A stretch of 64,000 nucleotides of DNA from Nicotiana tabacum (Eukaryota; Streptophyta; Magnoliopsida; Solanales; Solanaceae), in the NCBI RefSeq assembly GCF_000715075.1, contig NC_134082.1, positions 194,545,948 to 194,609,947 on the forward strand. The letters run 5' to 3'. The position numbers and the translations under genes are program-made. Shown one piece after another: positions 1-64,000 of this stretch. The notes beneath the pieces are model-generated. The model saw nothing but the letters and a program-made list of their open reading frames with translations, made no database searches and had not been told where the DNA came from. How positions within the stretch are numbered: position 1 is the stretch's first letter; every line of letters begins with the position of its first letter.

Positions 1-342
1 CAACATTTAGCGTAAATTTTGTTGTAGGATAGTATAATTCAGCCATAAAAGTTGTCACTCTTAAGATAAAATTAGACCTTTGAGTTTCAGGACCCTCCTG
101 GATAATGTGGAGTAGTTTAAAGACCCTCTTAGATAACAAGATTTAGCAAAAGTCGCACCTTTAGAAGATATAACTTAGATTTAAAACTGTCGTTTAGGTA
201 AGAATTGTCAGGACCCCCTAGATAATGGGACCTAGCTTTCAAATTCTTAGTAATACTTGGTAATATGATTCGTTTTACACTTACATATGTTCCCAGATAC
301 CCAAACTGGGGCAGAAAAATTTCTTCTGTTTTTGTCATTTTG

Positions 343-655
343 TTGAAGTCAGGAGCCCGCCTGAAGAGTAGGGAATACATTCAAGTCAGTAGTCAAGAGC
401 CCGCCTGGAGATCAGGGAATACATTTCAAGTTAGTAGTCAGGAGCCCGATTGGAGAGCAGGGAATACATTTCAAGTTAGCAGTCAGGAGCCCGCCTGGAG
501 AGCAAGGAATACATTTCAAGTTAGCAGTCAGGAGCCCTCCTGGAGAGCAGGGAATACATTTCAAGTCTAGCAGTCAGGAGCCCGCCTGGAAAGTAGGGAA
601 TACATTTCAAGTCAGCAATTAGGAGCCCACCTGGAGAACAAGGGAGTATAACTCA
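343..655 (+). repeat. 45-bp tandem repeat, block 1 of element C
   Basis: About seven imperfect copies of a 45-bp unit whose core reads TCAGGAGCCCGCCTGGAGA followed by GCAGGGAATACATTTCAAG. Copies differ by point changes and an occasional 1-2 bp indel. The core resembles the 45-bp unit of element B read on its own strand (TCAGGCGTCCACCTGGAGA), so the two arrays are probably related. Confidence 0.9.
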
Positions 656-771
656 AGTTTTAGTTTTCAAGTTCTTATTAATATTTGGTAATGCAGTTCG
701 TTCTACACTTACATATATGCCCAAATACTCAAACTGGGACCGAAAATTTCCTTTGTTTTTGTCTATTTTGT

Positions 772-865
772 TGATGTTAGGAGCCCGCCTGGAGAGCAGC
801 GAATACATTCAAGTTCAGCATTCAGGAGCCCGCCTGGAGAACAAGGGAGTACAATTCAAATTTTA
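772..865 (+). repeat. 45-bp tandem repeat, block 2 of element C
   Basis: Two copies of the same 45-bp unit, flanked on both sides by copies of the longer interspersed block that contains GATATTTGGTAATG. This makes a higher-order repeat: block, array, block, array. Confidence 0.85.
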
Positions 866-974
866 GTTTTCAAGTTCTTATTGATATTTGGTAATGTGAT
901 TCGTTTTACACTTACATATGTTCCTAGATACCCAAACTGGGGCAGAAAAATTTCCTCTATTTTTGTCATTTTGA

Positions 975-1315
975 AGTCATGAGCCCGCCTGAAGAGTAGG
1001 TAATACATTCAAGTTAGAAGTCAGGAGCCCGCCTGGAGAGCAGGGAATACATTTCAAGTTAGCAGTTAGGAGCCCGTCTGGAGAGCAGGGAATACATTTC
1101 AAGTTAGCAGTCAGGAGCCCGCCTGGAGAGCAGGGAATACATTTCAAGTTAGCAGTCAGGAACCCGTCTGGAGAGCAGGGAATACATTTCAAGTTAGCAG
1201 TCAGGAGCCCGCCTGGAGAGCAGGGAATACATTTCAAATCTAGCAGTCAGGAGCCCGCCTGGAGAGCAGGGAATACATTCAAGTTCAGCAGTCAGGCATC
1301 CACCTGGAGAAAAGG
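975..1315 (+). repeat. 45-bp tandem repeat, block 3 of element C
   Basis: About eight copies of the 45-bp unit. The final copy (near 1286-1305) switches to TCAGGCATCCACCTGGAGA, the form closest to the repeat unit of element B. Confidence 0.9.
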
Positions 1316-1560
1316 AAAAACATCTCAGATTACAATTCAAGGCGGCAACAAAGGGATTCTGCCGGGAGAATACAAGGCAACAAGAACCACATGAGCAAGT
1401 TTGAAGATATAAATAGGATTTTGTAATGCATAGATCATAGTCTAGTCTATCTTCTTTTTATTTTATCATGGTGTAATAAGGGGATACAGTAAGCAGTAGC
1501 AGCAACAACAACAATAGTGAAATCACAGTTTTGTGGCAGTCCCAGCTACCAAAACTTCCC

Positions 1561-1626
1561 GAACTACATTGACCTGATTCCTTTATAGCCGAGGGTATGT
1601 AGGAAACCTCGGAAGCAGGGTGCGGT
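1561..1626 (+). other. Two-hairpin intercistronic module, copy in C (before PPT)
   Basis: Starts GAACTAC and ends near GTGCGGT. Hairpin I has outer arms CTACAT (1564-1569) and ATGTAG (1597-1602), fully complementary, with the conserved TGATTC between them. Hairpin II downstream is weak here. The T/A forms in both outer arms match each other, whereas the copies between ORFs use CTACG paired with CGTAG. Confidence 0.6.
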
Positions 1627-1696
1627 AAAATCTTTCAAAAATATTTCCCACGGTGTATTCAAGCGGGCAAAAATCGCTCGTATCCGCTCACTTTAT

Positions 1697-1740
1697 CTTT
1701 GCACGAAAACTCTTCGTGTTTCCGAGCAAAGAGGGGCAGC
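1697..1740 (+). other. PPT-proximal hairpin and polypurine tract of C
   Basis: CTTTGCACGAA, loop AACTC, TTCGTG, then GCAAAG allows a stem whose distal arm overlaps the purine tract CAAAGAGGGGCAGC. The tract abuts the LTR start TGTGAGCACG at 1741. In LTR elements the PPT primes plus-strand DNA synthesis. Confidence 0.7.
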
Positions 1741-4205
1741 TGTGAGCACGTGATTTTTGTCCTATATTAATTACTCCCATAAATTCAAAACAAAATAATT
1801 TATTTTCATTATTTGCAATTTTTGTGAATTTTGTGGCATTTTCTGATAATTGTTTGCATTTGTTTGTGCATTTTCATTTTTGTTTAATTAATGAAAATAC
1901 AAAATATCACGCATTGCATTTAGGGTTTAATTTTACATTGTTTAGATTAATTAGTAAATTAGTTTGTTTTATAAAATATGAAAATCACAAAAAAAAGTAG
2001 TTCATTTTTGCATTTTTACTCTTTAATTTTGAATTTTATGGTTTTCCTTATATTTAGGATTTAATTAACTATTGTAAATACTATGATGAGTGATTAATCT
2101 AATTGGGTAGGTTAATTTAGTTTAAAATTTAATTTAGGATTTTATTTTTAATTTGAAAAGAAAGGATTTGAAATTGAAAAAGAAAAAGAATTGAAATAAA
2201 AGGAAAAACCGATTTTGGGCCGTTACAATTGAGTTTGTCCCAGGCCCAAGTGTTAAACACCCCTTAACCCAGCCCAATACCCGTCCCCTAACCCGGTCCG
2301 ACCCACCCTAAAGCCAAACGACGTCGTTTCGTTAGGCTTGATCTGAGCCGTTGATAGTTCCTAATCCAACGGATCGGAACTGATACCCCCTCCCCTGTAT
2401 ATAACTGTCCTAAATGAGTTTACCCCCTTTATCGTCTCTCTCACCCTTCCACTTCAGAGGTCAAAAGTAACCCTAATCCGTCGTCCCTATTTCCCCACTG
2501 TCTCAGCCCGGCGGTGCCGGCCCAAACCGCCTCAAAATCACACCACAGAACCACCTAGACCCCCTCTTCCCAAATCCTAGGTCCATTCCCCACGAATGTT
2601 TCCCGAGCTTCTCGAATCTTGAATCAGAGCTTGACCCTAAAAATTCCAAATTTTCCAATTCGGGGTTTTCTCAAAGTTTTAGGTTCATTCTGATGGTATC
2701 CATGTGTTTTGATAAAAAACACACGGTTAGTCTCAGATTGAGCCAAGAATCTGAGGGTTCAAAGATTCATCACCACCTTTTACGGTCCGAGGCACGTTTA
2801 GGTATTTCCATTTTTTTTTTGTTATTTGTTCTTCAGTTTTCCTCCGTTTGTTTTTCTTCTTCTACTTCAATCTCTTCTTCTGAACTCCTTTCCATTCTGT
2901 TTAGTTTCTGAAGGGTAGTTTTGTGATGCATGTTAGTTTTAAGAAAACCTTTTTCTTTAATCAGTACAATTAATCTGTTAATTAGATTAGTTCCGATTTG
3001 TTAATTTTAGTTCATCAATTGGGTTTGGAAATTGTTCGAATTGCTTCTGTTCTTTTTCGCCTCAGATAATTTGGTTTTGAGTTGGGCCTGGGGTTTGTAC
3101 CTTTAGTTTTCAGGCTCGTTGGGTTGGATTAGGCTTTGAATTAACTCAACCCAGGGTCAACTTTGACCCATTTTGGTGGTAGTTTCTGAGGTAATTAACA
3201 GGGGTGTAGAGGGTAGTTTAGGGATTCTATGGTAGGGAATATTGTTGTAACTGAATGGGAAGCTTCTAGGAAGCTGGGGTTTGGGACTATTCTGAAATTC
3301 TGAATCTTACATTAGGGGTAAGTGAGCTAAAACAAAAATTGAAAAAGGGACAAAAGGCAAAATATGATTTTCTTTAAGCTACCCTAAAAGCTTGCCTATA
3401 AAGGCATCCTAACTTGACACTCAAGTCAGAATTTCAGAGATAGAAAATCAGAAAAATTGAAACGGTGGAAATTGGGGAAATATTTCTGAATTCCTTGCAT
3501 CTCTTTGCTGAAAACTGCTCAAATTTGCTTGGTCTTAGTCTTCTAATCTTCACTACTTGGTTAAAACTATTGAAATGATAAGGTCTTACACCTGGGTTGA
3601 AGTGAATTGAATTCTAGAGCTGCAAAGGTTTTGGTTGAGTTATTTTTTGTTGTTTGGTTTACTGTTCCATTACTGGGTTGGATCTGATCTCTGTTGATGC
3701 TTCTCGTTGATTGATCTACTGCTGCTGTTCGTTTATTCCTGATCTCAAAACTAAGTTTCTGGTTCTGTCTTGCTATATTCAGGTACATGTCCTTGAATCC
3801 CTATTGATATGAGGCTCGAATTGAGGAATGAAAGGGGAACAACACTTTCAAAGCATAACATCAAACCATTTACTTATAGTTTAGTCTTATTTTCTTTCCT
3901 TCTCCCTGAATCCTTTGTTTTGATTTGTTTTGAGTGCATTATATTCTGCCATCTGTGTGCTGCACTCTTCTAAGGGCTGGGTTTGGTCTGTACTTAGCAG
4001 GGGATTCAATTTTCTCGCAAATGTCCCATAGCTGAATGCTAATTTTGACAATCTGAGCTCTCATTATCATCTTTGATCCTGAATTGGCGCGAGAGTTGGA
4101 TTAACAACTTGCTTAATCAAATCAATAGCTAGGTTCACATGCAATCATGTCAAGTAATGTGATGAGGATTACATTAGAGTTGTCTTCCTATTATAGGATT
4201 CATAT
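1741..4205 (+). mobile_element. Element C 3' LTR, left part (split by element A)
   Basis: The LTR begins TGTGAGCACGTGATTTTTG after the PPT and is interrupted at 4205/4206 by element A. It resumes at 49688. U3 includes a palindromic AAACGACGTCGTTT at 2316-2329 and AACGG/CCGTT motifs, then a TATA box (TATATAA, 2398-2404). Downstream are a short hairpin (GTGTTTT/AAAACAC, about 2703-2722), a donor-like AG|GTATTT at 2802, and an acceptor-like CAG|GTACAT at 3781-3783. Small open frames in this stretch (for example 2693-2911) lack any recognisable domain and are not called. Confidence 0.85.
4201..4205 (+). repeat. Left target-site duplication of element A (CATAT)
   Basis: CATAT directly precedes the A 5' LTR and recurs directly after its 3' LTR at 49683-49687. 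A 5-bp duplication is normal for Ty3/gypsy integration. Confidence 0.9.
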
Positions 4206-4912
4206 TGTGAGCACGTGATTTTTGTTTACGCGACGATCACTCCAAAAGAAACAAAAATAATAGCAAATGGTCTTGCTGTACAATTCTTTTGGGATTTTTA
4301 CGTGACATTTTGTTAATTATTTGTGATTTTGCCCATTGTTTTTATTAAAAACAAAATACAAAAAAATGTGTCGTGTGTAGTTGAACCATAATCCGGTTAT
4401 TAAAAGGAAAATCGCGAAAAATGCATCTTTAATTTTTTGTCATTGAGTGACGTTTAGTTTAATTAAATGTTAATTATGTGTTAATTTTTGTTTTTATAGT
4501 ATTATTTGACAAATTAATTAAGAGATTTAAGGAGAAAAGGGTTTTTGGATTGGGCCAATCCAATTTAAATGGGAACAAGCCCAAATCAAAACAACCCAGT
4601 CCAACCAGGCCCTCTGCAAGACGCCCAAACGACGCCGTATAAGCATCATCTCTTTGAGCCGTTGATTGATTCAAAGGAATGGCCCAGATCTGGTCAATCC
4701 TTTACTTAAACGACTCCGTATGAGGCCATCTAATCCCAACCGTTAATCCAATTCCATTCAACGGCCTCAGGACACGCCCATAAACCCGACCCGTTCAACC
4801 TCCAAACCAACCCAACCCCTGGCATTTGAAACGACACCGTTCCCCACCAATTGAAAGATCTTGGCCTTTCATCTCGCCTCATCTGACGGCCAGGATCTAT
4901 TCACTCATTAAC

Positions 4913-4920
4913 TATATAAA
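4913..4920 (+). promoter_or_regulatory. TATA box of A 5' LTR
   Basis: TATATAAA lies about 700 bp into the LTR, downstream of the repeated AAACGAC-type and CCGTT/AACGG motifs. A TATA box sits at the equivalent place in the LTRs of B, C and D, so transcription probably starts about 30 bp further on. Confidence 0.7.
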
Positions 4921-7900
4921 CCTAAAATTATACCCCACCCCCTATCCAAACACCCCTCCTTCGTCCTCATCCCCTTCCCAGACCCCAAACCTTAGGAACC
5001 CTAGCCGCCCCCTTTCCCCTCACCATTAATCCCGGCGGCATGGACGCCGGTGACCCCCACCTTAACACCATAGGACCGCCTTACCACCCTGAACATAGAT
5101 CTGTTGTCCCTTTGTCCTTTTGTCTCGAATCCCCTCCCACCTTCTCGAATCTTCATTTGAAGATTCGAGTCGGACCTCGACTTACACCGATCTACCCCAG
5201 TTTCACACCAGACAGTCCCCGGACCTCCCTCGTGACCAAACCATGCTTGGTTTGGTCCGAATCTAACCAGGGAAACCTAGATCCCAAATCTACCCTTAGG
5301 AACCCTAGAAGTCCTGATGCCTGGTCTGTGGCCGTTTGAACTAAATGATTAGGGTCTAATGGACCTTAATCGAAGTGTTCTCAGTAGATAACACTTCGAT
5401 TAAAGTCCATTCAACCCCAAGAAAGATCGATTTCAAATCCGAGCTGGGGTTTTCTGATTTTTCAAGGCTTTAAGGTAATTTTTGTTTTCTTTATCAGTTT
5501 ATTTTGTCTGTTATAATTGAATGTCTGTTCATATGTCCAAATGTTTCGTTTAATTTATGTTATTGAATTTTTGTCGACTGTTGTTGTCCACCTTGCCCGG
5601 ACCTCTGTATTTGGCCAAGTTCTTTCCATTTACTGATCATGTGTATGTGTGTAAGCTGTACAATCAATTGAACTTAAATTTGATTGATTAATTAATTCCC
5701 CAATACAACTTTTGCTTAGTCAGTGCAATTTGAATCGCATGTTGATACTGTTAGATTTCTGATCATTGGCTATTGTTTGTATATGTTATAATTAGCGTAG
5801 TCGATTCGATACATGTCGTCGATTAATTTCAGCTGTTTGAATGGTAACAATTTGATTTATTTCCTGCTGAACTTTGTTTGAATCAAATTGAGAATCAAGT
5901 ATAGCTACTTATAGTTGTTGATCTGAATCAGAAATTTAAGGATTTGGTTTGTTAGATGTAGTCTGAATTGGTGGCATGTGCACTTGTGCACAACATGTGC
6001 ATAAAGGCCCTTTTTGAGATGAAAAATAACTTGACAGCATGTGCTGTCAGGGCATATTCAGGCTGCCCACACCCTGAGTTGTTTAAAACTAATAAACCAT
6101 ATCTAAGTAAAAGGCTGGAAGGGGAATATCATGGGAAGGTTTATATTTAAATAGTTGAGTGGAAACTGGAAAGAGAGGAGGCCACATGGGCAGGGATTTC
6201 TAATGTGTTTAACAGGCTGTGGATAGCCTGATGCTAGGCTATAAAAAAGGAGGCAGAACTTCCATTTAGGGAGGGATTTTTCAGACTGATTTTTAGAAAA
6301 GCATAGATACAGAGAGAGATACCACAGAATAGGCATATACAGACACACATTGAGAGAGGATATATACAGATAGAGAGAGAGAGAGAGCAAAAAATAGAAA
6401 ACATACAGAAAAATCAGAAACTGTTTCTTCCTATTGTTGTTTGGATTTCATTTGTTATCAATCTTTTAAGCAGTACTGGTTCTTCCAAGTCTCAACTGAG
6501 ATTACTGGTGGTGTGTTGCATTAGTTTATTCTTGGAGTTGGTTTGTCTAGAATTCTATTCCTACTACACTTCCTACTGCTTTCGTTTAGCTACTTTTTCC
6601 ATCGGCTATAGTTGCATCTTGCACTGGGATTTGTTCTGCTGTTACCAGTTGTTACTGCTGCTGTTTCTGTTGCAATTGTTACTCTACTGACTTCTCTTCT
6701 TCTTCAATCGTAAGCACTTCCAGGTACACACTTCTGAAACCATGTGTTGTTAAAAGCTTGAAGTTTGAAGCAGAAATAAAGAAATAAATGTTGTTTACTT
6801 CACAATACTTATGTTCAAAATATAGCCATAGGTTGAATGGTAGTTGGCCTGTATTTGTTTAAGTTCATTCCAACTGCAATTGCTCTGTATGAATTAACAC
6901 ACATCCTAATTGAGATGAACTATTAGATAGTATTGTTGTTAGATCAGATGTATTTCCATGTGTATAACCATTGGGTTTGATTTAGTGATGACAGTATAAC
7001 ATAGAATCATGACAAGCATCCGTATGTACTCTTGTCTAGACCTCTGAACTATCAAATCTGTTATATCTGGTCCCATTTGATTTCAAGATAAATGTATCCC
7101 AAACAAATTCTCATGTGGTGTTACGTTAACAGGTTAACCATGTACGCCAACTCTCTTGTTAGATTCCTTGTTTCGATATAGATTCATTGTTTCGAAATAA
7201 TGCGACAATTTTGAGGAAAACTAATTTAATAGGCATAAGTTTGGGTAAGAGGTTTTGGCGCTTAGATCAAATAAATTCCCAAATGAGCATTAATAATTAA
7301 GGTTAATCCCAACACTAATAGTCGCGGACGAGTATTCGTTTGTTCACATAATCATGGGGAGTTAATTTAGCTATAGGATGATTAATCATGCTTGGATATA
7401 TTATTTCATTGTCCTCGATTTGGTTCATAATTTCTAGTAATGTTCCTTTCAATAAATGCGCGTCTCAATCTAGCATTTAATATGGTATGCCTCTTGTAAG
7501 CTTGTGACAATTTAGGATCTTTTCTCATTTATTTTAGAAAACAAAAAAAGAAAATGTAGTCGTGCTAAGATTATCCTCTTAAAAAATAATGAGACGAGCC
7601 TCGCCAAATAAAAATGCAAATTGCGGGGCCCTCAATAATTGATCATAATAAATACTTAGAATTTAGGATGGACTGTTTAGTGAATTTCACTGCCTCCCCA
7701 AAGATAATAACGCGTTAGGCTCTTTAGGCGCAACTCAATTGAAATTACATTCTTAAATCCGGGTGCACATTGATGTGACCCAAATCCAAATCTCAACGGA
7801 GTCGAAATGTGTTAACAACTACGGGTGCATTGATTGTGACGTGGTTCGAGATGCATTTTCACGACGTTGTAATTCTATAAAAATAAATGATAATAATAAA

Positions 7901-8002
7901 AGCGGCTTAAACTTAATAAAAGCACATAAGTCACAACATGTATTTAAATCAGATATTTAGCCATTATAACAATTTAAGCGACCGTGCTAGAACCACGGGA
8001 TT

Positions 8003-8027
8003 CGAGGGTGCCTAACACCTTCCCTCG
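8003..8027 (+). other. U5 covarying hairpin (A 5' LTR)
   Basis: Stem CGAGGG/CCCTCG around the invariant TGCCTAACACCTT. The stem is CGGGAA/TTCCCG in C, CGGGAG/CTCCCG in D and CGGAA/TTCCG in B, while the loop is unchanged. Confidence 0.7.
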
Positions 8028-8270
8028 GGTCAACAGAATTCCTTACTTAGAATTTCTGGTTCGCAGACTTCATTTGGAAAAGTCGAAAATTTCCTCGATT
8101 TGGGATTCTAGATAAACCGGTGACTTGGGACACCAAAACCAAACCTTTCCCAAGTGGCGACTCTGAATTAAATAAATAATCCCGTTTCGAATATTGTCAC
8201 TTAAATTGGAAAAACTCCCTCGTGCATTTATCCTTCGGGGCGGGCGCGCAAAAAGGAGGTGTGATAGCTC

Positions 8271-8287
8271 TAGCGACTCTGCTGGGG
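8271..8287 (+). other. Primer-binding site of A (tRNA-Arg type)
   Basis: TAGCGACTCTGCTGGGG lies four bases (GCTC) after the LTR end. D keeps the form TGGCGACTCCGCTGGGG, complementary to the 3' end of a plant tRNA-Arg, as reported for Ogre elements. A has two transition changes, one at the second base, which would pair with the tRNA CCA end. Confidence 0.85.
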
Positions 8288-8984
8288 AAAGAGAGACCCA
8301 GAACCACTGGTTCAGGGTTCAAGAATTCGAGCTTAGAATAATTGTTATATTTGGCTTTATTATCTGATTTTTATTACATGTTTTGGCATAACATGCTAAA
8401 TGTTGTCTTTTACCGCTTTGATATTATCTGAACTGTATATAAACTGTGCCAAAACCCCTCTCTTCTTACCTCCGGGGAGAAGCTTGCTGGCCGAGGCTCC
8501 CTATTCTGTTAGTGTCAATACCTGAAATAAGAAAGAGGACGGATAAGTTACGAAGCCGGATGGCCTTTTGGTTCCCGGTAAGTTGCCCCTCCTCGACTCG
8601 AGTTGTCCGCTCGGGTACACAGTCTAGAACATCTACCCAAGTTATAAACCTAGTATAACGAAATCTCATGCCGGATCCCTAGTAGGAACGCTTATCTGCA
8701 TCATGTTGCATTTGACATAGGGGACTTAACACAGGGGTTGGGTCCGTCTAGGACATGCAACCTGAAATGAAAAGACCATCCTGCTGCATCCCGTTTGTTT
8801 TGCGCATCTATTTGCTTCAAATCTGCATGCTCACTGGTTTTTGAAAAATTTTCAAAAAAAAAAAAAAAGAATAGCAGGGTAGGGAGATAATTACTTATTT
8901 TTTGGAAAAAATAAAACCAATGTCCAAGTAATGTCAAAACCTCACCGGAATTTTCTTAAAAAAATATATATATAAAAAAATGAA

Positions 8985-8989
<5 letters not shown>

Positions 8990-9034
<45 letters not shown>
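8990..9034 (+). repeat. (TA)n microsatellite
   Basis: About 20 TA dinucleotides in the AT-rich part of the leader of A. B and D show no matching tract, so it is probably a late slippage expansion. Confidence 0.9.
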
Positions 9035-9039
<5 letters not shown>

Positions 9040-9336
9040 AAAACAAAGCTTGTCTTTCAGTTTGACTATTCCTTTTAATCACTTTCAAAATCCAAAATAT
9101 GTATAAATAAAAAAAAGTTCAAATTTTTTTATTGTAGTACCTCTTTAAAAGATTTTCGAAATTTCAAAAAAATGAAAAAAAAGAAGAAGTTTAAAATGTA
9201 TAAATATTTCCTTGGTCTCTTTTCAAAAACAATAATAAAATAAAATAAAAAAAACATATAATAAAATTCCAGAAAAATAGTTATTCTTCTTTTCTTTAAA
9301 GGATTTTATTTTGTTTCCCCTATTTCTGATCCGCCC

Positions 9337-9400
9337 GAACTACGCCGGTTTGATTCTCACATGGTGTGAGATACGTAGACAACTCTCATCGGGTCCAACC
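9337..9400 (+). other. Two-hairpin intercistronic module, A before ORF1
   Basis: GAACTACG opens the module. The outer stem is CTACG/CGTAG. Between the arms an inner stem TCTCACA-TGG-TGTGAGA (seven pairs) replaces the TCACG/CGTGA stem of the copy after ORF1. The pairing is kept while the bases differ. Confidence 0.65.
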
Positions 9401-9519
9401 TCCCATTTTGCAAAAAAAAAAATCTCTTAAAAAAGATCTAGATAATTTTTTTTGAGTCTAATAAAGGTTTTTTTATTTTATTTATTATTTGGCATAATCA
9501 CCCTAAATAAATGTGCAGG

Positions 9520-11568
9520 ATGAGCACGATACAAAACGAACCTTTTTCAATAATGACCAAGATCCCTTTTGAGTTGAGATTATGGTGGAACGACTTAGGC
9601 AAGGAGGGGCAAGGCAAAGTAAGGAAATATCTGAAAGATCTCCCGGATTTACTAGACATTCAACCTCGGGGAGATATTATCAGATCATTGGTCACTTACT
9701 GGGATTCAGCGCACAATGTATTTCATTTCTCAGACTTCGAGCTCACCCCGACGTTGGAAGAAGTAGCGGGATTCATTGGGGGTGATGAAGCTCCGTTAAG
9801 GTTCAAATACTTGATTGCACCTAGGGCCGTCACAGTACACCGGTTTCTGGATTTAATAAAAATACCCCGAACATTTCACCATCCAGATCTTGCCAAAGGT
9901 TTCTGCAGTCTCCACCTCATGTATGCTAGATACGGCCACGAGAGCGGGTTCAATAAGCCGGATTTCAAACTATGTAGTAGAGGAAACCGACAAAAGTGGG
10001 ACGGACACAGGCTGTTAGCTTTTATGACAGCCTTCTTGGGTCTTATAGTGTTCCCAAGGAAGGACGGAAACATCGATCTAAAAGTAACTGGGGTCGTCAG
10101 TACGTTGCTCACCCAAGATAAAAGTACTCTGGCGCCTATGATTATGGCTGACATTTTTCGGGCTCTCACTGCTTGCCGAGCCAAAGCCGGCTTTTTCGAA
10201 GGATGCAACCTTCTATTGCAAATGTGGATGACCGATCATTTATGCCACCGCTCTCCGCTCTTGGGTTACGGTTCGCCCGAAAAAACTTGTATTGGAGAAT
10301 TCTACACGAGAATCAAAGGGTTCAGCCTACCCGAAGGAGTCACAGCATGGACTTCATTTCTCCGAACTCTCACTGCCAACCAAATCCACTGGACGCTCGG
10401 ATGGTTACCCGTTGAGGAAATCTTATGCATGCCGGCAACCAGGCCTCACTTTCTGTTAATAGGACTTAAAAACATCCAACCCTATGCACCGTATTGGGTT
10501 TTGAGGCAACTTGGGAGGTATCAAATAGTACCCAAAGATGAAGATCTGAGTACTCAAGTGATTGAAATCAGCCCGGACGGTCATTTCCCCGAAGAGGAAG
10601 TTCGCCAAATCTGGAGCGAGTCCCAACATCTGACAGCAAGCACTTGTGTGATGGATACAACAAAAGGGGAAGTTACCCCAGGGTATCACGCTTGGTTCAG
10701 AGGTGACCTGTCTTGCGAGAGATCAGCTAAGAGACCTCATCTCAAAGATTTCGTCGAGTCATCCCAAGGGAAATGGAACTGGTTAGCAAGAGAAAAGGGG
10801 TATCGGGCAGACATCGGTGATTTGAAGCTACAAATTGACAGTTTGAAATTCAATAACAGCATACAAATCGCTACGGATCGAAGCGAAAAGAATAGATTGA
10901 TCCAAGAGAATGAAGAACTTAAGGCCCAAATCCAAGAATTGAGATTGGCTCTTGATGAACAACCCAGAAGTCAATCAGACAAGCAGTTGATAAAAGGTTT
11001 GAAAATAGAAGTCAGGGAATGGCGAGATGGTTTAGAAGAATTTGAAAATGTCATGGCAGAACTCAAAGGACAGTGGGGTACAAGAACAGATAAGCATCGT
11101 CGATACTTGAACCAACTGAAACGTGACCACGAGAAAACTGTTGCTAAAATGAAGAGAGAGATGGCTACACTTGAGGTTAAAGCAGCTAAACGGGCCGAGG
11201 ATTTCCAATTTGAGAGCAGATACTGTTACGACCTGTTGGCCCAAATGAAGACAGAAGTGCGGCAACTGAAAAATCGGCATACACAAGATTCTCAAGTTTT
11301 AAAAATGTGCAGTGATAAGATGAAACGCCTGCTCATAGAAAAGAAACAAACCAGAGATAGGATCAAGGCCATCGCCCACGCCATCATCAGACGATGTCTA
11401 CGGTGTGAGAACATGACCAGCGTTACCATTCTCTCGGCAGTAATGTGTTATGTCAAGCAGACCATGAACGAACTGGAGCAACTTGAGAGGGATCTCACAC
11501 CTAGGACCGCGGCAAGGCCGAACGATGCCTCGCGGGCACCAATTTTCAAAACCTTAATGTATTCATAA
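9520..11568 (+). CDS. ORF1 of element A (Ogre-type extra ORF, intact)
   Basis: A 682-codon open frame upstream of gag. I start it at the ATG at 9520 rather than 9511. A splice-acceptor-like CAG ends between the two, and the ORF1 of B starts with the same Met-Ser-Thr. The first roughly 400 residues form a globular region with a Trp-Trp near the start, the motif LTPTLEEVAGFIG near residue 80, and conserved blocks shared with B and D. The LTPTLEE-type motif recalls the plant mobile domain of transposon-derived proteins; I infer that and cannot test it here. From about residue 430 to 630 the sequence is rich in charged heptads and looks like a long coiled coil. The biochemical role of this ORF in Ogre elements is not established. 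It is the only intact ORF1 in the window. Confidence 0.8.
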   Translation: MSTIQNEPFSIMTKIPFELRLWWNDLGKEGQGKVRKYLKDLPDLLDIQPRGDIIRSLVTYWDSAHNVFHFSDFELTPTLEEVAGFIGGDEAPLRFKYLIAPRAVTVHRFLDLIKIPRTFHHPDLAKGFCSLHLMYARYGHESGFNKPDFKLCSRGNRQKWDGHRLLAFMTAFLGLIVFPRKDGNIDLKVTGVVSTLLTQDKSTLAPMIMADIFRALTACRAKAGFFEGCNLLLQMWMTDHLCHRSPLLGYGSPEKTCIGEFYTRIKGFSLPEGVTAWTSFLRTLTANQIHWTLGWLPVEEILCMPATRPHFLLIGLKNIQPYAPYWVLRQLGRYQIVPKDEDLSTQVIEISPDGHFPEEEVRQIWSESQHLTASTCVMDTTKGEVTPGYHAWFRGDLSCERSAKRPHLKDFVESSQGKWNWLAREKGYRADIGDLKLQIDSLKFNNSIQIATDRSEKNRLIQENEELKAQIQELRLALDEQPRSQSDKQLIKGLKIEVREWRDGLEEFENVMAELKGQWGTRTDKHRRYLNQLKRDHEKTVAKMKREMATLEVKAAKRAEDFQFESRYCYDLLAQMKTEVRQLKNRHTQDSQVLKMCSDKMKRLLIEKKQTRDRIKAIAHAIIRRCLRCENMTSVTILSAVMCYVKQTMNELEQLERDLTPRTAARPNDASRAPIFKTLMYS

Positions 11569-11981
11569 GTCGAGTTTGTATCTTAGCATCAGGGTTCATT
11601 TAGTCTGTTTGAGTCTAGGTTTATTTTTCAAGTGGTGTTTTCTTTTCAAGAATGTTTGTTTGTAACAGATCATTTCAGTAATAAAATGTGTGTTTCTTTT
11701 ACGCTCATCTGTTTTGAACTACGTAATGATCTGATTCACGTGGCATCGTGATACGTAGGCAATCCTCATCGGATCCGGTCGCGGTTTAACCAAAGAGAAA
11801 AATTGAAAAAAAGGGAAAATAATAAAAGGGAAGCCTAAAAAGAATGCCGGAATGACGCATGCTTTCATCGCAAACATGTAGGAATCCATTTAACTGTATA
11901 GGTGCATCATGCCCCAACGTGAGATTGCCTATCTGTTATTTGATCCGAATTAAACGTTCGTTTGTCGTTGAGTTCCTCCAG
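11569..11981 (+). other. ORF1-gag spacer of element A
   Basis: Holds a two-hairpin module (11716-11780), then A-rich sequence, and ends at an acceptor-like CTCCAG (11976-11981). The frame downstream of that acceptor is open in the gag frame right up to the gag ATG. I see no separate gene. Confidence 0.6.
11716..11780 (+). other. Two-hairpin intercistronic module, A between ORF1 and gag
   Basis: Outer stem CTACGT/ACGTAG, inner stem TCACG/CGTGA with loop TGGCAT. A second hairpin follows, ATCC/GGAT with loop TCATC. It lies between two ORFs, as do the copies in B (38755-38817) and D (62367-62430). Confidence 0.75.
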
Positions 11982-12125
11982 GTTTTTGGAAAAGGCGGTT
12001 GGTTTGGTGAAAGTCTGGCCTCACACTCATATTTCACGAGGTCGAAAGGGAGTGTTCAATTACCTCTTATTAAGTCAGGAGGCAGTGCTCACACTTACTT
12101 CACAAGGTCAAAGGGAAGCGTAGAA

Positions 12126-15100
12126 ATGTCTTCAGAAATTCCGTTGCCAACAATCCCTGTTTCCGAGGAGAGTTCGATCTCGGCCGTCCTCACGCCCCAG
12201 TCCGCAACTGCGAAGGAAAATAGAATCCTGCGGCTCCGCATGTTGGAAATGCTGGATGACTGGAATAACGGAAAAGAGCCGCCAAGTGTCGTCCTTGGAT
12301 TCCCTGAGTTATTCTCCAGAACAAGCGGGACTTCTAATGTCCCCATAAGCTATCCGGCTACCCCGTTCAGATACCTAGCCATTTCGGCCTTCTCTGCTGG
12401 ATCGCCCTCTGATTCTTATCCCCGAGTGTCAACAACGGATGTAAACGCAAACATCTTTACTGCACCACCCTGCCCGATCACGGCATAACCCGCTGCATAC
12501 AAGCAAAATTTTGACTCATCCTCGTTTACATTCCAAGCACCGTCTTTCTCAATGGAACCAACTCGGTTCGTCACTAGCACTCATCCTCCACAGCCTCAGT
12601 ACGAGTGTACACCTGTGCAGGATCAGAACCCCAAAATGGCTGAACAAGAAGAGATGGCCAAAAGAATAAGAAGTCTTGAGCAGAGTTTAAAGAACATGCA
12701 AGGTTTGAGCGGACAGAAAAGCGTCTCCTACACCAATCTATGCATGTTCCCTCACGTGCACCTACCAGTGGGTTTCAAGACCCCAAAGTTTGAGAAGTAC
12801 GATGGGCACGGTGACCCCATTGCTCATCTCAAGAAATATTGCAACCAATTGCGGGGAGCCAGCAGAAAAGAGGAACTACTAATGGCATATTTTGGGGAAA
12901 GTCTGGTAGGGATAGCCTCAGAATGGTATATGGACCAGGAAATGTCCCGATGGCATATATGGGATGATCTCGCCAGAGATTTTGTGAGGCAATTCCAGTA
13001 TAACATCGACATTGCACCAGACCGAAATTCTCTGTCGAACTTGAAAAAGAAACCTTCAGAAAGCTTCAGAGAATATGCTATTAAGTGGTGCGAGCAGGCG
13101 TCGAGGGTGAAGCCTCCCATGGACGAGGTGGAAATGGTCACTACTTTTCTCCAGGCTCAAGAGTCCGACTATTTCCAAAACATGATGTCAACCATGGGAA
13201 AACCATTTGTAGAGGCGATTAAGATTGGAGAGATGGTGGAGAATGGTCTGAAAACGGGTAGGATTCTGAGTCAGGCAGCCATAAGGGCAACCTCCCAAGC
13301 CATCCAAAGCAGGTCCGGAGGAATGGCAAGAGGAAAGAAAAAGGAAGAAACGGCCATGGCAGCATCAGAAGCAAGGGAATATCGTAATCCCAGGCCCCGT
13401 TTTCCAGAAAGGACCCCACAACACTACTACCCCCACCAAAGTGTGGCATATGCTCCTCAACCCTACATGGTTATGAACACCCAACCTTATGTCCATCCGC
13501 CGCAGCAAGCCAATCGAGGCCAAGCTCCACCTCCCAGAAATCAGCCTCTATACCGCAACCACTACAACCCACAGCCTCATCAAAATATTCTCCGCCCTCA
13601 GGAACCACCTAGAAGGTGGACTTTCACGCCCATCGGTGAGCCATACTCTACTTTGTTCCCGAAGCTAGTCCAGTTGGGTTTCCTGCAGCCAGTCCCTCAG
13701 ACAAGGCACAACCCGGCGTCACCTTCTTACAAAGCCGGTGTCAGATGCGCCTATCATTCAGGGGCGGAGGGACACGATACAAATGACTGCTGGGCATTGA
13801 AAAGAGTGGTCGAGAATTTAATAGAGCAAGGGAAAATAGTGCTAAGGGACGAGGAGGTCCGAAATGTGACTAACAATCCATTACCTGCTCACAATAATGG
13901 GCCGCTGATCAGAATGATTTGCGAAGACAAAGAATTTGACCCTGATTTGAAAGCTATAATCGCCATTGTCGACGCAGGGAAAAAGCCTGAAACAGCCCAG
14001 AAACCAGAAAAAGGGGAAAGGGCTAGTACTGTAAAGTGCGAGCCCTAAAAGAAGGTGGAGAAAAAGGCGGTGCCTGTGAAGAATGGAGTTCTTTACATCC
14101 CACGAGGTCGAGCAGAGAAGCCGCAGAGCTTCGAGGTCAAAAGGGCAAAACCTATGTACATACCAAAGGGGGCCTATGTGGTCCGGGGGACGATTCAACC
14201 ACCTCGGCTGAATGAGCCAGTGGTTATCGGACGCGTGCCGCAAAAGCCGATGACAAACCCGTCCACAGTACCGTGGAACTATCGGAGAACGTTGGTAACG
14301 TACAAAGGTAAAGAAGTCACGGGGGAACTTCCGGAAAATACTTTCATTGGAAGGTATTCAAACACCCAAGAGCTGAACAACGCCACACAGAGACACTTCC
14401 CACCAAAGAAGCCTGTGAGCGTTGAAGAAGCGGAATTTTTCTTCCAACAAATGAAAATGCCAGACTACGAAGTAGTAGATCAACTGCGCAAGTGCCCTGA
14501 GCAAGTGTCCATGCTATCTCTGCTAATGAGGTCAACCGAGCATCAAAAGATCTTACTCAAGACCCTGAACGAAGCATACGTACCAGTTGAAACCTCAGTT
14601 GAACAACTGGAACGGATGACGGAGAGGTTCTTTTCCATCAACCAAGTCTCTTTCAGCAAGAACGATTTACCCCCAGAGGGAGCGGCACACAACAAAGCCT
14701 TGTATCTAACAGTTAAATGCGAAGTCTACTACGTCAAGCGGGTAATGTTGGATGGGGGTTCAGGTGCTGACATTTGTCTGCTCTCCACACTACAGAGAAT
14801 GGAAATTGGGACCGAAAGAATCCGCCCCAATAATGTCTGCGTGAGGGCTTTTGACCGCATCAAGAGAGACACCCTTGGGGAAATAGATTTGATACTGACC
14901 ATAGGGCCAGTGGAGTTTGAGGTAACTTTCCAAGTGCTTGACATGGATACATCCTACAATTTCCTCCCCGGCAGACCTTGGATTCATGCGGCGGGAGCTG
15001 TGCCTTCCACTCTTCACCAGATGGTGAAGTTTGAGTACGAAGACCGAGAGATTGTGGTCCATGGAGAAGACGAGCATGCTATTTATCGGGACCCATCCAT

Positions 15101-15656
15101 CCCATATCTTGAACCAAGAGAAGGGAGAGAACACACGGTCTATCAAGCTTTCGAGTTTGTGTTTGCAGAGCAGCATGAAGAAGGAATACCTTGCCCCCAG
15201 CCTTTCTTGTCCAACGCCTCGATCATGGTGGCTAAAGAGATGATCCGACACGGTTTCAGGCCAGGGAAAGCACTTGGACGAACATTGCAGGGGATAACGG
15301 AACTCATCACCTTGCCTTCCGCCAAGAAACGTTTTGGGATAGGTTTTCAACCCACTCCAGAAGATGAAGAATGGGCGAAGAGAAGGAAGAATAAGGGGTG
15401 GAAACTGCCTCGGCCACTGCCGGATTTATATGAAACTTTCGTCGGACCAAGATACACTGAAGAAGAAGACGACGAGGTTTTCACGGCTGAGGAAATCGAG
15501 GAGATATGTGGGGCAATGAGAGAAATGCTCTACGAGGCTCACATGGTTCAACCAGGAGAAGGCACCAGCACCGCCGAAATACTATATATGGGGCAAAACG
15601 CCAAACTCCGAAACTGGGAGGCCACGCCATTCCCGACTAGGCGAACGTCCGGGTAG
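12126..15656 (+). pseudogene. gag-pro: gag-protease of element A (two in-frame stops)
   Basis: One reading frame runs from the ATG at 12126 to 15656. It is broken by TAA at 12486-12488 and TAA at 14046-14048, with no frameshift. The retrotransposon Gag core lies around 12770-13230 and includes PVGFKTPKFEKYDGHGDP. A zinc-finger-like C-x2-H-x5-H-x4-C is at 13746-13790. The protease active-site region is LDGGSGADI at about 14748-14774 (aspartate codon 14751-14753); family members vary at the residue after this Asp. A G-patch-like segment with GKALG occurs near 15220-15300. Gag forms the particle and the protease matures it. The frame stays open upstream of 12126 back to an acceptor-like site at 11981, including two TRSKG repeats. 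The frame closes with a TAG that lies inside a putative splice donor. Confidence 0.85.
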
Positions 15657-15862
15657 ACCTGTCCTGCCACCTTTCCTGCATCACAAGTTACCTCCAGGAT
15701 ATAACTTGGATGTTTTCTTCTTTTAATTGTTGTTTTGAATTCCTGAGTTTGTAAACATTGTTGTCTTCCAAATTTCAAGAAAAAAAATAAAAAAAATCAT
15801 CATTGTTTTCCCATTTTTCCTTTGTTCTGATTTTGTTATTTTTCCTTTATTTTTTCTTTCAG
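15653..15862 (+). other. Putative intron between protease and pol in element A
   Basis: The donor is G|GTAGACC at 15653. The acceptor is a pyrimidine-rich TTTTTTCTTTCAG ending at 15862. The gag-pro stop TAG (15654-15656) lies within the first four intron bases. Removing these 210 bp joins the codon split 15651-15652/15863 and keeps the pol frame open with the ATG at 15885 in phase. A spliced pro/RT intron is documented for Ogre elements. Confidence 0.85.
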
Positions 15863-18800
15863 TTATAATAATGCGGCTTTAAATATGACATGCTTGCGGA
15901 CTTCACGCCCAGATCACAGCGAGCTATTTAATTGTGAAATAATGAACCCAGAACCAGAATATGATGAAGAAGAGGCTTTTAGGGAAATAAACCGAGAATT
16001 GGAACATTTTGAGAATAAACCTAAGCCAAATCTGAATGACACCGAACCGGTTAATTTAGGAACTCCTGAAGAAATCCGAGAGACCAAAATAAGCATTCAC
16101 ACGGACAAGAAAATGCGGGACGCGATAATTCAACTCCTTTTTGAGTTTAAAGATGTGTTTGCTTGGTCATACGATGACATGCCAGGACTAGGTATTGATC
16201 TAGTGGTTCATAAATTGCCAATTCACCCTGATTGTCCTCCAGTTCAACAAAAGCAACGAAAGTTCAAAACTGAGGTCAGTGACAAGATTAAAGAGGAGAT
16301 CACCAAGCAGCTAAAAACGGGAGTGATTCGGATAGTCCAGTATACAACATGGTTGGCAAATGTGGTTCCAGTGCCGAAAAAATATGGGAAGACTCGGGTA
16401 TGTGTGGACTATCGAGACCTGAATAGAGCGAGTCCCAAAGATAATTTCCTATTACCCAACATCCACATCCTTGTTGATAATTGCTCCAAACATGAGATCC
16501 AGTCTTTCGTAGATTGTTACGCTGGGTATCATCAGGTGTTGATGGATGAAGGAGACGCCGAGAAGACTGCCTTCACCACGCCTTGGGGCACTTACTGTTA
16601 TCGGGTCATGCCATTTGGTCTGAAGAATGCTGGGGCAACTTACATGAGAGCCATGACTGCCATTTTTCATGACATGATGCATCAAGAAATAGAGGTGTAC
16701 GTGGACGATGTGATAATCAAATCCAGGATGCAGGATAATCACTTCCAAGACTTGAGGAAGTTCTTCGAGAGACTGAGGAAGTACGACTTGAAGTTGAACC
16801 TAGCCAAATGTGCTTTCGGAGTCCTATCGGGAAAGCTTTTGGGCTTCATAGTAAGCAGGAGAGTATCAAATTAGATCCAACAAAGATAAAATCCATCAGA
16901 GATCTACCTCCCCCAAGAACGAAGAAAGACGTGATGAGTTTGTTGGGCAGGTTAAATTATATCAGTCGATTCATTGCCCAGCTGACGAGCACGTGTGATC
17001 CCATATTCAAGCTATTGAGGAAAGATGCGGCGATCAAATGGACGGCCGAATGTCAAGAAGCTTTTGACAAAATTAAAGAATATCTTTCAAATCCCCCGGT
17101 TTTGGTCCCACCAAAGCCAGAGAGACCACTGTTCTTGTACCTCACAGTCTTGGAAAATTCTTTCGGTTGCATCCTCGGGCAACATGAAATGACCAGAAAG
17201 AAGGAGCAAACAATCTACTACTTGAGCAAGAAATTTACCGCCTACGAGGCCAAGTATACTCTGCTGGAAAGAACGTGTTGCGCTTTGACGTGGGTGGCTC
17301 AGAAACTGAGACATTATCTCCAAGCTCACACTACTTTCCTCATAAGCAGTCTGGATCATTTGAAGTATATATTTCAGAAACCAATGCCTACTGGGAGACT
17401 AGCCAAGTGGTAAATCTTGCTTACTGAATTCGACATAGTCTATGTCACCCGCACGACAATGAAAGCCCAGGCGCTAGCAGATCATTTGGCCGAAAACCTA
17501 GTCGATGAGGAATATCAGCCTTTGAGTACCTATTTTCCATATGAAGAAATAAACACCGTAGAAGTGGTCTCGGAAAACGCCCATGTTTGGAAGATGTTCT
17601 TTGATGGAGCCGTAAACGCCAAAGGTGTAGGAATTGAGGCAATTTTGATATTGCCCTCTGGTCAGCATTATCCGGCCACAGCTAGACTACGTTTCTTTTG
17701 CACAAACAATACAGCTGAGTATGAAGCCTGCATCATGGGCATGCATATGGCGATCGATCAGGATGTCGAAGACTTATTGATTATGGGAGATTCTGACCTG
17801 ATTATCCGGTAAGCCCAAGGTGAATGGGAAACTCGGGATGTCAAGCTTATCCCTTACCGACAGCACGTGGAGGACCTCGGCAAGCGTTTTAAATCAATAG
17901 AGTTCAGGTATATCCCACGATGTCATAATGAACTAGCAGATGCACTTGCTACCTTGGCTTCGATGCTACCCTACCCAGGCAACGCCCACGTCGATCCCTT
18001 GGAAATCCAAATCAGGGAAAGACACGGCTACTGCAACGCAATCGAGACAGTATCGAATACGCAGCCATGATACCATGATATCAAGAGGTTCCTGAAAACA
18101 CAAGAATACCCCGAGCATGCTACTGGAGATCAAAAGAGAACCATTAGACGACATGCAGGTGGTTTCTTTTTGAGAGGTGAGTTGCTGTATAAGAGGACCC
18201 CGGACCTCAATCTACTAAGATGTGCTGACGCCGAGGAGGCAAGAAGGATCATGCACGAAGTACACGCAGGAGTGTGCGAACCTCACATGAACGGGTATGT
18301 TTTAGCGAAGAAAATCCTTCGAGCAGATTATTACTGGATGACCATGGAAAAGGACTGCTTTAGCTTCGTTCGGAAGTGTCATCAGTGTCAGGTGAACGTT
18401 GATTTGATTCATGCACCTCCCACGGAATTGCATCCCATGTCTGCACCTTGGCCATTTGTTGCCTGGGGCATGGACGTCATTGGTCCGATCGAGCCGAAGG
18501 CCTCAAATGGACATAGATTTATACTGGTTGCCATCGACTACTTCACAAAATGGGTAGAGGCTGTCACTCTCAAGTCGGTCACCAAAAAAGCTGTAGCGGA
18601 TTTCGTACATTCAAATCTTATTTGTCGTTTTGGTATTCCTGCAACTATCATCACAGATAACGCAGCAAACCTGAATAGTCACTTGATGGGAGATGTATGC
18701 GAGCAATTCAAAATAACGCATAGGAATTCCACTCCTTACCGGCCCAAGGCCAATGGCGCTGTAGAAGTAGTAAACAAGAACATCAAGAAGATTTTGAGGA

Positions 18801-19315
18801 AGACGATCCAAAATTCCCGACAGTGGCATGAACAACTACCCTTTGCATTGTTGGGATATCGCACTACGTTACGTACGTCAGTAGGGGCAACCCCTTATCT
18901 TTTGGTTTATGGGACAGAGGTTGTGATACCAGCAGAGGTGGAAATCCCTTCGCTCCGAACCATTGTCGAAGCCAAAATCGAAGATAGCGAGTGGGTCAAG
19001 ACTCGATTAGAGCAGTTGACTTTGATTGACGAGAAACGAATGGCTGCAGTTTCTCATGGGCAGCTGTACCAACGAAGAATGGCCCGTGCTTACAACAAGA
19101 AAGTCCGACCCAGGAATTTCGAAGTAGGTCAACTGGTACTGAGGCACATTCTGCCCTATCACCAGGAAGCAAAAGGGAAATTTGCCCCAAACTGGAAAGG
19201 ACCATACATCATTAGGAAGATATTGCCAAGAGGAGCATTGTACCTAGGTGATATTGAAGGAAATGATCCCGAAACAACAGTGAATGCGGACACAGTCAAA
19301 AGATACTATGTCTGA
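15863..19315 (+). pseudogene. pol: pol of element A: RT, RNase H, integrase (decayed)
   Basis: Encodes reverse transcriptase with YVDD at 16698-16709, RNase H with an FFDGA block near 17600, and an integrase zinc-binding HHCC region near 18265-18390. The integrase core shows WGMDVIGPIEP near 18465 and TDN near 18654. Breaks: a one-base frameshift near 16851, TAA at 17411-17413, TAA at 17810-17812 and TGA at 18068-18070. After the frameshift everything stays in one frame to 19315. By comparison with B the nonsense codons correspond to Gln or Trp codons changed by a single transition. The second integrase motif reads TDNAANL where B has TDNGANL. These lesions should abolish a full-length product. 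Confidence 0.9.
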
Positions 19316-19469
19316 GTGACACCCCAGCGATCCTGGCACATTTGAAATGATGGAGGTTTTATTCCCACTACCCCAAACACTATCAACTCTCTCTACAAGC
19401 CTTCGAGCCATTTACATTTCTTTGATTACCAATCAAAAAGAAAAAAAAACAAAACATTGATCGAGGCCT

Positions 19470-19530
19470 GAACTACGTCTGACTTGATTCCGAAAGGATA
19501 CGTAGGCAGCCTCTCCCTGAGGTTCAGTCA
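19470..19530 (+). other. Two-hairpin intercistronic module, A after pol
   Basis: Outer stem CTACGT/ACGTAG. The inner stem is TTCC-GAAA-GGA with a GAAA tetraloop. The second hairpin is CCTC-TCC-CTGAGG or close to it. It lies 155 bp after the pol stop, as in B (31101-31159). Confidence 0.7.
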
Positions 19531-19710
19531 CACCAACAATAAAATCCCATTTACCCTGAAATTGAAACCGGGGCACGTCAAGCGGCTTAGAAGTCGTAGT
19601 ATCATCTACTTTTCTTTGCCAAGCACAAGCCTTTCAGATCAATTACCAAAGGTAACGGGAAGCCAAAAGCGTCACGAATGGAGACCGGTACACTGTAAAT
19701 TGAGAGAAAT

Positions 19711-19886
19711 AAAATGAGAGAGTCTCGTCGGTGAAAACCTCCGGGCACCGCGAGACGACGGGAGTGGAGAAACCAAAATGAGAGAGCTTGTGTAGTAAAA
19801 CACTCGTAAAGATTGCTATCAAGCGACATCAAGGAGGGAAATGAGAGAGGTCAGCTAGCGAAAACCCACAAAGGGCGCTGTTGGCC
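19711..19886 (+). other. Three AAATGAGAGAG-led hairpins in the 3' UTR of A
   Basis: Three times AAATGAGAGAG is followed by a hairpin. Hairpin 1 (19722-19756) has arms GTCTCG-TC-GGTG and CACC-G-CGAGAC. Hairpin 2 (about 19780-19823) has GCTTG-TG-TAG and CTA-T-CAAGC. Hairpin 3 (19849-19886) has GGTCAG-CT-AGCG and CGCT-G-TTGGCC. Each has a 2:1 internal loop, and the apical loops begin AAAAC or near it. Stem sequences differ while pairing is kept. Two related hairpins occur at the matching place in B. Confidence 0.7.
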
Positions 19887-20284
19887 GAAAGAACGACTCT
19901 ACCCAAGGAGGTCTCGGCAAAGTTCCACCAGTTTTGAAACACAGACCCATTTTGGTTCGGGAGGAAATGCGAGTTCATTGAAGGTCAGGCGTCCAGTCCA
20001 AAGAGCATGTCATGTCCATTTAAAGTCAGCATTTTCTTCCTCAGATAAGTCTTTTTCGTCCCTAAAGGGGCACTTCTTTTCTGAAGTTTGCTTTCTCCTT
20101 TCTTTGTTTTTCTTCGAATCCCTTTCATTTTTAATCCTAAGTTCCAAATATACCGGAAAGGACAGGTGGCAGGTTTGGTTTCACGGAATTCCATTTCGCA
20201 AGGGAAATGCCCCGTTTCGTTGGTACGTTTGTCCAAACCTGATGAATCATGATGTTTGACTGCATTTAAAGTAAAATAAAAAAA

Positions 20285-20525
20285 AAGAGAGAAATTTCCC
20301 CAGCAAGTCCACTTTGTACAAATCCCCACAAAACTTCCCTTTGTACAAATCCCCACAGAGTCCCCCTTTGTAAAATTCCCCAGCGAGCTTGCCCCAATAA
20401 ATCCTGGCAAGTCCGCTTTGCAACAAATTTCCAGCAAGTCCGCCTTGTACAAATCCCCACTGAGCTTCCCCTTGTACAAATCCCCACAGAGTATCCCCAA
20501 TAAAATCCCCGTTGAAAAATCCCCA
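20285..20525 (+). repeat. Short degenerate repeats, 3' UTR of A
   Basis: About eight copies of a unit near 30 bp built around TTTGTACAAATCCCCA and AGCAAGTCC. Open frames here, mainly on the minus strand, come from the repeat and have no recognised domain. The rest of 19890-20285 and 20525-20930 shows no gene. Confidence 0.75.
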
Positions 20526-20934
20526 AGCAAAACCGGATGGAAAAACCAAAACCTTACAAGGCAAATCATCATAAAATCTGGAAACGCGGGCCTGAGCAGT
20601 CAAAAGGGTTTCGCCATTTGAATCCAATCAATGGCAGAGTTTCTCAACAGAAATAAGGACACAACAAAGCAACTGGAACAATCAAGGTCACCGAACCAAC
20701 CGCCATTTCCGAGCAAAAAATTGTTCTTTGTTTGAAAAGTTGAAACATGTATGATCCAAGACAACTGTGCAAGAAGCAAGTGTCACCCAAAGAAGAAAGT
20801 ACATGAGTACAAGAAATAGTTTGGCAATAGGGAATCCACTCGAAAGGTAAGTTTCCACGAAATTTTCTTTTACCTTTTATTAAAAAAAGAAAATTCAAAA
20901 AACGAGGGTCAGTTAGTAAACTGAACTTTTCCAT

Positions 20935-22290
20935 TCAGTCTGCATTAGGGTTCCAACCCTAAACTGAACCTTTTCCCTTTAGTCAGCATTAGGGTTTTAA
21001 ACCCTAAACTGAACTTTTTCCTTTAGTCATCATTAGGGTTTTAAACTCCAAACTGAACTTTTTCTATTCAGTCAGCATTAAGGTTTTAAACTCTAAACTG
21101 AACTTTTTCCCTTTGGTCAGCATTAGGGTTTTAAACCCCAAACTGAACTTTTTCCCTTAGTCAGCATTAGAGTTTTAAACCCTAAACTAAACTTTCTCCT
21201 TTAGTCAGCATTAGGGTTTTAAACCCTAAACTGAACTTTTTCCCTTTAGTCAGCATTAGGGTTTTAAACCTTAAACTGAACTCTTTCCTTTAGTCAGCAT
21301 TAGGGTTTTAAACCCTAAACTGAACTTTTTCCATTCAGTCAGCATTAGGGTTTTAAACCCTAAACTGAACTCTTTCCTTTAGTCAGCATTAGTTTTTTAA
21401 ACCCTAAACTGAACTTTTTCCATGTAGTCAGCATTAGGGTTTTAAACCCTAAACTGAACTCTTTTCCATTCAGTCAGTATTAGGGTTTTAAACCCTAAAC
21501 TGAACTTTTCCTCTAGTCAGCATTAGGGTTTTAAACCCTAAACTGAACTTTTCCTTTAGTCAGCATTTGGGTTTTAAACCCTAAACTGAACTTTTTCCCT
21601 TTAGTCAGTATTAGGGTTTTAAACCCTAAACTGAACTTTTTCCCTTTAGTCAGCATTAGGGTTTTAAACCCTAAACTGAACTTTTTCCATTTAGTCAGCA
21701 TTAGGGTTTTAAACCCTAAACTGAACTCTTTCCTTTAGTCAGCATTAGGGTTTTAAACCCTAAACTGATCTTTTCCCTTTAGTCAGCATTAGGGTTTTAA
21801 ACCTTAAACTGAACTTTTTCCTTTAGTCAGAATTAGGGTTTTAAACCCCAAACTGAACTTTTTCCCTTTAGTCAGCATTAGGGTTTTAAACCCTAAACTG
21901 AACTTTTTCCCTTTAGTCAGCATTAGGGTTTTAAACCCCAAACTGGACTTTTTCTATTCGGTCAGCATTAGGGTTTTAAACCCTAAACTGAACTTTTTCC
22001 TTTAATCAGCATTAAGGTTTTAAAACCTAAACTGAACTTTTTCTTCGGTCAGCATTAAGGTTTCCACCCTAAACCGAACTTTGTCCATTTAGTCAGCATT
22101 ACGGCTCCAACCTTAAACTGAACTTCTCCCCAGCTAGTCAGCATTAGGGCTCCAACCCTGAACTGAACTATTTCCGTTCCGCCAGTATTAGGGCTCCAAC
22201 CCTTAACTGAGCATTTGTCTGCCAGCCAGCATTAGGGCTTCAACCCTGAACTGAGCATTTTTACCTTATGGCAATATTAGGGATCCAATC
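20935..22290 (+). repeat. 45-47 bp tandem array with telo-box motifs, 3' UTR of A
   Basis: About 29 units of the form AGTCAGCATTAGGG, TTTTAAACCCTAAACTG, AACTTTTTCCCTTT. Each unit holds an inverted repeat (TAGGGTTT-T-AAACCCTA) and the telo-box AAACCCTAA. Units at both ends are more divergent: TTTTAAA becomes TTCCAA or CTCCAA from about 22050 on. Hypervariable 3' UTR tandem repeats are known in Ogre-like elements and have been proposed as a source of satellites. Nothing suggests a protein product. Confidence 0.95.
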
Positions 22291-23025
22291 CCGGAGTTGC
22301 ATTTTGTAGACCAGAATTTTCCAAACCCTTCATCAACTCTATAAACTTCCTGGCAACTGACTCACGAAATTTTCCTAGTAGAACTGGGGCAGAAAATTTC
22401 GTTCGTTTGTTTTTCCCCGCAGGTCTGACCTCGAGACATACGGATCGAAGCGACCCACGAGATGAGTCTCAACTCAGAATAAAAGAAGAAAAAGACAAAA
22501 AGAAGATGTTCCGAGATATTCGGAAAGGCAAGGGGCGGATCGCTCAAAGGTTTGATCAAGGTCCCGAGTTCTACCAATCCCGTCTTACTCAGTGTCGTAG
22601 AAATAAACAGGCGCCTACAACTTGCAAGCATCAAGATTCGGATCGAAGTCTACAAGCGAAATCAGCTAAGACCCAAGATCAAGTTGCAAAAGAATCATAG
22701 ATAGGAATCTTGTAACTAGCGGTTGACATGCATACATAGTTAGTTCAGTTTTAATTTTCCTTTGGTTGTAATAAGGGAGCCGGTAAGCAGCAGCGGCAAC
22801 AACGACAGCAGTAACGACAAGCATTGCAATCCCATGGTAGTCCCAGCTATCAAAGCTTCCCGAACTACATTGACCTGATTCCTGTTTAGCCCAGGATACG
22901 TAGGAAATCTTCGAAGCAAAGATTCGGTCAAATCTTTCAAAACATGCTTCACATGGAGTAGTCCAATAGGCAAAAGTCGCTCATATCCGCTCACTTTATC
23001 TTTGCACGAAAACTCTTCGTGTTTC
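22291..23025 (+). other. Distal 3' UTR of element A
   Basis: Non-coding. Contains AACTGGGGCAGAAAATTTC (near 22384), shared with the C 3' UTR, then A-rich sequence and the two-hairpin module at 22862-22930. A stretch at 22980-23025 is almost identical in A, B and C just before the PPT. A 97-codon open frame at 22407-22700 has no recognisable domain. Confidence 0.6.
22862..22930 (+). other. Two-hairpin intercistronic module, A before PPT
   Basis: Outer arms CTACAT and ACGTAG form five pairs and one A/C mismatch, which a single transition would explain. Hairpin II is AATCTT-CGAAGCA-AAGATT. The equivalent copy in B has AACCTTTG/CAAAGGTT. Confidence 0.7.
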
Positions 23026-23043
23026 CGATCAAAGAGGGACAGC
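23000..23043 (+). other. PPT-proximal hairpin and polypurine tract of A
   Basis: CTTTGCACGAA, AACTC, TTCGTG then ATCAAAGAGGGACAGC, abutting the LTR start at 23044. The CTTTG arm can pair with the CAAAG of the purine tract. Confidence 0.75.
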
Positions 23044-23867
23044 TGTGAGCACGTGATTTTTGTTGACGCGACGATCACTCCAAAAGAAACAAAAATAATA
23101 GCAAATGGTCTTGCTGTACAATTCTTTTGGGATTTTTACGTGGCATTTTGTTAATTATTTGTGATTTTGCCCATTTTTATTTTTTTTATTAAAAACAAAA
23201 TACAAAAAAAAATGTGTCGTGTGTAGTTGAACCGTAATCCGGTTATTAAAAGGAAAATCGCGAAAAATGCATCTTTCATTTTTTGTCATTGAGTGACGTT
23301 TAGTTTAATTAAATGTTAATTATGTGTTAATTTTTGTTTTTATAGTATTATTTGACAAATTAATTAAGAGATTTAAGGAGAAAAGGGTTTTTGGATTGGG
23401 CCAATCCAATTTAAATGGGAACAAGCCCAAATCAAAACAACCCAGTCCAACCAGGCCCTCTGCAAGACGCCCAAACGACGCCGTATAAGCATCATCTCTT
23501 TGAGCCGTTGATTGATTCAAAGGAACGGCCCAGATCTGGTCAATCCTTTACTTAAACGACGCCGTATGAGGCCATCTAATCCCAACCGTTAATCCAATCT
23601 CATCCAACGGCCTCAGGACACACCCATAAACCCGACCCGTTCAACCTCCAAACCAACCCAACCCCTGGCGTTTGAAACGACACCGTTCCCCACCAATTGA
23701 AAGATCCTGGCCTTTCATCTCGCCTCATCCAACGGCGAGGATCTTTTCACTCATTAATTATATAAACCTAAAATCATACCCCACCCCCCTATCCAAACAC
23801 CCCTCCTTCGTCCTCATCCCCTTCCCAGACCCCAAACCTTAGGAACCCGAGCCGCCCCCTTTCCCCT
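23044..23867 (+). mobile_element. Element A 3' LTR, left part (split by element B)
   Basis: Matches 4206-5018 of the 5' LTR almost base for base, including the TATA box (TATATAAA, 23759-23766) and the AAACGAC-type motifs. It is cut by element B after CCCCT and resumes at 46450. One perfect MSA-like motif (TCCAACGGCC) is at 23603-23612. Confidence 0.93.
23863..23867 (+). repeat. Left target-site duplication of element B (CCCCT)
   Basis: CCCCT precedes the left end of B and recurs at 46445-46449. The undisturbed site is seen in the A 5' LTR around 5017-5023. Confidence 0.93.
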
Positions 23868-26800
23868 TGTCACACCTCCTTTTTACCGCGCCCGCGAGGG
23901 GCGCGTGGGGAGTTTTCTCCAATTAAAGGACAGTCGAAACGGGATTTTTTTGTTTGTTTCAGAGTCGCCACCTGGGAATTTTAAGGCTTCCCAAGTCACC
24001 GGTTTTAATCCCTGAATCGAGGAGAATATGACTCTGTTTATTATTCTGCGAACCAGAAATCCTGAATAAGGAATTCTGTTAATCCGGAAGAAGGTGTTAG
24101 GCATTTCCGAATTCCGTGATTCTAGCACAGTCGCTTAATTGTTTTTATATTTGGCTTAGATTATCTCGATTTGCTAAGTACGTGATTTATTGCACTATTT
24201 TTGTTACCGCTTCTATTTAGATTGTTTGTAATTAAAGACCCTTCTTTGAATCGAATCACGCGTACGTATATTCGTGTTATAAATTATATTTTTAAAACAT
24301 GCGGAGTTGTGTCACGCGCACGTGTACACAATAATATAGATAATATTTTTATTAAAATAATTATTTTCGAAATTGTGCTTAAATAAAATCAAGAACATTC
24401 ACCCTTTTTGTATAATTAAGTAGTGAACCTTACATCTCGGGTTTTTATAAAATTAATAATGATATTCTCCGAGAAATCCCTTTTATTAAATATTCGATCG
24501 AAGTTGCGCGAACGCATAATCCGAATTGCTTTTAGAAATATAATCAGGTTACGCGAACGTATCCCTAATCACAAAAATATTCTTGATGGTAGTATAAATT
24601 TGTTTAAAAATTGTTTATTACATCCATATTATTTTTATGTGAAAGTCATGGTAAATCACTATTTGAGATGTCTCTAAATTTCTTGAAAAGAATTCTCAAT
24701 TTATTGAGTGTCAACCACAAATTATATATATATATATATATATTTATGAATTATATTACGCAAAAACCATTCGTATTTAAGGAGTAAAAAGAACAACGCG
24801 TAATTAATACTACCATTTTTCTCGTAAATGCAATATGTGTATACCAAAAAAAATGAATTGCGTATGAAACTAAAAAAAATGATTTATGAAAGGAAGAGAT
24901 GTTTTCGAAGAATTTTCATTATTTTATTTGCAGCAAAGGCTATTTTATCTTCTTAAAATTAGTACAGTTTATAAGCCTAATCTCCTTCTACATCACTTTT
25001 TCTTAATCCAATATGCATGATTATTTCTTGTGAATTCTGTTTATGATTGAGTTTGGGATATATATATATATAATAAAACCAATTTGATTCTCAATCTATG
25101 TGAACTATTGCTAAACACTAACTTTCGTATTATATAAATTCCTAGGCCATTTGTTATTAAGAAAGAGAACAAATCTACCTACTGACTTAATAAAATGATA
25201 TTGCATACAACATTATTCGCCATATTTCGACATTGTGAACATAGCGGATTTTACTAACGCATCTTTCAACTATTGATTATAAACATAACCATTATTATGC
25301 CATAATATAGCAAAATGCACCCAACATCATCTAGCTTTAAACAACAACTAACTAACTAACAAAATAGACTAATAATGTATTTTTCCTTGATATTTCCATA
25401 CTATTCTGTACCTAACTAACAATACCATAAAATTTAAATAATGGCCAACTTTCTGCCATGTTTCCTATTTTGATAATTCAAATATAACTATACTAATGAG
25501 ATTTCGAAATGGATAACATTATTACAAAGCTTTTATACGAATTTCAAAATAAGATAATTAACTTATAGCCATTGTGTCGACCTCACTACTAGTTAACCAA
25601 CATGAAACATAGCTGAAATTTAAACTAACGAACTCAAATGTATTGAAGACAGAATTACAATTCGAGCTTCATTTATTTGTCATGTTTAAAGCTTTGCATG
25701 ACATGAGTTTACAGATATGTACCTGGAAATGAAGGTAGAAGAAGTAGATTTCAGCAGTAGCAACAGTAATAAAATCAGCAGAATACCAGTATTTCCACAT
25801 ATTTGAGCAATAATACAGAACCCGAGAAACCCAAATACACAAGAGCAAAGCTTCTTAAAGAATTTCATATTTTAAAACCAAACAGTATCAACAAACAGAC
25901 CCGGACAGATTCCAGAAAAAACAATGTTTCAGATTTTTTCTTTTCTTTTCTATTCTCTGTTTCAGCTTCTGTGTGCATATGAGTACTCTATTTTCTGTTT
26001 CTTTTTCTGTTTTTTCTTCTTTCTTTTCAGATTTCTATTTCTGCTTCTGTGTGTTTTTTTTCCTCTCTTAATTTCTGTCCAGATTCTCTCTAAAATCTGA
26101 TCTCTCTCTTAAAAAATCTCCTCTTCTTAAAATCCCAGTCCCTGTATTTATACAGGTCTGCCCCATTTCCTTTTAGTGCTGCTTGGACCCCCTTCTTCTT
26201 TTAAAATCAGAAAATCCCATTAAAATCTGCTTTTACTACTTTAAATCTCATTAAGTGATCTTTTCCTGATTTTCAGCATTCCATTACCCTTTGTTTCCCA
26301 TTATCCCATTAAATTAAAAGCCATTAACACTCCACTATCAGCACACTACTACCCTTACTGTTTCATTCCCAATAGTACCCCTGAAATCCCTTAATATTAC
26401 TGTTATTACTGCTTTTAAACAAAAATTCAGCATCTGATATAGAACAGACTTTATAATCTGTTCAAGCAGCTATAACTGATCCTATAATTAACCTCCTAAT
26501 ACAATTGTATCTAACCAACCCTTGTAAACTTGAATTCAACTCAACATCACAATAACATTATACTGAATTCAGCATATCAATCAAACTGATTTCAACATTG
26601 GACTAAAATCAAACAAACACAGGAGCATTGTTAGTTTTGAAACTAACTGCCCAGAAATCAATACATAAATGATCGACAATCTTTCTGACTTATTAAACAA
26701 GAAATAACTAGTTGGGAAAAACTAATTAACTGACTTCAACAAAATGATAACAACCAAAACAGACAACAGAGTATTACAATCAGCATTAAAGGCAATAAGA

Positions 26801-28414
26801 ATTTACAAAACAACTAATCGACGAACTTAATCGAGTCGATTACACATATTATAAACAATCATAATCAACAAAAACAATAGTATAATTCTGATCAAATAGA
26901 CGGGTATGAGACAGAATCACGGAATCAACTAAACAAATATGAAAACCTACACCAGCTACTGAAACAGGCAACAATATATACATAGAATATAAAAAGAAAT
27001 AGGAAAAATACCTTTGAATCTTTAAATTCACACGGACACAGGGTCGACTTGGACTTGGACCTTTTGAGGCTGAACAGAACTGAGAATACCTCGATTAAAG
27101 TCTCTTAGACCTCAATCCCTCACTTGAATTAGACATATTCCATGACTGGAAATTTTTAGGGTTTCGGATTTTTTGATTTCAAATCCGAACATTTCTAGGT
27201 ATATTCGAATCAAACCAATGGTATTCTAGGCACGAGGGAGGTCAGGTGGGTAACTGGTGTGAGTTTTAGGTAGGTTGGGATAGGGTCAGGTTTCACTCGA
27301 ATCTTCAAATGAAGATTCGAGTAGTTCCAGTAGGATTCGAGCCATGCTACTAACAGATCCGTGGTGAGGGTATTTAGGGGAAGCTGTGGTGTTATTTTGG
27401 AGGCCATTGGAGAAGATAAGGTTTTCAGGCCAACCTTCGATTTAAGATTCGAAGAGTTGGGGCCTGGTTCGAAGGAAACTAATGCCAGATCCGTGAAGAA
27501 GAGGTTGTGAGGAGTCTGGGGTGTTAAGGTGGTGACCGGCGGCGTTGTTGCCACCGGGTTTCAGGCAATGGGGAATGAGGGCGGCTAGGGTTAGGGGTGT
27601 GTGTTTTTCCGGAGATGAAGATGAACAGTGGAGAGGGGGGTGTTTAGTTAGGGGGCCGGGGTAGGGATTTGGATTTATATAGGGATGGGGTGGATTGATC
27701 TCATCCGTTGGATCAATTAAGATGCACGGTTGAGATCAATTCATTTAACCAAACGATGTCGTTTGGTTAAATGTTGGGGTCAGGCTGGATCGGGGCAGTG
27801 GATCGGGTAGGGGGTTACGGGTAAGGGTGATGAGATCTCAGCCGTTGGATTGATTTGATCCAACGGCCCTTGATGAAATGTGACAAAACGATGTCGTTTG
27901 GTTTGATTAAATTGGACTGGTCATGGGGTGTTTGGATTGGGCTGAGGGGGTTTGATTTGTTTTGGGCCTGCCTTTTCAATTAATTGGCCCAGTCCGTTTT
28001 TGCCTATTATTTTCCACTCTTTTTAATTTCCAATTTAATTATAAAAATCCTAATTAAAATTATAAAAACAAAAAATTAACTTTACAAGACATTAATCAAC
28101 CTTTAACAACTATTAAATCATAGACAAAACGTTAATCACACAGTGAAACATTAAAACTAGAATAAATGCATAATTTTTGTGATTTTCTTTGAATTAACTT
28201 CTAAATGCATAATTAAATCCTAACTATGCATGTAACATGTGTTTTTTTATTTTATTTTTTCATTTTAACAAACAAAGTAGACATTTACGGACATAACACA
28301 AATATTTAATAAACGCCACACAAATTCTAAAAATTGCACCCTAAGCAAAAATTGTTTTATATTTTTTGAATTATTTTGGAGTAATTTTCGTAAGGCAGAA
28401 ATCACGTGCTCCCA
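23868..28414 (-). mobile_element. Element B 3' LTR
   Basis: On the minus strand it begins TGGGAGCACGTGATTTC (TGTG changed to TGGG) and ends AAAAAGGAGGTGTGACA. It carries the U5 stem CGGAA/TTCCG (24085-24109), a PBS-like motif (23959-23970), a TATA box (27674-27681), two AAACGATGTCGTTT palindromes (27751-27764, 27886-27899) and an MSA-like TCCAACGGCC (27859-27868). An inverted repeat TCGAATCTTCA/TGAAGATTCGA lies near 27297-27320. Small open frames inside it (for example 27210-27554) have no known domain. Confidence 0.93.
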
Positions 28415-28465
28415 GATGCCCCTCTTTGTGCAGAAACTCGAAGAGTTTTCGTGCAAAGATAAAGT
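28415..28465 (-). other. PPT and PPT-proximal hairpin of B
   Basis: On the minus strand CTTTGCACGAA, AACTC, TTCGAG leads to CACAAAGAGGGGCATC next to the LTR. The tract is the same type as in A and C. Confidence 0.75.
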
Positions 28466-28527
28466 GAGCGGATACGAGCGATATTTGCCCGTTCAAATAC
28501 TCCGTGGGAAGCATTTTTTGAAAGATT

Positions 28528-28596
28528 TGACCGAACCTTTGCTTCAAAGGTTTCCTACATATCCTTGGTTATAAAGGAATCAGGTCAATGTAGTTC
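28528..28596 (-). other. Two-hairpin intercistronic module, B before PPT
   Basis: Outer stem CTACAT/ATGTAG, fully paired. Hairpin II is AACCTTTG-AAG-CAAAGGTT (eight pairs). This is the strongest version of the pre-PPT copy. Confidence 0.75.
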
Positions 28597-29020
28597 GGGA
28601 AGTTTTGGGTAGCTGGGACTACCATGGGACTGTGATGCTACTGCTGTTTCGTGCTACTTTTACTGCTTGCTGACCTCCTTATTACACCTTGCTTCAAAGG
28701 TAAAACAAAAGCTAAACTAGACTATGGTATATGAATTACAAAATCTTATCTAGATCATGCCCTTGCGTTTCTTGTTGTCTTGATGTCTTGGTGACTTTTG
28801 GGCATCTTTTGCTTCTGACTTGTTCCGCATTTCCTTTCATTATGTCTCGTATTTCCTTTATTTGTTTGGGACTCTTGTTGTTTCTTGCTGGGGATTTGGT
28901 TGGACTCCTCTGCTTTATTAACTTTACATGTGCTCCTTTCTCACATGGGCGAGCTTTTGACTTCATCCGTAATGTCAAACTACATTGCCATTTTGTTCTT
29001 CATGTGGGCGCCTGACTACT
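28597..29020 (-). other. 3' UTR of B between array and module
   Basis: Non-coding. A 94-codon open frame on the plus strand (28731-29015) is antisense to the element and hydrophobic, with no recognised domain; it is not called as a gene. Confidence 0.5.
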
Positions 29021-29027
29021 GATCCTT

Positions 29028-29985
29028 CAATTGTATTCCCTTATTCTCCAGGAGGACGCCTGATTGCCTTTTCGATTCTTCATCCTCATTCTCCAGGTGG
29101 ACGCCTGATTTCTTCTTTAATTCCTCATCCTCATTCTCCAGGTAGACGCCTGATTTCTTCTTTAATTCCTCATCCTCATTCTCCAGGTGGACGCCTGATT
29201 TCTTATTCAATTCTTCATCCTCATTCTCCAGGTGGACACCTGATTTCTTCTTTATCTCTTCATCCTCATTCTCCAGGTGGACGCCTGATTTCTTCTTTAA
29301 TTCTTCATCCTCATTCTCCAGGTGGACGCCTGACTTCTTCTTAAATTCTTCATCCTCATTCTCCAGGTGGACGCCTGATTTCTTCTGTATCTCTCATCCT
29401 CATTCTCCAGGTGGACGCTTGATGTCTTCTTCAATTCTTCATCCTCATTCTCCAGGTGGACGCCTGATTTCTTTTTTAATTCTTCATCCTCATTCTCCAG
29501 GTGGACGCCTGATTTCTTCTTAAATTCTTCATCCTCATTCTCCAGGTGGACGCCTGATTTCTTCTTTAATTCTTCATCCTCATTCTCCAGGTGGACGCCT
29601 GATTTCTTCTTAATTCTCTCATCCTCATTCTCCAGGTGGACGCCTGAATTCTTTTTTAATTCTTCATCCTCATTCTCCAGGTAGACGCCTGACTTCTTCT
29701 TAAATTTTCATCCTCATTCTCCAGGTGGACGCCTGACTTCTTCTTAAATTTTCATCCTCATTCTCCAGGTGGACGCCTGATTTCTTCTTCTATTCTTCAT
29801 CCTCATTCTCCAGGTGGACGCCTGATTTCTTTTTTAATTCTTCATCCTCATTCTCCAGGTGGACGCCTGATTTCTTCTTAAATTCTCTCATCCTCATTCT
29901 CCAGGTGGACGCCTGATTTCTTTTTTAATTCTTCATCCTCATTCTCCAGGTGGACGCCTGATTTCTTCTTTAATTCTTTCTCCGG
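29028..29985 (-). repeat. 45-bp tandem array, 3' UTR of B
   Basis: About 21 units of 43-45 bp. On the plus strand the core is ATTCTCCAGGTGGACGCCTG followed by a T-rich stretch ending CATCCTC. The core contains the imperfect palindrome CAGGTGGACGCCTG. Read on the element strand, TCAGGCGTCCACCTGGAGA resembles the unit of C. Copies are highly alike, which suggests recent expansion. Frames open through the array on both strands are repeat artefacts. Confidence 0.95.
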
Positions 29986-30726
29986 GTGTTTCTTGACACA
30001 AATGTTGTTTTTGCCCCTGTTTCAAATCAAAGAAAACTTCGTTAGTTTAAAACAGGGTGGTTAACTGGGGCATTCTTGCCGACGGTGGGGCTTCTCTTTG
30101 TCTTGTTTTATTGCCTTGGAATGGTTGAAAAGACTGTTCTGTCCTTGTAATTTATCCTTAACTATAGGATCCCCAACTCTATGTTTTTCTTCAAACCTTT
30201 TTAACCGTAATCATATGTCTCTCCTGACATTGCTGATCCGCTTTTGATTCCACTTTTCTTCCACCCATATCTTATTTTTATCCTATTACCTCCTGCCCAT
30301 CATGGCCGTATTTCTGTCCTATGCAACCCTGAATTTTGGTAGTATACCTTGATATTCCTTCTTATTTGTTTGGAATAAAACTCATCTCAAAAGCTTTAGA
30401 AGTAAGATTATTAGTGACGAAAACATGACGATTTCGAAAATCTAGAATGAAAAGAAAAATCCAAATTTGGATGACTGTTGTAGAAAAAATAAAGGACTTA
30501 TCTGATTGGAGTCACTGGCACCAATGATCATGGTATGCATTTTGGATTAATCAACCCAGTCTTTTTAACCAACCTCTTTTCAATTGTTTCATTTTGTTTT
30601 CCCAAATTTTCCATAACCCAACTTCATTTTTTTTTCATTTTACAGACCTGTTTGACTTGCAATATCTTAAAGAGTTTTTACCGACAAACCTTCCTCATTT
30701 GTTCATTTCTTAATTCCTTTTCGCCT
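29986..30726 (-). other. Non-coding 3' UTR of B
   Basis: I see no gene. An element-strand match to the ACAGGGGCA/AACTGGGGCA strings of the A and C 3' UTRs lies near 30010-30030. The rest is AT-rich unique sequence. Confidence 0.5.
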
Positions 30727-30842
30727 TAAGGTGCCTGGGAAGGTTTTCACCAATAAGACTCTCTCATTTTACTTTCTCTCATCTTCCGTCGTCTTACGGT
30801 GCCCGTGTGGGTTTTCACCTATAAGACTCTCTCATTTTTACT
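30727..30842 (-). other. Two AAATGAGAGAG-led hairpins in the 3' UTR of B
   Basis: On the minus strand AAAATGAGAGA introduces GTCTTA-TA-GGTG ... CACC-G-TAAGAC (plus coordinates 30791-30827). A second copy with GTCTTA-TT-GGTG ... CACC-T-TAAGGC lies at about 30724-30760. Both have a 2:1 internal loop and a loop starting AAAACC. Compared with A (GTCTCG/CGAGAC) two base pairs have changed on both sides. Confidence 0.75.
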
Positions 30843-31100
30843 TTCTTTTCTTGTTTGGACTAGAGTGTTATGAACCATCTTCATTTGCTTGACTCAGCAT
30901 TTTTCTAAGATTGATCGAAATGTCTTTTTGGTATGTGGTTGGAAATGGAAAGGTATCAAAAAGTTAAATAGTTTTGATATGGGTTTAAAATTACAACTCT
31001 TGGAATCTTTTCTTATTTCCAATACAATTCCTGCCCCAGTTTCTTGATTGGGGTCTCTTGATGTTTCTTTTTGTGCACATTATGCATATCGTGCACCCTA

Positions 31101-31159
31101 TGACCGAGCCGTGAGGCGCCTACGTATCCTTCTTTGAGGAATCAGGTCAAACGTAGTTC
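31101..31159 (-). other. Two-hairpin intercistronic module, B after pol
   Basis: Outer stem CTACGT/ACGTAG, inner TCC/GGA type stem, second short stem GCC-TCAC-GGC. It sits about 190 bp beyond the pol stop, the same place as in A. Confidence 0.7.
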
Positions 31160-31349
31160 ACTACAATAATAGTGATTTTTTTTTTAATTATATTTTTTCA
31201 TATTTGATTTCCATTGATTCCAAGAGAGGGTAGGAAAGAATCCAATATGGCTCAAAGGGGAAGCAAAGGGTATAGTGTTTGGATAACAGAATAAATTGCT
31301 TTTGTCATTCCAATCTTTGAAATAATGCCGAATACAAACATTTAAAGAG

Positions 31350-34300
31350 TTATGCATAATATCTCTTTACCGCATCAGAATTGATAGCCATGTCTATGCA
31401 TTTTCCTTCGATATCTATTAAACATAGTGCACCATTCGATAATACTCTGGTCACAATGAATGGTCCTTGCCAATTCGGGGCAAATTTGCCTTTTGCCTCA
31501 ACCTGATGTGGAAGAATACGTTTCAGCACATGTTGACCCACTTCAAACTTCCGGGGACGCACCTTTTTGTTGTATGCTCTTGCTATTCTTCTTTGATACA
31601 ATTGGCCATGACATACTGCGGTCAATCGTTTTTCATCAATCAAGTTTAACTGTTCCAGACGGGTTTTGACCCATTCATCATCATCAATCTTAGCTTCGGC
31701 GATGATCCGAAGGGAAGGAATTTCAACTTCTGCAGGAATTACTGCCTCAGTGCCATATACCAACAAATAAGGAGTTGCTCCTACTGAAGTGCGAACAGTA
31801 GTGCGATATCCCAACAACGCAAATGGTAATTTTTCGTGCCATTGCCTTGAACTTTCTACCATTTTCCGAAGTATCTTCTTTATGTTTTTGTTGGCTGCCT
31901 CGACTGCTCCATTTGCCTTGGGCCGATATGGGGTAGAGTTGCGATGTATAATCTTAAACTGTTGACATACTTCCCTCATCAAGTTACTGTTAAGATTAGC
32001 ACCGTTATCTGTGATGATCACCTTTGGGATTCCGAATCGACATGTGATATTTGAGTGGACAAAATCGACCACAGCTTTCTTGGTCACTGATTTGAATGTT
32101 TTGGCCTCAACCCATTTGGTAAAATAATCAATGGCTACCAGAATGAACCTGTGCCCATTGGATGCTACCGGCTCAATTGGTCCAATCACATCCATGCCCC
32201 AGGCGACGAAGGGCCATGGTGCCGACATTGTGTGTAACTCGGATGGTGGAGAATGAATCAAATCTCCGTGTATCTGGCATTGATGACACTTGCGCACAAA
32301 ACTGATACAATCTCGCTCCATGGTAAGCCAATAGTAACCAGCTCGGAGGATTTTCTTTGCCAACACATATCCGCTCATGTGGGGTCCGCAAACTCCCGCA
32401 TGTACTTCAGACATGACAGCCGTAGCTTGTCGGGCATCGATGCATCTTAATAATCCAAGGTCTGGTGTTCTTTTATACAAAACTCCTTCGCTCAAGAAGA
32501 ATCCATTTGCCAATCGCCTAATGGTTCTCTTTTGATCCCCTATGGCTTGTGCTGGATATATCCCCATTCTGATATATTCCTTGATGTCGTGGAACCACGG
32601 TTCACCGTCAAATTCCTCTTCAACCATATTGCAATAAGTGTGCTGATCGTGGACTTGAATATGTAGTGGATCTACATAGGCTTTGTCCCGATGGTGCAAC
32701 ATTGATGCCAGGGTAGCCAATGCATCGGCAACCTCATTATGGATCCTTGGAATATGCCGAAACTCCACTGATTGAAAACGCTGACAAAGATCATGTAGAC
32801 ATTGTCGGTATGGTATGAGCTTCAAGTCTCGGCTTTCCCATTCTCCTTGAATTTGATGTACCAGAAGATCCGAATCTCCCATGACTAAGATTTCCTGGAT
32901 ACCCATGTCTGCGGCTAGCCTTAATCCCAAAATACAAGCTTCATATTCAGCCATATTATTGGTGCAATAAAATCGTAGTTGAGCCGTAACAGGATAGTGA
33001 TGCCCTATTTCAGAAATAATTACAGCTCCTATCCCGACTCCTTTCATGTTAGCGGCCCTATCAAAGAAAAGTTTCCAGCCAGGTTTTTCAATTTGCTCCA
33101 TCTCATCGATATGCATTATTTCTTCATCGGGAAAATAGGTTTTCAATGGCTCGTACTCCTCGTCGACCGGGTTTTCAGTTAAATGATCGGCCAGTGCTTG
33201 GGCTTTCATTGCAGTCCGAGTCACATAGATGATGTCAAATTCTATGAGCAATATCTGCCACTTTGCAAGTCTTCCCGTTGGCATAGGCTTTTGAAAAATA
33301 TATTTCAACGGATCCAAACGCGAAATGAGGTAAGTAATGTAGAACGACAAATAGTGTTTCAACTTCTGAGCTACCCACGTTAGGGCGCAACATGTCTTTT
33401 CCAGATGAGTATACTTAACCTCATAAGGTGTGAATTTCTTGCTAAGGTAGTAGATGGCCTGTTCTTTTCTGCCGGTGAGGTCATGTTGCCCCAATACACA
33501 ACCAAATGAATTTTCCAAGACCGTCATGTAAAGAATCAGAGGTCTTCCTAGCTCCGGTGGGACCAACACGGGTGGGTTCGACAAGTATCCTTTTATCTTA
33601 TCAAACGCTTCTTGACACTCATCGGTCCATTTGACCGCAGCATCCTTTTTCAACAATTTGAAAATAGGCTCACAGGTTGTCGTGAGCAGAGCAATAAACC
33701 TGCTGATGTAATTCAACCTCCCTAACAAACTCATTACTTCAGTTTTGTTCCTTGGAGGTGGTAATTCTTGGATGGCTTTAATTTTTGATAGGTCTAGCTC
33801 GATGCCTCGCCGACTGACTATGAATCCTAGCAACTTTCCAGATGGAACTCCAAATGCGCATTTGGCAGGGTTAAGCTTGAGGTTGTACCTGCGAAGTCTT
33901 AAGAAGAATTTCCTCAAATCCTCAATATGGTCGGCCTGATGCTTTGATTTTATGATCACATCGTCCACGTATATTTCAATCTCCTTGTGTATCATATCAT
34001 GAAACACTGTGGTCATTGCTCTCATGTAAGTTGCCCCGGCGTTTTTTAAACTAAAAGGCATTTCCCGGTAGCAATAAGTTCCCCATGGTGCGATGAATGC
34101 TGTCTTTTCTGCATCTTCTTCATCCATCAGAATTTGATGATACCCGGCATAACAATCCACGAAAGATCCTATCTCATGCTTGGCGCAGTTATCAATCAAA
34201 ATATGGATATTGGGTAATGGGAAATTATCCTTCGGGCTTGCTTTGTTGAGATTGCGGTAGTCGACGCATACTCTAATTTTGCCGTCTTTCTTGGGTACAG

Positions 34301-34827
34301 GAACGATATTAGCTAACCAAACAGGATATCGAGTGACTCGAATGACCTTTGCTTCCAACTGTTTGGTGATTTCTTCCTTAATTCTCACACTCATATCAGG
34401 CTTGAATTTCCTCAGCTTCTGCTTGACAGGAGGCACCATTGGATCGGTGGGCAATTTGTGAACCACTAAATCAGTGCTCAAGCCCGACATGTCGTCATAT
34501 GACCATGCAAAAACATCTTTGAATTCTATGAGTGCTTTAATTAACTCTTCTTGGATCCTTGGTTCGAGATGGACGCTTATTTTAGTTTCCAGGATATTAT
34601 TTGTGTCCCCTATATTGATGTCTTCGGTATCACTCATGTTAGGTTTGGTTTTTTCCTCAAAGTGAATTAACTCTTTACTAATCTCTTCAAAAGCCTCATC
34701 TTCATCATATTCTGATTCATAATCACAATATATTTCTTGAATTATTATTTCGGAACCAGATTGATTTTTAAGACTAGGCTGAGGATTCCTCATGCATGCC
34801 ATATCACTAGAGCCAGCGTAAAAAGAA
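31350..34827 (-). CDS. pol: pol of element B: RT, RNase H, integrase (intact frame)
   Basis: The frame is open for 1150 codons from the ATG at 34802, and for eight further codons back to the putative splice acceptor at 34828. Reverse transcriptase spans roughly residues 130-330, with catalytic YVDD at 278-281 and an earlier Asp in FVDCYAGYHQ near 216. RNase H lies around 575-700 (FFDRA block; A has FFDGA). An integrase HHCC zinc-binding region is near 790-840 and the core near 865-970, with WGMDVIGP, TDNGANL and NGAVEAANKN supplying the D,D,E residues. It makes element cDNA and integrates it. This is the only undamaged pol in the window. It probably is expressed as a splice-joined Gag-Pro-Pol, but the gag-pro part upstream is broken in this copy. 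Confidence 0.95.
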
Positions 34828-35011
34828 CTGTACAGAAAAAGAAGAAAAGGAAAAGAAAACTATCAGGAATGATAATGAAAAAGGAAACTGTATTTTATTG
34901 GGTGATGAAAGATAACAAGGTTTGCACACTTCAAACAAACTGTAAGATAAGCATTGGGATTACAACCCTGAGGTAACCCAAACAAACTGAAGGAAAATCA
35001 AAATAAACTAC
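34828..35011 (-). other. Putative intron between protease and pol in element B
   Basis: On the minus strand the donor TG|GTAGTTT begins at 35011. The acceptor CTTTTTCTGTACAG ends at 34828, giving 184 bp. The gag-pro stop TAG (35008-35010) is inside the first four intron bases. After removal the split codon (35013, 35012, 34827) continues in frame to the pol ATG at 34802. Confidence 0.85.
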
Positions 35012-38000
35012 CAAGACTCCTTTCGAATGGGGAGAGGAGTGGCTTTCCAATTATTAAGCTTTGTTTCTGGCCCAACGAATTGAACTTCTGCGTTGCTACA
35101 ACCTTCCCCGCTTTCCACCATATTCACATCGTCAAACAATTTCTCGAATCTTTCAATTAATTCCTCCTCAGGATTGACCAGGGATTTAGGAATTGTTGTT
35201 ATTGGGCGATTTTTAACATCGGTCTTGACAAAAGACTTTGATAGATGTGGGACTTGTTTTGGAAGAACCCATGCCTTTTGTTTCAGCTTTCTGGCCTTTC
35301 TCACGTCGGTGACAGTGGGTATGAATCCCAAACCAAATGTTCCCCAGTTCTCGGGGAGAGATACTGGTTGTATAATTCCTTGTAAAGATGAGCCCAGACC
35401 TTTGCTAGGTATAAAACCATTTTTAACATTTCATAGGCTACCATGACTGATGCAGAGGTTATCTTTGGATTCGGAATGTACTTCCCCTCTGGAATTTTCT
35501 CTACCGACACTGTGTCAGACACCTGGTAAACCCATGGTCCCTGGTCATTTTCTATTCCCTCGACCGGTACAATGGCACTGCTGTGAGCATTTAAACTTTC
35601 TTCCCCATGCACAACTATTTCTTGATGATCCTATTCAAACTTGATCGCCTGATGTAGTGTTGACGGGATTGCTTTAGCAGCATGGATCCATGGTCGACCC
35701 AACAACAAATTGTAAGAAACAGTTATGTCCAGTACTTGAAACTCCATCGTGAATTCAATCGGCCCTATTGTCAGTTCCAACAGTATGTCGCCAAATAAAT
35801 CTCTGCTTCCACCGTCAAACCCCCGTACGCAAATACTATTCTTTTGGATCCTCTCCTCTTTGATTTTCAATTTGCTTAAAGTGGAGAGAGGGAAGATGTT
35901 TGCACTTGACCCGTTGTCAACCAATACCCAGGTTACTACGGAGTTTTCACATTTCACGGTGAGGTAAAGAGCTCTATTGTGCTCAGTCCCTTCCACAGGC
36001 AATTCATCATCAGAAAATGTAATTCTGTTCGCCTCAAAGATTCTGTTGGCTATTTTTCCCAAATGATTTACAGAGATTTTATCGGGAACGTGAGCCTCAT
36101 TCAGGATTTTCATCAAAGCCAGACGGTGCTCCTCTGAATGGATCAGTAATGACAACAATGAAATTTGAGCGGGCGTCTTCTTCAGTTGATCCACAACAGA
36201 ATAGTCATGGAGCTTCATTTTTCTTAAAAACTCATCCGCTTCTTCTTCCATCACAGCTCTCTTTATTGGTGTTGGATTATTTTTAGTTTTTCTTAACTCT
36301 TCGGGAGTAAAACATCTTCCCGAACAAGTCAAGCCTTGCACCTCACAGACTTCTTCCTTGACTTCTTTTTTCGTGTACATTACAGTCACCCGTTCATAGT
36401 TCCATGGAATGGCCTTGTTGTTGATCACTGGTAGCTGGGTTACAGGTTTGATAATAACCTGATCTGTACGAGCTCCTTCCACGAATACAATGGGTTTGCT
36501 GGCAACCCCTGGTACTATCACTTTCGGCCTTTCTTGCTTTATGGCTACTTTGCTCGAAGATCCCTTCTCGACTACCACAAATGGTTCATCACTATTTCTG
36601 TTCTGCTTAGGTACCGACTTCTCCTCTGTTAACTGCTTATCCCGCTTGGCTTCATGAGACCTGATCATCATGACGGTTTGTGACGACTTCTTTGTCTCCC
36701 CATCAACCTGTACTATTTCTATCATATTAGCCTCCTGATGGGCTGGCATTGGATTTCTGTTGATATTGGGAGCTTCGGGGGTTTGAACCTCGATTTTATT
36801 AGTATCAATCAGCTCTTGTATTGCATTTTTTAAATGCCAGCATTTTTCCGTATCATGGCCTGATGTACCGGAACAATACTCACAGCTAATGGTGTAGTCC
36901 AGATTCTTTGGAGGAGGATTGGGTAGCTTGGATTGTATTGGTCTTAGCATGTCCAGCTGTCTCAGCCTGTGGAACAGACTAGTGTAGGACTCTCCCAATG
37001 GAGTGTAGGTTTTCTTTTTCTGTTCCCTTTCTCCCCTGAATGCTGGCCTAGGCCTGAAACCTGGTCCGGTATAGGCTCGTGGGTAAGTACCTGGTATGAC
37101 AGGAGCACACCAGTTAGCGTGTGCCGGTGCATGATTGTATGCTTGTGTATGGTTGATGGAAAAATGAGGTTCCGAAGGGTGATAGTAGTGTTGAGATGAA
37201 TTGTGGTGGTGAGTTGATTGGTGAGATCGATGTTGATTATAGTAAGGAAGTGATCCTCTGGATCCCGACCAAGTTCTTGAATCAACTACCGTTGCTTCTT
37301 ATCTTTTCTTTCTTCCGATTCTTCCTACCCCGCCTTGAATAGCTTGAGTAGTCGCTTTAATGGCCGAATAGCTCATGATTTTATTTGTCTTGAGGCCTTC
37401 TTCCACCATACCTCCCATCTTTACTACTTCGTTGAATGATTTACCTACTGCTGAAACCAAATGGGCATAGTAAGTTGGTTCCAAGGCTTGAAGGAAGTAG
37501 TCTACCATTTCACTCTCCTTCATAGGAGGATCTACTCTTGCTGCCTGTTCTCTCCACCGGAAGCCATACTCTCTGAAACTTTCATTGTGTTTTTTCTCAA
37601 ATTTTGTCAAAGATAGTCGATCTGGGATGATTTCTAGATTGTACTGGAAATGGTATGCAAATGCCTGTGTCAGGTCATCCCAGGTGTACCATCTCCCATG
37701 GTCCTGGCGTGTATACCACTCCAAAGCTGATCCGCTTAAACTTTGACTGAAGTAAGCCATCAATAATTCATCCTTTCCCCCAGCTCCTCGCATCTTGCTG
37801 CAGAAACCCCTTAAGTGGGCTACTGGGTCGCCGTGCCCATTGTATAGGTCAAATTTGGGCAACTTGAAGCCAACTGGCAATTGCACATTTGGGAATAAGC
37901 ATAAATCTTTGTAGGCCACACTGACCTGTCCTCCTAACCCTTGCATGTCTCGGAACGATTGTTCTAGGCTTTTGACCTTTCTGAACATCTCTTCTTGTTA

Positions 38001-38476
38001 AACAATTTTGACTGGTTTGTCAATTGCGGTTGGGAGGTCAAAACGAGAAGTAGTTGAATGGATTTCGGAGGCCTTGAAGGTGGGCTCCGGGGGGTAATAT
38101 TGATTGTCCTGGGCCTGTAATATCGGCTCACTAGGAGATTTGTGGAATGTAGCCGGGGGAGGTGCTACGAAAATAGGAGTCACTGGTGGAGGAAAGTATG
38201 TAACTGGTTTAGGAGGGGAGACTACGGTGTCTGAGAGGTGGTGCTTCGGTAGTGTTGGTAGATGGGGAAATTTGGGGATAATTCAGTGGTAAGATTATCC
38301 TGAGTTTGGTCCATTGATGGAGCAGGGTTAGTTGGGTAAGATGGGGGTGACCGCCCTGTAGACCAGGCCTGGTACATCTCAGCCATTTGCTGCTTGAGTT
38401 TAAACATCTCTTCTTTCATTTTCCCGACATCCATCTCTTCTAGCTCAATACCTGTGTCAACATCTGGGATAGACAT
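35012..38476 (-). pseudogene. gag-pro: gag-protease of element B (multiple breaks)
   Basis: Begins at the ATG at 38476 (Met-Ser-Ile, as in D). Breaks: a frameshift near 38200, TAA at 37998-38000, TAA at 37299-37301, TAG at 35631-35633, and a one-base shift in an A-run near 35424. The Gag core is encoded around 37340-37900. A C-x2-C-x5-H-x4-C zinc-finger-like motif is at about 36846-36890. The protease region has VDNGSSANI near 35915, where A has LDGGSGADI. A G-patch-like GKGLG-type segment falls at the last frameshift. An acceptor-like TTTCCAG precedes the gag exon (boundary 38560/38559). The frame is open in gag phase from there to the ATG, including HTRSKG. Confidence 0.85.
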
Positions 38477-38754
38477 ACTTTCGGGTATTGGTCCTTTTGA
38501 TCTCGTGTGATAATGATAATATGCCAGTATACTCTTTAGAGAAACTAACTGCTTGAATTCTGGAAATGAACAAACTTGTTAGTTTTGAGAGTTTAACACA
38601 TATATAATTACGCGTTGAGATGCAATGCTCCTAGACAAATAACCCATTTCTATTATGCATTTGCTTAGCTGCTTGTGTCATCCCAGCTTTTCTTGGTCTT
38701 TTATTGTTGTTTACTCTTATTTTATTTTCTTATATACATTTTTATTGTATTGTG

Positions 38755-38817
38755 GTCGAATCTTATAGAGATTGCCTACGTATCATGCCCCCGCATGAAT
38801 CAGACCTTGCGTAGTTC
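38755..38817 (-). other. Two-hairpin intercistronic module, B between ORF1 and gag
   Basis: On the minus strand the outer stem is CTACG/CGTAG and the inner stem TCATGC-GGGG-GCATGA. Hairpin II is AATCT/AGATT. Position and form match the copies in A (11716) and D (62367). Confidence 0.75.
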
Positions 38818-38996
38818 GGACATAAGGCAAACACTTTTATTCATTATACAAAGATGGAACAGACATTACATTTGAAAACCTTTATAAGAAAATGGTTTGA
38901 AACACACACACTCAAATCAAAATAAAAGATACAACTCTTAACATCTCACAACATGCCCCACTTTCCACTTTTGTTGTTAATCATTGGATTATCTGC

Positions 38997-41063
38997 TCAA
39001 TATGGGGCTTGACCTGGATGACCTCCCAGCGTACGATACATCCTTTCCAACTCCATTGCTAGATGACGGGCAAAAATGGGTGCATGCTCTGTAAACCTTT
39101 CATAATCCATTCCTTGGCAGTTTACATAACTTTGAGAGGTATAGACCGCCAAGTCGTGGATTTGTGCCCTGAAATCTTGGAGACGTTGGTCTTGATTCTG
39201 CAATTGCTGTTGGCGAGTGGTGGATATATCTCTGACACGGTCCTCACGATCTAAAGCTAACTCTAACTGAGCTCGGAGTCTGGCCAGATCGAGTCTTGCC
39301 TGCGCTCTTTCTCTGTCGATGCCTGCTTGTTGATGTTCTCTGTTGTATCTTCTCGCCTCTTCCAGTTGTGCACGAAGTTGGTCTTCTGAACGTATCCAAT
39401 GGTATTTTTCCTTTTTGAATTGTGCCCTGTCTTCTTCGGATTGCCTTACTTGGCGTTCCTTATTAGATCTGGCTTCTTCGTTTAATTGTTGGATTCTTTC
39501 TTTAGCTTTACTCAACGCCCTTTCGTTTTCTGCAAGAATGGAATCATAATCTTGCATTCTTTCAAAAAGATTGGCGATGGTTTTTTGATCCTTCCAACTC
39601 CTCATTGGTGTTTCAGAAGCTCTTTTCATTTTTTGAAATCGAGCATGAAGATTTTCATTCTCACAAGCTAAACTCTTCTTCTCGCCTTCGGCTTCTTGTG
39701 CTTGCAAATCTTTCTCCAGACTGAGGCTCCTCAGATTTTCCTTTAGGGCATGGATAATTGCTTTGTACCCTTTTTCCTTTTCTCCCCAAATCAACCGCTC
39801 TTGGATTTTATCATTAAAGTTTTGAACATGGGGTCTTTTTATTGGCCTTCTTAGCTCGGGTTCTGGTACATCATCCATGCGAGACCGTTTCTCAAACCAC
39901 CTTGCATATCCAAGATTTATCTCACCCCTTGTAGTGTCTGGGACTTGAGTATCACTTTTCAAGTATCGACATCCATTCCACATCTGCTGAATTAGAGCCT
40001 CGGGAATAGTGGCTTCCAGGTGTAATTCGATTACTTGCATACTCAAATCTTCATCATCAGGAACTACTTGGTATCTCCCTAGTTGTCTTAGAACTCTTAG
40101 TGGCGCATATGGCTGGATGCTTCTCAATCCCAATAGTAGCAAATAACTACTTGAGGTTGACATGTGTATCACTTCCCTCATCGGGAGCCATCCCAAAGTC
40201 CACTCAATTTGATTTGCCATTAAAGCCCTTAGATGAGATACCCATGCTTCTATCCCTTCTGGGGACTTATAATCTTTTATTCTTTCCTCATAACTCTCGA
40301 TGAAATTATCATTGCTTGGCCCATACTGTATGATCTTGGGCTGATGTTGGAGATGTTCAATCACCCATATTTGCAACAAAATTTTGCATCCTTCGAAGAC
40401 TTTTGCTCCTTATTTACATAAAGTCAACGCCCGATAAATGTCTGAGAGAATGATTGGGACAAGGGTATGATTTTCCTTGGTGATGAGGACCTGCACAACT
40501 TTCGCGGTGCGAATATCAATTGTTCGCTCTTTGTTTGGGAAGACCATGATTCCTAGAAAAGCCACTATGAAGGCGAAGCGACAGTGAATCTGCCAGGTGT
40601 CTTTGTTTTGCTTGTTAGTAAGGCCTTTCTCATGAATTTCAAATCCATCTGGCTTTCCGAACCTTGAATACAAGAAGTTGAAAGAACAACATCCGTTCAT
40701 GACATTGCTTTTCCTGATTTGATTACTGATGTTCAGAAGACCGAAGAATCGATGTACCGAGGGAGCCTTTGTAAATATCAGGTTTTGATTTCTTAGACTT
40801 CCGTCAAAACCAGCATATCCAGCTATCTCCTCTAATGTAGGAGTAAAATCAGAGAAACGAATGACATTGTGAACAGGGTCCCAAAAAGTTACTAACGCTG
40901 CAATCAGATCATCACGTGGTTTAACTTTCATAATATCCGTGAGATTTCCCAAATGCTTGACGACCCATTTTTCACCATCTTCGCCTAACTCATACCACCA
41001 CATTTGAAGCTGAAATAGAAACTTGTCTGTATTTGTGGATGAGGGGTTTTGTGTGGTGCTCAT
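38997..41063 (-). pseudogene. ORF1 of element B (one in-frame stop)
   Basis: Runs from the ATG at 41063 to the stop at 38997, about 688 codons, interrupted by TAA at 40410-40412. The ATG follows an acceptor-like TTTCAG (41073-41071) by seven bases. It is homologous along its length to the ORF1 of A and to the fragments in D. The N-terminal globular part contains FTPTLEEIAGYAG, and the C-terminal third is rich in Glu, Arg, Gln and Lys heptads and is probably coiled coil. The function of the extra ORF in Ogre-type elements is unknown. Confidence 0.85.
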
Positions 41064-41818
41064 TTTGTATCTGAAATTTAATTTTAATAAAATCAAGACT
41101 CATTTTGAAAATATATACTAAAAAAATCATTTTCAATTTTTATTTATTAAACACTTTTTATTTCAAGATTTAAAACTATTTTAGGGAATTTCTTAAAACA
41201 ACCCATTTTATTCCTCGGCCCTCCCAATGATTTCGATTAAGCTGGTCAACAAGTAAATCCGAGGCAAATGAATGCACAGGTAGCAAGTAGGATGCATCAG
41301 GATGGTCTTTTTATTTCGGGTTCACCTGTCCTAGACAGACCCAACCCCTGTGTTGAGTCTCCAAGGCCAAATGTACATGATGCAAATAGACGTTCCTACT
41401 AGGGATCCGGTACATGGCTGAGTTATTCTAGGTGAAAAACCTGAGGCATATTGTTCTAAACCTGGCTCACCCAAACGGACAGTTTGAGCCGAAGTGGGGG
41501 CAACGTACCGGGAGCACGAAAGTCTACCCGGCCTAGTTACTTGTCCCAACTTCGTCTTATTTGGTATGACCTTTAACAGAAAGGTGGGCCATGCGCACGT
41601 GTGCACAATAAATTCAGAAGACTCAGAAAGAGGGGGGTTTCGTAGCAATGGTATATGCACAATTCAAATAATATTAAAGCAGTAAAAAATATCATTTAGC
41701 ATATTGGGCATATATCATGTAAAAATCAGATAATAAATAAAACCAACTATAACAATTATTTTAAGCTCGAATTCTTAAACCCTGAACCAGTGGTTCTGGG
41801 TTACAGTTTTCATTATGT
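41064..41818 (-). other. Leader of element B
   Basis: Non-coding or possibly carrying a small upstream frame. Similar to the leaders of D and, more distantly, A. A 109-codon minus-strand frame (41331-41660) aligns with an 80-codon frame of D (59820-60062), but the nucleotide conservation alone could explain this. Confidence 0.5.
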
Positions 41819-41835
41819 CCCCAGCAGAGTCGCCA
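41819..41835 (-). other. Primer-binding site of B (tRNA-Arg type)
   Basis: On the minus strand TGGCGACTCTGCTGGGG, four bases (GCTC) after the LTR end. It differs from that of D by one transition. Confidence 0.88.
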
Positions 41836-41839
41836 GAGC

Positions 41840-44800
41840 TGTCACACCTCCTTTTTACCGCGCCCGCGAGGGGCGCGTGGGGAGTTTTCTCCAATTAAAG
41901 GACAGTCGAAACGGGATTTGTTTGTTTGTTTCAGAGTCGCTACCTGGGAATTTTAAGGTGTCCCAAGTCACCGGTTTTAATACCTGAATCGAGGAGAATA
42001 TGACTCTGTTTATTATTCTGCGAACCAGAAATCCTGAATAAGGAATTCTGTTAATCCGGAAGAATGTGTTAGGCATTTCCGAATTCCGTGGTTCTAGCAC
42101 GGTCGCTTAACCATTTTTATATTTGGCTTTGATTATCTCGATTTGCTAAGTACGTGATTTATTGCACGATTTTTGTTACTGCTTCTATTTAGATTATTTG
42201 TAATTAAAGACCCTTCTTTGAATCGAATCACGCGTACGTATATTCGTGTTATAAATTATATTTTTAAAACATGCGGAGTTGTGTCACGCGTACGTGTACC
42301 CAATAATATAGATAATATTTTTATTAAAATAATTATTTTCGAAATTGTGCTTAAATAAAATCAAGAACATTCGCCCTTTTTGTATAATTAAGTAGTGAAC
42401 CTCACATCTCGGGTTTTTATGAAATTAATAATGATATTCTCCGAGAAATCCCTTTTATTAAATATTCGATCGAAGTTGCGCGAACGCATAATCCGAATTG
42501 CTTTTAGAAATATAATCAGGTTACACGAACGTATCCCTAATCACAAAAATATTCTTGATGGTAGTATAAATTTGTTTACAAATTGTTTATTACATCCATA
42601 TTATTTTTATGTGAAAGTCATGGTAAATCACTATTTGAAACGCCTCTAAATTTCTTGAAAAGAATTCTCAATTTATTGAGTGTCAACCACAAATTATATA
42701 TATATTTTTATGAATTATATTCCGCAAAAACCATTCGTATTTAAGGAGTAAAAATGAACAACGCGTAATTAATACTACCATTTTTCTCGTAAATGCAATA
42801 TGTGTATACCAAAAAAAATGAATTGCGTATGAAACTAAAAAAAATTGATTTATGAAAGGAAGAGATGTTTTCGAAGAATTTTCATTATTTTATTTGCAGC
42901 AAAGGCTATTTTATCTTCTTATAATTAGTACAGTTTATAAGCCTAATCTCCTTCTACATCACTTTTTCTTAATCCAATATGCATGATTATTTCTTGTAAA
43001 TTCTGCTTATGATTGAGTTTGGGATATATATTTCTTGTGAATTCTGTTTATGATTGAGTTTGGGATATATATATATATAATAAAACCAATTTGATTCTCA
43101 ATCTATGTGAACTATTGCTAAACACTAACTTTCGTATTATATAAATTCCTAGGCCATTTGTTATTAAGAAAGAGAACAAATCTACCTACTGACTTAATAA
43201 AATGATATTGCATACAACATTATTCGCCATATTTCGACATTGTGAACATAGCGGATTTTACTAACGCATCTTTCAACTATTGATTATAAACATAACCATT
43301 ATTATGCCATAATATAGCAAAATGCACCCAACATCATCTAGCTTTAAACAACAACTAACTAACTAACAAAATAGACTAATAATGTATTTTTCCTTGATAT
43401 TTCCATACTATTCTGTACCTAACTAACAATACCATAAAATTTAAATAATGGCCAACTTTCTGCCATGTTTCCTATTTTGACAATTCAAATATAACTATAC
43501 TAATGAGATTTCGAAATGGATAACATTATTACAAAGCTTTTATACGAATTTCAAAATAAGATAATTAACTTATAGCCATCGTATCGACCTCACTACTAGT
43601 TAACCAACATGAAACATAGCTGAAATTTAAACTAACGAACTCAAATGTATTGAAGACAGAATTACAATTCGAGCTTCATTTATTTGTCATGTTTAAAGCT
43701 TTGCATGACATGCGTTTACAGATATGTACCTGGAAATGAAGGTAGAAGAAGTAGATTTCAGCAGTAGCAGCAGAAACAAAATCAGCAGAATACCAGTATT
43801 TCCACAGATTTGAGTAATAATACAGAACCCGAGAAACCCAGATATACAAGAGCAAAGCTTCTTAAAGAATTTCATATTTTAAAACCAAACAGTATCAACA
43901 AACAGACCCGGACAGATTCCAGAAAAAACAATGTTTCAGATTTTTTCTTTTCTATTCTATTCTCTGTTTCAGCTTCTGTGTGCATATGAGTACTCTATTT
44001 TCTGTTTCTTTTTCTGTTTTTTCTTCTTTCTTTTCAGATTTCTATTTCTGCTTCTGTGTGTTTTTTTTCCTCTCTTAATTTCTGTCCAGATTCTCTCTAA
44101 AATCTGATCTCTCTCTTAAAAAATCTCCTCTTCTTAAAATCCCAGTCCCTGTATTTATACAGGTCTGCCCCATTTCCTTTTAGTGCTGCTTGGACCCCCT
44201 TCTTCTTTTAAAATCAGAAAATCCCATTAAAATCTGCTTTTACTACTTTAAATCTCATTAAGTGATCTTTTCCTGATTTTCAGCATTCCATTACCCTTTG
44301 TTTCCCATTATCCCATTAAATTAAAAGCCATTAACACTCCACTATCAGCACACTACTACCCTTACTGTTTCATTCCCAATAGTACCCCTGAAATCCCTTA
44401 ATATTACTGTTAGTACTGCTTTTAAACAAAAATTCAGCATCTGATATAGAACAGATTTTATAATCTGTTCAAGCAGCTATAACCAATCCTATAATTAACC
44501 TCCTAATACAATTGTATCTAACCAACCCTTGTAAACTTGAATTCAACTCAACATTACAATAACATTATACTGAATTCAGCATATCAATCAAACTGAATTT
44601 CAACATTGGACTAAAATCAAACAAACACAGGAGCATTGTCAGTTTTGGAACTAACTGCCCAGAAATCAATACATAAATGATCGACAATCTTTCTGACTTA
44701 TTAAACAAGAAATAACTAGTTGGGAAGAACTAATTAATTGACTTCAACAAAATGATAACAACCAAAACAGACAATAGAGTATTACAATCAGCATTAAAGG

Positions 44801-46444
44801 CAATAAGAATTTACAAAACAACTAATCGACGAACTTAATCGAGTCGATTACACATATTATAAACAATCATAATCAACAGAAACAATAGTATAATTCTGAT
44901 CAAATAGACGGGTATGAGACAGAATCACGGAATCAACTAAACAAATATGAAAACCTACACCAGCTACTGAAACAGGCAACAATATATACATAGAATATAA
45001 AAAGAAATAGGAAAAATACCTTTGAATCTTTAAATTCACACGGACACAGGGTCGACTTGGACTTGGACCTTTTGAGGCTGAACAGACTTTATTCGAAGTA
45101 TTCTCAACTGAGAATACCTCAATTAAAGTCTCTTAGACCTCAATCCCTCACTTGAATTAGACAAATTCCATGACTGGAAATTTTTAGGGTTTCGGATTTT
45201 TTGATTTCAAATCCGAACGTTTCTAGGTATATTCGAATCAAACCAATGGTATTCTAGGCACGAGAGAGGTCAGGTGGGTAACTGGTGTGAGTTTGAGGTA
45301 GGTTGGGATAGGGTCAGGTTTCACTCGAATCTTCAAATGAAGATTCGAGCAGTTCCAGGAGGATTCGAGCCATGCTACTAACAGATCCGTGGTGAGGGTA
45401 TTTAGGGGAAGCTGTGGTGTTATTTTGGAGGCCATTGGAGAAGATAAGGTTTTCAGGCCAACCTTCGATTTAAGATTCGAAGAGTTGCGGCCTGATTCGA
45501 AGGAAACTAATGCCAGATCCGTGAAGAGGAGGTTGTGAGGAGTCTGGGGTGTTAAGGTGGTGACCGGCGGCATTGTTGCCGCCGGGTTTCAGGCAATGGG
45601 GAATGAGGGCGGCTAGGGTTAGGGGTGTGTTTTTTCCGGAGATGATGATGAATAGTGGAGAGGGGGGGTGTTTAGTTAGGGGGGCGGGGTAGGGATTTGG
45701 ATTTATATAGGGATGGGGTGGATTGATTTCATCCGTTGGATCAATTAAGATGCACGGTTGAGATCAATTCATTTAACCAAACGATGTCGTTTGGTTAAAT
45801 GTTGGGGTCAGGCTGGATCGGGGCAGTGGATCGGGTAGGGGGTTACGGGTAAGGGTGATGAGATCTCAGCCGTTGGATTGATTTGATCCAACGGCCCTTG
45901 ATGAAATGTGACAAAACGATGTCGTTTGGTTTGATTAAATTGGACTGGTCATGGGGTGTTTGGATTGGGCTGAGGGGGTTTGATTTGTTTTGGGCCTTCC
46001 TTTTCAATTAATTGGCCCAGTCCGTTTTTGCCTATTATTTTCCACTCTTTTTAATTTCCAATTTAATTATAAAAATCCTAATTAAAATTATAAAAACAAA
46101 AAATTAACTTTACAAGACATTAATCAACCTTTAACAACTATTAACTCATAGACAAAACGTTAATCACACAGTGAAACATTAAAACTAGAATAAATGCATA
46201 ATTTTTGTGATTTTCTTTGAATTAACTTTTAAATGCATAATTAAATCCTAACTATGCATGCAACATGTGTTTTTTTTATTTTATTTTTTCATTTTAACAA
46301 ACAAAGTAGACATTTACGGACATAACACAAATATTTAATAAACGCCACACAAATTCTAAAAATTGCACCCTAAGCAAAAATTGTTTTATATTTTTTTGAA
46401 TTATTTTGGAGTAATTTTTGTGAAGCAAAAATCACGTGCTCACA
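41840..46444 (-). mobile_element. Element B 5' LTR
   Basis: A complete LTR ending in the regular CA on the element strand. The start is TGTGAGCACGTGATTTT. It has a TATA box (45702-45709), a stem-loop near 45085-45130 with arms of the GTATTCTC/GAGAATAC type, a donor-like AG|GTATTT near 45019 and an acceptor-like CAG|GTACAT near 43730. The U5 stem is at 42057-42081 and a PBS-like motif at 41931-41942. It differs from the 3' LTR by an extra roughly 45-bp duplication near 43000-43050 and by about 25 bp near 45085-45110 that are absent in the other copy. Confidence 0.94.
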
Positions 46445-46449
46445 CCCCT
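46445..46449 (+). repeat. Right target-site duplication of element B (CCCCT)
   Basis: Follows the right end of B. A 3' LTR sequence resumes directly at 46450. Confidence 0.93.
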
Positions 46450-49400
46450 CACCATTAATCCGGCGGCATGGACGCCGATGACCCCCACCTTAACACCATA
46501 GGACCGCCTCACCACCCTGAACATAGATCTGTTGTCCTTTTGTCTCGAATCCCCTCCCACCTTCTCGAATCTTCATTTGAAGATTCGAGTCGGACCTCGA
46601 CTTACACCGATCTACCCCAGTTTCACACCAGACAGTCCCCGGACCTCCCTCGTGACCAAACCATGCTTGGTTTGGTCCGAATCTAACCAGGGAAACCTAG
46701 ATCCCAAATCTACCCTTAGGAACCCTAGAAGTCCTGATGCCTGGTCTGTGGCCGTTTGAACTAAATGATTAGGGTCTAATGGACCTTAATCAAAGTGTTC
46801 TCAGTAGAGAACACTTCAATTAAAGTCCATTCAACCCCAAGAAAGATCGATTTCAAATCCGAGCCGGGGTTTTCTGATTTTTCAAGGCTTTAAGGTAATT
46901 TTTGTTTTCTTTATCAGTTTATTTTGTCTGTTATAATTGAATGTCTGTTCATATGTCCAAATGTTTCGTTTAATTTATGTTATTGAATTTTTGTCGACTG
47001 TTGTTGTCCACCTTGCCCGGACCTCTGTATTTGGCCAAGTTCTTTCCATTTACTGATCATGTGTATGTGTGTAAGCTGTACAATCAATTGAACTTAAATT
47101 TGATTGATTAATTAATTCCCCAGTACAACTTTTGCTTAATCAGTGCAATTTGAATCGCATGTTGATACTGTTATATTTCTGATCATTGGCTATTGTTTGT
47201 ATATGTTATAATTAACGTAGTTGATTCGATACGTGTTGTCGATTAATTTCAGCTGTTTGAATGGTAAAAATTTGATTTATTTCCTGCTGAACTTTGTTTG
47301 AATCAAATTGAGAATCAAGTATAGCTACTTATAGTTGTTGATCTGAATCAGAAATTTAAGGATTTGGTTTGTTAGATGTAGTCTGAATTGGTGGCATGTG
47401 CACTTGTGCACAACATGTGCATAAAGGCCCTTTTTGAGATGAAAAATAACTTGACAGCATGTGCTGTCAGGGCATATTCAGGCTGCCCACACCCTGAGTT
47501 GTTTAAAACTAATAAACCATATCTAAGTAAAAGGCTGGAAGGGGAATATCATGGGAAGGTTTATATTTAAATAGTTGAGTGGAAACTGGAAAGAGAGGAG
47601 GCCACATGGGCAGGGATTTCTAATGTGTTTAACAGGCTGTGGATAGCCTGATGCTAGGCTATAAAAAAGGAGGCAGAACTTCCATTTAGGGAGGGATTTT
47701 TCAGACTGATTTTTAGAAAAGCATAGATACAGAGAGAGATACCACAGAATAGGCATATACAGACACACATTGAGAGAGGATATATACAGATAGAGAGAGA
47801 GAGCAAAAAATAGAAAACATACAGAAAAATCAGAAACTGTTTCTTCCTATTGTTGTTTGGATTTCATTTGTTATCAATCTGTTAAGCAATACTGATTCTT
47901 CCAAGTCTCAACTGAGATTACTGGTGGTGTGTTGCATTAGTTTATTCTTGGAGTTGGTCTGTCTGGAGTTCTGTTCCTACTACACTGCCTACTGCTTTCG
48001 TTTAGCTACTTTTTCTATCGGCTATAGTTGCATCTTGCACTGGGATTTGTTCTGCTGTTACCAGTTGTTACTGCTGCTGTTTCTGTTGCCATTGTTACTC
48101 TACTGACTTCTCTTCTTCTTCAATCGTAAGCACTTCCAGGTACACACTTCTGAAACCATGTGTTGTTAAAAGCTTGAAGTTTGAAGCAGAAATAAAGAAA
48201 TGAATGTTGTTTACTTCACAATACTTATGTTCAAAATATAGCCATAGGTTGAATGGTAGTTGGCCTGTATTTGTTTAAGTTCATTCCAACTGCAATTGCT
48301 CTGTATGAATTAACACACATCCTAATTGAGATGAACTATTAGATAGTATTGTTGTTAGATCAGATGTATTTCCATGTGTATAACCATTGGGTTTGATTTA
48401 GTGATGACAGTATAACATAGAATCATGACAAGCATCCGTATGTACTCTTGTCTAGACCTCTGAACTATCAAATCTGTTATATCTGGTCCCATTTGATTTC
48501 AAGATAAATGTATCCCAAACAAATTCTCATGTGGTGTTACGTTAACAGGTTAACCATGTACGCCAACTCTCTTGTTAGATTCCTTGTTTCGATATAGATT
48601 CATTGTTTCGAAATAATGCGACAATTTTGAGGAAAACTAATTTAATAGGCATAAGTTTGGGTAGGAGGTTTTGGTGCTTAGATCAAATAAATTCCCAAAT
48701 GAGCATTAATAATTAAGGTTAATCCCAACACTAATAGTCGCGGACGAGTATTCGTTTGTTCACATAATCATGGGGAGTTAATTTAGCTATAGGATGATTA
48801 ATCATGTTTGGATATATTATTTCATTGTCCTCGATTTGGTTCATAATTTCTAGTAATGTTCCTATCAATAAATGCGCGTCTCAATCTAGCATTTAATATG
48901 GTATGCCTCTTGTAAGCTTGTGACGATTTAGGATCTTTTCTCATTTATTTTAGAAAACAAAAAAAGAAAATATAGTCGTGCTAAGATTATCCTCTTAAAA
49001 AATAATGAGACGAGCCTCGCCAAATAAAAATGCAAATTGCGGGGCCCTCAATAATTGATCATAATAAATACTTAGAATTTGGGATGGACTGTTTAGTGAA
49101 TTTCACTGCCTCCCCAAAGATAATAACGCGTTAGGCTCTTTAGGCGCAACTCAATTGAAATTACATTCTTAAATCCGGGTGCACATTGATGTGACCCAAA
49201 TCCAAATCTCAACGGAGTCGAAATGTGTTAACAACTACGGGTGCATTGATTGTGATGTGGTTCGAGATGCATTTTCACGACGTTGCAATTCTATAAAAAT
49301 AAATGATAATAATAAAAGCGGTCTTAAACTTAATAAAAGCACATAAGTCACAACATGTATTTAAATCATATATTTAGCCATTATAACAATTTAAGCGACC

Positions 49401-49682
49401 GTGCTAGAACCACGGGATTCGAGGGTGCCTAACACCTTCCCTCGGGTCAACCGAATTCCTTACTTAGAGTTTCTGGTTCGCAGACTTCATTTGGAAAAGT
49501 CAAAAATTTCCTCGATTTGGGATTCTAGATAAACTGGTGACTTGGGACACCAAAACCAAACCTTCCCAAGTGGCGACTCTGAATTAAATAAATAATCCCG
49601 TTTCGAATATTGTCACTTAAATTGGAAAAACTCCCTCGCGCATTTATCCTTCGGGGCGGGCGCGCAAAAAGGAGGTGTGACA
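46450..49682 (+). mobile_element. Element A 3' LTR, right part
   Basis: Matches 5024-8266 of the 5' LTR. It ends GGAGGTGTGACA and is followed by the TSD CATAT. The hairpin near 46784-46825 reads TTAATCAAAGTGTTCTC/GAGAACACTTCAATTAA, slightly changed from the 5' copy. The U5 hairpin is at 49420-49444 and the PBS-like motif at 49571-49582. No gene is present; the open frames repeat those of the 5' LTR. Confidence 0.93.
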
Positions 49683-49687
49683 CATAT
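49683..49687 (+). repeat. Right target-site duplication of element A (CATAT)
   Basis: CATAT immediately after the A 3' LTR, matching 4201-4205. Element C LTR sequence continues beyond it. Confidence 0.9.
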
Positions 49688-51229
49688 GATGTGTCGTGGC
49701 ATGTTTGTTGTGTTTCAACAACCTTAGGTTGCATAGGCTAACTAATTGAATGGGTTTCAAGTTATGGTCAATTTTCTTTTTACAAGTTATTTCTGGACAT
49801 GTGCTTTAGTAGTATTCGAAGTTTCTTGGTGTATTAGCTATTGGGTAGCGATGAAATTTATCAGTTTGTGTTGAGTGTAAAGGGCTGTTTTGCTTCAGTA
49901 TGGACTCGATGCTGAGTCTAGGATCATCAGCCTAGTCCTTTACAGGTGTTGGGCTCATTGAGCCTTGGATTCAGGGGTCATTTGCAAGGGAAGGTGGCCT
50001 GCTATTTCTATCTGGACTTATTTTCTTGAGCCTAGTAGCTCCTTCGTTCGGCTGCTGGACTGCTTTGGTAGCAGAGTTGACCCCAAGATGCACGAAAGAT
50101 AAAAATTAGAAATCTAGTCTAGTTGATTTGTATTAATTGTTTAAAAATCAGAATTGAAGCTTGTTAATTTGATTTCATGCTCAGTGTTGGTGTCAATTGA
50201 TTTGCATTATTTGATTTGGATATGGATCATTGGATCATAAGAACTGGGCCTAATACTAGCCCAGCTGAAGAGCAGTCGAACTCAAATTTGATTTCGCACC
50301 CCCACGAGGTGTTCGTTGTTTCACCGACTCGGGCTCATTTGTCCCAAACCCCAGGGCATCTATTAATAGACTGTTTCCCCCTTTTGCTGCTTGGGCCTAT
50401 TGTGACTTGCCAGATGCAGTTTTGCAATAAACTTTTGTTTAAAGTATTTAGAATGTTTCAAGCCTCCATGACCAATTAATTATATTCTTAAAAATAGTTC
50501 GAAGTGTGCCATATTAGCCAAACCTATAGTTATGGCCCTCTAGATGCAGTTGAATTCCTTTTCTTAACTTTGGAATTGAGGCGCGCCATGCCAAACAAAA
50601 ATGACAATTGCGTGGCCCTCGCTTAATTATTCCTTAAAATACCTAGAATCCAAGGCATGCCATTTAGCAAATTTCCATGGCCCTCGCCAAGTAAAATGCG
50701 TAGTTGCTTTAGGCGAGTATTTTAATAATATTACCCTCCTAAACTCGGGTGCGCATTTATCTGACCCAAATCCAAATCTTAACAACGTTGGATAAAATGT
50801 GTCGGGGACCGCGGTGCATTTATGTGACGTGGTTCAAGACGTGTTTTAATAATGTTGCAATATTCCTAAAATGACTAAAAGCGGTTAAAGTTTTGAAATG
50901 CACATAGGTTTAAAATGTACTAAAATTAGATAATTAAGCCGAATATAACGGTTGAGCGACCGTGCTAGAACCACGAAACTCGGGAATGCCTAACACCTTT
51001 TCCCGGGTTAACAGAATTTCTTACTCAGATTTCTGGTTCGCAGACTGTATTACAGTGTCAACCTTTCCTCGATTCGGAATTTTAAACCAGTGAATTGGGA
51101 CACCATAAATCTCCCAAGTGGCAACTCTGAATCTTTTAATAATATGATCCCGTTTCGATTGTCCTTAAATTGGAAACACTCCTTTATATACTCCCTTCTA
51201 AGGGTGTAGGTAAAAAAGGAGGTGTGACA
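49688..51229 (+). mobile_element. Element C 3' LTR, right part
   Basis: Continues the LTR interrupted at 4205; the two parts add up to about 4.0 kb, like the LTRs of A. It carries the invariant CCGTGCTAGAACCACG, the U5 stem CGGGAA/TTCCCG (50981-51005), the PBS-like TGGCAACTCTGA (51119-51130) and the end GGAGGTGTGACA. The bases after it (GCTGC) belong to element E and should be the C target-site duplication, whose partner lies outside the window. Confidence 0.85.
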
Positions 51230-51413
51230 GCTGCCGCAAATCCTGATACATCTTTGCGGCGCCCGGATGAAGAGAGTACCTGGAACTATGGGCCTCCACT
51301 AAAATCAGCTCTCAGAGCCCATCCACATTAGGCACACAAATTCGACCCTAAAACCTCAAGACTCCATCATCACCTAAGGTAATCTACTTGGAACCTCCAT
51401 ATTGCACCGTGTC

Positions 51414-52069
51414 TCAAAGGACACACAAATGGTGATCATCATACTGCTGATATCGGATACGCTCTAATAATGAAGAACGAGCGATGGTGCAAGCTAACAC
51501 ACGGCTGGGCTCAGAAACATCCAACCTCACGAATTGGTTTGCCAAAGCCTGAACATCCAAAGCAAGCGGTCTCTCACCGACCGAAATATAAGCAAGACTG
51601 CCCATACTGGTTGACTTCCTACTCAAAGAATTGGCCATCACATTGGCCGTTCCTAGATGATATAAGATAGTGATATCATAGTCCTTTAATAGCTCCAACC
51701 ACCTTCTCTACCTCAAATTCAACTCTTTCTGCTTGAACAAGTACTCCTTCTGCGTGAACACCTCACATGCCTTGCCATACAGATAATGCCTCCAAATCTT
51801 CAATCGTGAATAATGGCTGCCAACTCCAAATCATGAGCTGGATAATTCTTCTCATGAATCTTCAACTGCCTCAAAGCATAAGCAATGACCTTGCCATCCT
51901 GCATCAACACGACACCAAGTCCAATGCGAGATGCATCACAATAAATTGTATAAGGCCCTGAACCTGTGGGCAAAACCAATATCGGTGCCGTAGTCAAAGC
52001 TGTCTTGAGCTTCTGAAAGCTCACATCACACTCATCTGACCATCTGAACGGGGCACCCTTCTGGGTCAA
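51414..52069 (-). pseudogene. Element E RNase H and connection to integrase
   Basis: Contains [20 protein letters not shown], then the [15 protein letters not shown] block, which is typical of gypsy RNase H. A damaged stretch (51700-51800) precedes the DYDITILYHLGTANVMANSLSR segment. Frames shift inside the damaged stretch. Confidence 0.85.
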
Positions 52070-52079
52070 CCTGGTTATC

Positions 52080-53022
52080 GGGGTTGCGATAGATGAAAAC
52101 CCCTAACGAACCGATGATAGTAACCTGCTAATCCTAAGAAACTCCAAATCTCTGTAGCTAATGCTGGTCTAGGCCAGTTCTTGACTGCCTCAATCTTCTT
52201 CAGATCAACCTGAATACCCTCTACTGATACAACATGATCAAGGAATGCAACTGAACTCAATCAGAACTCACACTTTGAGAACTTAGCATATAACTGACTA
52301 TCCCTCAAGGTCTGAAGAACCACTCTAAGATGCTGCTCGTGTTCCTCCCGACTGCGGGAATAGATCAAAATATCATCAATGAAGACTATCACGAACGAAT
52401 CCAAGTAAGGCTTGAACACTCAGTTTATCAAATCCATAAAAGCTGTTGGGGCATTCGTCAACCCGAATGACATAACCAAGAACTCATAATTCCTGTATCG
52501 AGTGCGGAAAGCTGTCTTAGGGACATCGGATGCCCTAATCCTCAACTGATGGTAGCCAGATCTCAAGTTAATCTTCGAAAATACCTTGGCACCCTAAAGC
52601 TGATAAAACAAATCATCCATCCTCGGCAATGGATACTTATTCTTGATTGTAACCTTGTTCAACTGCCGGTAATCAATACACATTCTTATCGACCAATACT
52701 TCAACACCGGCCCACCCCAAGGTGAAATACTAGGTCTAATAAAACCCTTCTCAAGCAAGTCTTGCACTTGCTCCTTTAACTCTTTTAACTCCGGTGGGGC
52801 TATACGATACGACGAGATAGAAATGGGCTGAGTGCCCGAAGCCAAATCAATGCAAAAGTCAATATCCCTGTTAGGTGGCATACCCGACAGTTTTAAAGGG
52901 AAAACCTCAGGAAACTCACGAACAACGGGCACAGAATCAATAGAAGGAACCTCAGCACTAGAATCACGAACATATACCAAATAGGCCAAACACCCCTTCT
53001 CGACCATACGACTAGCCTTCAC
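52080..53022 (-). pseudogene. Element E reverse transcriptase
   Basis: The RT motifs [21 protein letters not shown] and [10 protein letters not shown] are both visible. In-frame stops at 52594-52596 and near 52259-52263, plus a frameshift near 52085, separate the pieces. The rest stays in one frame, so the damage is mostly point mutation. Confidence 0.88.
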
Positions 53023-53207
53023 ATAAGAAATAATACTACGGGCAGAATGACCAGGAGTCCCTATCTACTCTAAACGAGGTAAACCCAGTAAGGCTAAGGT
53101 CACAGTCTTGGCATGATAGTCCAAGATAGCATACTAAGGTGATAACCAGTCCATCCCTAATATGACATCAAAATCGACCATGTCTAAAAGAAGCAATCTA
53201 CACAAGT

Positions 53208-53460
53208 CTAAAGACCTCCAATCACAACCATACATGAATGATGGACTCGATCTACCATAATAGAATCACCCACCGGTGTAGACACATAAACATGATCACT
53301 CAAAGAATCACTAGGCATGACCAGATACGGTGCAAAATAAGAGGACATATACGAGTACGTAGACCCTGGATTAAATAACAATGAAGCATCTCTATTACAA
53401 ACCAGAACCATACCTGTAATAACTGCATCGAAAGTCTCAGCCTCGGGCCTAGCTAGAAGA
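53208..53460 (-). pseudogene. Element E protease
   Basis: Contains FNPGSTYSYMSSYFAPYL, where Del/Tekay proteases normally have FDPGSTYSYVSS. The catalytic Asp is therefore replaced by Asn through one transition. Confidence 0.8.
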
Positions 53461-53639
53461 GCATAACATCGGGGCTAGGCCCCACCACCCTGAACTACAT
53501 CTCTGGGACGGCCTGCTGCAGGCTGGCCTCTACCTCTAGCGGTCTGAGCTCCACCTCTAGCACCTCTACCTCCACCTCTAGCACCTCTACCCCACCTCTA
53601 GTTGGCTGGGCGGGCTATGGAATACCTGGTGCCTAAACC

Positions 53640-54646
53640 ATAGCACCAAAACCCTACTATTACGACTGAGTACCCACTAATCTCGGACAAGCCCTCCGGA
53701 TATGACCATACTCACCACACTTATAGCATCCACCTGAGTGCTGCAAATGAGGAAATTGAGACTAACCCTATTGACCTGAATGACCACCCCAAAAACTCTG
53801 GAGCAGCTGTGCACTAATAGGAGCTGGTGGTGCACTATAGGGCTGCTGATCAGAATATTGCATGTGAGAACCTCGACCACCTGAAGCACCGTGAGAAACC
53901 TGAAGTGCTGACTGAAAGGGCCTAGGAGGATGGCCTCTGCCTCCAAATGAGGCACCACTGAATCTGCCTGAATGACAGGGCCTCTTATCCGACACCTGAC
54001 CACCTCCCTACGATAGAACCATCTCCACTCTCCTAGCCACATTGGCCGCCTCCTAGAAAGTAATCTACCTCCTAGCCTCCCTAGCCATCTGAAGACGAAT
54101 CGGCTGAATAAGACCGTCAATAAACCTCCTCACCCTCTCTCTCTCTCTCTCTCGGTAGAAAGTATGACAAGAGCATAGCGAGCCAAGTCGATGAATCTTG
54201 TCTCATCCTGGGTAACCATCATGGAACCCTGCTGGAGACGCTCAAACTGCCTCCGAAAGGCCTTTCTATGAGTGATAGGGAGAAGCTTCTCCAGAAATAG
54301 CTGTGCAAACTGCTCCTAAGTCAAGGCTGGCGATCCGGCTAGTCTAGCCAAGCAATAATCTCTCCACCATGTCTTGGCGGATCCAGACAAGCAAAAAGTG
54401 GGAAAATCGACCCCATTGGTCTCAACTATCCCCATGTTCCTGAGAACCTCGTGACAGCTGTCTAAATAATCCTGGGGTTCCTCAGTACATGCATCACTGA
54501 AAGTAGTAGTGAAGAGCTTGGTGAACCTATCCAACCTTCATAACGCATCGGCGGACATAACTGCTCCATCGCCGGTCTGAGTTACCACACCCAGCTGAAC
54601 TGCTTCAACTGGTTGAACTGCTGGAGTCTGAATCAGGGGAGCTACC
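53640..54646 (-). pseudogene. Element E gag, C-terminal part
   Basis: Gag core near 54316-54534 (CLSGSAKTWWRDY), a Gly/Ser/Gln-rich linker and a CCHC knuckle near 53680-53730. Several frames are needed to follow it. A short (CT)n run lies at about 54136-54152. The 5' part of gag lies beyond element D. Confidence 0.82.
54642..54646 (+). repeat. Presumed left target-site duplication of element D (CTACC)
   Basis: The five bases before the D LTR. The partner copy is outside the window, so this is inferred from the 5-bp rule seen for A and B. Confidence 0.5.
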
Positions 54647-57600
54647 TGTGAGCACGTGATTTTTGCCTCATACGAATTACTCCAAAAGAATTCCCAAAAT
54701 TAGGTCTTTTCTTTAATTATGTGTTATTTTTAGGAATTATTGTGCGATTTTCCTGATTGTTTGCATATGTTTGTGTGCATGTTTAATTTTATTAATGCAT
54801 TAAAAATACAAAAAATATATCATATGCATTTAAGATTTGATTTTTACATTTTTGGAATTAATTAATAATTAGGTGTTTTACAAAAATGAAAATTCACAAA
54901 AAATAACATATTTTTGTATTTTGGTCAAATTGTGTGATTTTCTTTTAATATAGTGTTTAATGATTTGTGATAGGTATTATTTAAAGTTAATTAATATTTT
55001 TAAGCTAATTTATGTCTTTTATAATTTAATTTAGGATTTTTAAGTTTTAATTTTAAAAAAAGAAAAGAAAATTGAAACGGAAAAGAAAATAAGAAGAGGA
55101 AAATCTGGTTGGCTCAATTTAGTCAGGCCCAAAACAAAAACCCACCCCAGACCTAATCCCCAGTCTAGCCCAACCCGTTCCCTGCCCGGTCCGCCCCTAC
55201 CAGAACCAAACGACGTCGTTTGGACACGTTTTGATCAGGGCCGTCGATTTCATTTGAACGAACGGCCCAAAGCCTTGTCCATTACCCGACCACAACCCAT
55301 TTCATCTGAGACCGATCCGGTCTCTAACTCACTTAAACAACGTCGTTCCATTTAGTCAGATGATCCAAGCCGTTGATCTCGTTTGATCGAACAGCCTGGA
55401 TCCAATTTCACCCCTAGTATATATTTGTCCAAACAGACCCCACCCCCTCATAACCCCCTAGCTCATCGCTCATCTTCCTCACCCAAACCCTAGAGATCAG
55501 CCACCACCATTCCCCACCGCCTTCCGGTGGCGGCGCCGACTCCAATCAAACCCAAATTTACACCCCAGAACCACCCCGAGCCCCTCTTTCCAAATCCATG
55601 ACTCGTTTCCCTCGAATTACCCTAGTACTTCTTGAATCTTCAATCGAAGTTGTCCGGTCCCGAAATCCCCAAACCCTAGCCCTCCCAATCGACCCCAAAT
55701 TAACACCACACAACCCCCATAACTCCCTCATACCAAATCCATCAAGGGTTTCCTTCGAATCTGACCGGAACTCGTCGAATTTTAAATCTAAGTTCGAACC
55801 TAAAAGTTTAAAATCAGTTTCCGTTGAGCCTGGTGACATGCATCGATCCAAGCCTCTAGTTTTTTTGATTTGAAGGTCGACACTACAAAACCGATGTTGT
55901 TCATTTGTTCTTGATAAAGAACAAATGATTAGCATTAGTTTGGGGTGAGTCACAGTATCAAAGCCAAACCCAAGTTCGAGCCTGTCCGGTGAGTTCTTTC
56001 TTAGTTTTTGTTTATTTACATTAGTGTTATTCTGATATTCGTCATCCTCATCTCTTTTTCTTTTCTGGTCAATTTCAAATTCGATCAGTACTCTGGTAAA
56101 TTATTCTATTCATTGTTTGTTTCTTTAGGATTGGTTTCGTTGATTTGTTTCGTATAGTTGGGATATCAGTAGACCTTGAAATCATATTTCGTTTAGTCAC
56201 TTAGTCAGAATAGTTAGGATTAGTTCAATAAGTTTGGTATTAACCTCTTGTCTAATTATGTCAATGAGAACTGATTAATATAAGTAATTCAAGTGTTTAC
56301 CTACTTAAGAAGTTTCTAATGGATAGTAGGTTTAGGATTACACTAATAGATTAAATAATTGAGTAGGATAATTGAGTGGACAACTGAGTGGATGATTAAA
56401 GAAATGAAAAGTTGAATTGGTAGTGGAAAATGCACTAATTGAATGCCCATTTAAGGGAGCTGAAAATTAGAAGAAGATAGGGGATTCGAAGAGGTATAGA
56501 GCTTAAGAAATAGAAGAGAGAACATTCTGAAAATACTGAAAAAATACAAAGTGGAAAGAAAGGAAGAATTTCTGAAAATATTGAAAAAGACGGAGATTTT
56601 AAAATTGAAACATACAGAGAAGGATTCGGAGAGGAAAGGAGATAGGAAAAAAGATACAGAAAGAGAGCTTAAGAAATAGAAGAGGGAACACTCTGAAAAT
56701 GCTGAAAAATACAGAGCGGAAAGAAAGGAAGAATTTCTGAAAATATTGAGAAGACAGAGATTTTAAGATTGAAACATATAGAGATAGATATAGAGATAAA
56801 TTCTGAAAAATACCAGGCAGCTGTAGAAATTACTATTTCATTATGTTACCTTGGCGATTTCTTAGATTTTGAATTCCTGAAATGAATCCTAGTTTACTGT
56901 TTCATTGATCTCTCTTGTTTCGATTTTCAAATTTTCAATCTGTCAAATCTATTTTGGTTTATTCGAGTGTTTGAAGTGGATTGGATTTAGTCTTGAGTGG
57001 GTGTGAAGTTTGTTGAATAAGTCAGTACTCTACTAGTTTCTGGGTTGATCTCAACACTTGGTTGTTTGAACCTGAGACTTACTTGCTGTGACTGCTGCTG
57101 CTTGGCTACTGATCTCACATTTCTTACTTCCTCTCATTTTCCAGGTATGCTTCAGCATTTGAGTAGCATATGAGATGTAAAGGGAAGCTATGTAGTTGAT
57201 TTAGATAGTGAATAAAATGGCCTTTGTTTTTAAACGATTTGTTCATGTGTTTTCTTGTCTAAATTAGCTTGATTACCTTGACATTACTGTATTCAGTCAT
57301 GACTTATGCCGTATATTTTAGGAAGATGCTTGAACTTTGGTTTTGTTATTTTAATTCTAGATTAGATGAACTCCTTCTCAAATACCTGTGTGTTGGGACT
57401 GTTATGAATGGAATTTAGTGAGTGTTGCTGTTATTCGAGCTAATAGTTTGAGTCATGCATCTTTCATTTATGTTTAGGTTTGATCACATGAATTGCTCGT
57501 TGGAATTGTTGCTGGAGATTCTGTGGTCTCAGTATTAAAATTAAGTAATGTTTGGTTGATTGTGAAATGCATCTGGTTTTATCATCAGTAGGGTGGTTTG

Positions 57601-59598
57601 TTAATGCCAAAATTAACATGTGTTAAAGAATAGTTTGGGTCCTCATTCACCTCGACATTTCTTGTAGTCAGGCATAAGGCTTTGGGTTCTCAATATGGTT
57701 AGTGTTGAATAATGGATAAATTTCCTAGCTAATACATATAATGTGTTAATACTGATTAATTCAGGTTTTAATTATAGTTTATCTTGATTTGTAATTCATT
57801 TTAGCATAAAATATGTGTTGTTGAAAATTGGCCTTAATTCAATGCTGGTCGTGCATGCGTGAGTTCGACCCGCGAGTCCAGTATAGGCGTGATTTCATTG
57901 AGGCATGGGCTCCTCTCATGGGCTTGAATCTGAAGAGACTTGTAAAAATCAAAATAGCATATTTTGGGCCTGCTGAATTTTGCTAGCCCAATTCCCTCGT
58001 TTGTTTGGTTGTTAATAGCAAATTCAGTTCGGGCTTTAACATTGAGTATATGTTGAACTCCAGGGGTTTCTTTTCTTTCGTAATTAATTAAGTTCACTAA
58101 ATGAATTGGAGGTGAGCCACATTAGACGAATCATAATTTGTGGCCCTCACGGGTTAATTCTTAAACTTTTGGTTAAAATAAATCGAGGTGCGCCGTGTCG
58201 AACAAAAATCTCAATTGCATGGCCCTCGTTCAATTAATCTTGTTTATCCTTAGGAATTGAGGCGTGCCACCAGCAATTTAACCATACATAGCCCTCGTAT
58301 TAATTTAGACATAAAAATGACAAATGTTCAAAGTTTTCTTTAGGCACGTTTAATATACTATCGTGGTTGTGGACACGTTCGCGTGACATAATTACGATTT
58401 CTAAAAACAAAACCGGAGTATGTGTTCGCACAATTATGGCCAAACTTTTTTAATAATAATAAAGCATGGTTAATCATGGACGAAATAATTATGTAGTATC
58501 CCCAAGTCATAAATCGGTTAAATTTTTCATTCTTGTGAATAGACCATAAACTAACAAATTTTCTTTATAAGATAGTAAGTTTCTTTTACATAAAGAAAAG
58601 TTTTCCTCTCTGAGTATACAATTTTTAAGCTGCTTAGCCATGAAAGTTGAAAATTTCTAAGTGTTAATGTGGTAGGAATATTTTTTTAAAAAAAAGGGAG
58701 AAGAAAGATTATGTGCTTAAGATATATAATCCATAAAGTGCATTAGGTAGCTTGTTTGAAGTTTTGTTTTAATATCAAAAGACTATAAAGTTTTATTTTT
58801 TATGTTTTGCTCAGTTTTCTATGTTAGCAAAATTTGTTGCTTTGTGTGGTAATATTTTTGTTTTCTGTTAACATAGTTCTTAAGAATGCAAGTATTTAAT
58901 TTTTGAAATTTTAATCCTAAAATGCGAGAATGAGGAAGGCTCACTGTTGGTCCATGAAAATCTTGGTTTCACATATTTACCTCAAAACCAAATCGATAGT
59001 ATGCTTTTAGATATGATCATAATAAATCAATCATCATGATTGTGTACATGTTCGCATGACATAATTACGATTTTTCAAAATAAATTAAGGTACGCGTCCA
59101 CGCGACTTTGACTAAGTTTTTTTTTCTTAAATAAACTAAGTGTTGTGAATTGTGTACACGTACGCATGATATGACTCTTGACACGCCAAACCACATGAGT
59201 ATACGTATGCGTAACTCGATAATTCTTTAAGTACGAGTAAATCACGTAATTAAAAGCGGTAAAGGTAAAATGCATGTAGTTTCTAAACACATAATTAAAT
59301 AATTTAAACCAAGTATAAATTGTTAAGCGACCGTGCTAGAACCACGGAATTCGGGAGTGCCTAACACCTTCTCCCGGGTTAAAAGAATTCCTTCCCGGAT
59401 TTCTAATTCGTAGGATACAATACAGAATCAATCTTTTCCTCGATTTGGGATTCGAACCGGTGACTTGGGACACCATAAATTATCCCAAGTGGCGACTCTG
59501 AATCTTTAAATAAATGAATCTAGTTTCGATTGTCCTTTAATTGGAAAAACTCTCTTATACACTCCTTTCCGGGGGTGTAGTAAAAAGGAGGTGTGACA
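54647..59598 (+). mobile_element. Element D 5' LTR
   Basis: A 4952-bp LTR from TGTGAGCACGTGATTTTTG to GGAGGTGTGACA. U3 has AAACGACGTCGTTT at 55208-55221 and a second AAACAACGTCGTT at 55335, and a TATA box (TATATAT, 55418-55424). Downstream are a stem CATTTGTTCTT/AAGAACAAATG near 55896-55926, a donor GTGAGT at 55989 and a CAG|GTATGC acceptor-like site at 57142-57145. The U5 stem CGGGAG/CTCCCG is at 59352-59376 and a PBS-like motif at 59490-59501. A purine-rich duplicated block lies near 56470-56790. No gene; a 91-codon frame (55598-55873) resembles leader frames of A and B only in short repeated words. Confidence 0.93.
56470..56800 (+). repeat. Duplicated purine-rich block in D LTR
   Basis: Two partly overlapping copies of about 165 bp containing GCTTAAGAAATAGAAGAG and GAAAGAAAGGAAGAATTTC, in direct orientation. 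It lies inside the putative LTR intron. Confidence 0.75.
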
Positions 59599-59602
59599 GC
59601 TC

Positions 59603-59619
59603 TGGCGACTCCGCTGGGG
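59603..59619 (+). other. Primer-binding site of D (tRNA-Arg type)
   Basis: TGGCGACTCCGCTGGGG, four bases after the LTR. It is the least changed PBS in the window. Confidence 0.9.
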
Positions 59620-60164
59620 AGCGAACCTAGAATCCTGATTCAGGGTTCAAGAATTTGAGCTTAGAATAATTATTATATTTGGTTTTATTTTTTTTATCTA
59701 GTTTTGTTCATATGTTTGTGCTTAATGTGCGAAATTTTGCTTTTTAACGCTTTGATATTATCTAAACTGTATATATAAACTATTGCGAAACCCTTCTTCT
59801 TTCTGAGTCTTCTGAATTTATGGTGCACATGTGCGCGTGGCCCACCTTTCTATTAGAAGTCATACCAAATAGAACGAAGTTGGGCCAAGTAACTAGGTCG
59901 GGTAGACTTTCATGCTCCCGGTACATTGCCCCCACTTCGGCTCAAGCTATCCGCTTGGGTAAGCCAGGTCTAGAACAGTATACCCCAGGTTTTACACTTA
60001 GAATAACTCAGCTTCATGTCGGATCCCTAGTAGGAACGTTTGTTTGCATCATGTGCATTTGACTTCGGAGACTCAACACAAGGGTTGAGTCTGTCTAGGA
60101 TAGGTGTACCCTGAAATGAAAAGACCATCCTGATGCATCTTACTTGTGCATTCATTTGTTTCGG
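59620..60164 (+). other. Leader of element D
   Basis: Non-coding leader similar to B. It shares GGATCCCTAGTAGGAACG (near 60020) and GAAAAGACCATCCTGATGCA. A small frame (59820-60062) aligns with one in B but has no known domain. It lacks the ORF1 acceptor and ATG because of the deletion at about 60165. Confidence 0.6.
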
Positions 60165-62153
60165 ATTGGGGGCAGAAATGGGTCATTAAGTATTTGGGAT
60201 CTCTCACAGATATTATGAAAGTTAAACCACGCGATGATTTGATTACGGCACTAGTGACTTTTTGGGACCCTGTTCACAATGTCTTTCGCTTCTATGATTT
60301 CGAGCTTAGTCCCACATTAGAAGAAATAGTTGGATATTCCAGTTTTGACGGAGATTTGAGAAATCAGAATCTTGTCTTTCCAAAGGCTCCCTCAGTACAT
60401 CGATTCTTTGGTCTTCTGAATATCAGTAATCAAATCAAAAAAAGCAACGTTGTCAAAGGGTGTTGTTCTTTCAACTTCCTACATTCAAGGTTCGGAAAGC
60501 CGGATGGATTTGAAATTCATGAAAAGGGCCTTACTAACAAACAAAACAAGGGCACCTGGCAGATTCACCGACGCTTCGCTTTCATGGTGGCTTTTCTAGG
60601 AATCATGGTCTTCCCAAATAAAGAGCGGACGATTGATATTCGCATAGCCAGAGTCGTACAAGTCCTCACTACCATAGAACATCACATTCTTGCCCCGATC
60701 ATTCTATCAGACATTTATCGGGCGTTGACTTTGTGTAAATCCGGGGCAAAATTCTTCGAAGTTTGCAATATTTTGTTGCAAATGTGGTTGACTGAACATC
60801 TCCGACATCACCCCAAGTTCATGCAGTATGGTCCAAGCAAGGAAAATTTCATTGAGAGTTATGAAGAAAGAATAAAAGATTATAAATCTCCAGAAGGGGT
60901 GGAAGCCTGGATATCCCATTTAAGATCTTTAATGGCGAGTCAAATTGAGTGGACTTTGGGATGGCTCCCGGTAAGAGAGGTGATACACATGTCAACCTTG
61001 AAGAGTTATTTGCTGCTGTTGGGTTTAAGAAGCGTCCAGCCGTATGCACCACAGAGAGTTCTAAGACAGCTAGGGAGATACCAAGTGGTGCCTGATGATG
61101 AATATTTGAGTGCGCAAGTGATTGAACTACACCCTGAAGCCACTCTCCCTGATGCTTTAATCCAGCGGATTTGGAATGGTTGTCGATACTGGGAAGATGA
61201 TACCCAAGTTACAGATCCTGCGAAAGGCGAGATAATCCGGGTTATGCTAGGTGGTTTGAGAAAAGATCCCGTCTGGATGATGCACCAGAACCTGATCCTA
61301 GAAGGCCCATAAAAAGACCGCATGTTCAAGCCTTTGATGACAAAATCCAAGAACGGTTGGCTTGGGGTGAAAAGGAAAAGGGGTACAAAGCAACTATTCA
61401 TACCTTAGAAGAAAGCCTGAGGAACCTCAATTTGGAGAAAGACTTACAGGCACAAGAAGTAGAAGGTGAAAAGAAGAGTCTGATTAGCGGGAATAAAACT
61501 CTCCGCACTCAGTTTCAATATATGAAGAAAGCCTCTGAAGCGCCAGTGAGAAGTTTGAAAGATCGGAAAATCATTGTCAATCTGATGAAAAAAATGCAAG
61601 ATTATGACTCCATTTTGACAAAGACTGAAAGGCCTTAGACAAAGCTAAGGAAAAAATCTTACAGCTAAATGAGGAGGCCAAATCAAGTAAGGAACACCAA
61701 GTAATGAGATTCGAAGAAGAAATGGCTCAATTCAAGAGAGAGAAGGACCATTGGATACATTCAGAAGCTCAACTTCATGCACAGTTAGAAGAAATGAGAA
61801 GGTATAATAGAGAACATCAGCACGCAGATATTGATAGGGAGAGAGCACAGGCAAGACTCGATCAATCCAGACTTCGAGCTCAATTAGAGTCAGCTTTAGA
61901 TTGTGAAGACCACATAAGAGATATAGCCACCACTCGCCAACAGCGATTGCAAAACCAAGACCAAAATCTCCAAGATTTCAGAGCACAAATCCATGATTTG
62001 GCTGTTTATACTTCTCAAAGTTACGTGAACTGCCAAGGGATGGATTATGAAAGGTTTCTAGAGCATGCACCTACTTTTGCTCGTCATATTGCAATGGAGT
62101 TAGAGAGGATGTACCGTACACTAGGAGGTCAGCCGGGTCAAGCCCCACCGTGA
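60165..62153 (+). pseudogene. ORF1 of element D (5' deleted and frameshifted)
   Basis: Homologous to ORF1 of B from the KWV(V/I)K(H/Y)LG block on, without the start codon region. The frame runs to about 61245, shifts, continues at 61357-61638, shifts again, and ends at 62153 with the same C-terminus as B (ERMYRTLGG). The globular part and the Glu/Arg/Gln-rich coiled-coil part are both recognisable. It cannot give an intact product. Confidence 0.88.
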
Positions 62154-62366
62154 GCAGATGTTCCAGTGATTAAAAGTAAAAGATTGTGGAGTGAAACGTA
62201 GTCATAGTTATTGGAACTTTTCATATAATAGTCATGTTTTAGTTTAAGTCCATGTTGAGTCTTTTAAACCATTTTCTTAAAGTATTGTCCAAATGTAATG
62301 TCATTTCTGTCTTTGTACTGTTTTGTTTGTTAAAATAAATAAAAGTATTAATAATTGTTTCCACCA

Positions 62367-62430
62367 GAACTACGCTCGGTCTGATTCATGCAGGGTCATG
62401 ATACGTAGGCAATCTTCATAAGATTCGACC
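62367..62430 (+). other. Two-hairpin intercistronic module, D between ORF1 and gag
   Basis: Outer stem CTACG/CGTAG, inner stem TCATG-CAGGGT-CATGA, second hairpin AATCTT-CAT-AAGATT. All stems are fully paired. Confidence 0.78.
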
Positions 62431-62729
62431 ACAACCAAAAGAAAAGAATAAAATTAAAAAGGGGAGGGAATAAAAGATAGGCGTGAGTGACAATAAAAGG
62501 GAAAGGTCAGAAAAAGCTGGGATGACATAAGAAACCGAGCAAATACATGGTAGAAATGACTAATTGCCTAGGTGCATTGCATCCCTATGTGTGGTTGTTT
62601 ATTTGTTAAAACTCTGATCATTAACAAGTTTGGTTGTCATTATTACAGAATTCAAGCAGTTAGTTTATCTAGAGTATATTGGCACATTATCATTACCAAA
62701 CCAGATCAAAAAGACCAATACCAGAAATC

Positions 62730-64000
62730 ATGTCTATCCTGGATGTCGATACAAGTGTTGAGGTAGAGGAGTTGGATGTCAGTAAAATGAAAGAGGAGAT
62801 GCTCAAACTTAAGAAACAGATGGCCAAGATGTATCAGGCCTGTTCTAAAGGACAATCACCCCTAGCTTACCCTGCTAACCCTGCTTCCACCCCACCACCG
62901 GCTCAAACTCAGGATCATCCTGCCCCCGATCTATCCCCGAACTTTCCCATTTACCAGCACTACTGGGGCACCACTTCTCATACACCACAATCTCCACCCC
63001 TAAACCAATTCCATACCCTCCTCCACCAGTAACTCCTGTCTTTGTAGTACCTCCACCAGTTACACTCCACAAATCTCCTAGCAAGCCTATGTTTCAGGCC
63101 TAGGACAACCAATACTACCCTTCGGAGCCCACTTTCAAAGCTCCAGAAACCCATTCATATACTTCTCGCTTTGACCTCCCGATAGAAGCTGATAAACCAA
63201 TCAAAAATACCGAACAGGAAGAGATGTTAAGGAAAGTTAAAAGCTTAGAACAATCATTCAGAGACATGCGGGGGTTGGGAGGGCAAGTCAGCGTAGCCTA
63301 CAAGGACCTATGTCTGTTCCCGAATGTGCAATTACTGACAGGTTTCAAGATGCCCAAGTTCGATCTATACAACGGGCACGGCGATCCAGTAGCCCACTTG
63401 AGGGGTTTTTGCAGCAAGATGAGGGGAGCTGGAGGAAAAGATGAATTTTTAATGGCTTACTTCAGTCAGAGTTTGAGTGGATCAACATTGGAATGGTATA
63501 CCCACCAGGACCATTGGAGATGGTACACATAGGATGATCTGGCGCAAGCATTTGCTTTTCACTTCCAATACAATCTTGAGATTATTCCAGATCGAATATC
63601 CTTGACCAAACTTGAGAAGAAGCACAGTGAAAGCTTCAGAGAATATGGTTTTCGATGGAGGGAGCAAGCAGCAAGAGTAGATCCCCAATGAAGGAAAGTG
63701 AGATGGTAGATTACTTCCTACAGGCTTTGGAACCTACATACTATGGCCATTTGGTCTCAGCTGTGGGAAAGTTATTCAACGAAGTAGTAAAGATGGGGGG
63801 CATGGTAGAATAAGGCCTCAAGTCGAATAAAATCATGAGCTATTCGGCTATCAAAGCAACTATTCAGGCTATTCAAGGGCGGCATAGGAGGGATTGGGAA
63901 GAAGAAAAGAGAGGAAACAACAATAGTTGATTCAGGAACTTGGTCCGGATCCAGAGGTTCACCTTACCACTACAATCAACCTCGACCCCACCAACAAACT
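62730..64000 (+). pseudogene. gag: gag of element D (broken, runs off the window)
   Basis: Begins Met-Ser-Ile-Leu-Asp-Val-Asp as in B. Breaks: a frameshift near 62990-63020, TAG near 63102, TAG at 63530-63532 (a Trp codon in B), a shift near 63686, TAA near 63811 and a further shift near 63880. The Gag core with GFKMPKFDLYNGHGDP is encoded at about 63342-63390. An acceptor-like TTATTACAG ends at 62648, before the gag exon. Protease and pol are not in the window. Confidence 0.88.

What the first reader, a model, noticed from the sequence alone, without database searches (positions are those of the whole stretch)
1561..62430. A two-hairpin RNA module recurs nine times at ORF junctions of four nested elements, with compensatory changes
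Copies lie at 1561-1626, 9337-9400, 11716-11780, 19470-19530, 22862-22930 and 62367-62430 (plus strand), and at 28528-28596, 31101-31159 and 38755-38817 (minus strand). Each begins GAACTAC, holds TGATTC, and returns with ATRCGTAG or ATATGTAG. Outer stem: CTACG(T)/(A)CGTAG, or CTACAT/ATGTAG before the PPT. The inner stem varies but always pairs: TCTCACA/TGTGAGA, TCACG/CGTGA, TCATG/CATGA, TCATGC/GCATGA, TCC/GGA. A second hairpin follows: AACCTTTG/CAAAGGTT, AATCTT/AAGATT, ATCC/GGAT, CCTC/GAGG. The places are the ORF1-gag gap, after pol, before the PPT and, in A, before ORF1. Elements with long polycistronic RNA could use this for translation restart, RNA processing, export or packaging. I know no named family for it. 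The function is inference; the repeated pairing is visible.
Basis: partly seen in the sequence, partly recalled or inferred. Interest (0 to 1): 0.88.

Follow-up and report, generated by a model that had tools for sequence, protein, structure and literature searches.

The report
Repeated pseudoknot RNA in plant retrotransposons
Giant plant jumping genes carry the same small knotted RNA structure at several gene boundaries, and stripped-down copies with no recognisable genes still keep it, which suggests a handling tag on the element's RNA; what reads the tag is unknown.

Summary
All nine copies are real: the next best covariance-model hit in the window scores 11.9 bits against 59.8 or more. In 107 distinct copies it is 98.1% paired and all four pairs change on both sides, although the aligning model contained no pseudoknot. 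Against a phylogeny-preserving null, the six best of 1830 column pairs all belong to the pseudoknot or the two hairpins; two have E below 0.05. The host genome (4.0 Gb) has 56,266 exact matches to the core pattern and 0 to its reversed control. The elements are Ogre-like Ty3/gypsy. Derivatives without recognisable coding sequence keep three modules in order. That argues against translation restart and for a cis-acting tag on the genomic RNA, most likely for export or packaging. Rfam has no match; no title or abstract listed in my paper searches describes it. The structure is well supported; the function is inference. Other species could not be tested.

The parts
1561..1632 (+). module, element D, before PPT; pseudoknot strands 1571-1574 and 1624-1627 (GACC/GGTA, one pair broken)
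9337..9405 (+). module, element A, before ORF1; pseudoknot strands 9347-9350 and 9397-9400 (GGTT/AACC)
11716..11785 (+). module, element A, between ORF1 and gag; pseudoknot strands 11728-11731 and 11777-11780 (GATC/GGTC)
19470..19534 (+). module, element A, after pol; pseudoknot strands 19481-19484 and 19526-19529 (GACT/AGTC)
22862..22934 (+). module, element A, before PPT, about 110 nt before the 3' LTR; pseudoknot strands 22872-22875 and 22926-22929 (GACC/GGTC)
28524..28596 (-). module, element B, before PPT, about 110 nt before its 3' LTR; pseudoknot strands 28583-28586 and 28529-28532 (GACC/GGTC)
31097..31159 (-). module, element B, after pol; pseudoknot strands 31145-31148 and 31102-31105 (GACC/GGTC)
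38749..38817 (-). module, element B, between ORF1 and gag; pseudoknot strands 38803-38806 and 38754-38757 (GGTC/GACC)
62367..62435 (+). module, element C, between ORF1 and gag; pseudoknot strands 62378-62381 and 62427-62430 (GGTC/GACC)
9511..11568 (+). ORF1 of element A (DUF7745 / plant mobile domain)
12552..14048 (+). gag part of element A (Retrotrans_gag)
15885..19315 (+). RT, RNase H and integrase parts of element A, in several open pieces
31350..34802 (-). RT, RNase H, second RNase H-like domain (RVT_3) and integrase of element B, one open frame
4206..8264 (+). 5' LTR of element A (its 3' LTR is 23044-23867 plus 46445-49680, split by element B)
23868..46444 (-). element B, inserted in A's 3' LTR; LTRs 23868-28414 and 41840-46444

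Best explanation
The module is a cis-acting RNA element, 61-74 nt as spanned by the model, in the sense transcript of Ogre-like LTR retrotransposons. SHOWN by sequence: an H-type pseudoknot (outer stem P1 of 5 bp, a 2-4 nt loop, pseudoknot stem of 4 bp) with one hairpin (P2) inside P1 and a second (P3) between P1 and the pseudoknot's 3' strand. It recurs in three or four position-specific copies in the two elements seen whole: before ORF1 (in some lineages), between ORF1 and gag, after pol, and about 110 nt before the 3' LTR. Non-autonomous derivatives without recognisable coding sequence keep it. INFERRED: the copies are recognition sites for a protein, from the element or the host, that marks the very long unspliced genomic RNA for nuclear export and/or packaging. 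It would work like the repeated post-transcriptional elements of some retroviruses and the transport elements of mouse IAP and MusD. I put the structure at about 0.95, cis-acting use of the genomic RNA rather than translation of its ORFs at about 0.65, and export ahead of packaging only slightly.
For: Pseudoknot: 98.1% of 427 cells paired in 107 distinct copies, all four pairs with changes on both sides; whole structure 95.4% paired versus 83.9% shuffled and 22-38% when slid. The aligning model R1 had no pseudoknot, so this was not fitted. 98 of 107 copies have all four pairs standard, in 13 letter combinations (my tally from the table). Phylogeny-preserving null: ranks 1-6 of 1830 pairs are PK, P2, P3, PK, P2, PK. 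Within the pseudoknot, G-U departures outnumber A-C 15 to 4, as expected if the sense RNA is what folds. Module more alike than both 120-nt flanks in 130 of 133 pairs of copies. Present after an integrase only about 60% identical in amino acids (L007). Seven stretches (L037, L038, L042-L046) give no match of 40 or more residues (E up to 1e-5) to the window's ORF1, gag, protease-region, RT, RNase H or integrase pieces, yet hold the before-ORF1, ORF1-gag and after-pol modules in order. In that family module identity is 0.93, 0.98 and 0.96 versus 0.888 for the rest.
Against: No experiment and no expression data. The seven coding-less stretches are one related family, so they may be one event, and I chose them through their modules; a search not based on the module did not complete. 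Some non-module windows in that family are nearly as conserved (0.968 versus 0.977), and its before-ORF1 module (0.93) is less conserved than those windows. Elements B and C lack a before-ORF1 copy, so four are not required. P1 has almost no changes, partly because the search patterns fixed its letters, and shows covariation at its innermost pair only, at rank 23. In P1 and P2 G-U does not outnumber A-C (6:9 and 8:8). Only two pairs reach E below 0.05 under the strict null. The fourth pseudoknot pair (13 with 86) ranks 199 there. Export, packaging, stability and decay cannot be told apart here.
Confidence: 0.5

Rival explanations
1. Packaging signal: Gag (or ORF1 protein) binds the repeated pseudoknots to select the genomic RNA for the particle; export is not involved.
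For: Derivatives without recognisable genes would have to be packaged in trans, and they keep the modules. In Ty1 a 5' pseudoknot holds a major Gag-binding site (PMC4974528, passages seen).
Against: The same passages say a role of the Ty1 pseudoknot in encapsidation could not be demonstrated. Ty1 needs only its terminal regions in cis, whereas here copies lie all along the RNA.
Confidence: 0.22
2. RNA stability or decay element: a pseudoknot downstream of the ORF1 and pol stop codons shields the RNA from nonsense-mediated decay or stops a 5'-3' exonuclease, perhaps making subgenomic RNAs.
For: In elements A and B the ORF1-gag modules begin 148 and 180 nt after the ORF1 stop and the after-pol modules 155 and 191 nt after the pol stop. 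Such elements are known in retroviruses and plant viruses (recalled).
Against: Does not explain the copy before ORF1. Coding-less derivatives would gain little from it.
Confidence: 0.15
3. Translation restart, or internal ribosome entry for the next ORF.
For: Two of four places precede an ORF; in element A the first ATG after the before-ORF1 module is ORF1's own, 105 nt on.
Against: In L049 seven ATGs lie between the module and the first ATG of the long gag-pol frame; L050, L051 and L053 also have ATGs before the next ORF. The after-pol and before-PPT copies precede none of the element's known protein genes. Coding-less derivatives keep the modules.
Confidence: 0.06
4. Self-cleaving ribozyme: strand order P1, pseudoknot, hairpin, P1', hairpin, pseudoknot' is that of the HDV-like double pseudoknot.
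For: Same strand order (the HDV order is recalled).
Against: No Rfam ribozyme match, even relaxed. The inner hairpin loop is variable and the unpaired GAA before P1 is conserved, unlike HDV-like ribozymes (features recalled). Cutting the genomic RNA three or four times would stop its reverse transcription.
Confidence: 0.03
5. DNA-level palindrome or protein site (ACGT core), with the pairing incidental.
For: P1 is nearly invariant and contains an ACGT core on its 3' side.
Against: The pseudoknot, P2 and P3 change letters while keeping pairing. The pseudoknot's G-U to A-C asymmetry points to the sense RNA, though P1 and P2 show no such asymmetry.
Confidence: 0.03

Closest known systems
MusD transport element (MTE) and IAP RNA transport element of mouse LTR retrotransposons (PMC12786077, passages seen)
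   Same: Structured cis-acting RNA in an LTR retrotransposon transcript; MTE also has a pseudoknot.
   Different: Mouse; acts through the NXF1 pathway; repeated copies along the RNA are not mentioned in the passages seen; no sequence relation was examined; export not tested for this module.
Direct-repeat elements flanking src in Rous sarcoma virus and the constitutive transport element of Mason-Pfizer monkey virus (recalled, no call)
   Same: Repeated or 3'-proximal structured elements at gene junctions that act on unspliced RNA after transcription.
   Different: Animal retroviruses; other sequence and fold (recalled); function of the plant module unproven.
Ty1 5' pseudoknot (PMC4974528, passages seen)
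   Same: Pseudoknot in genomic RNA of an LTR retrotransposon, bound by Gag.
   Different: Long-range, at the 5' end; required for efficient reverse transcription (title of its reference 68); not described there as repeated along the RNA.
HDV-like self-cleaving ribozymes (recalled)
   Same: Order of strands: P1, pseudoknot, hairpin, P1', hairpin, pseudoknot'.
   Different: No Rfam match; no conserved active-site loop; conserved unpaired GAA upstream of P1.

Membership tests
Ogre-type Ty3/gypsy (Tat) LTR retrotransposons, as hosts of the module | Extra ORF1 upstream of gag; a second RNase H-like domain; tandem repeats in the 3' UTR (ORF1 and RNase H features recalled) | tested here: met
   ORF1 hits DUF7745/plant mobile domain; B pol has RVT_3 beside RT_RNaseH; about 45-bp arrays in the 3' regions of A, B and D. 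Tandem repeats in Ogre 3' UTRs are as reported (PMC7004042, passages).
Ogre-type Ty3/gypsy (Tat) LTR retrotransposons, as hosts of the module | Intron between protease and RT domains, PBS for tRNA-Arg (recalled) | not tested
   Neither the intron nor the primer-binding site was tested.
Known Rfam RNA family | Match to one of 4227 covariance models | tested here: not met
   0 matches in the window at gathering score. 20 of 40 small loci at relaxed threshold gave one match, snoR86, 24 bits against a cut-off of 40, on the strand opposite to the module.
tRNA / tRNA-derived SINE relic | tRNA gene fold recognised by ARAGORN | tested here: not met
   0 in the window, 0 in 40 loci. Diverged relics could be missed; no SINE library was searched.
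HDV-like ribozyme | Nested double-pseudoknot strand order (recalled) | tested here: met
   Strand order seen in alignments A1 and A3.
HDV-like ribozyme | Match to the family model, active-site loop | tested here: not met
   No Rfam match; the inner length of the P2 hairpin varies from 2 to 10 nt.
HDV-like ribozyme | Self-cleavage | not testable with these tools
   Needs an in vitro transcript.
Constitutive transport element (CTE/MTE/DR-like) | Promotes export of unspliced RNA | not testable with these tools
   Needs a reporter assay.
Constitutive transport element (CTE/MTE/DR-like) | Conserved RNA structure kept outside coding sequence, in cis | tested here: met

The most novel reading that the evidence does not exclude
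A new RNA family: a pseudoknot placed like punctuation at the gene boundaries of giant plant retrotransposons. It would be the first export/packaging tag described for plant LTR elements, read by an element protein such as ORF1 or Gag, and hijacked by parasitic derivatives without genes that keep the tags.
Probability: 0.35. Interest if true: 0.85.

Novelty: new variant of a known kind. Interest (0 to 1): 0.7.

Why it matters
Ogre-type elements make up a large share of some legume genomes (45% of Lathyrus sativus according to PMC7004042, passage seen). [quoted passage not shown] A defined element of about 70 nt, repeated and covarying, with tens of thousands of natural copies in one genome, makes that question testable with a reporter.

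Tried and rejected
Tried without result: Rfam at two thresholds. tRNA search. Pattern scans of viral contigs gave 1 and 4 stretches. L001 falls in what I read as a tRNA gene of a viral contig (sequence; not run through a tRNA finder). With R1, L001 reached 16.4 bits and L003 8.7; L002, L004 and L005 gave no match. A scan of the GTDB prokaryote contigs with a longer pattern gave 0. A scan of viral contigs with B's pol protein, in the hope of elements from other plants, gave 0. So conservation beyond this genome is untested.

Rejected: two hairpins without pseudoknot, because the pseudoknot pairs covary as strongly as P2. Translation restart as main role. tRNA relic. Ribozyme, mainly because the genomic RNA must stay whole. 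My first covariation run, with P3 not re-registered, put 6 named pairs in the top 8 of 2145; I rely on the run with P3 re-registered.

Results against: no G-U excess in P1 or P2. No before-ORF1 copy in B and C. P1 invariance is partly built in, since the pattern fixes GAACTAC, TGATTC and TACGTAGG. In one search the P1 3' letters were free; by my reading of its listing (capped, 47 distinct sites) 43 of 47 kept GTAG.

How copies were chosen, and rows left out: the 20 stretches were picked by eye from the first places (capped list, all on contig C1). Ten had closely spaced listed modules, one (L037) had a single listed module, and nine were taken for other spacings or families. L056-L072 are all 17 sites that I did not yet hold. 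L073-L094 were picked by eye for varied 5' strands, before I had seen their 3' strands. One search was given 70 sources. Left out were L001-L005 (viral contigs), loci whose module lies in a stretch that was given (L008, L009, L011-L016, L020, L021, L025-L029, L032-L035), L095 (same copy as L046:3816), and L019 by oversight (its strands GGTT/AACT pair). 115 matches became 107 distinct rows.
Full report
WHAT WAS CHECKED. The nine copies exist as stated. A covariance model with only nested stems, built from them (R1), returns those nine from the window with filters off, at 59.8-81.4 bits; the tenth of 26 listed matches has 11.9 bits. The core pattern GAACTAC-(6-14)-TGATTC-(4-24)-TACGTAGG has 28,544 forward and 27,722 reverse exact matches in the 3,996,098,646-base host assembly, and none when read backwards.

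WHERE IT SITS. Pfam hits show ORF1 with DUF7745/plant mobile domain, gag, RT, RNase H, a second RNase H-like domain in B, and integrase. With long LTRs and about 45-bp tandem arrays in the 3' regions, these are Ogre-like Ty3/gypsy elements. Element A (LTRs 4206-8264 and 23044-23867 + 46445-49680) has four modules: before ORF1, between ORF1 and gag, after pol, and about 110 nt before its 3' LTR. B (23868-46444, minus strand, inside A's 3' LTR) has the last three. C has the ORF1-gag copy and D the one before the PPT; both elements are cut by the window ends. The leaders of B and C show no before-ORF1 copy even with filters off. Of the 30 genome loci L006-L035, 6 have an integrase end upstream of the listed module (L007, L012, L017, L022, L024, L031), 5 have ORF1 upstream and gag downstream (L011, L018, L023, L032, L035), and 4 have the ORF1 start downstream (L006, L019, L033, L034). 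The other 15 have no coding hit, or gag or protease-region hits only (at most five hits per locus shown; my classification). L007 belongs to a lineage whose integrase is about 60% identical to A's.

THE STRUCTURE. In the alignment of the nine the four letters after the outer stem and the four after the second hairpin can pair fully in eight of nine copies while differing between copies: GGTC/GACC, GACC/GGTC, GGTT/AACC, GACT/AGTC, GATC/GGTC. The ninth (1561) has one broken pair. I then collected copies from the genome: 68 matches in 31 loci, and finally 115 matches (107 distinct) in 70 sources. On one search's alignment, made by a model without the pseudoknot, the pseudoknot is 98.1% paired with both-side changes at all four pairs; P1 is 97.9% and P2 96.7% paired. 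The two P3 pairs in that model are 79.5% paired. The whole structure is 95.4% paired, against 83.9% for shuffles (0 of 500 as high) and 22-38% for slid partners. The number of pairs with both-side changes is not above shuffles (8 against 7.6; 273 of 500 reach it), but the cells with such changes (298 against 105) and the covariation score (0.423 against 0.197) exceed all 500. On the smaller set of 61 distinct rows the pseudoknot is 98.8% paired. P3, registered by a script, averages 4.21 of 5 pairs versus 3.91 for shuffled arms (largest of 500: 4.01).

Because related copies inflate such counts, I wrote a phylogeny-preserving null in the manner of R-scape (tree from the alignment itself, parsimony changes re-dealt to branches, APC-corrected G statistic). 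With P3 registered, the six best of 1830 column pairs are PK, P2, P3, PK, P2, PK, with E of 0.015, 0.025, 0.09, 0.27, 0.365 and 3.6 over 200 null alignments. So the ranking is clear, but only two pairs pass 0.05: few independent changes exist within one genome. The fourth pseudoknot pair, nearly always G-C, ranks 199. P1 shows covariation only at its innermost pair (G-C 87, A-U 12, G-U 3, A-C 4, T-C 1), rank 23.

Loop lengths fit an H-type pseudoknot: 2-4 nt between P1 and the pseudoknot strand, with both hairpins placed in the other loops. Within the pseudoknot G-U departures outnumber A-C 15 to 4, but not in P1 (6:9) or P2 (8:8).

CONSERVATION. Among copies at the same place in different elements, the module is more alike than both 120-nt flanks in 65 of 66, 21 of 21, 36 of 36 and 8 of 10 pairs. 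I picked representative copies for each class: 12, 7, 9 and 5.

THE CODING-LESS DERIVATIVES. Eleven 10-kb stretches were picked, ten of them for closely spaced modules. Seven (L037, L038, L042-L046) give no translated match of 40 or more residues (E up to 1e-5) to the window's ORF1, gag, protease-region, RT, RNase H or integrase pieces; four (L036, L039-L041) keep only gag and protease-region matches. All eleven hold before-ORF1-, ORF1-gag- and after-pol-type modules in that order (types assigned by their letters). In the seven, the longest stop-free sense stretch from the first of these modules to 600 nt past the last is 138 residues; their modules are 0.93, 0.98 and 0.96 identical against 0.888 elsewhere. 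Near L038 a before-PPT copy lies 3.8 kb downstream on the same strand (C1:1255187, listing); that it belongs to the same element is inferred. Against coding elements such as L049, L051 and L053, several of L043's matches end at module edges. The seven are related, so this is one family, and selection through modules is a bias I could not remove. LTR pairs of these derivatives were not established, so that they are non-autonomous LTR elements is inferred from order and similarity.

MECHANISM. A structure kept at its places when recognisable genes are gone acts in cis on the RNA, not on the translation of those genes. Spacing to the next start codon is also irregular, with several ATGs in between. 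Export and packaging are two cis needs that a helper-dependent RNA shares with a full element; both have precedents with pseudoknots (MusD MTE and Ty1; passages of PMC12786077 and PMC4974528). I lean to export because copies are spread along the RNA and one lies just before the PPT, as in some retroviruses (recalled). This step is inference.

NOVELTY. Rfam 15 has no match. Paper searches by motif letters and by topic listed no paper whose title or shown abstract describes it. I saw passages of three listed papers and did not read the others. The 2008 Ogre splicing paper is not held. I recall, from no call, similar letter strings in other plant sequences; this is a lead, not evidence.

Noticed in passing
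window 335-1356, 20900-22091, 28900-29828: About 45-bp tandem arrays lie between the after-pol module and the before-PPT module in A and B, and upstream of the before-PPT module in D; the modules bracket the hypervariable 3' UTR.
   Followed up: partly
L043 4438-4735, L044 6800-7089: Two before-ORF1-type modules in tandem, 229 and 221 nt apart, in two related coding-less elements.
   Followed up: no
L055 3511-8093, L030 685-1568: Another family with a distinct module whose pseudoknot strand TACC leaves one mismatch, about 0.8-1.2 kb before an ORF1-gag-type module; only fragmentary coding in L055.
   Followed up: no
window 23868-46444: Element B sits in A's 3' LTR; the flanking LTR halves overlap by 5 bases, as expected of a target-site duplication.
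   Followed up: yes
window 19985-20572 (minus strand): A 195-codon open frame antisense to element A, after pol; not examined further.
   Followed up: no
L066 6-116 (+): Weak snoR86 similarity (24 bits, cut-off 40) on the strand opposite to the module; probably chance.
   Followed up: no
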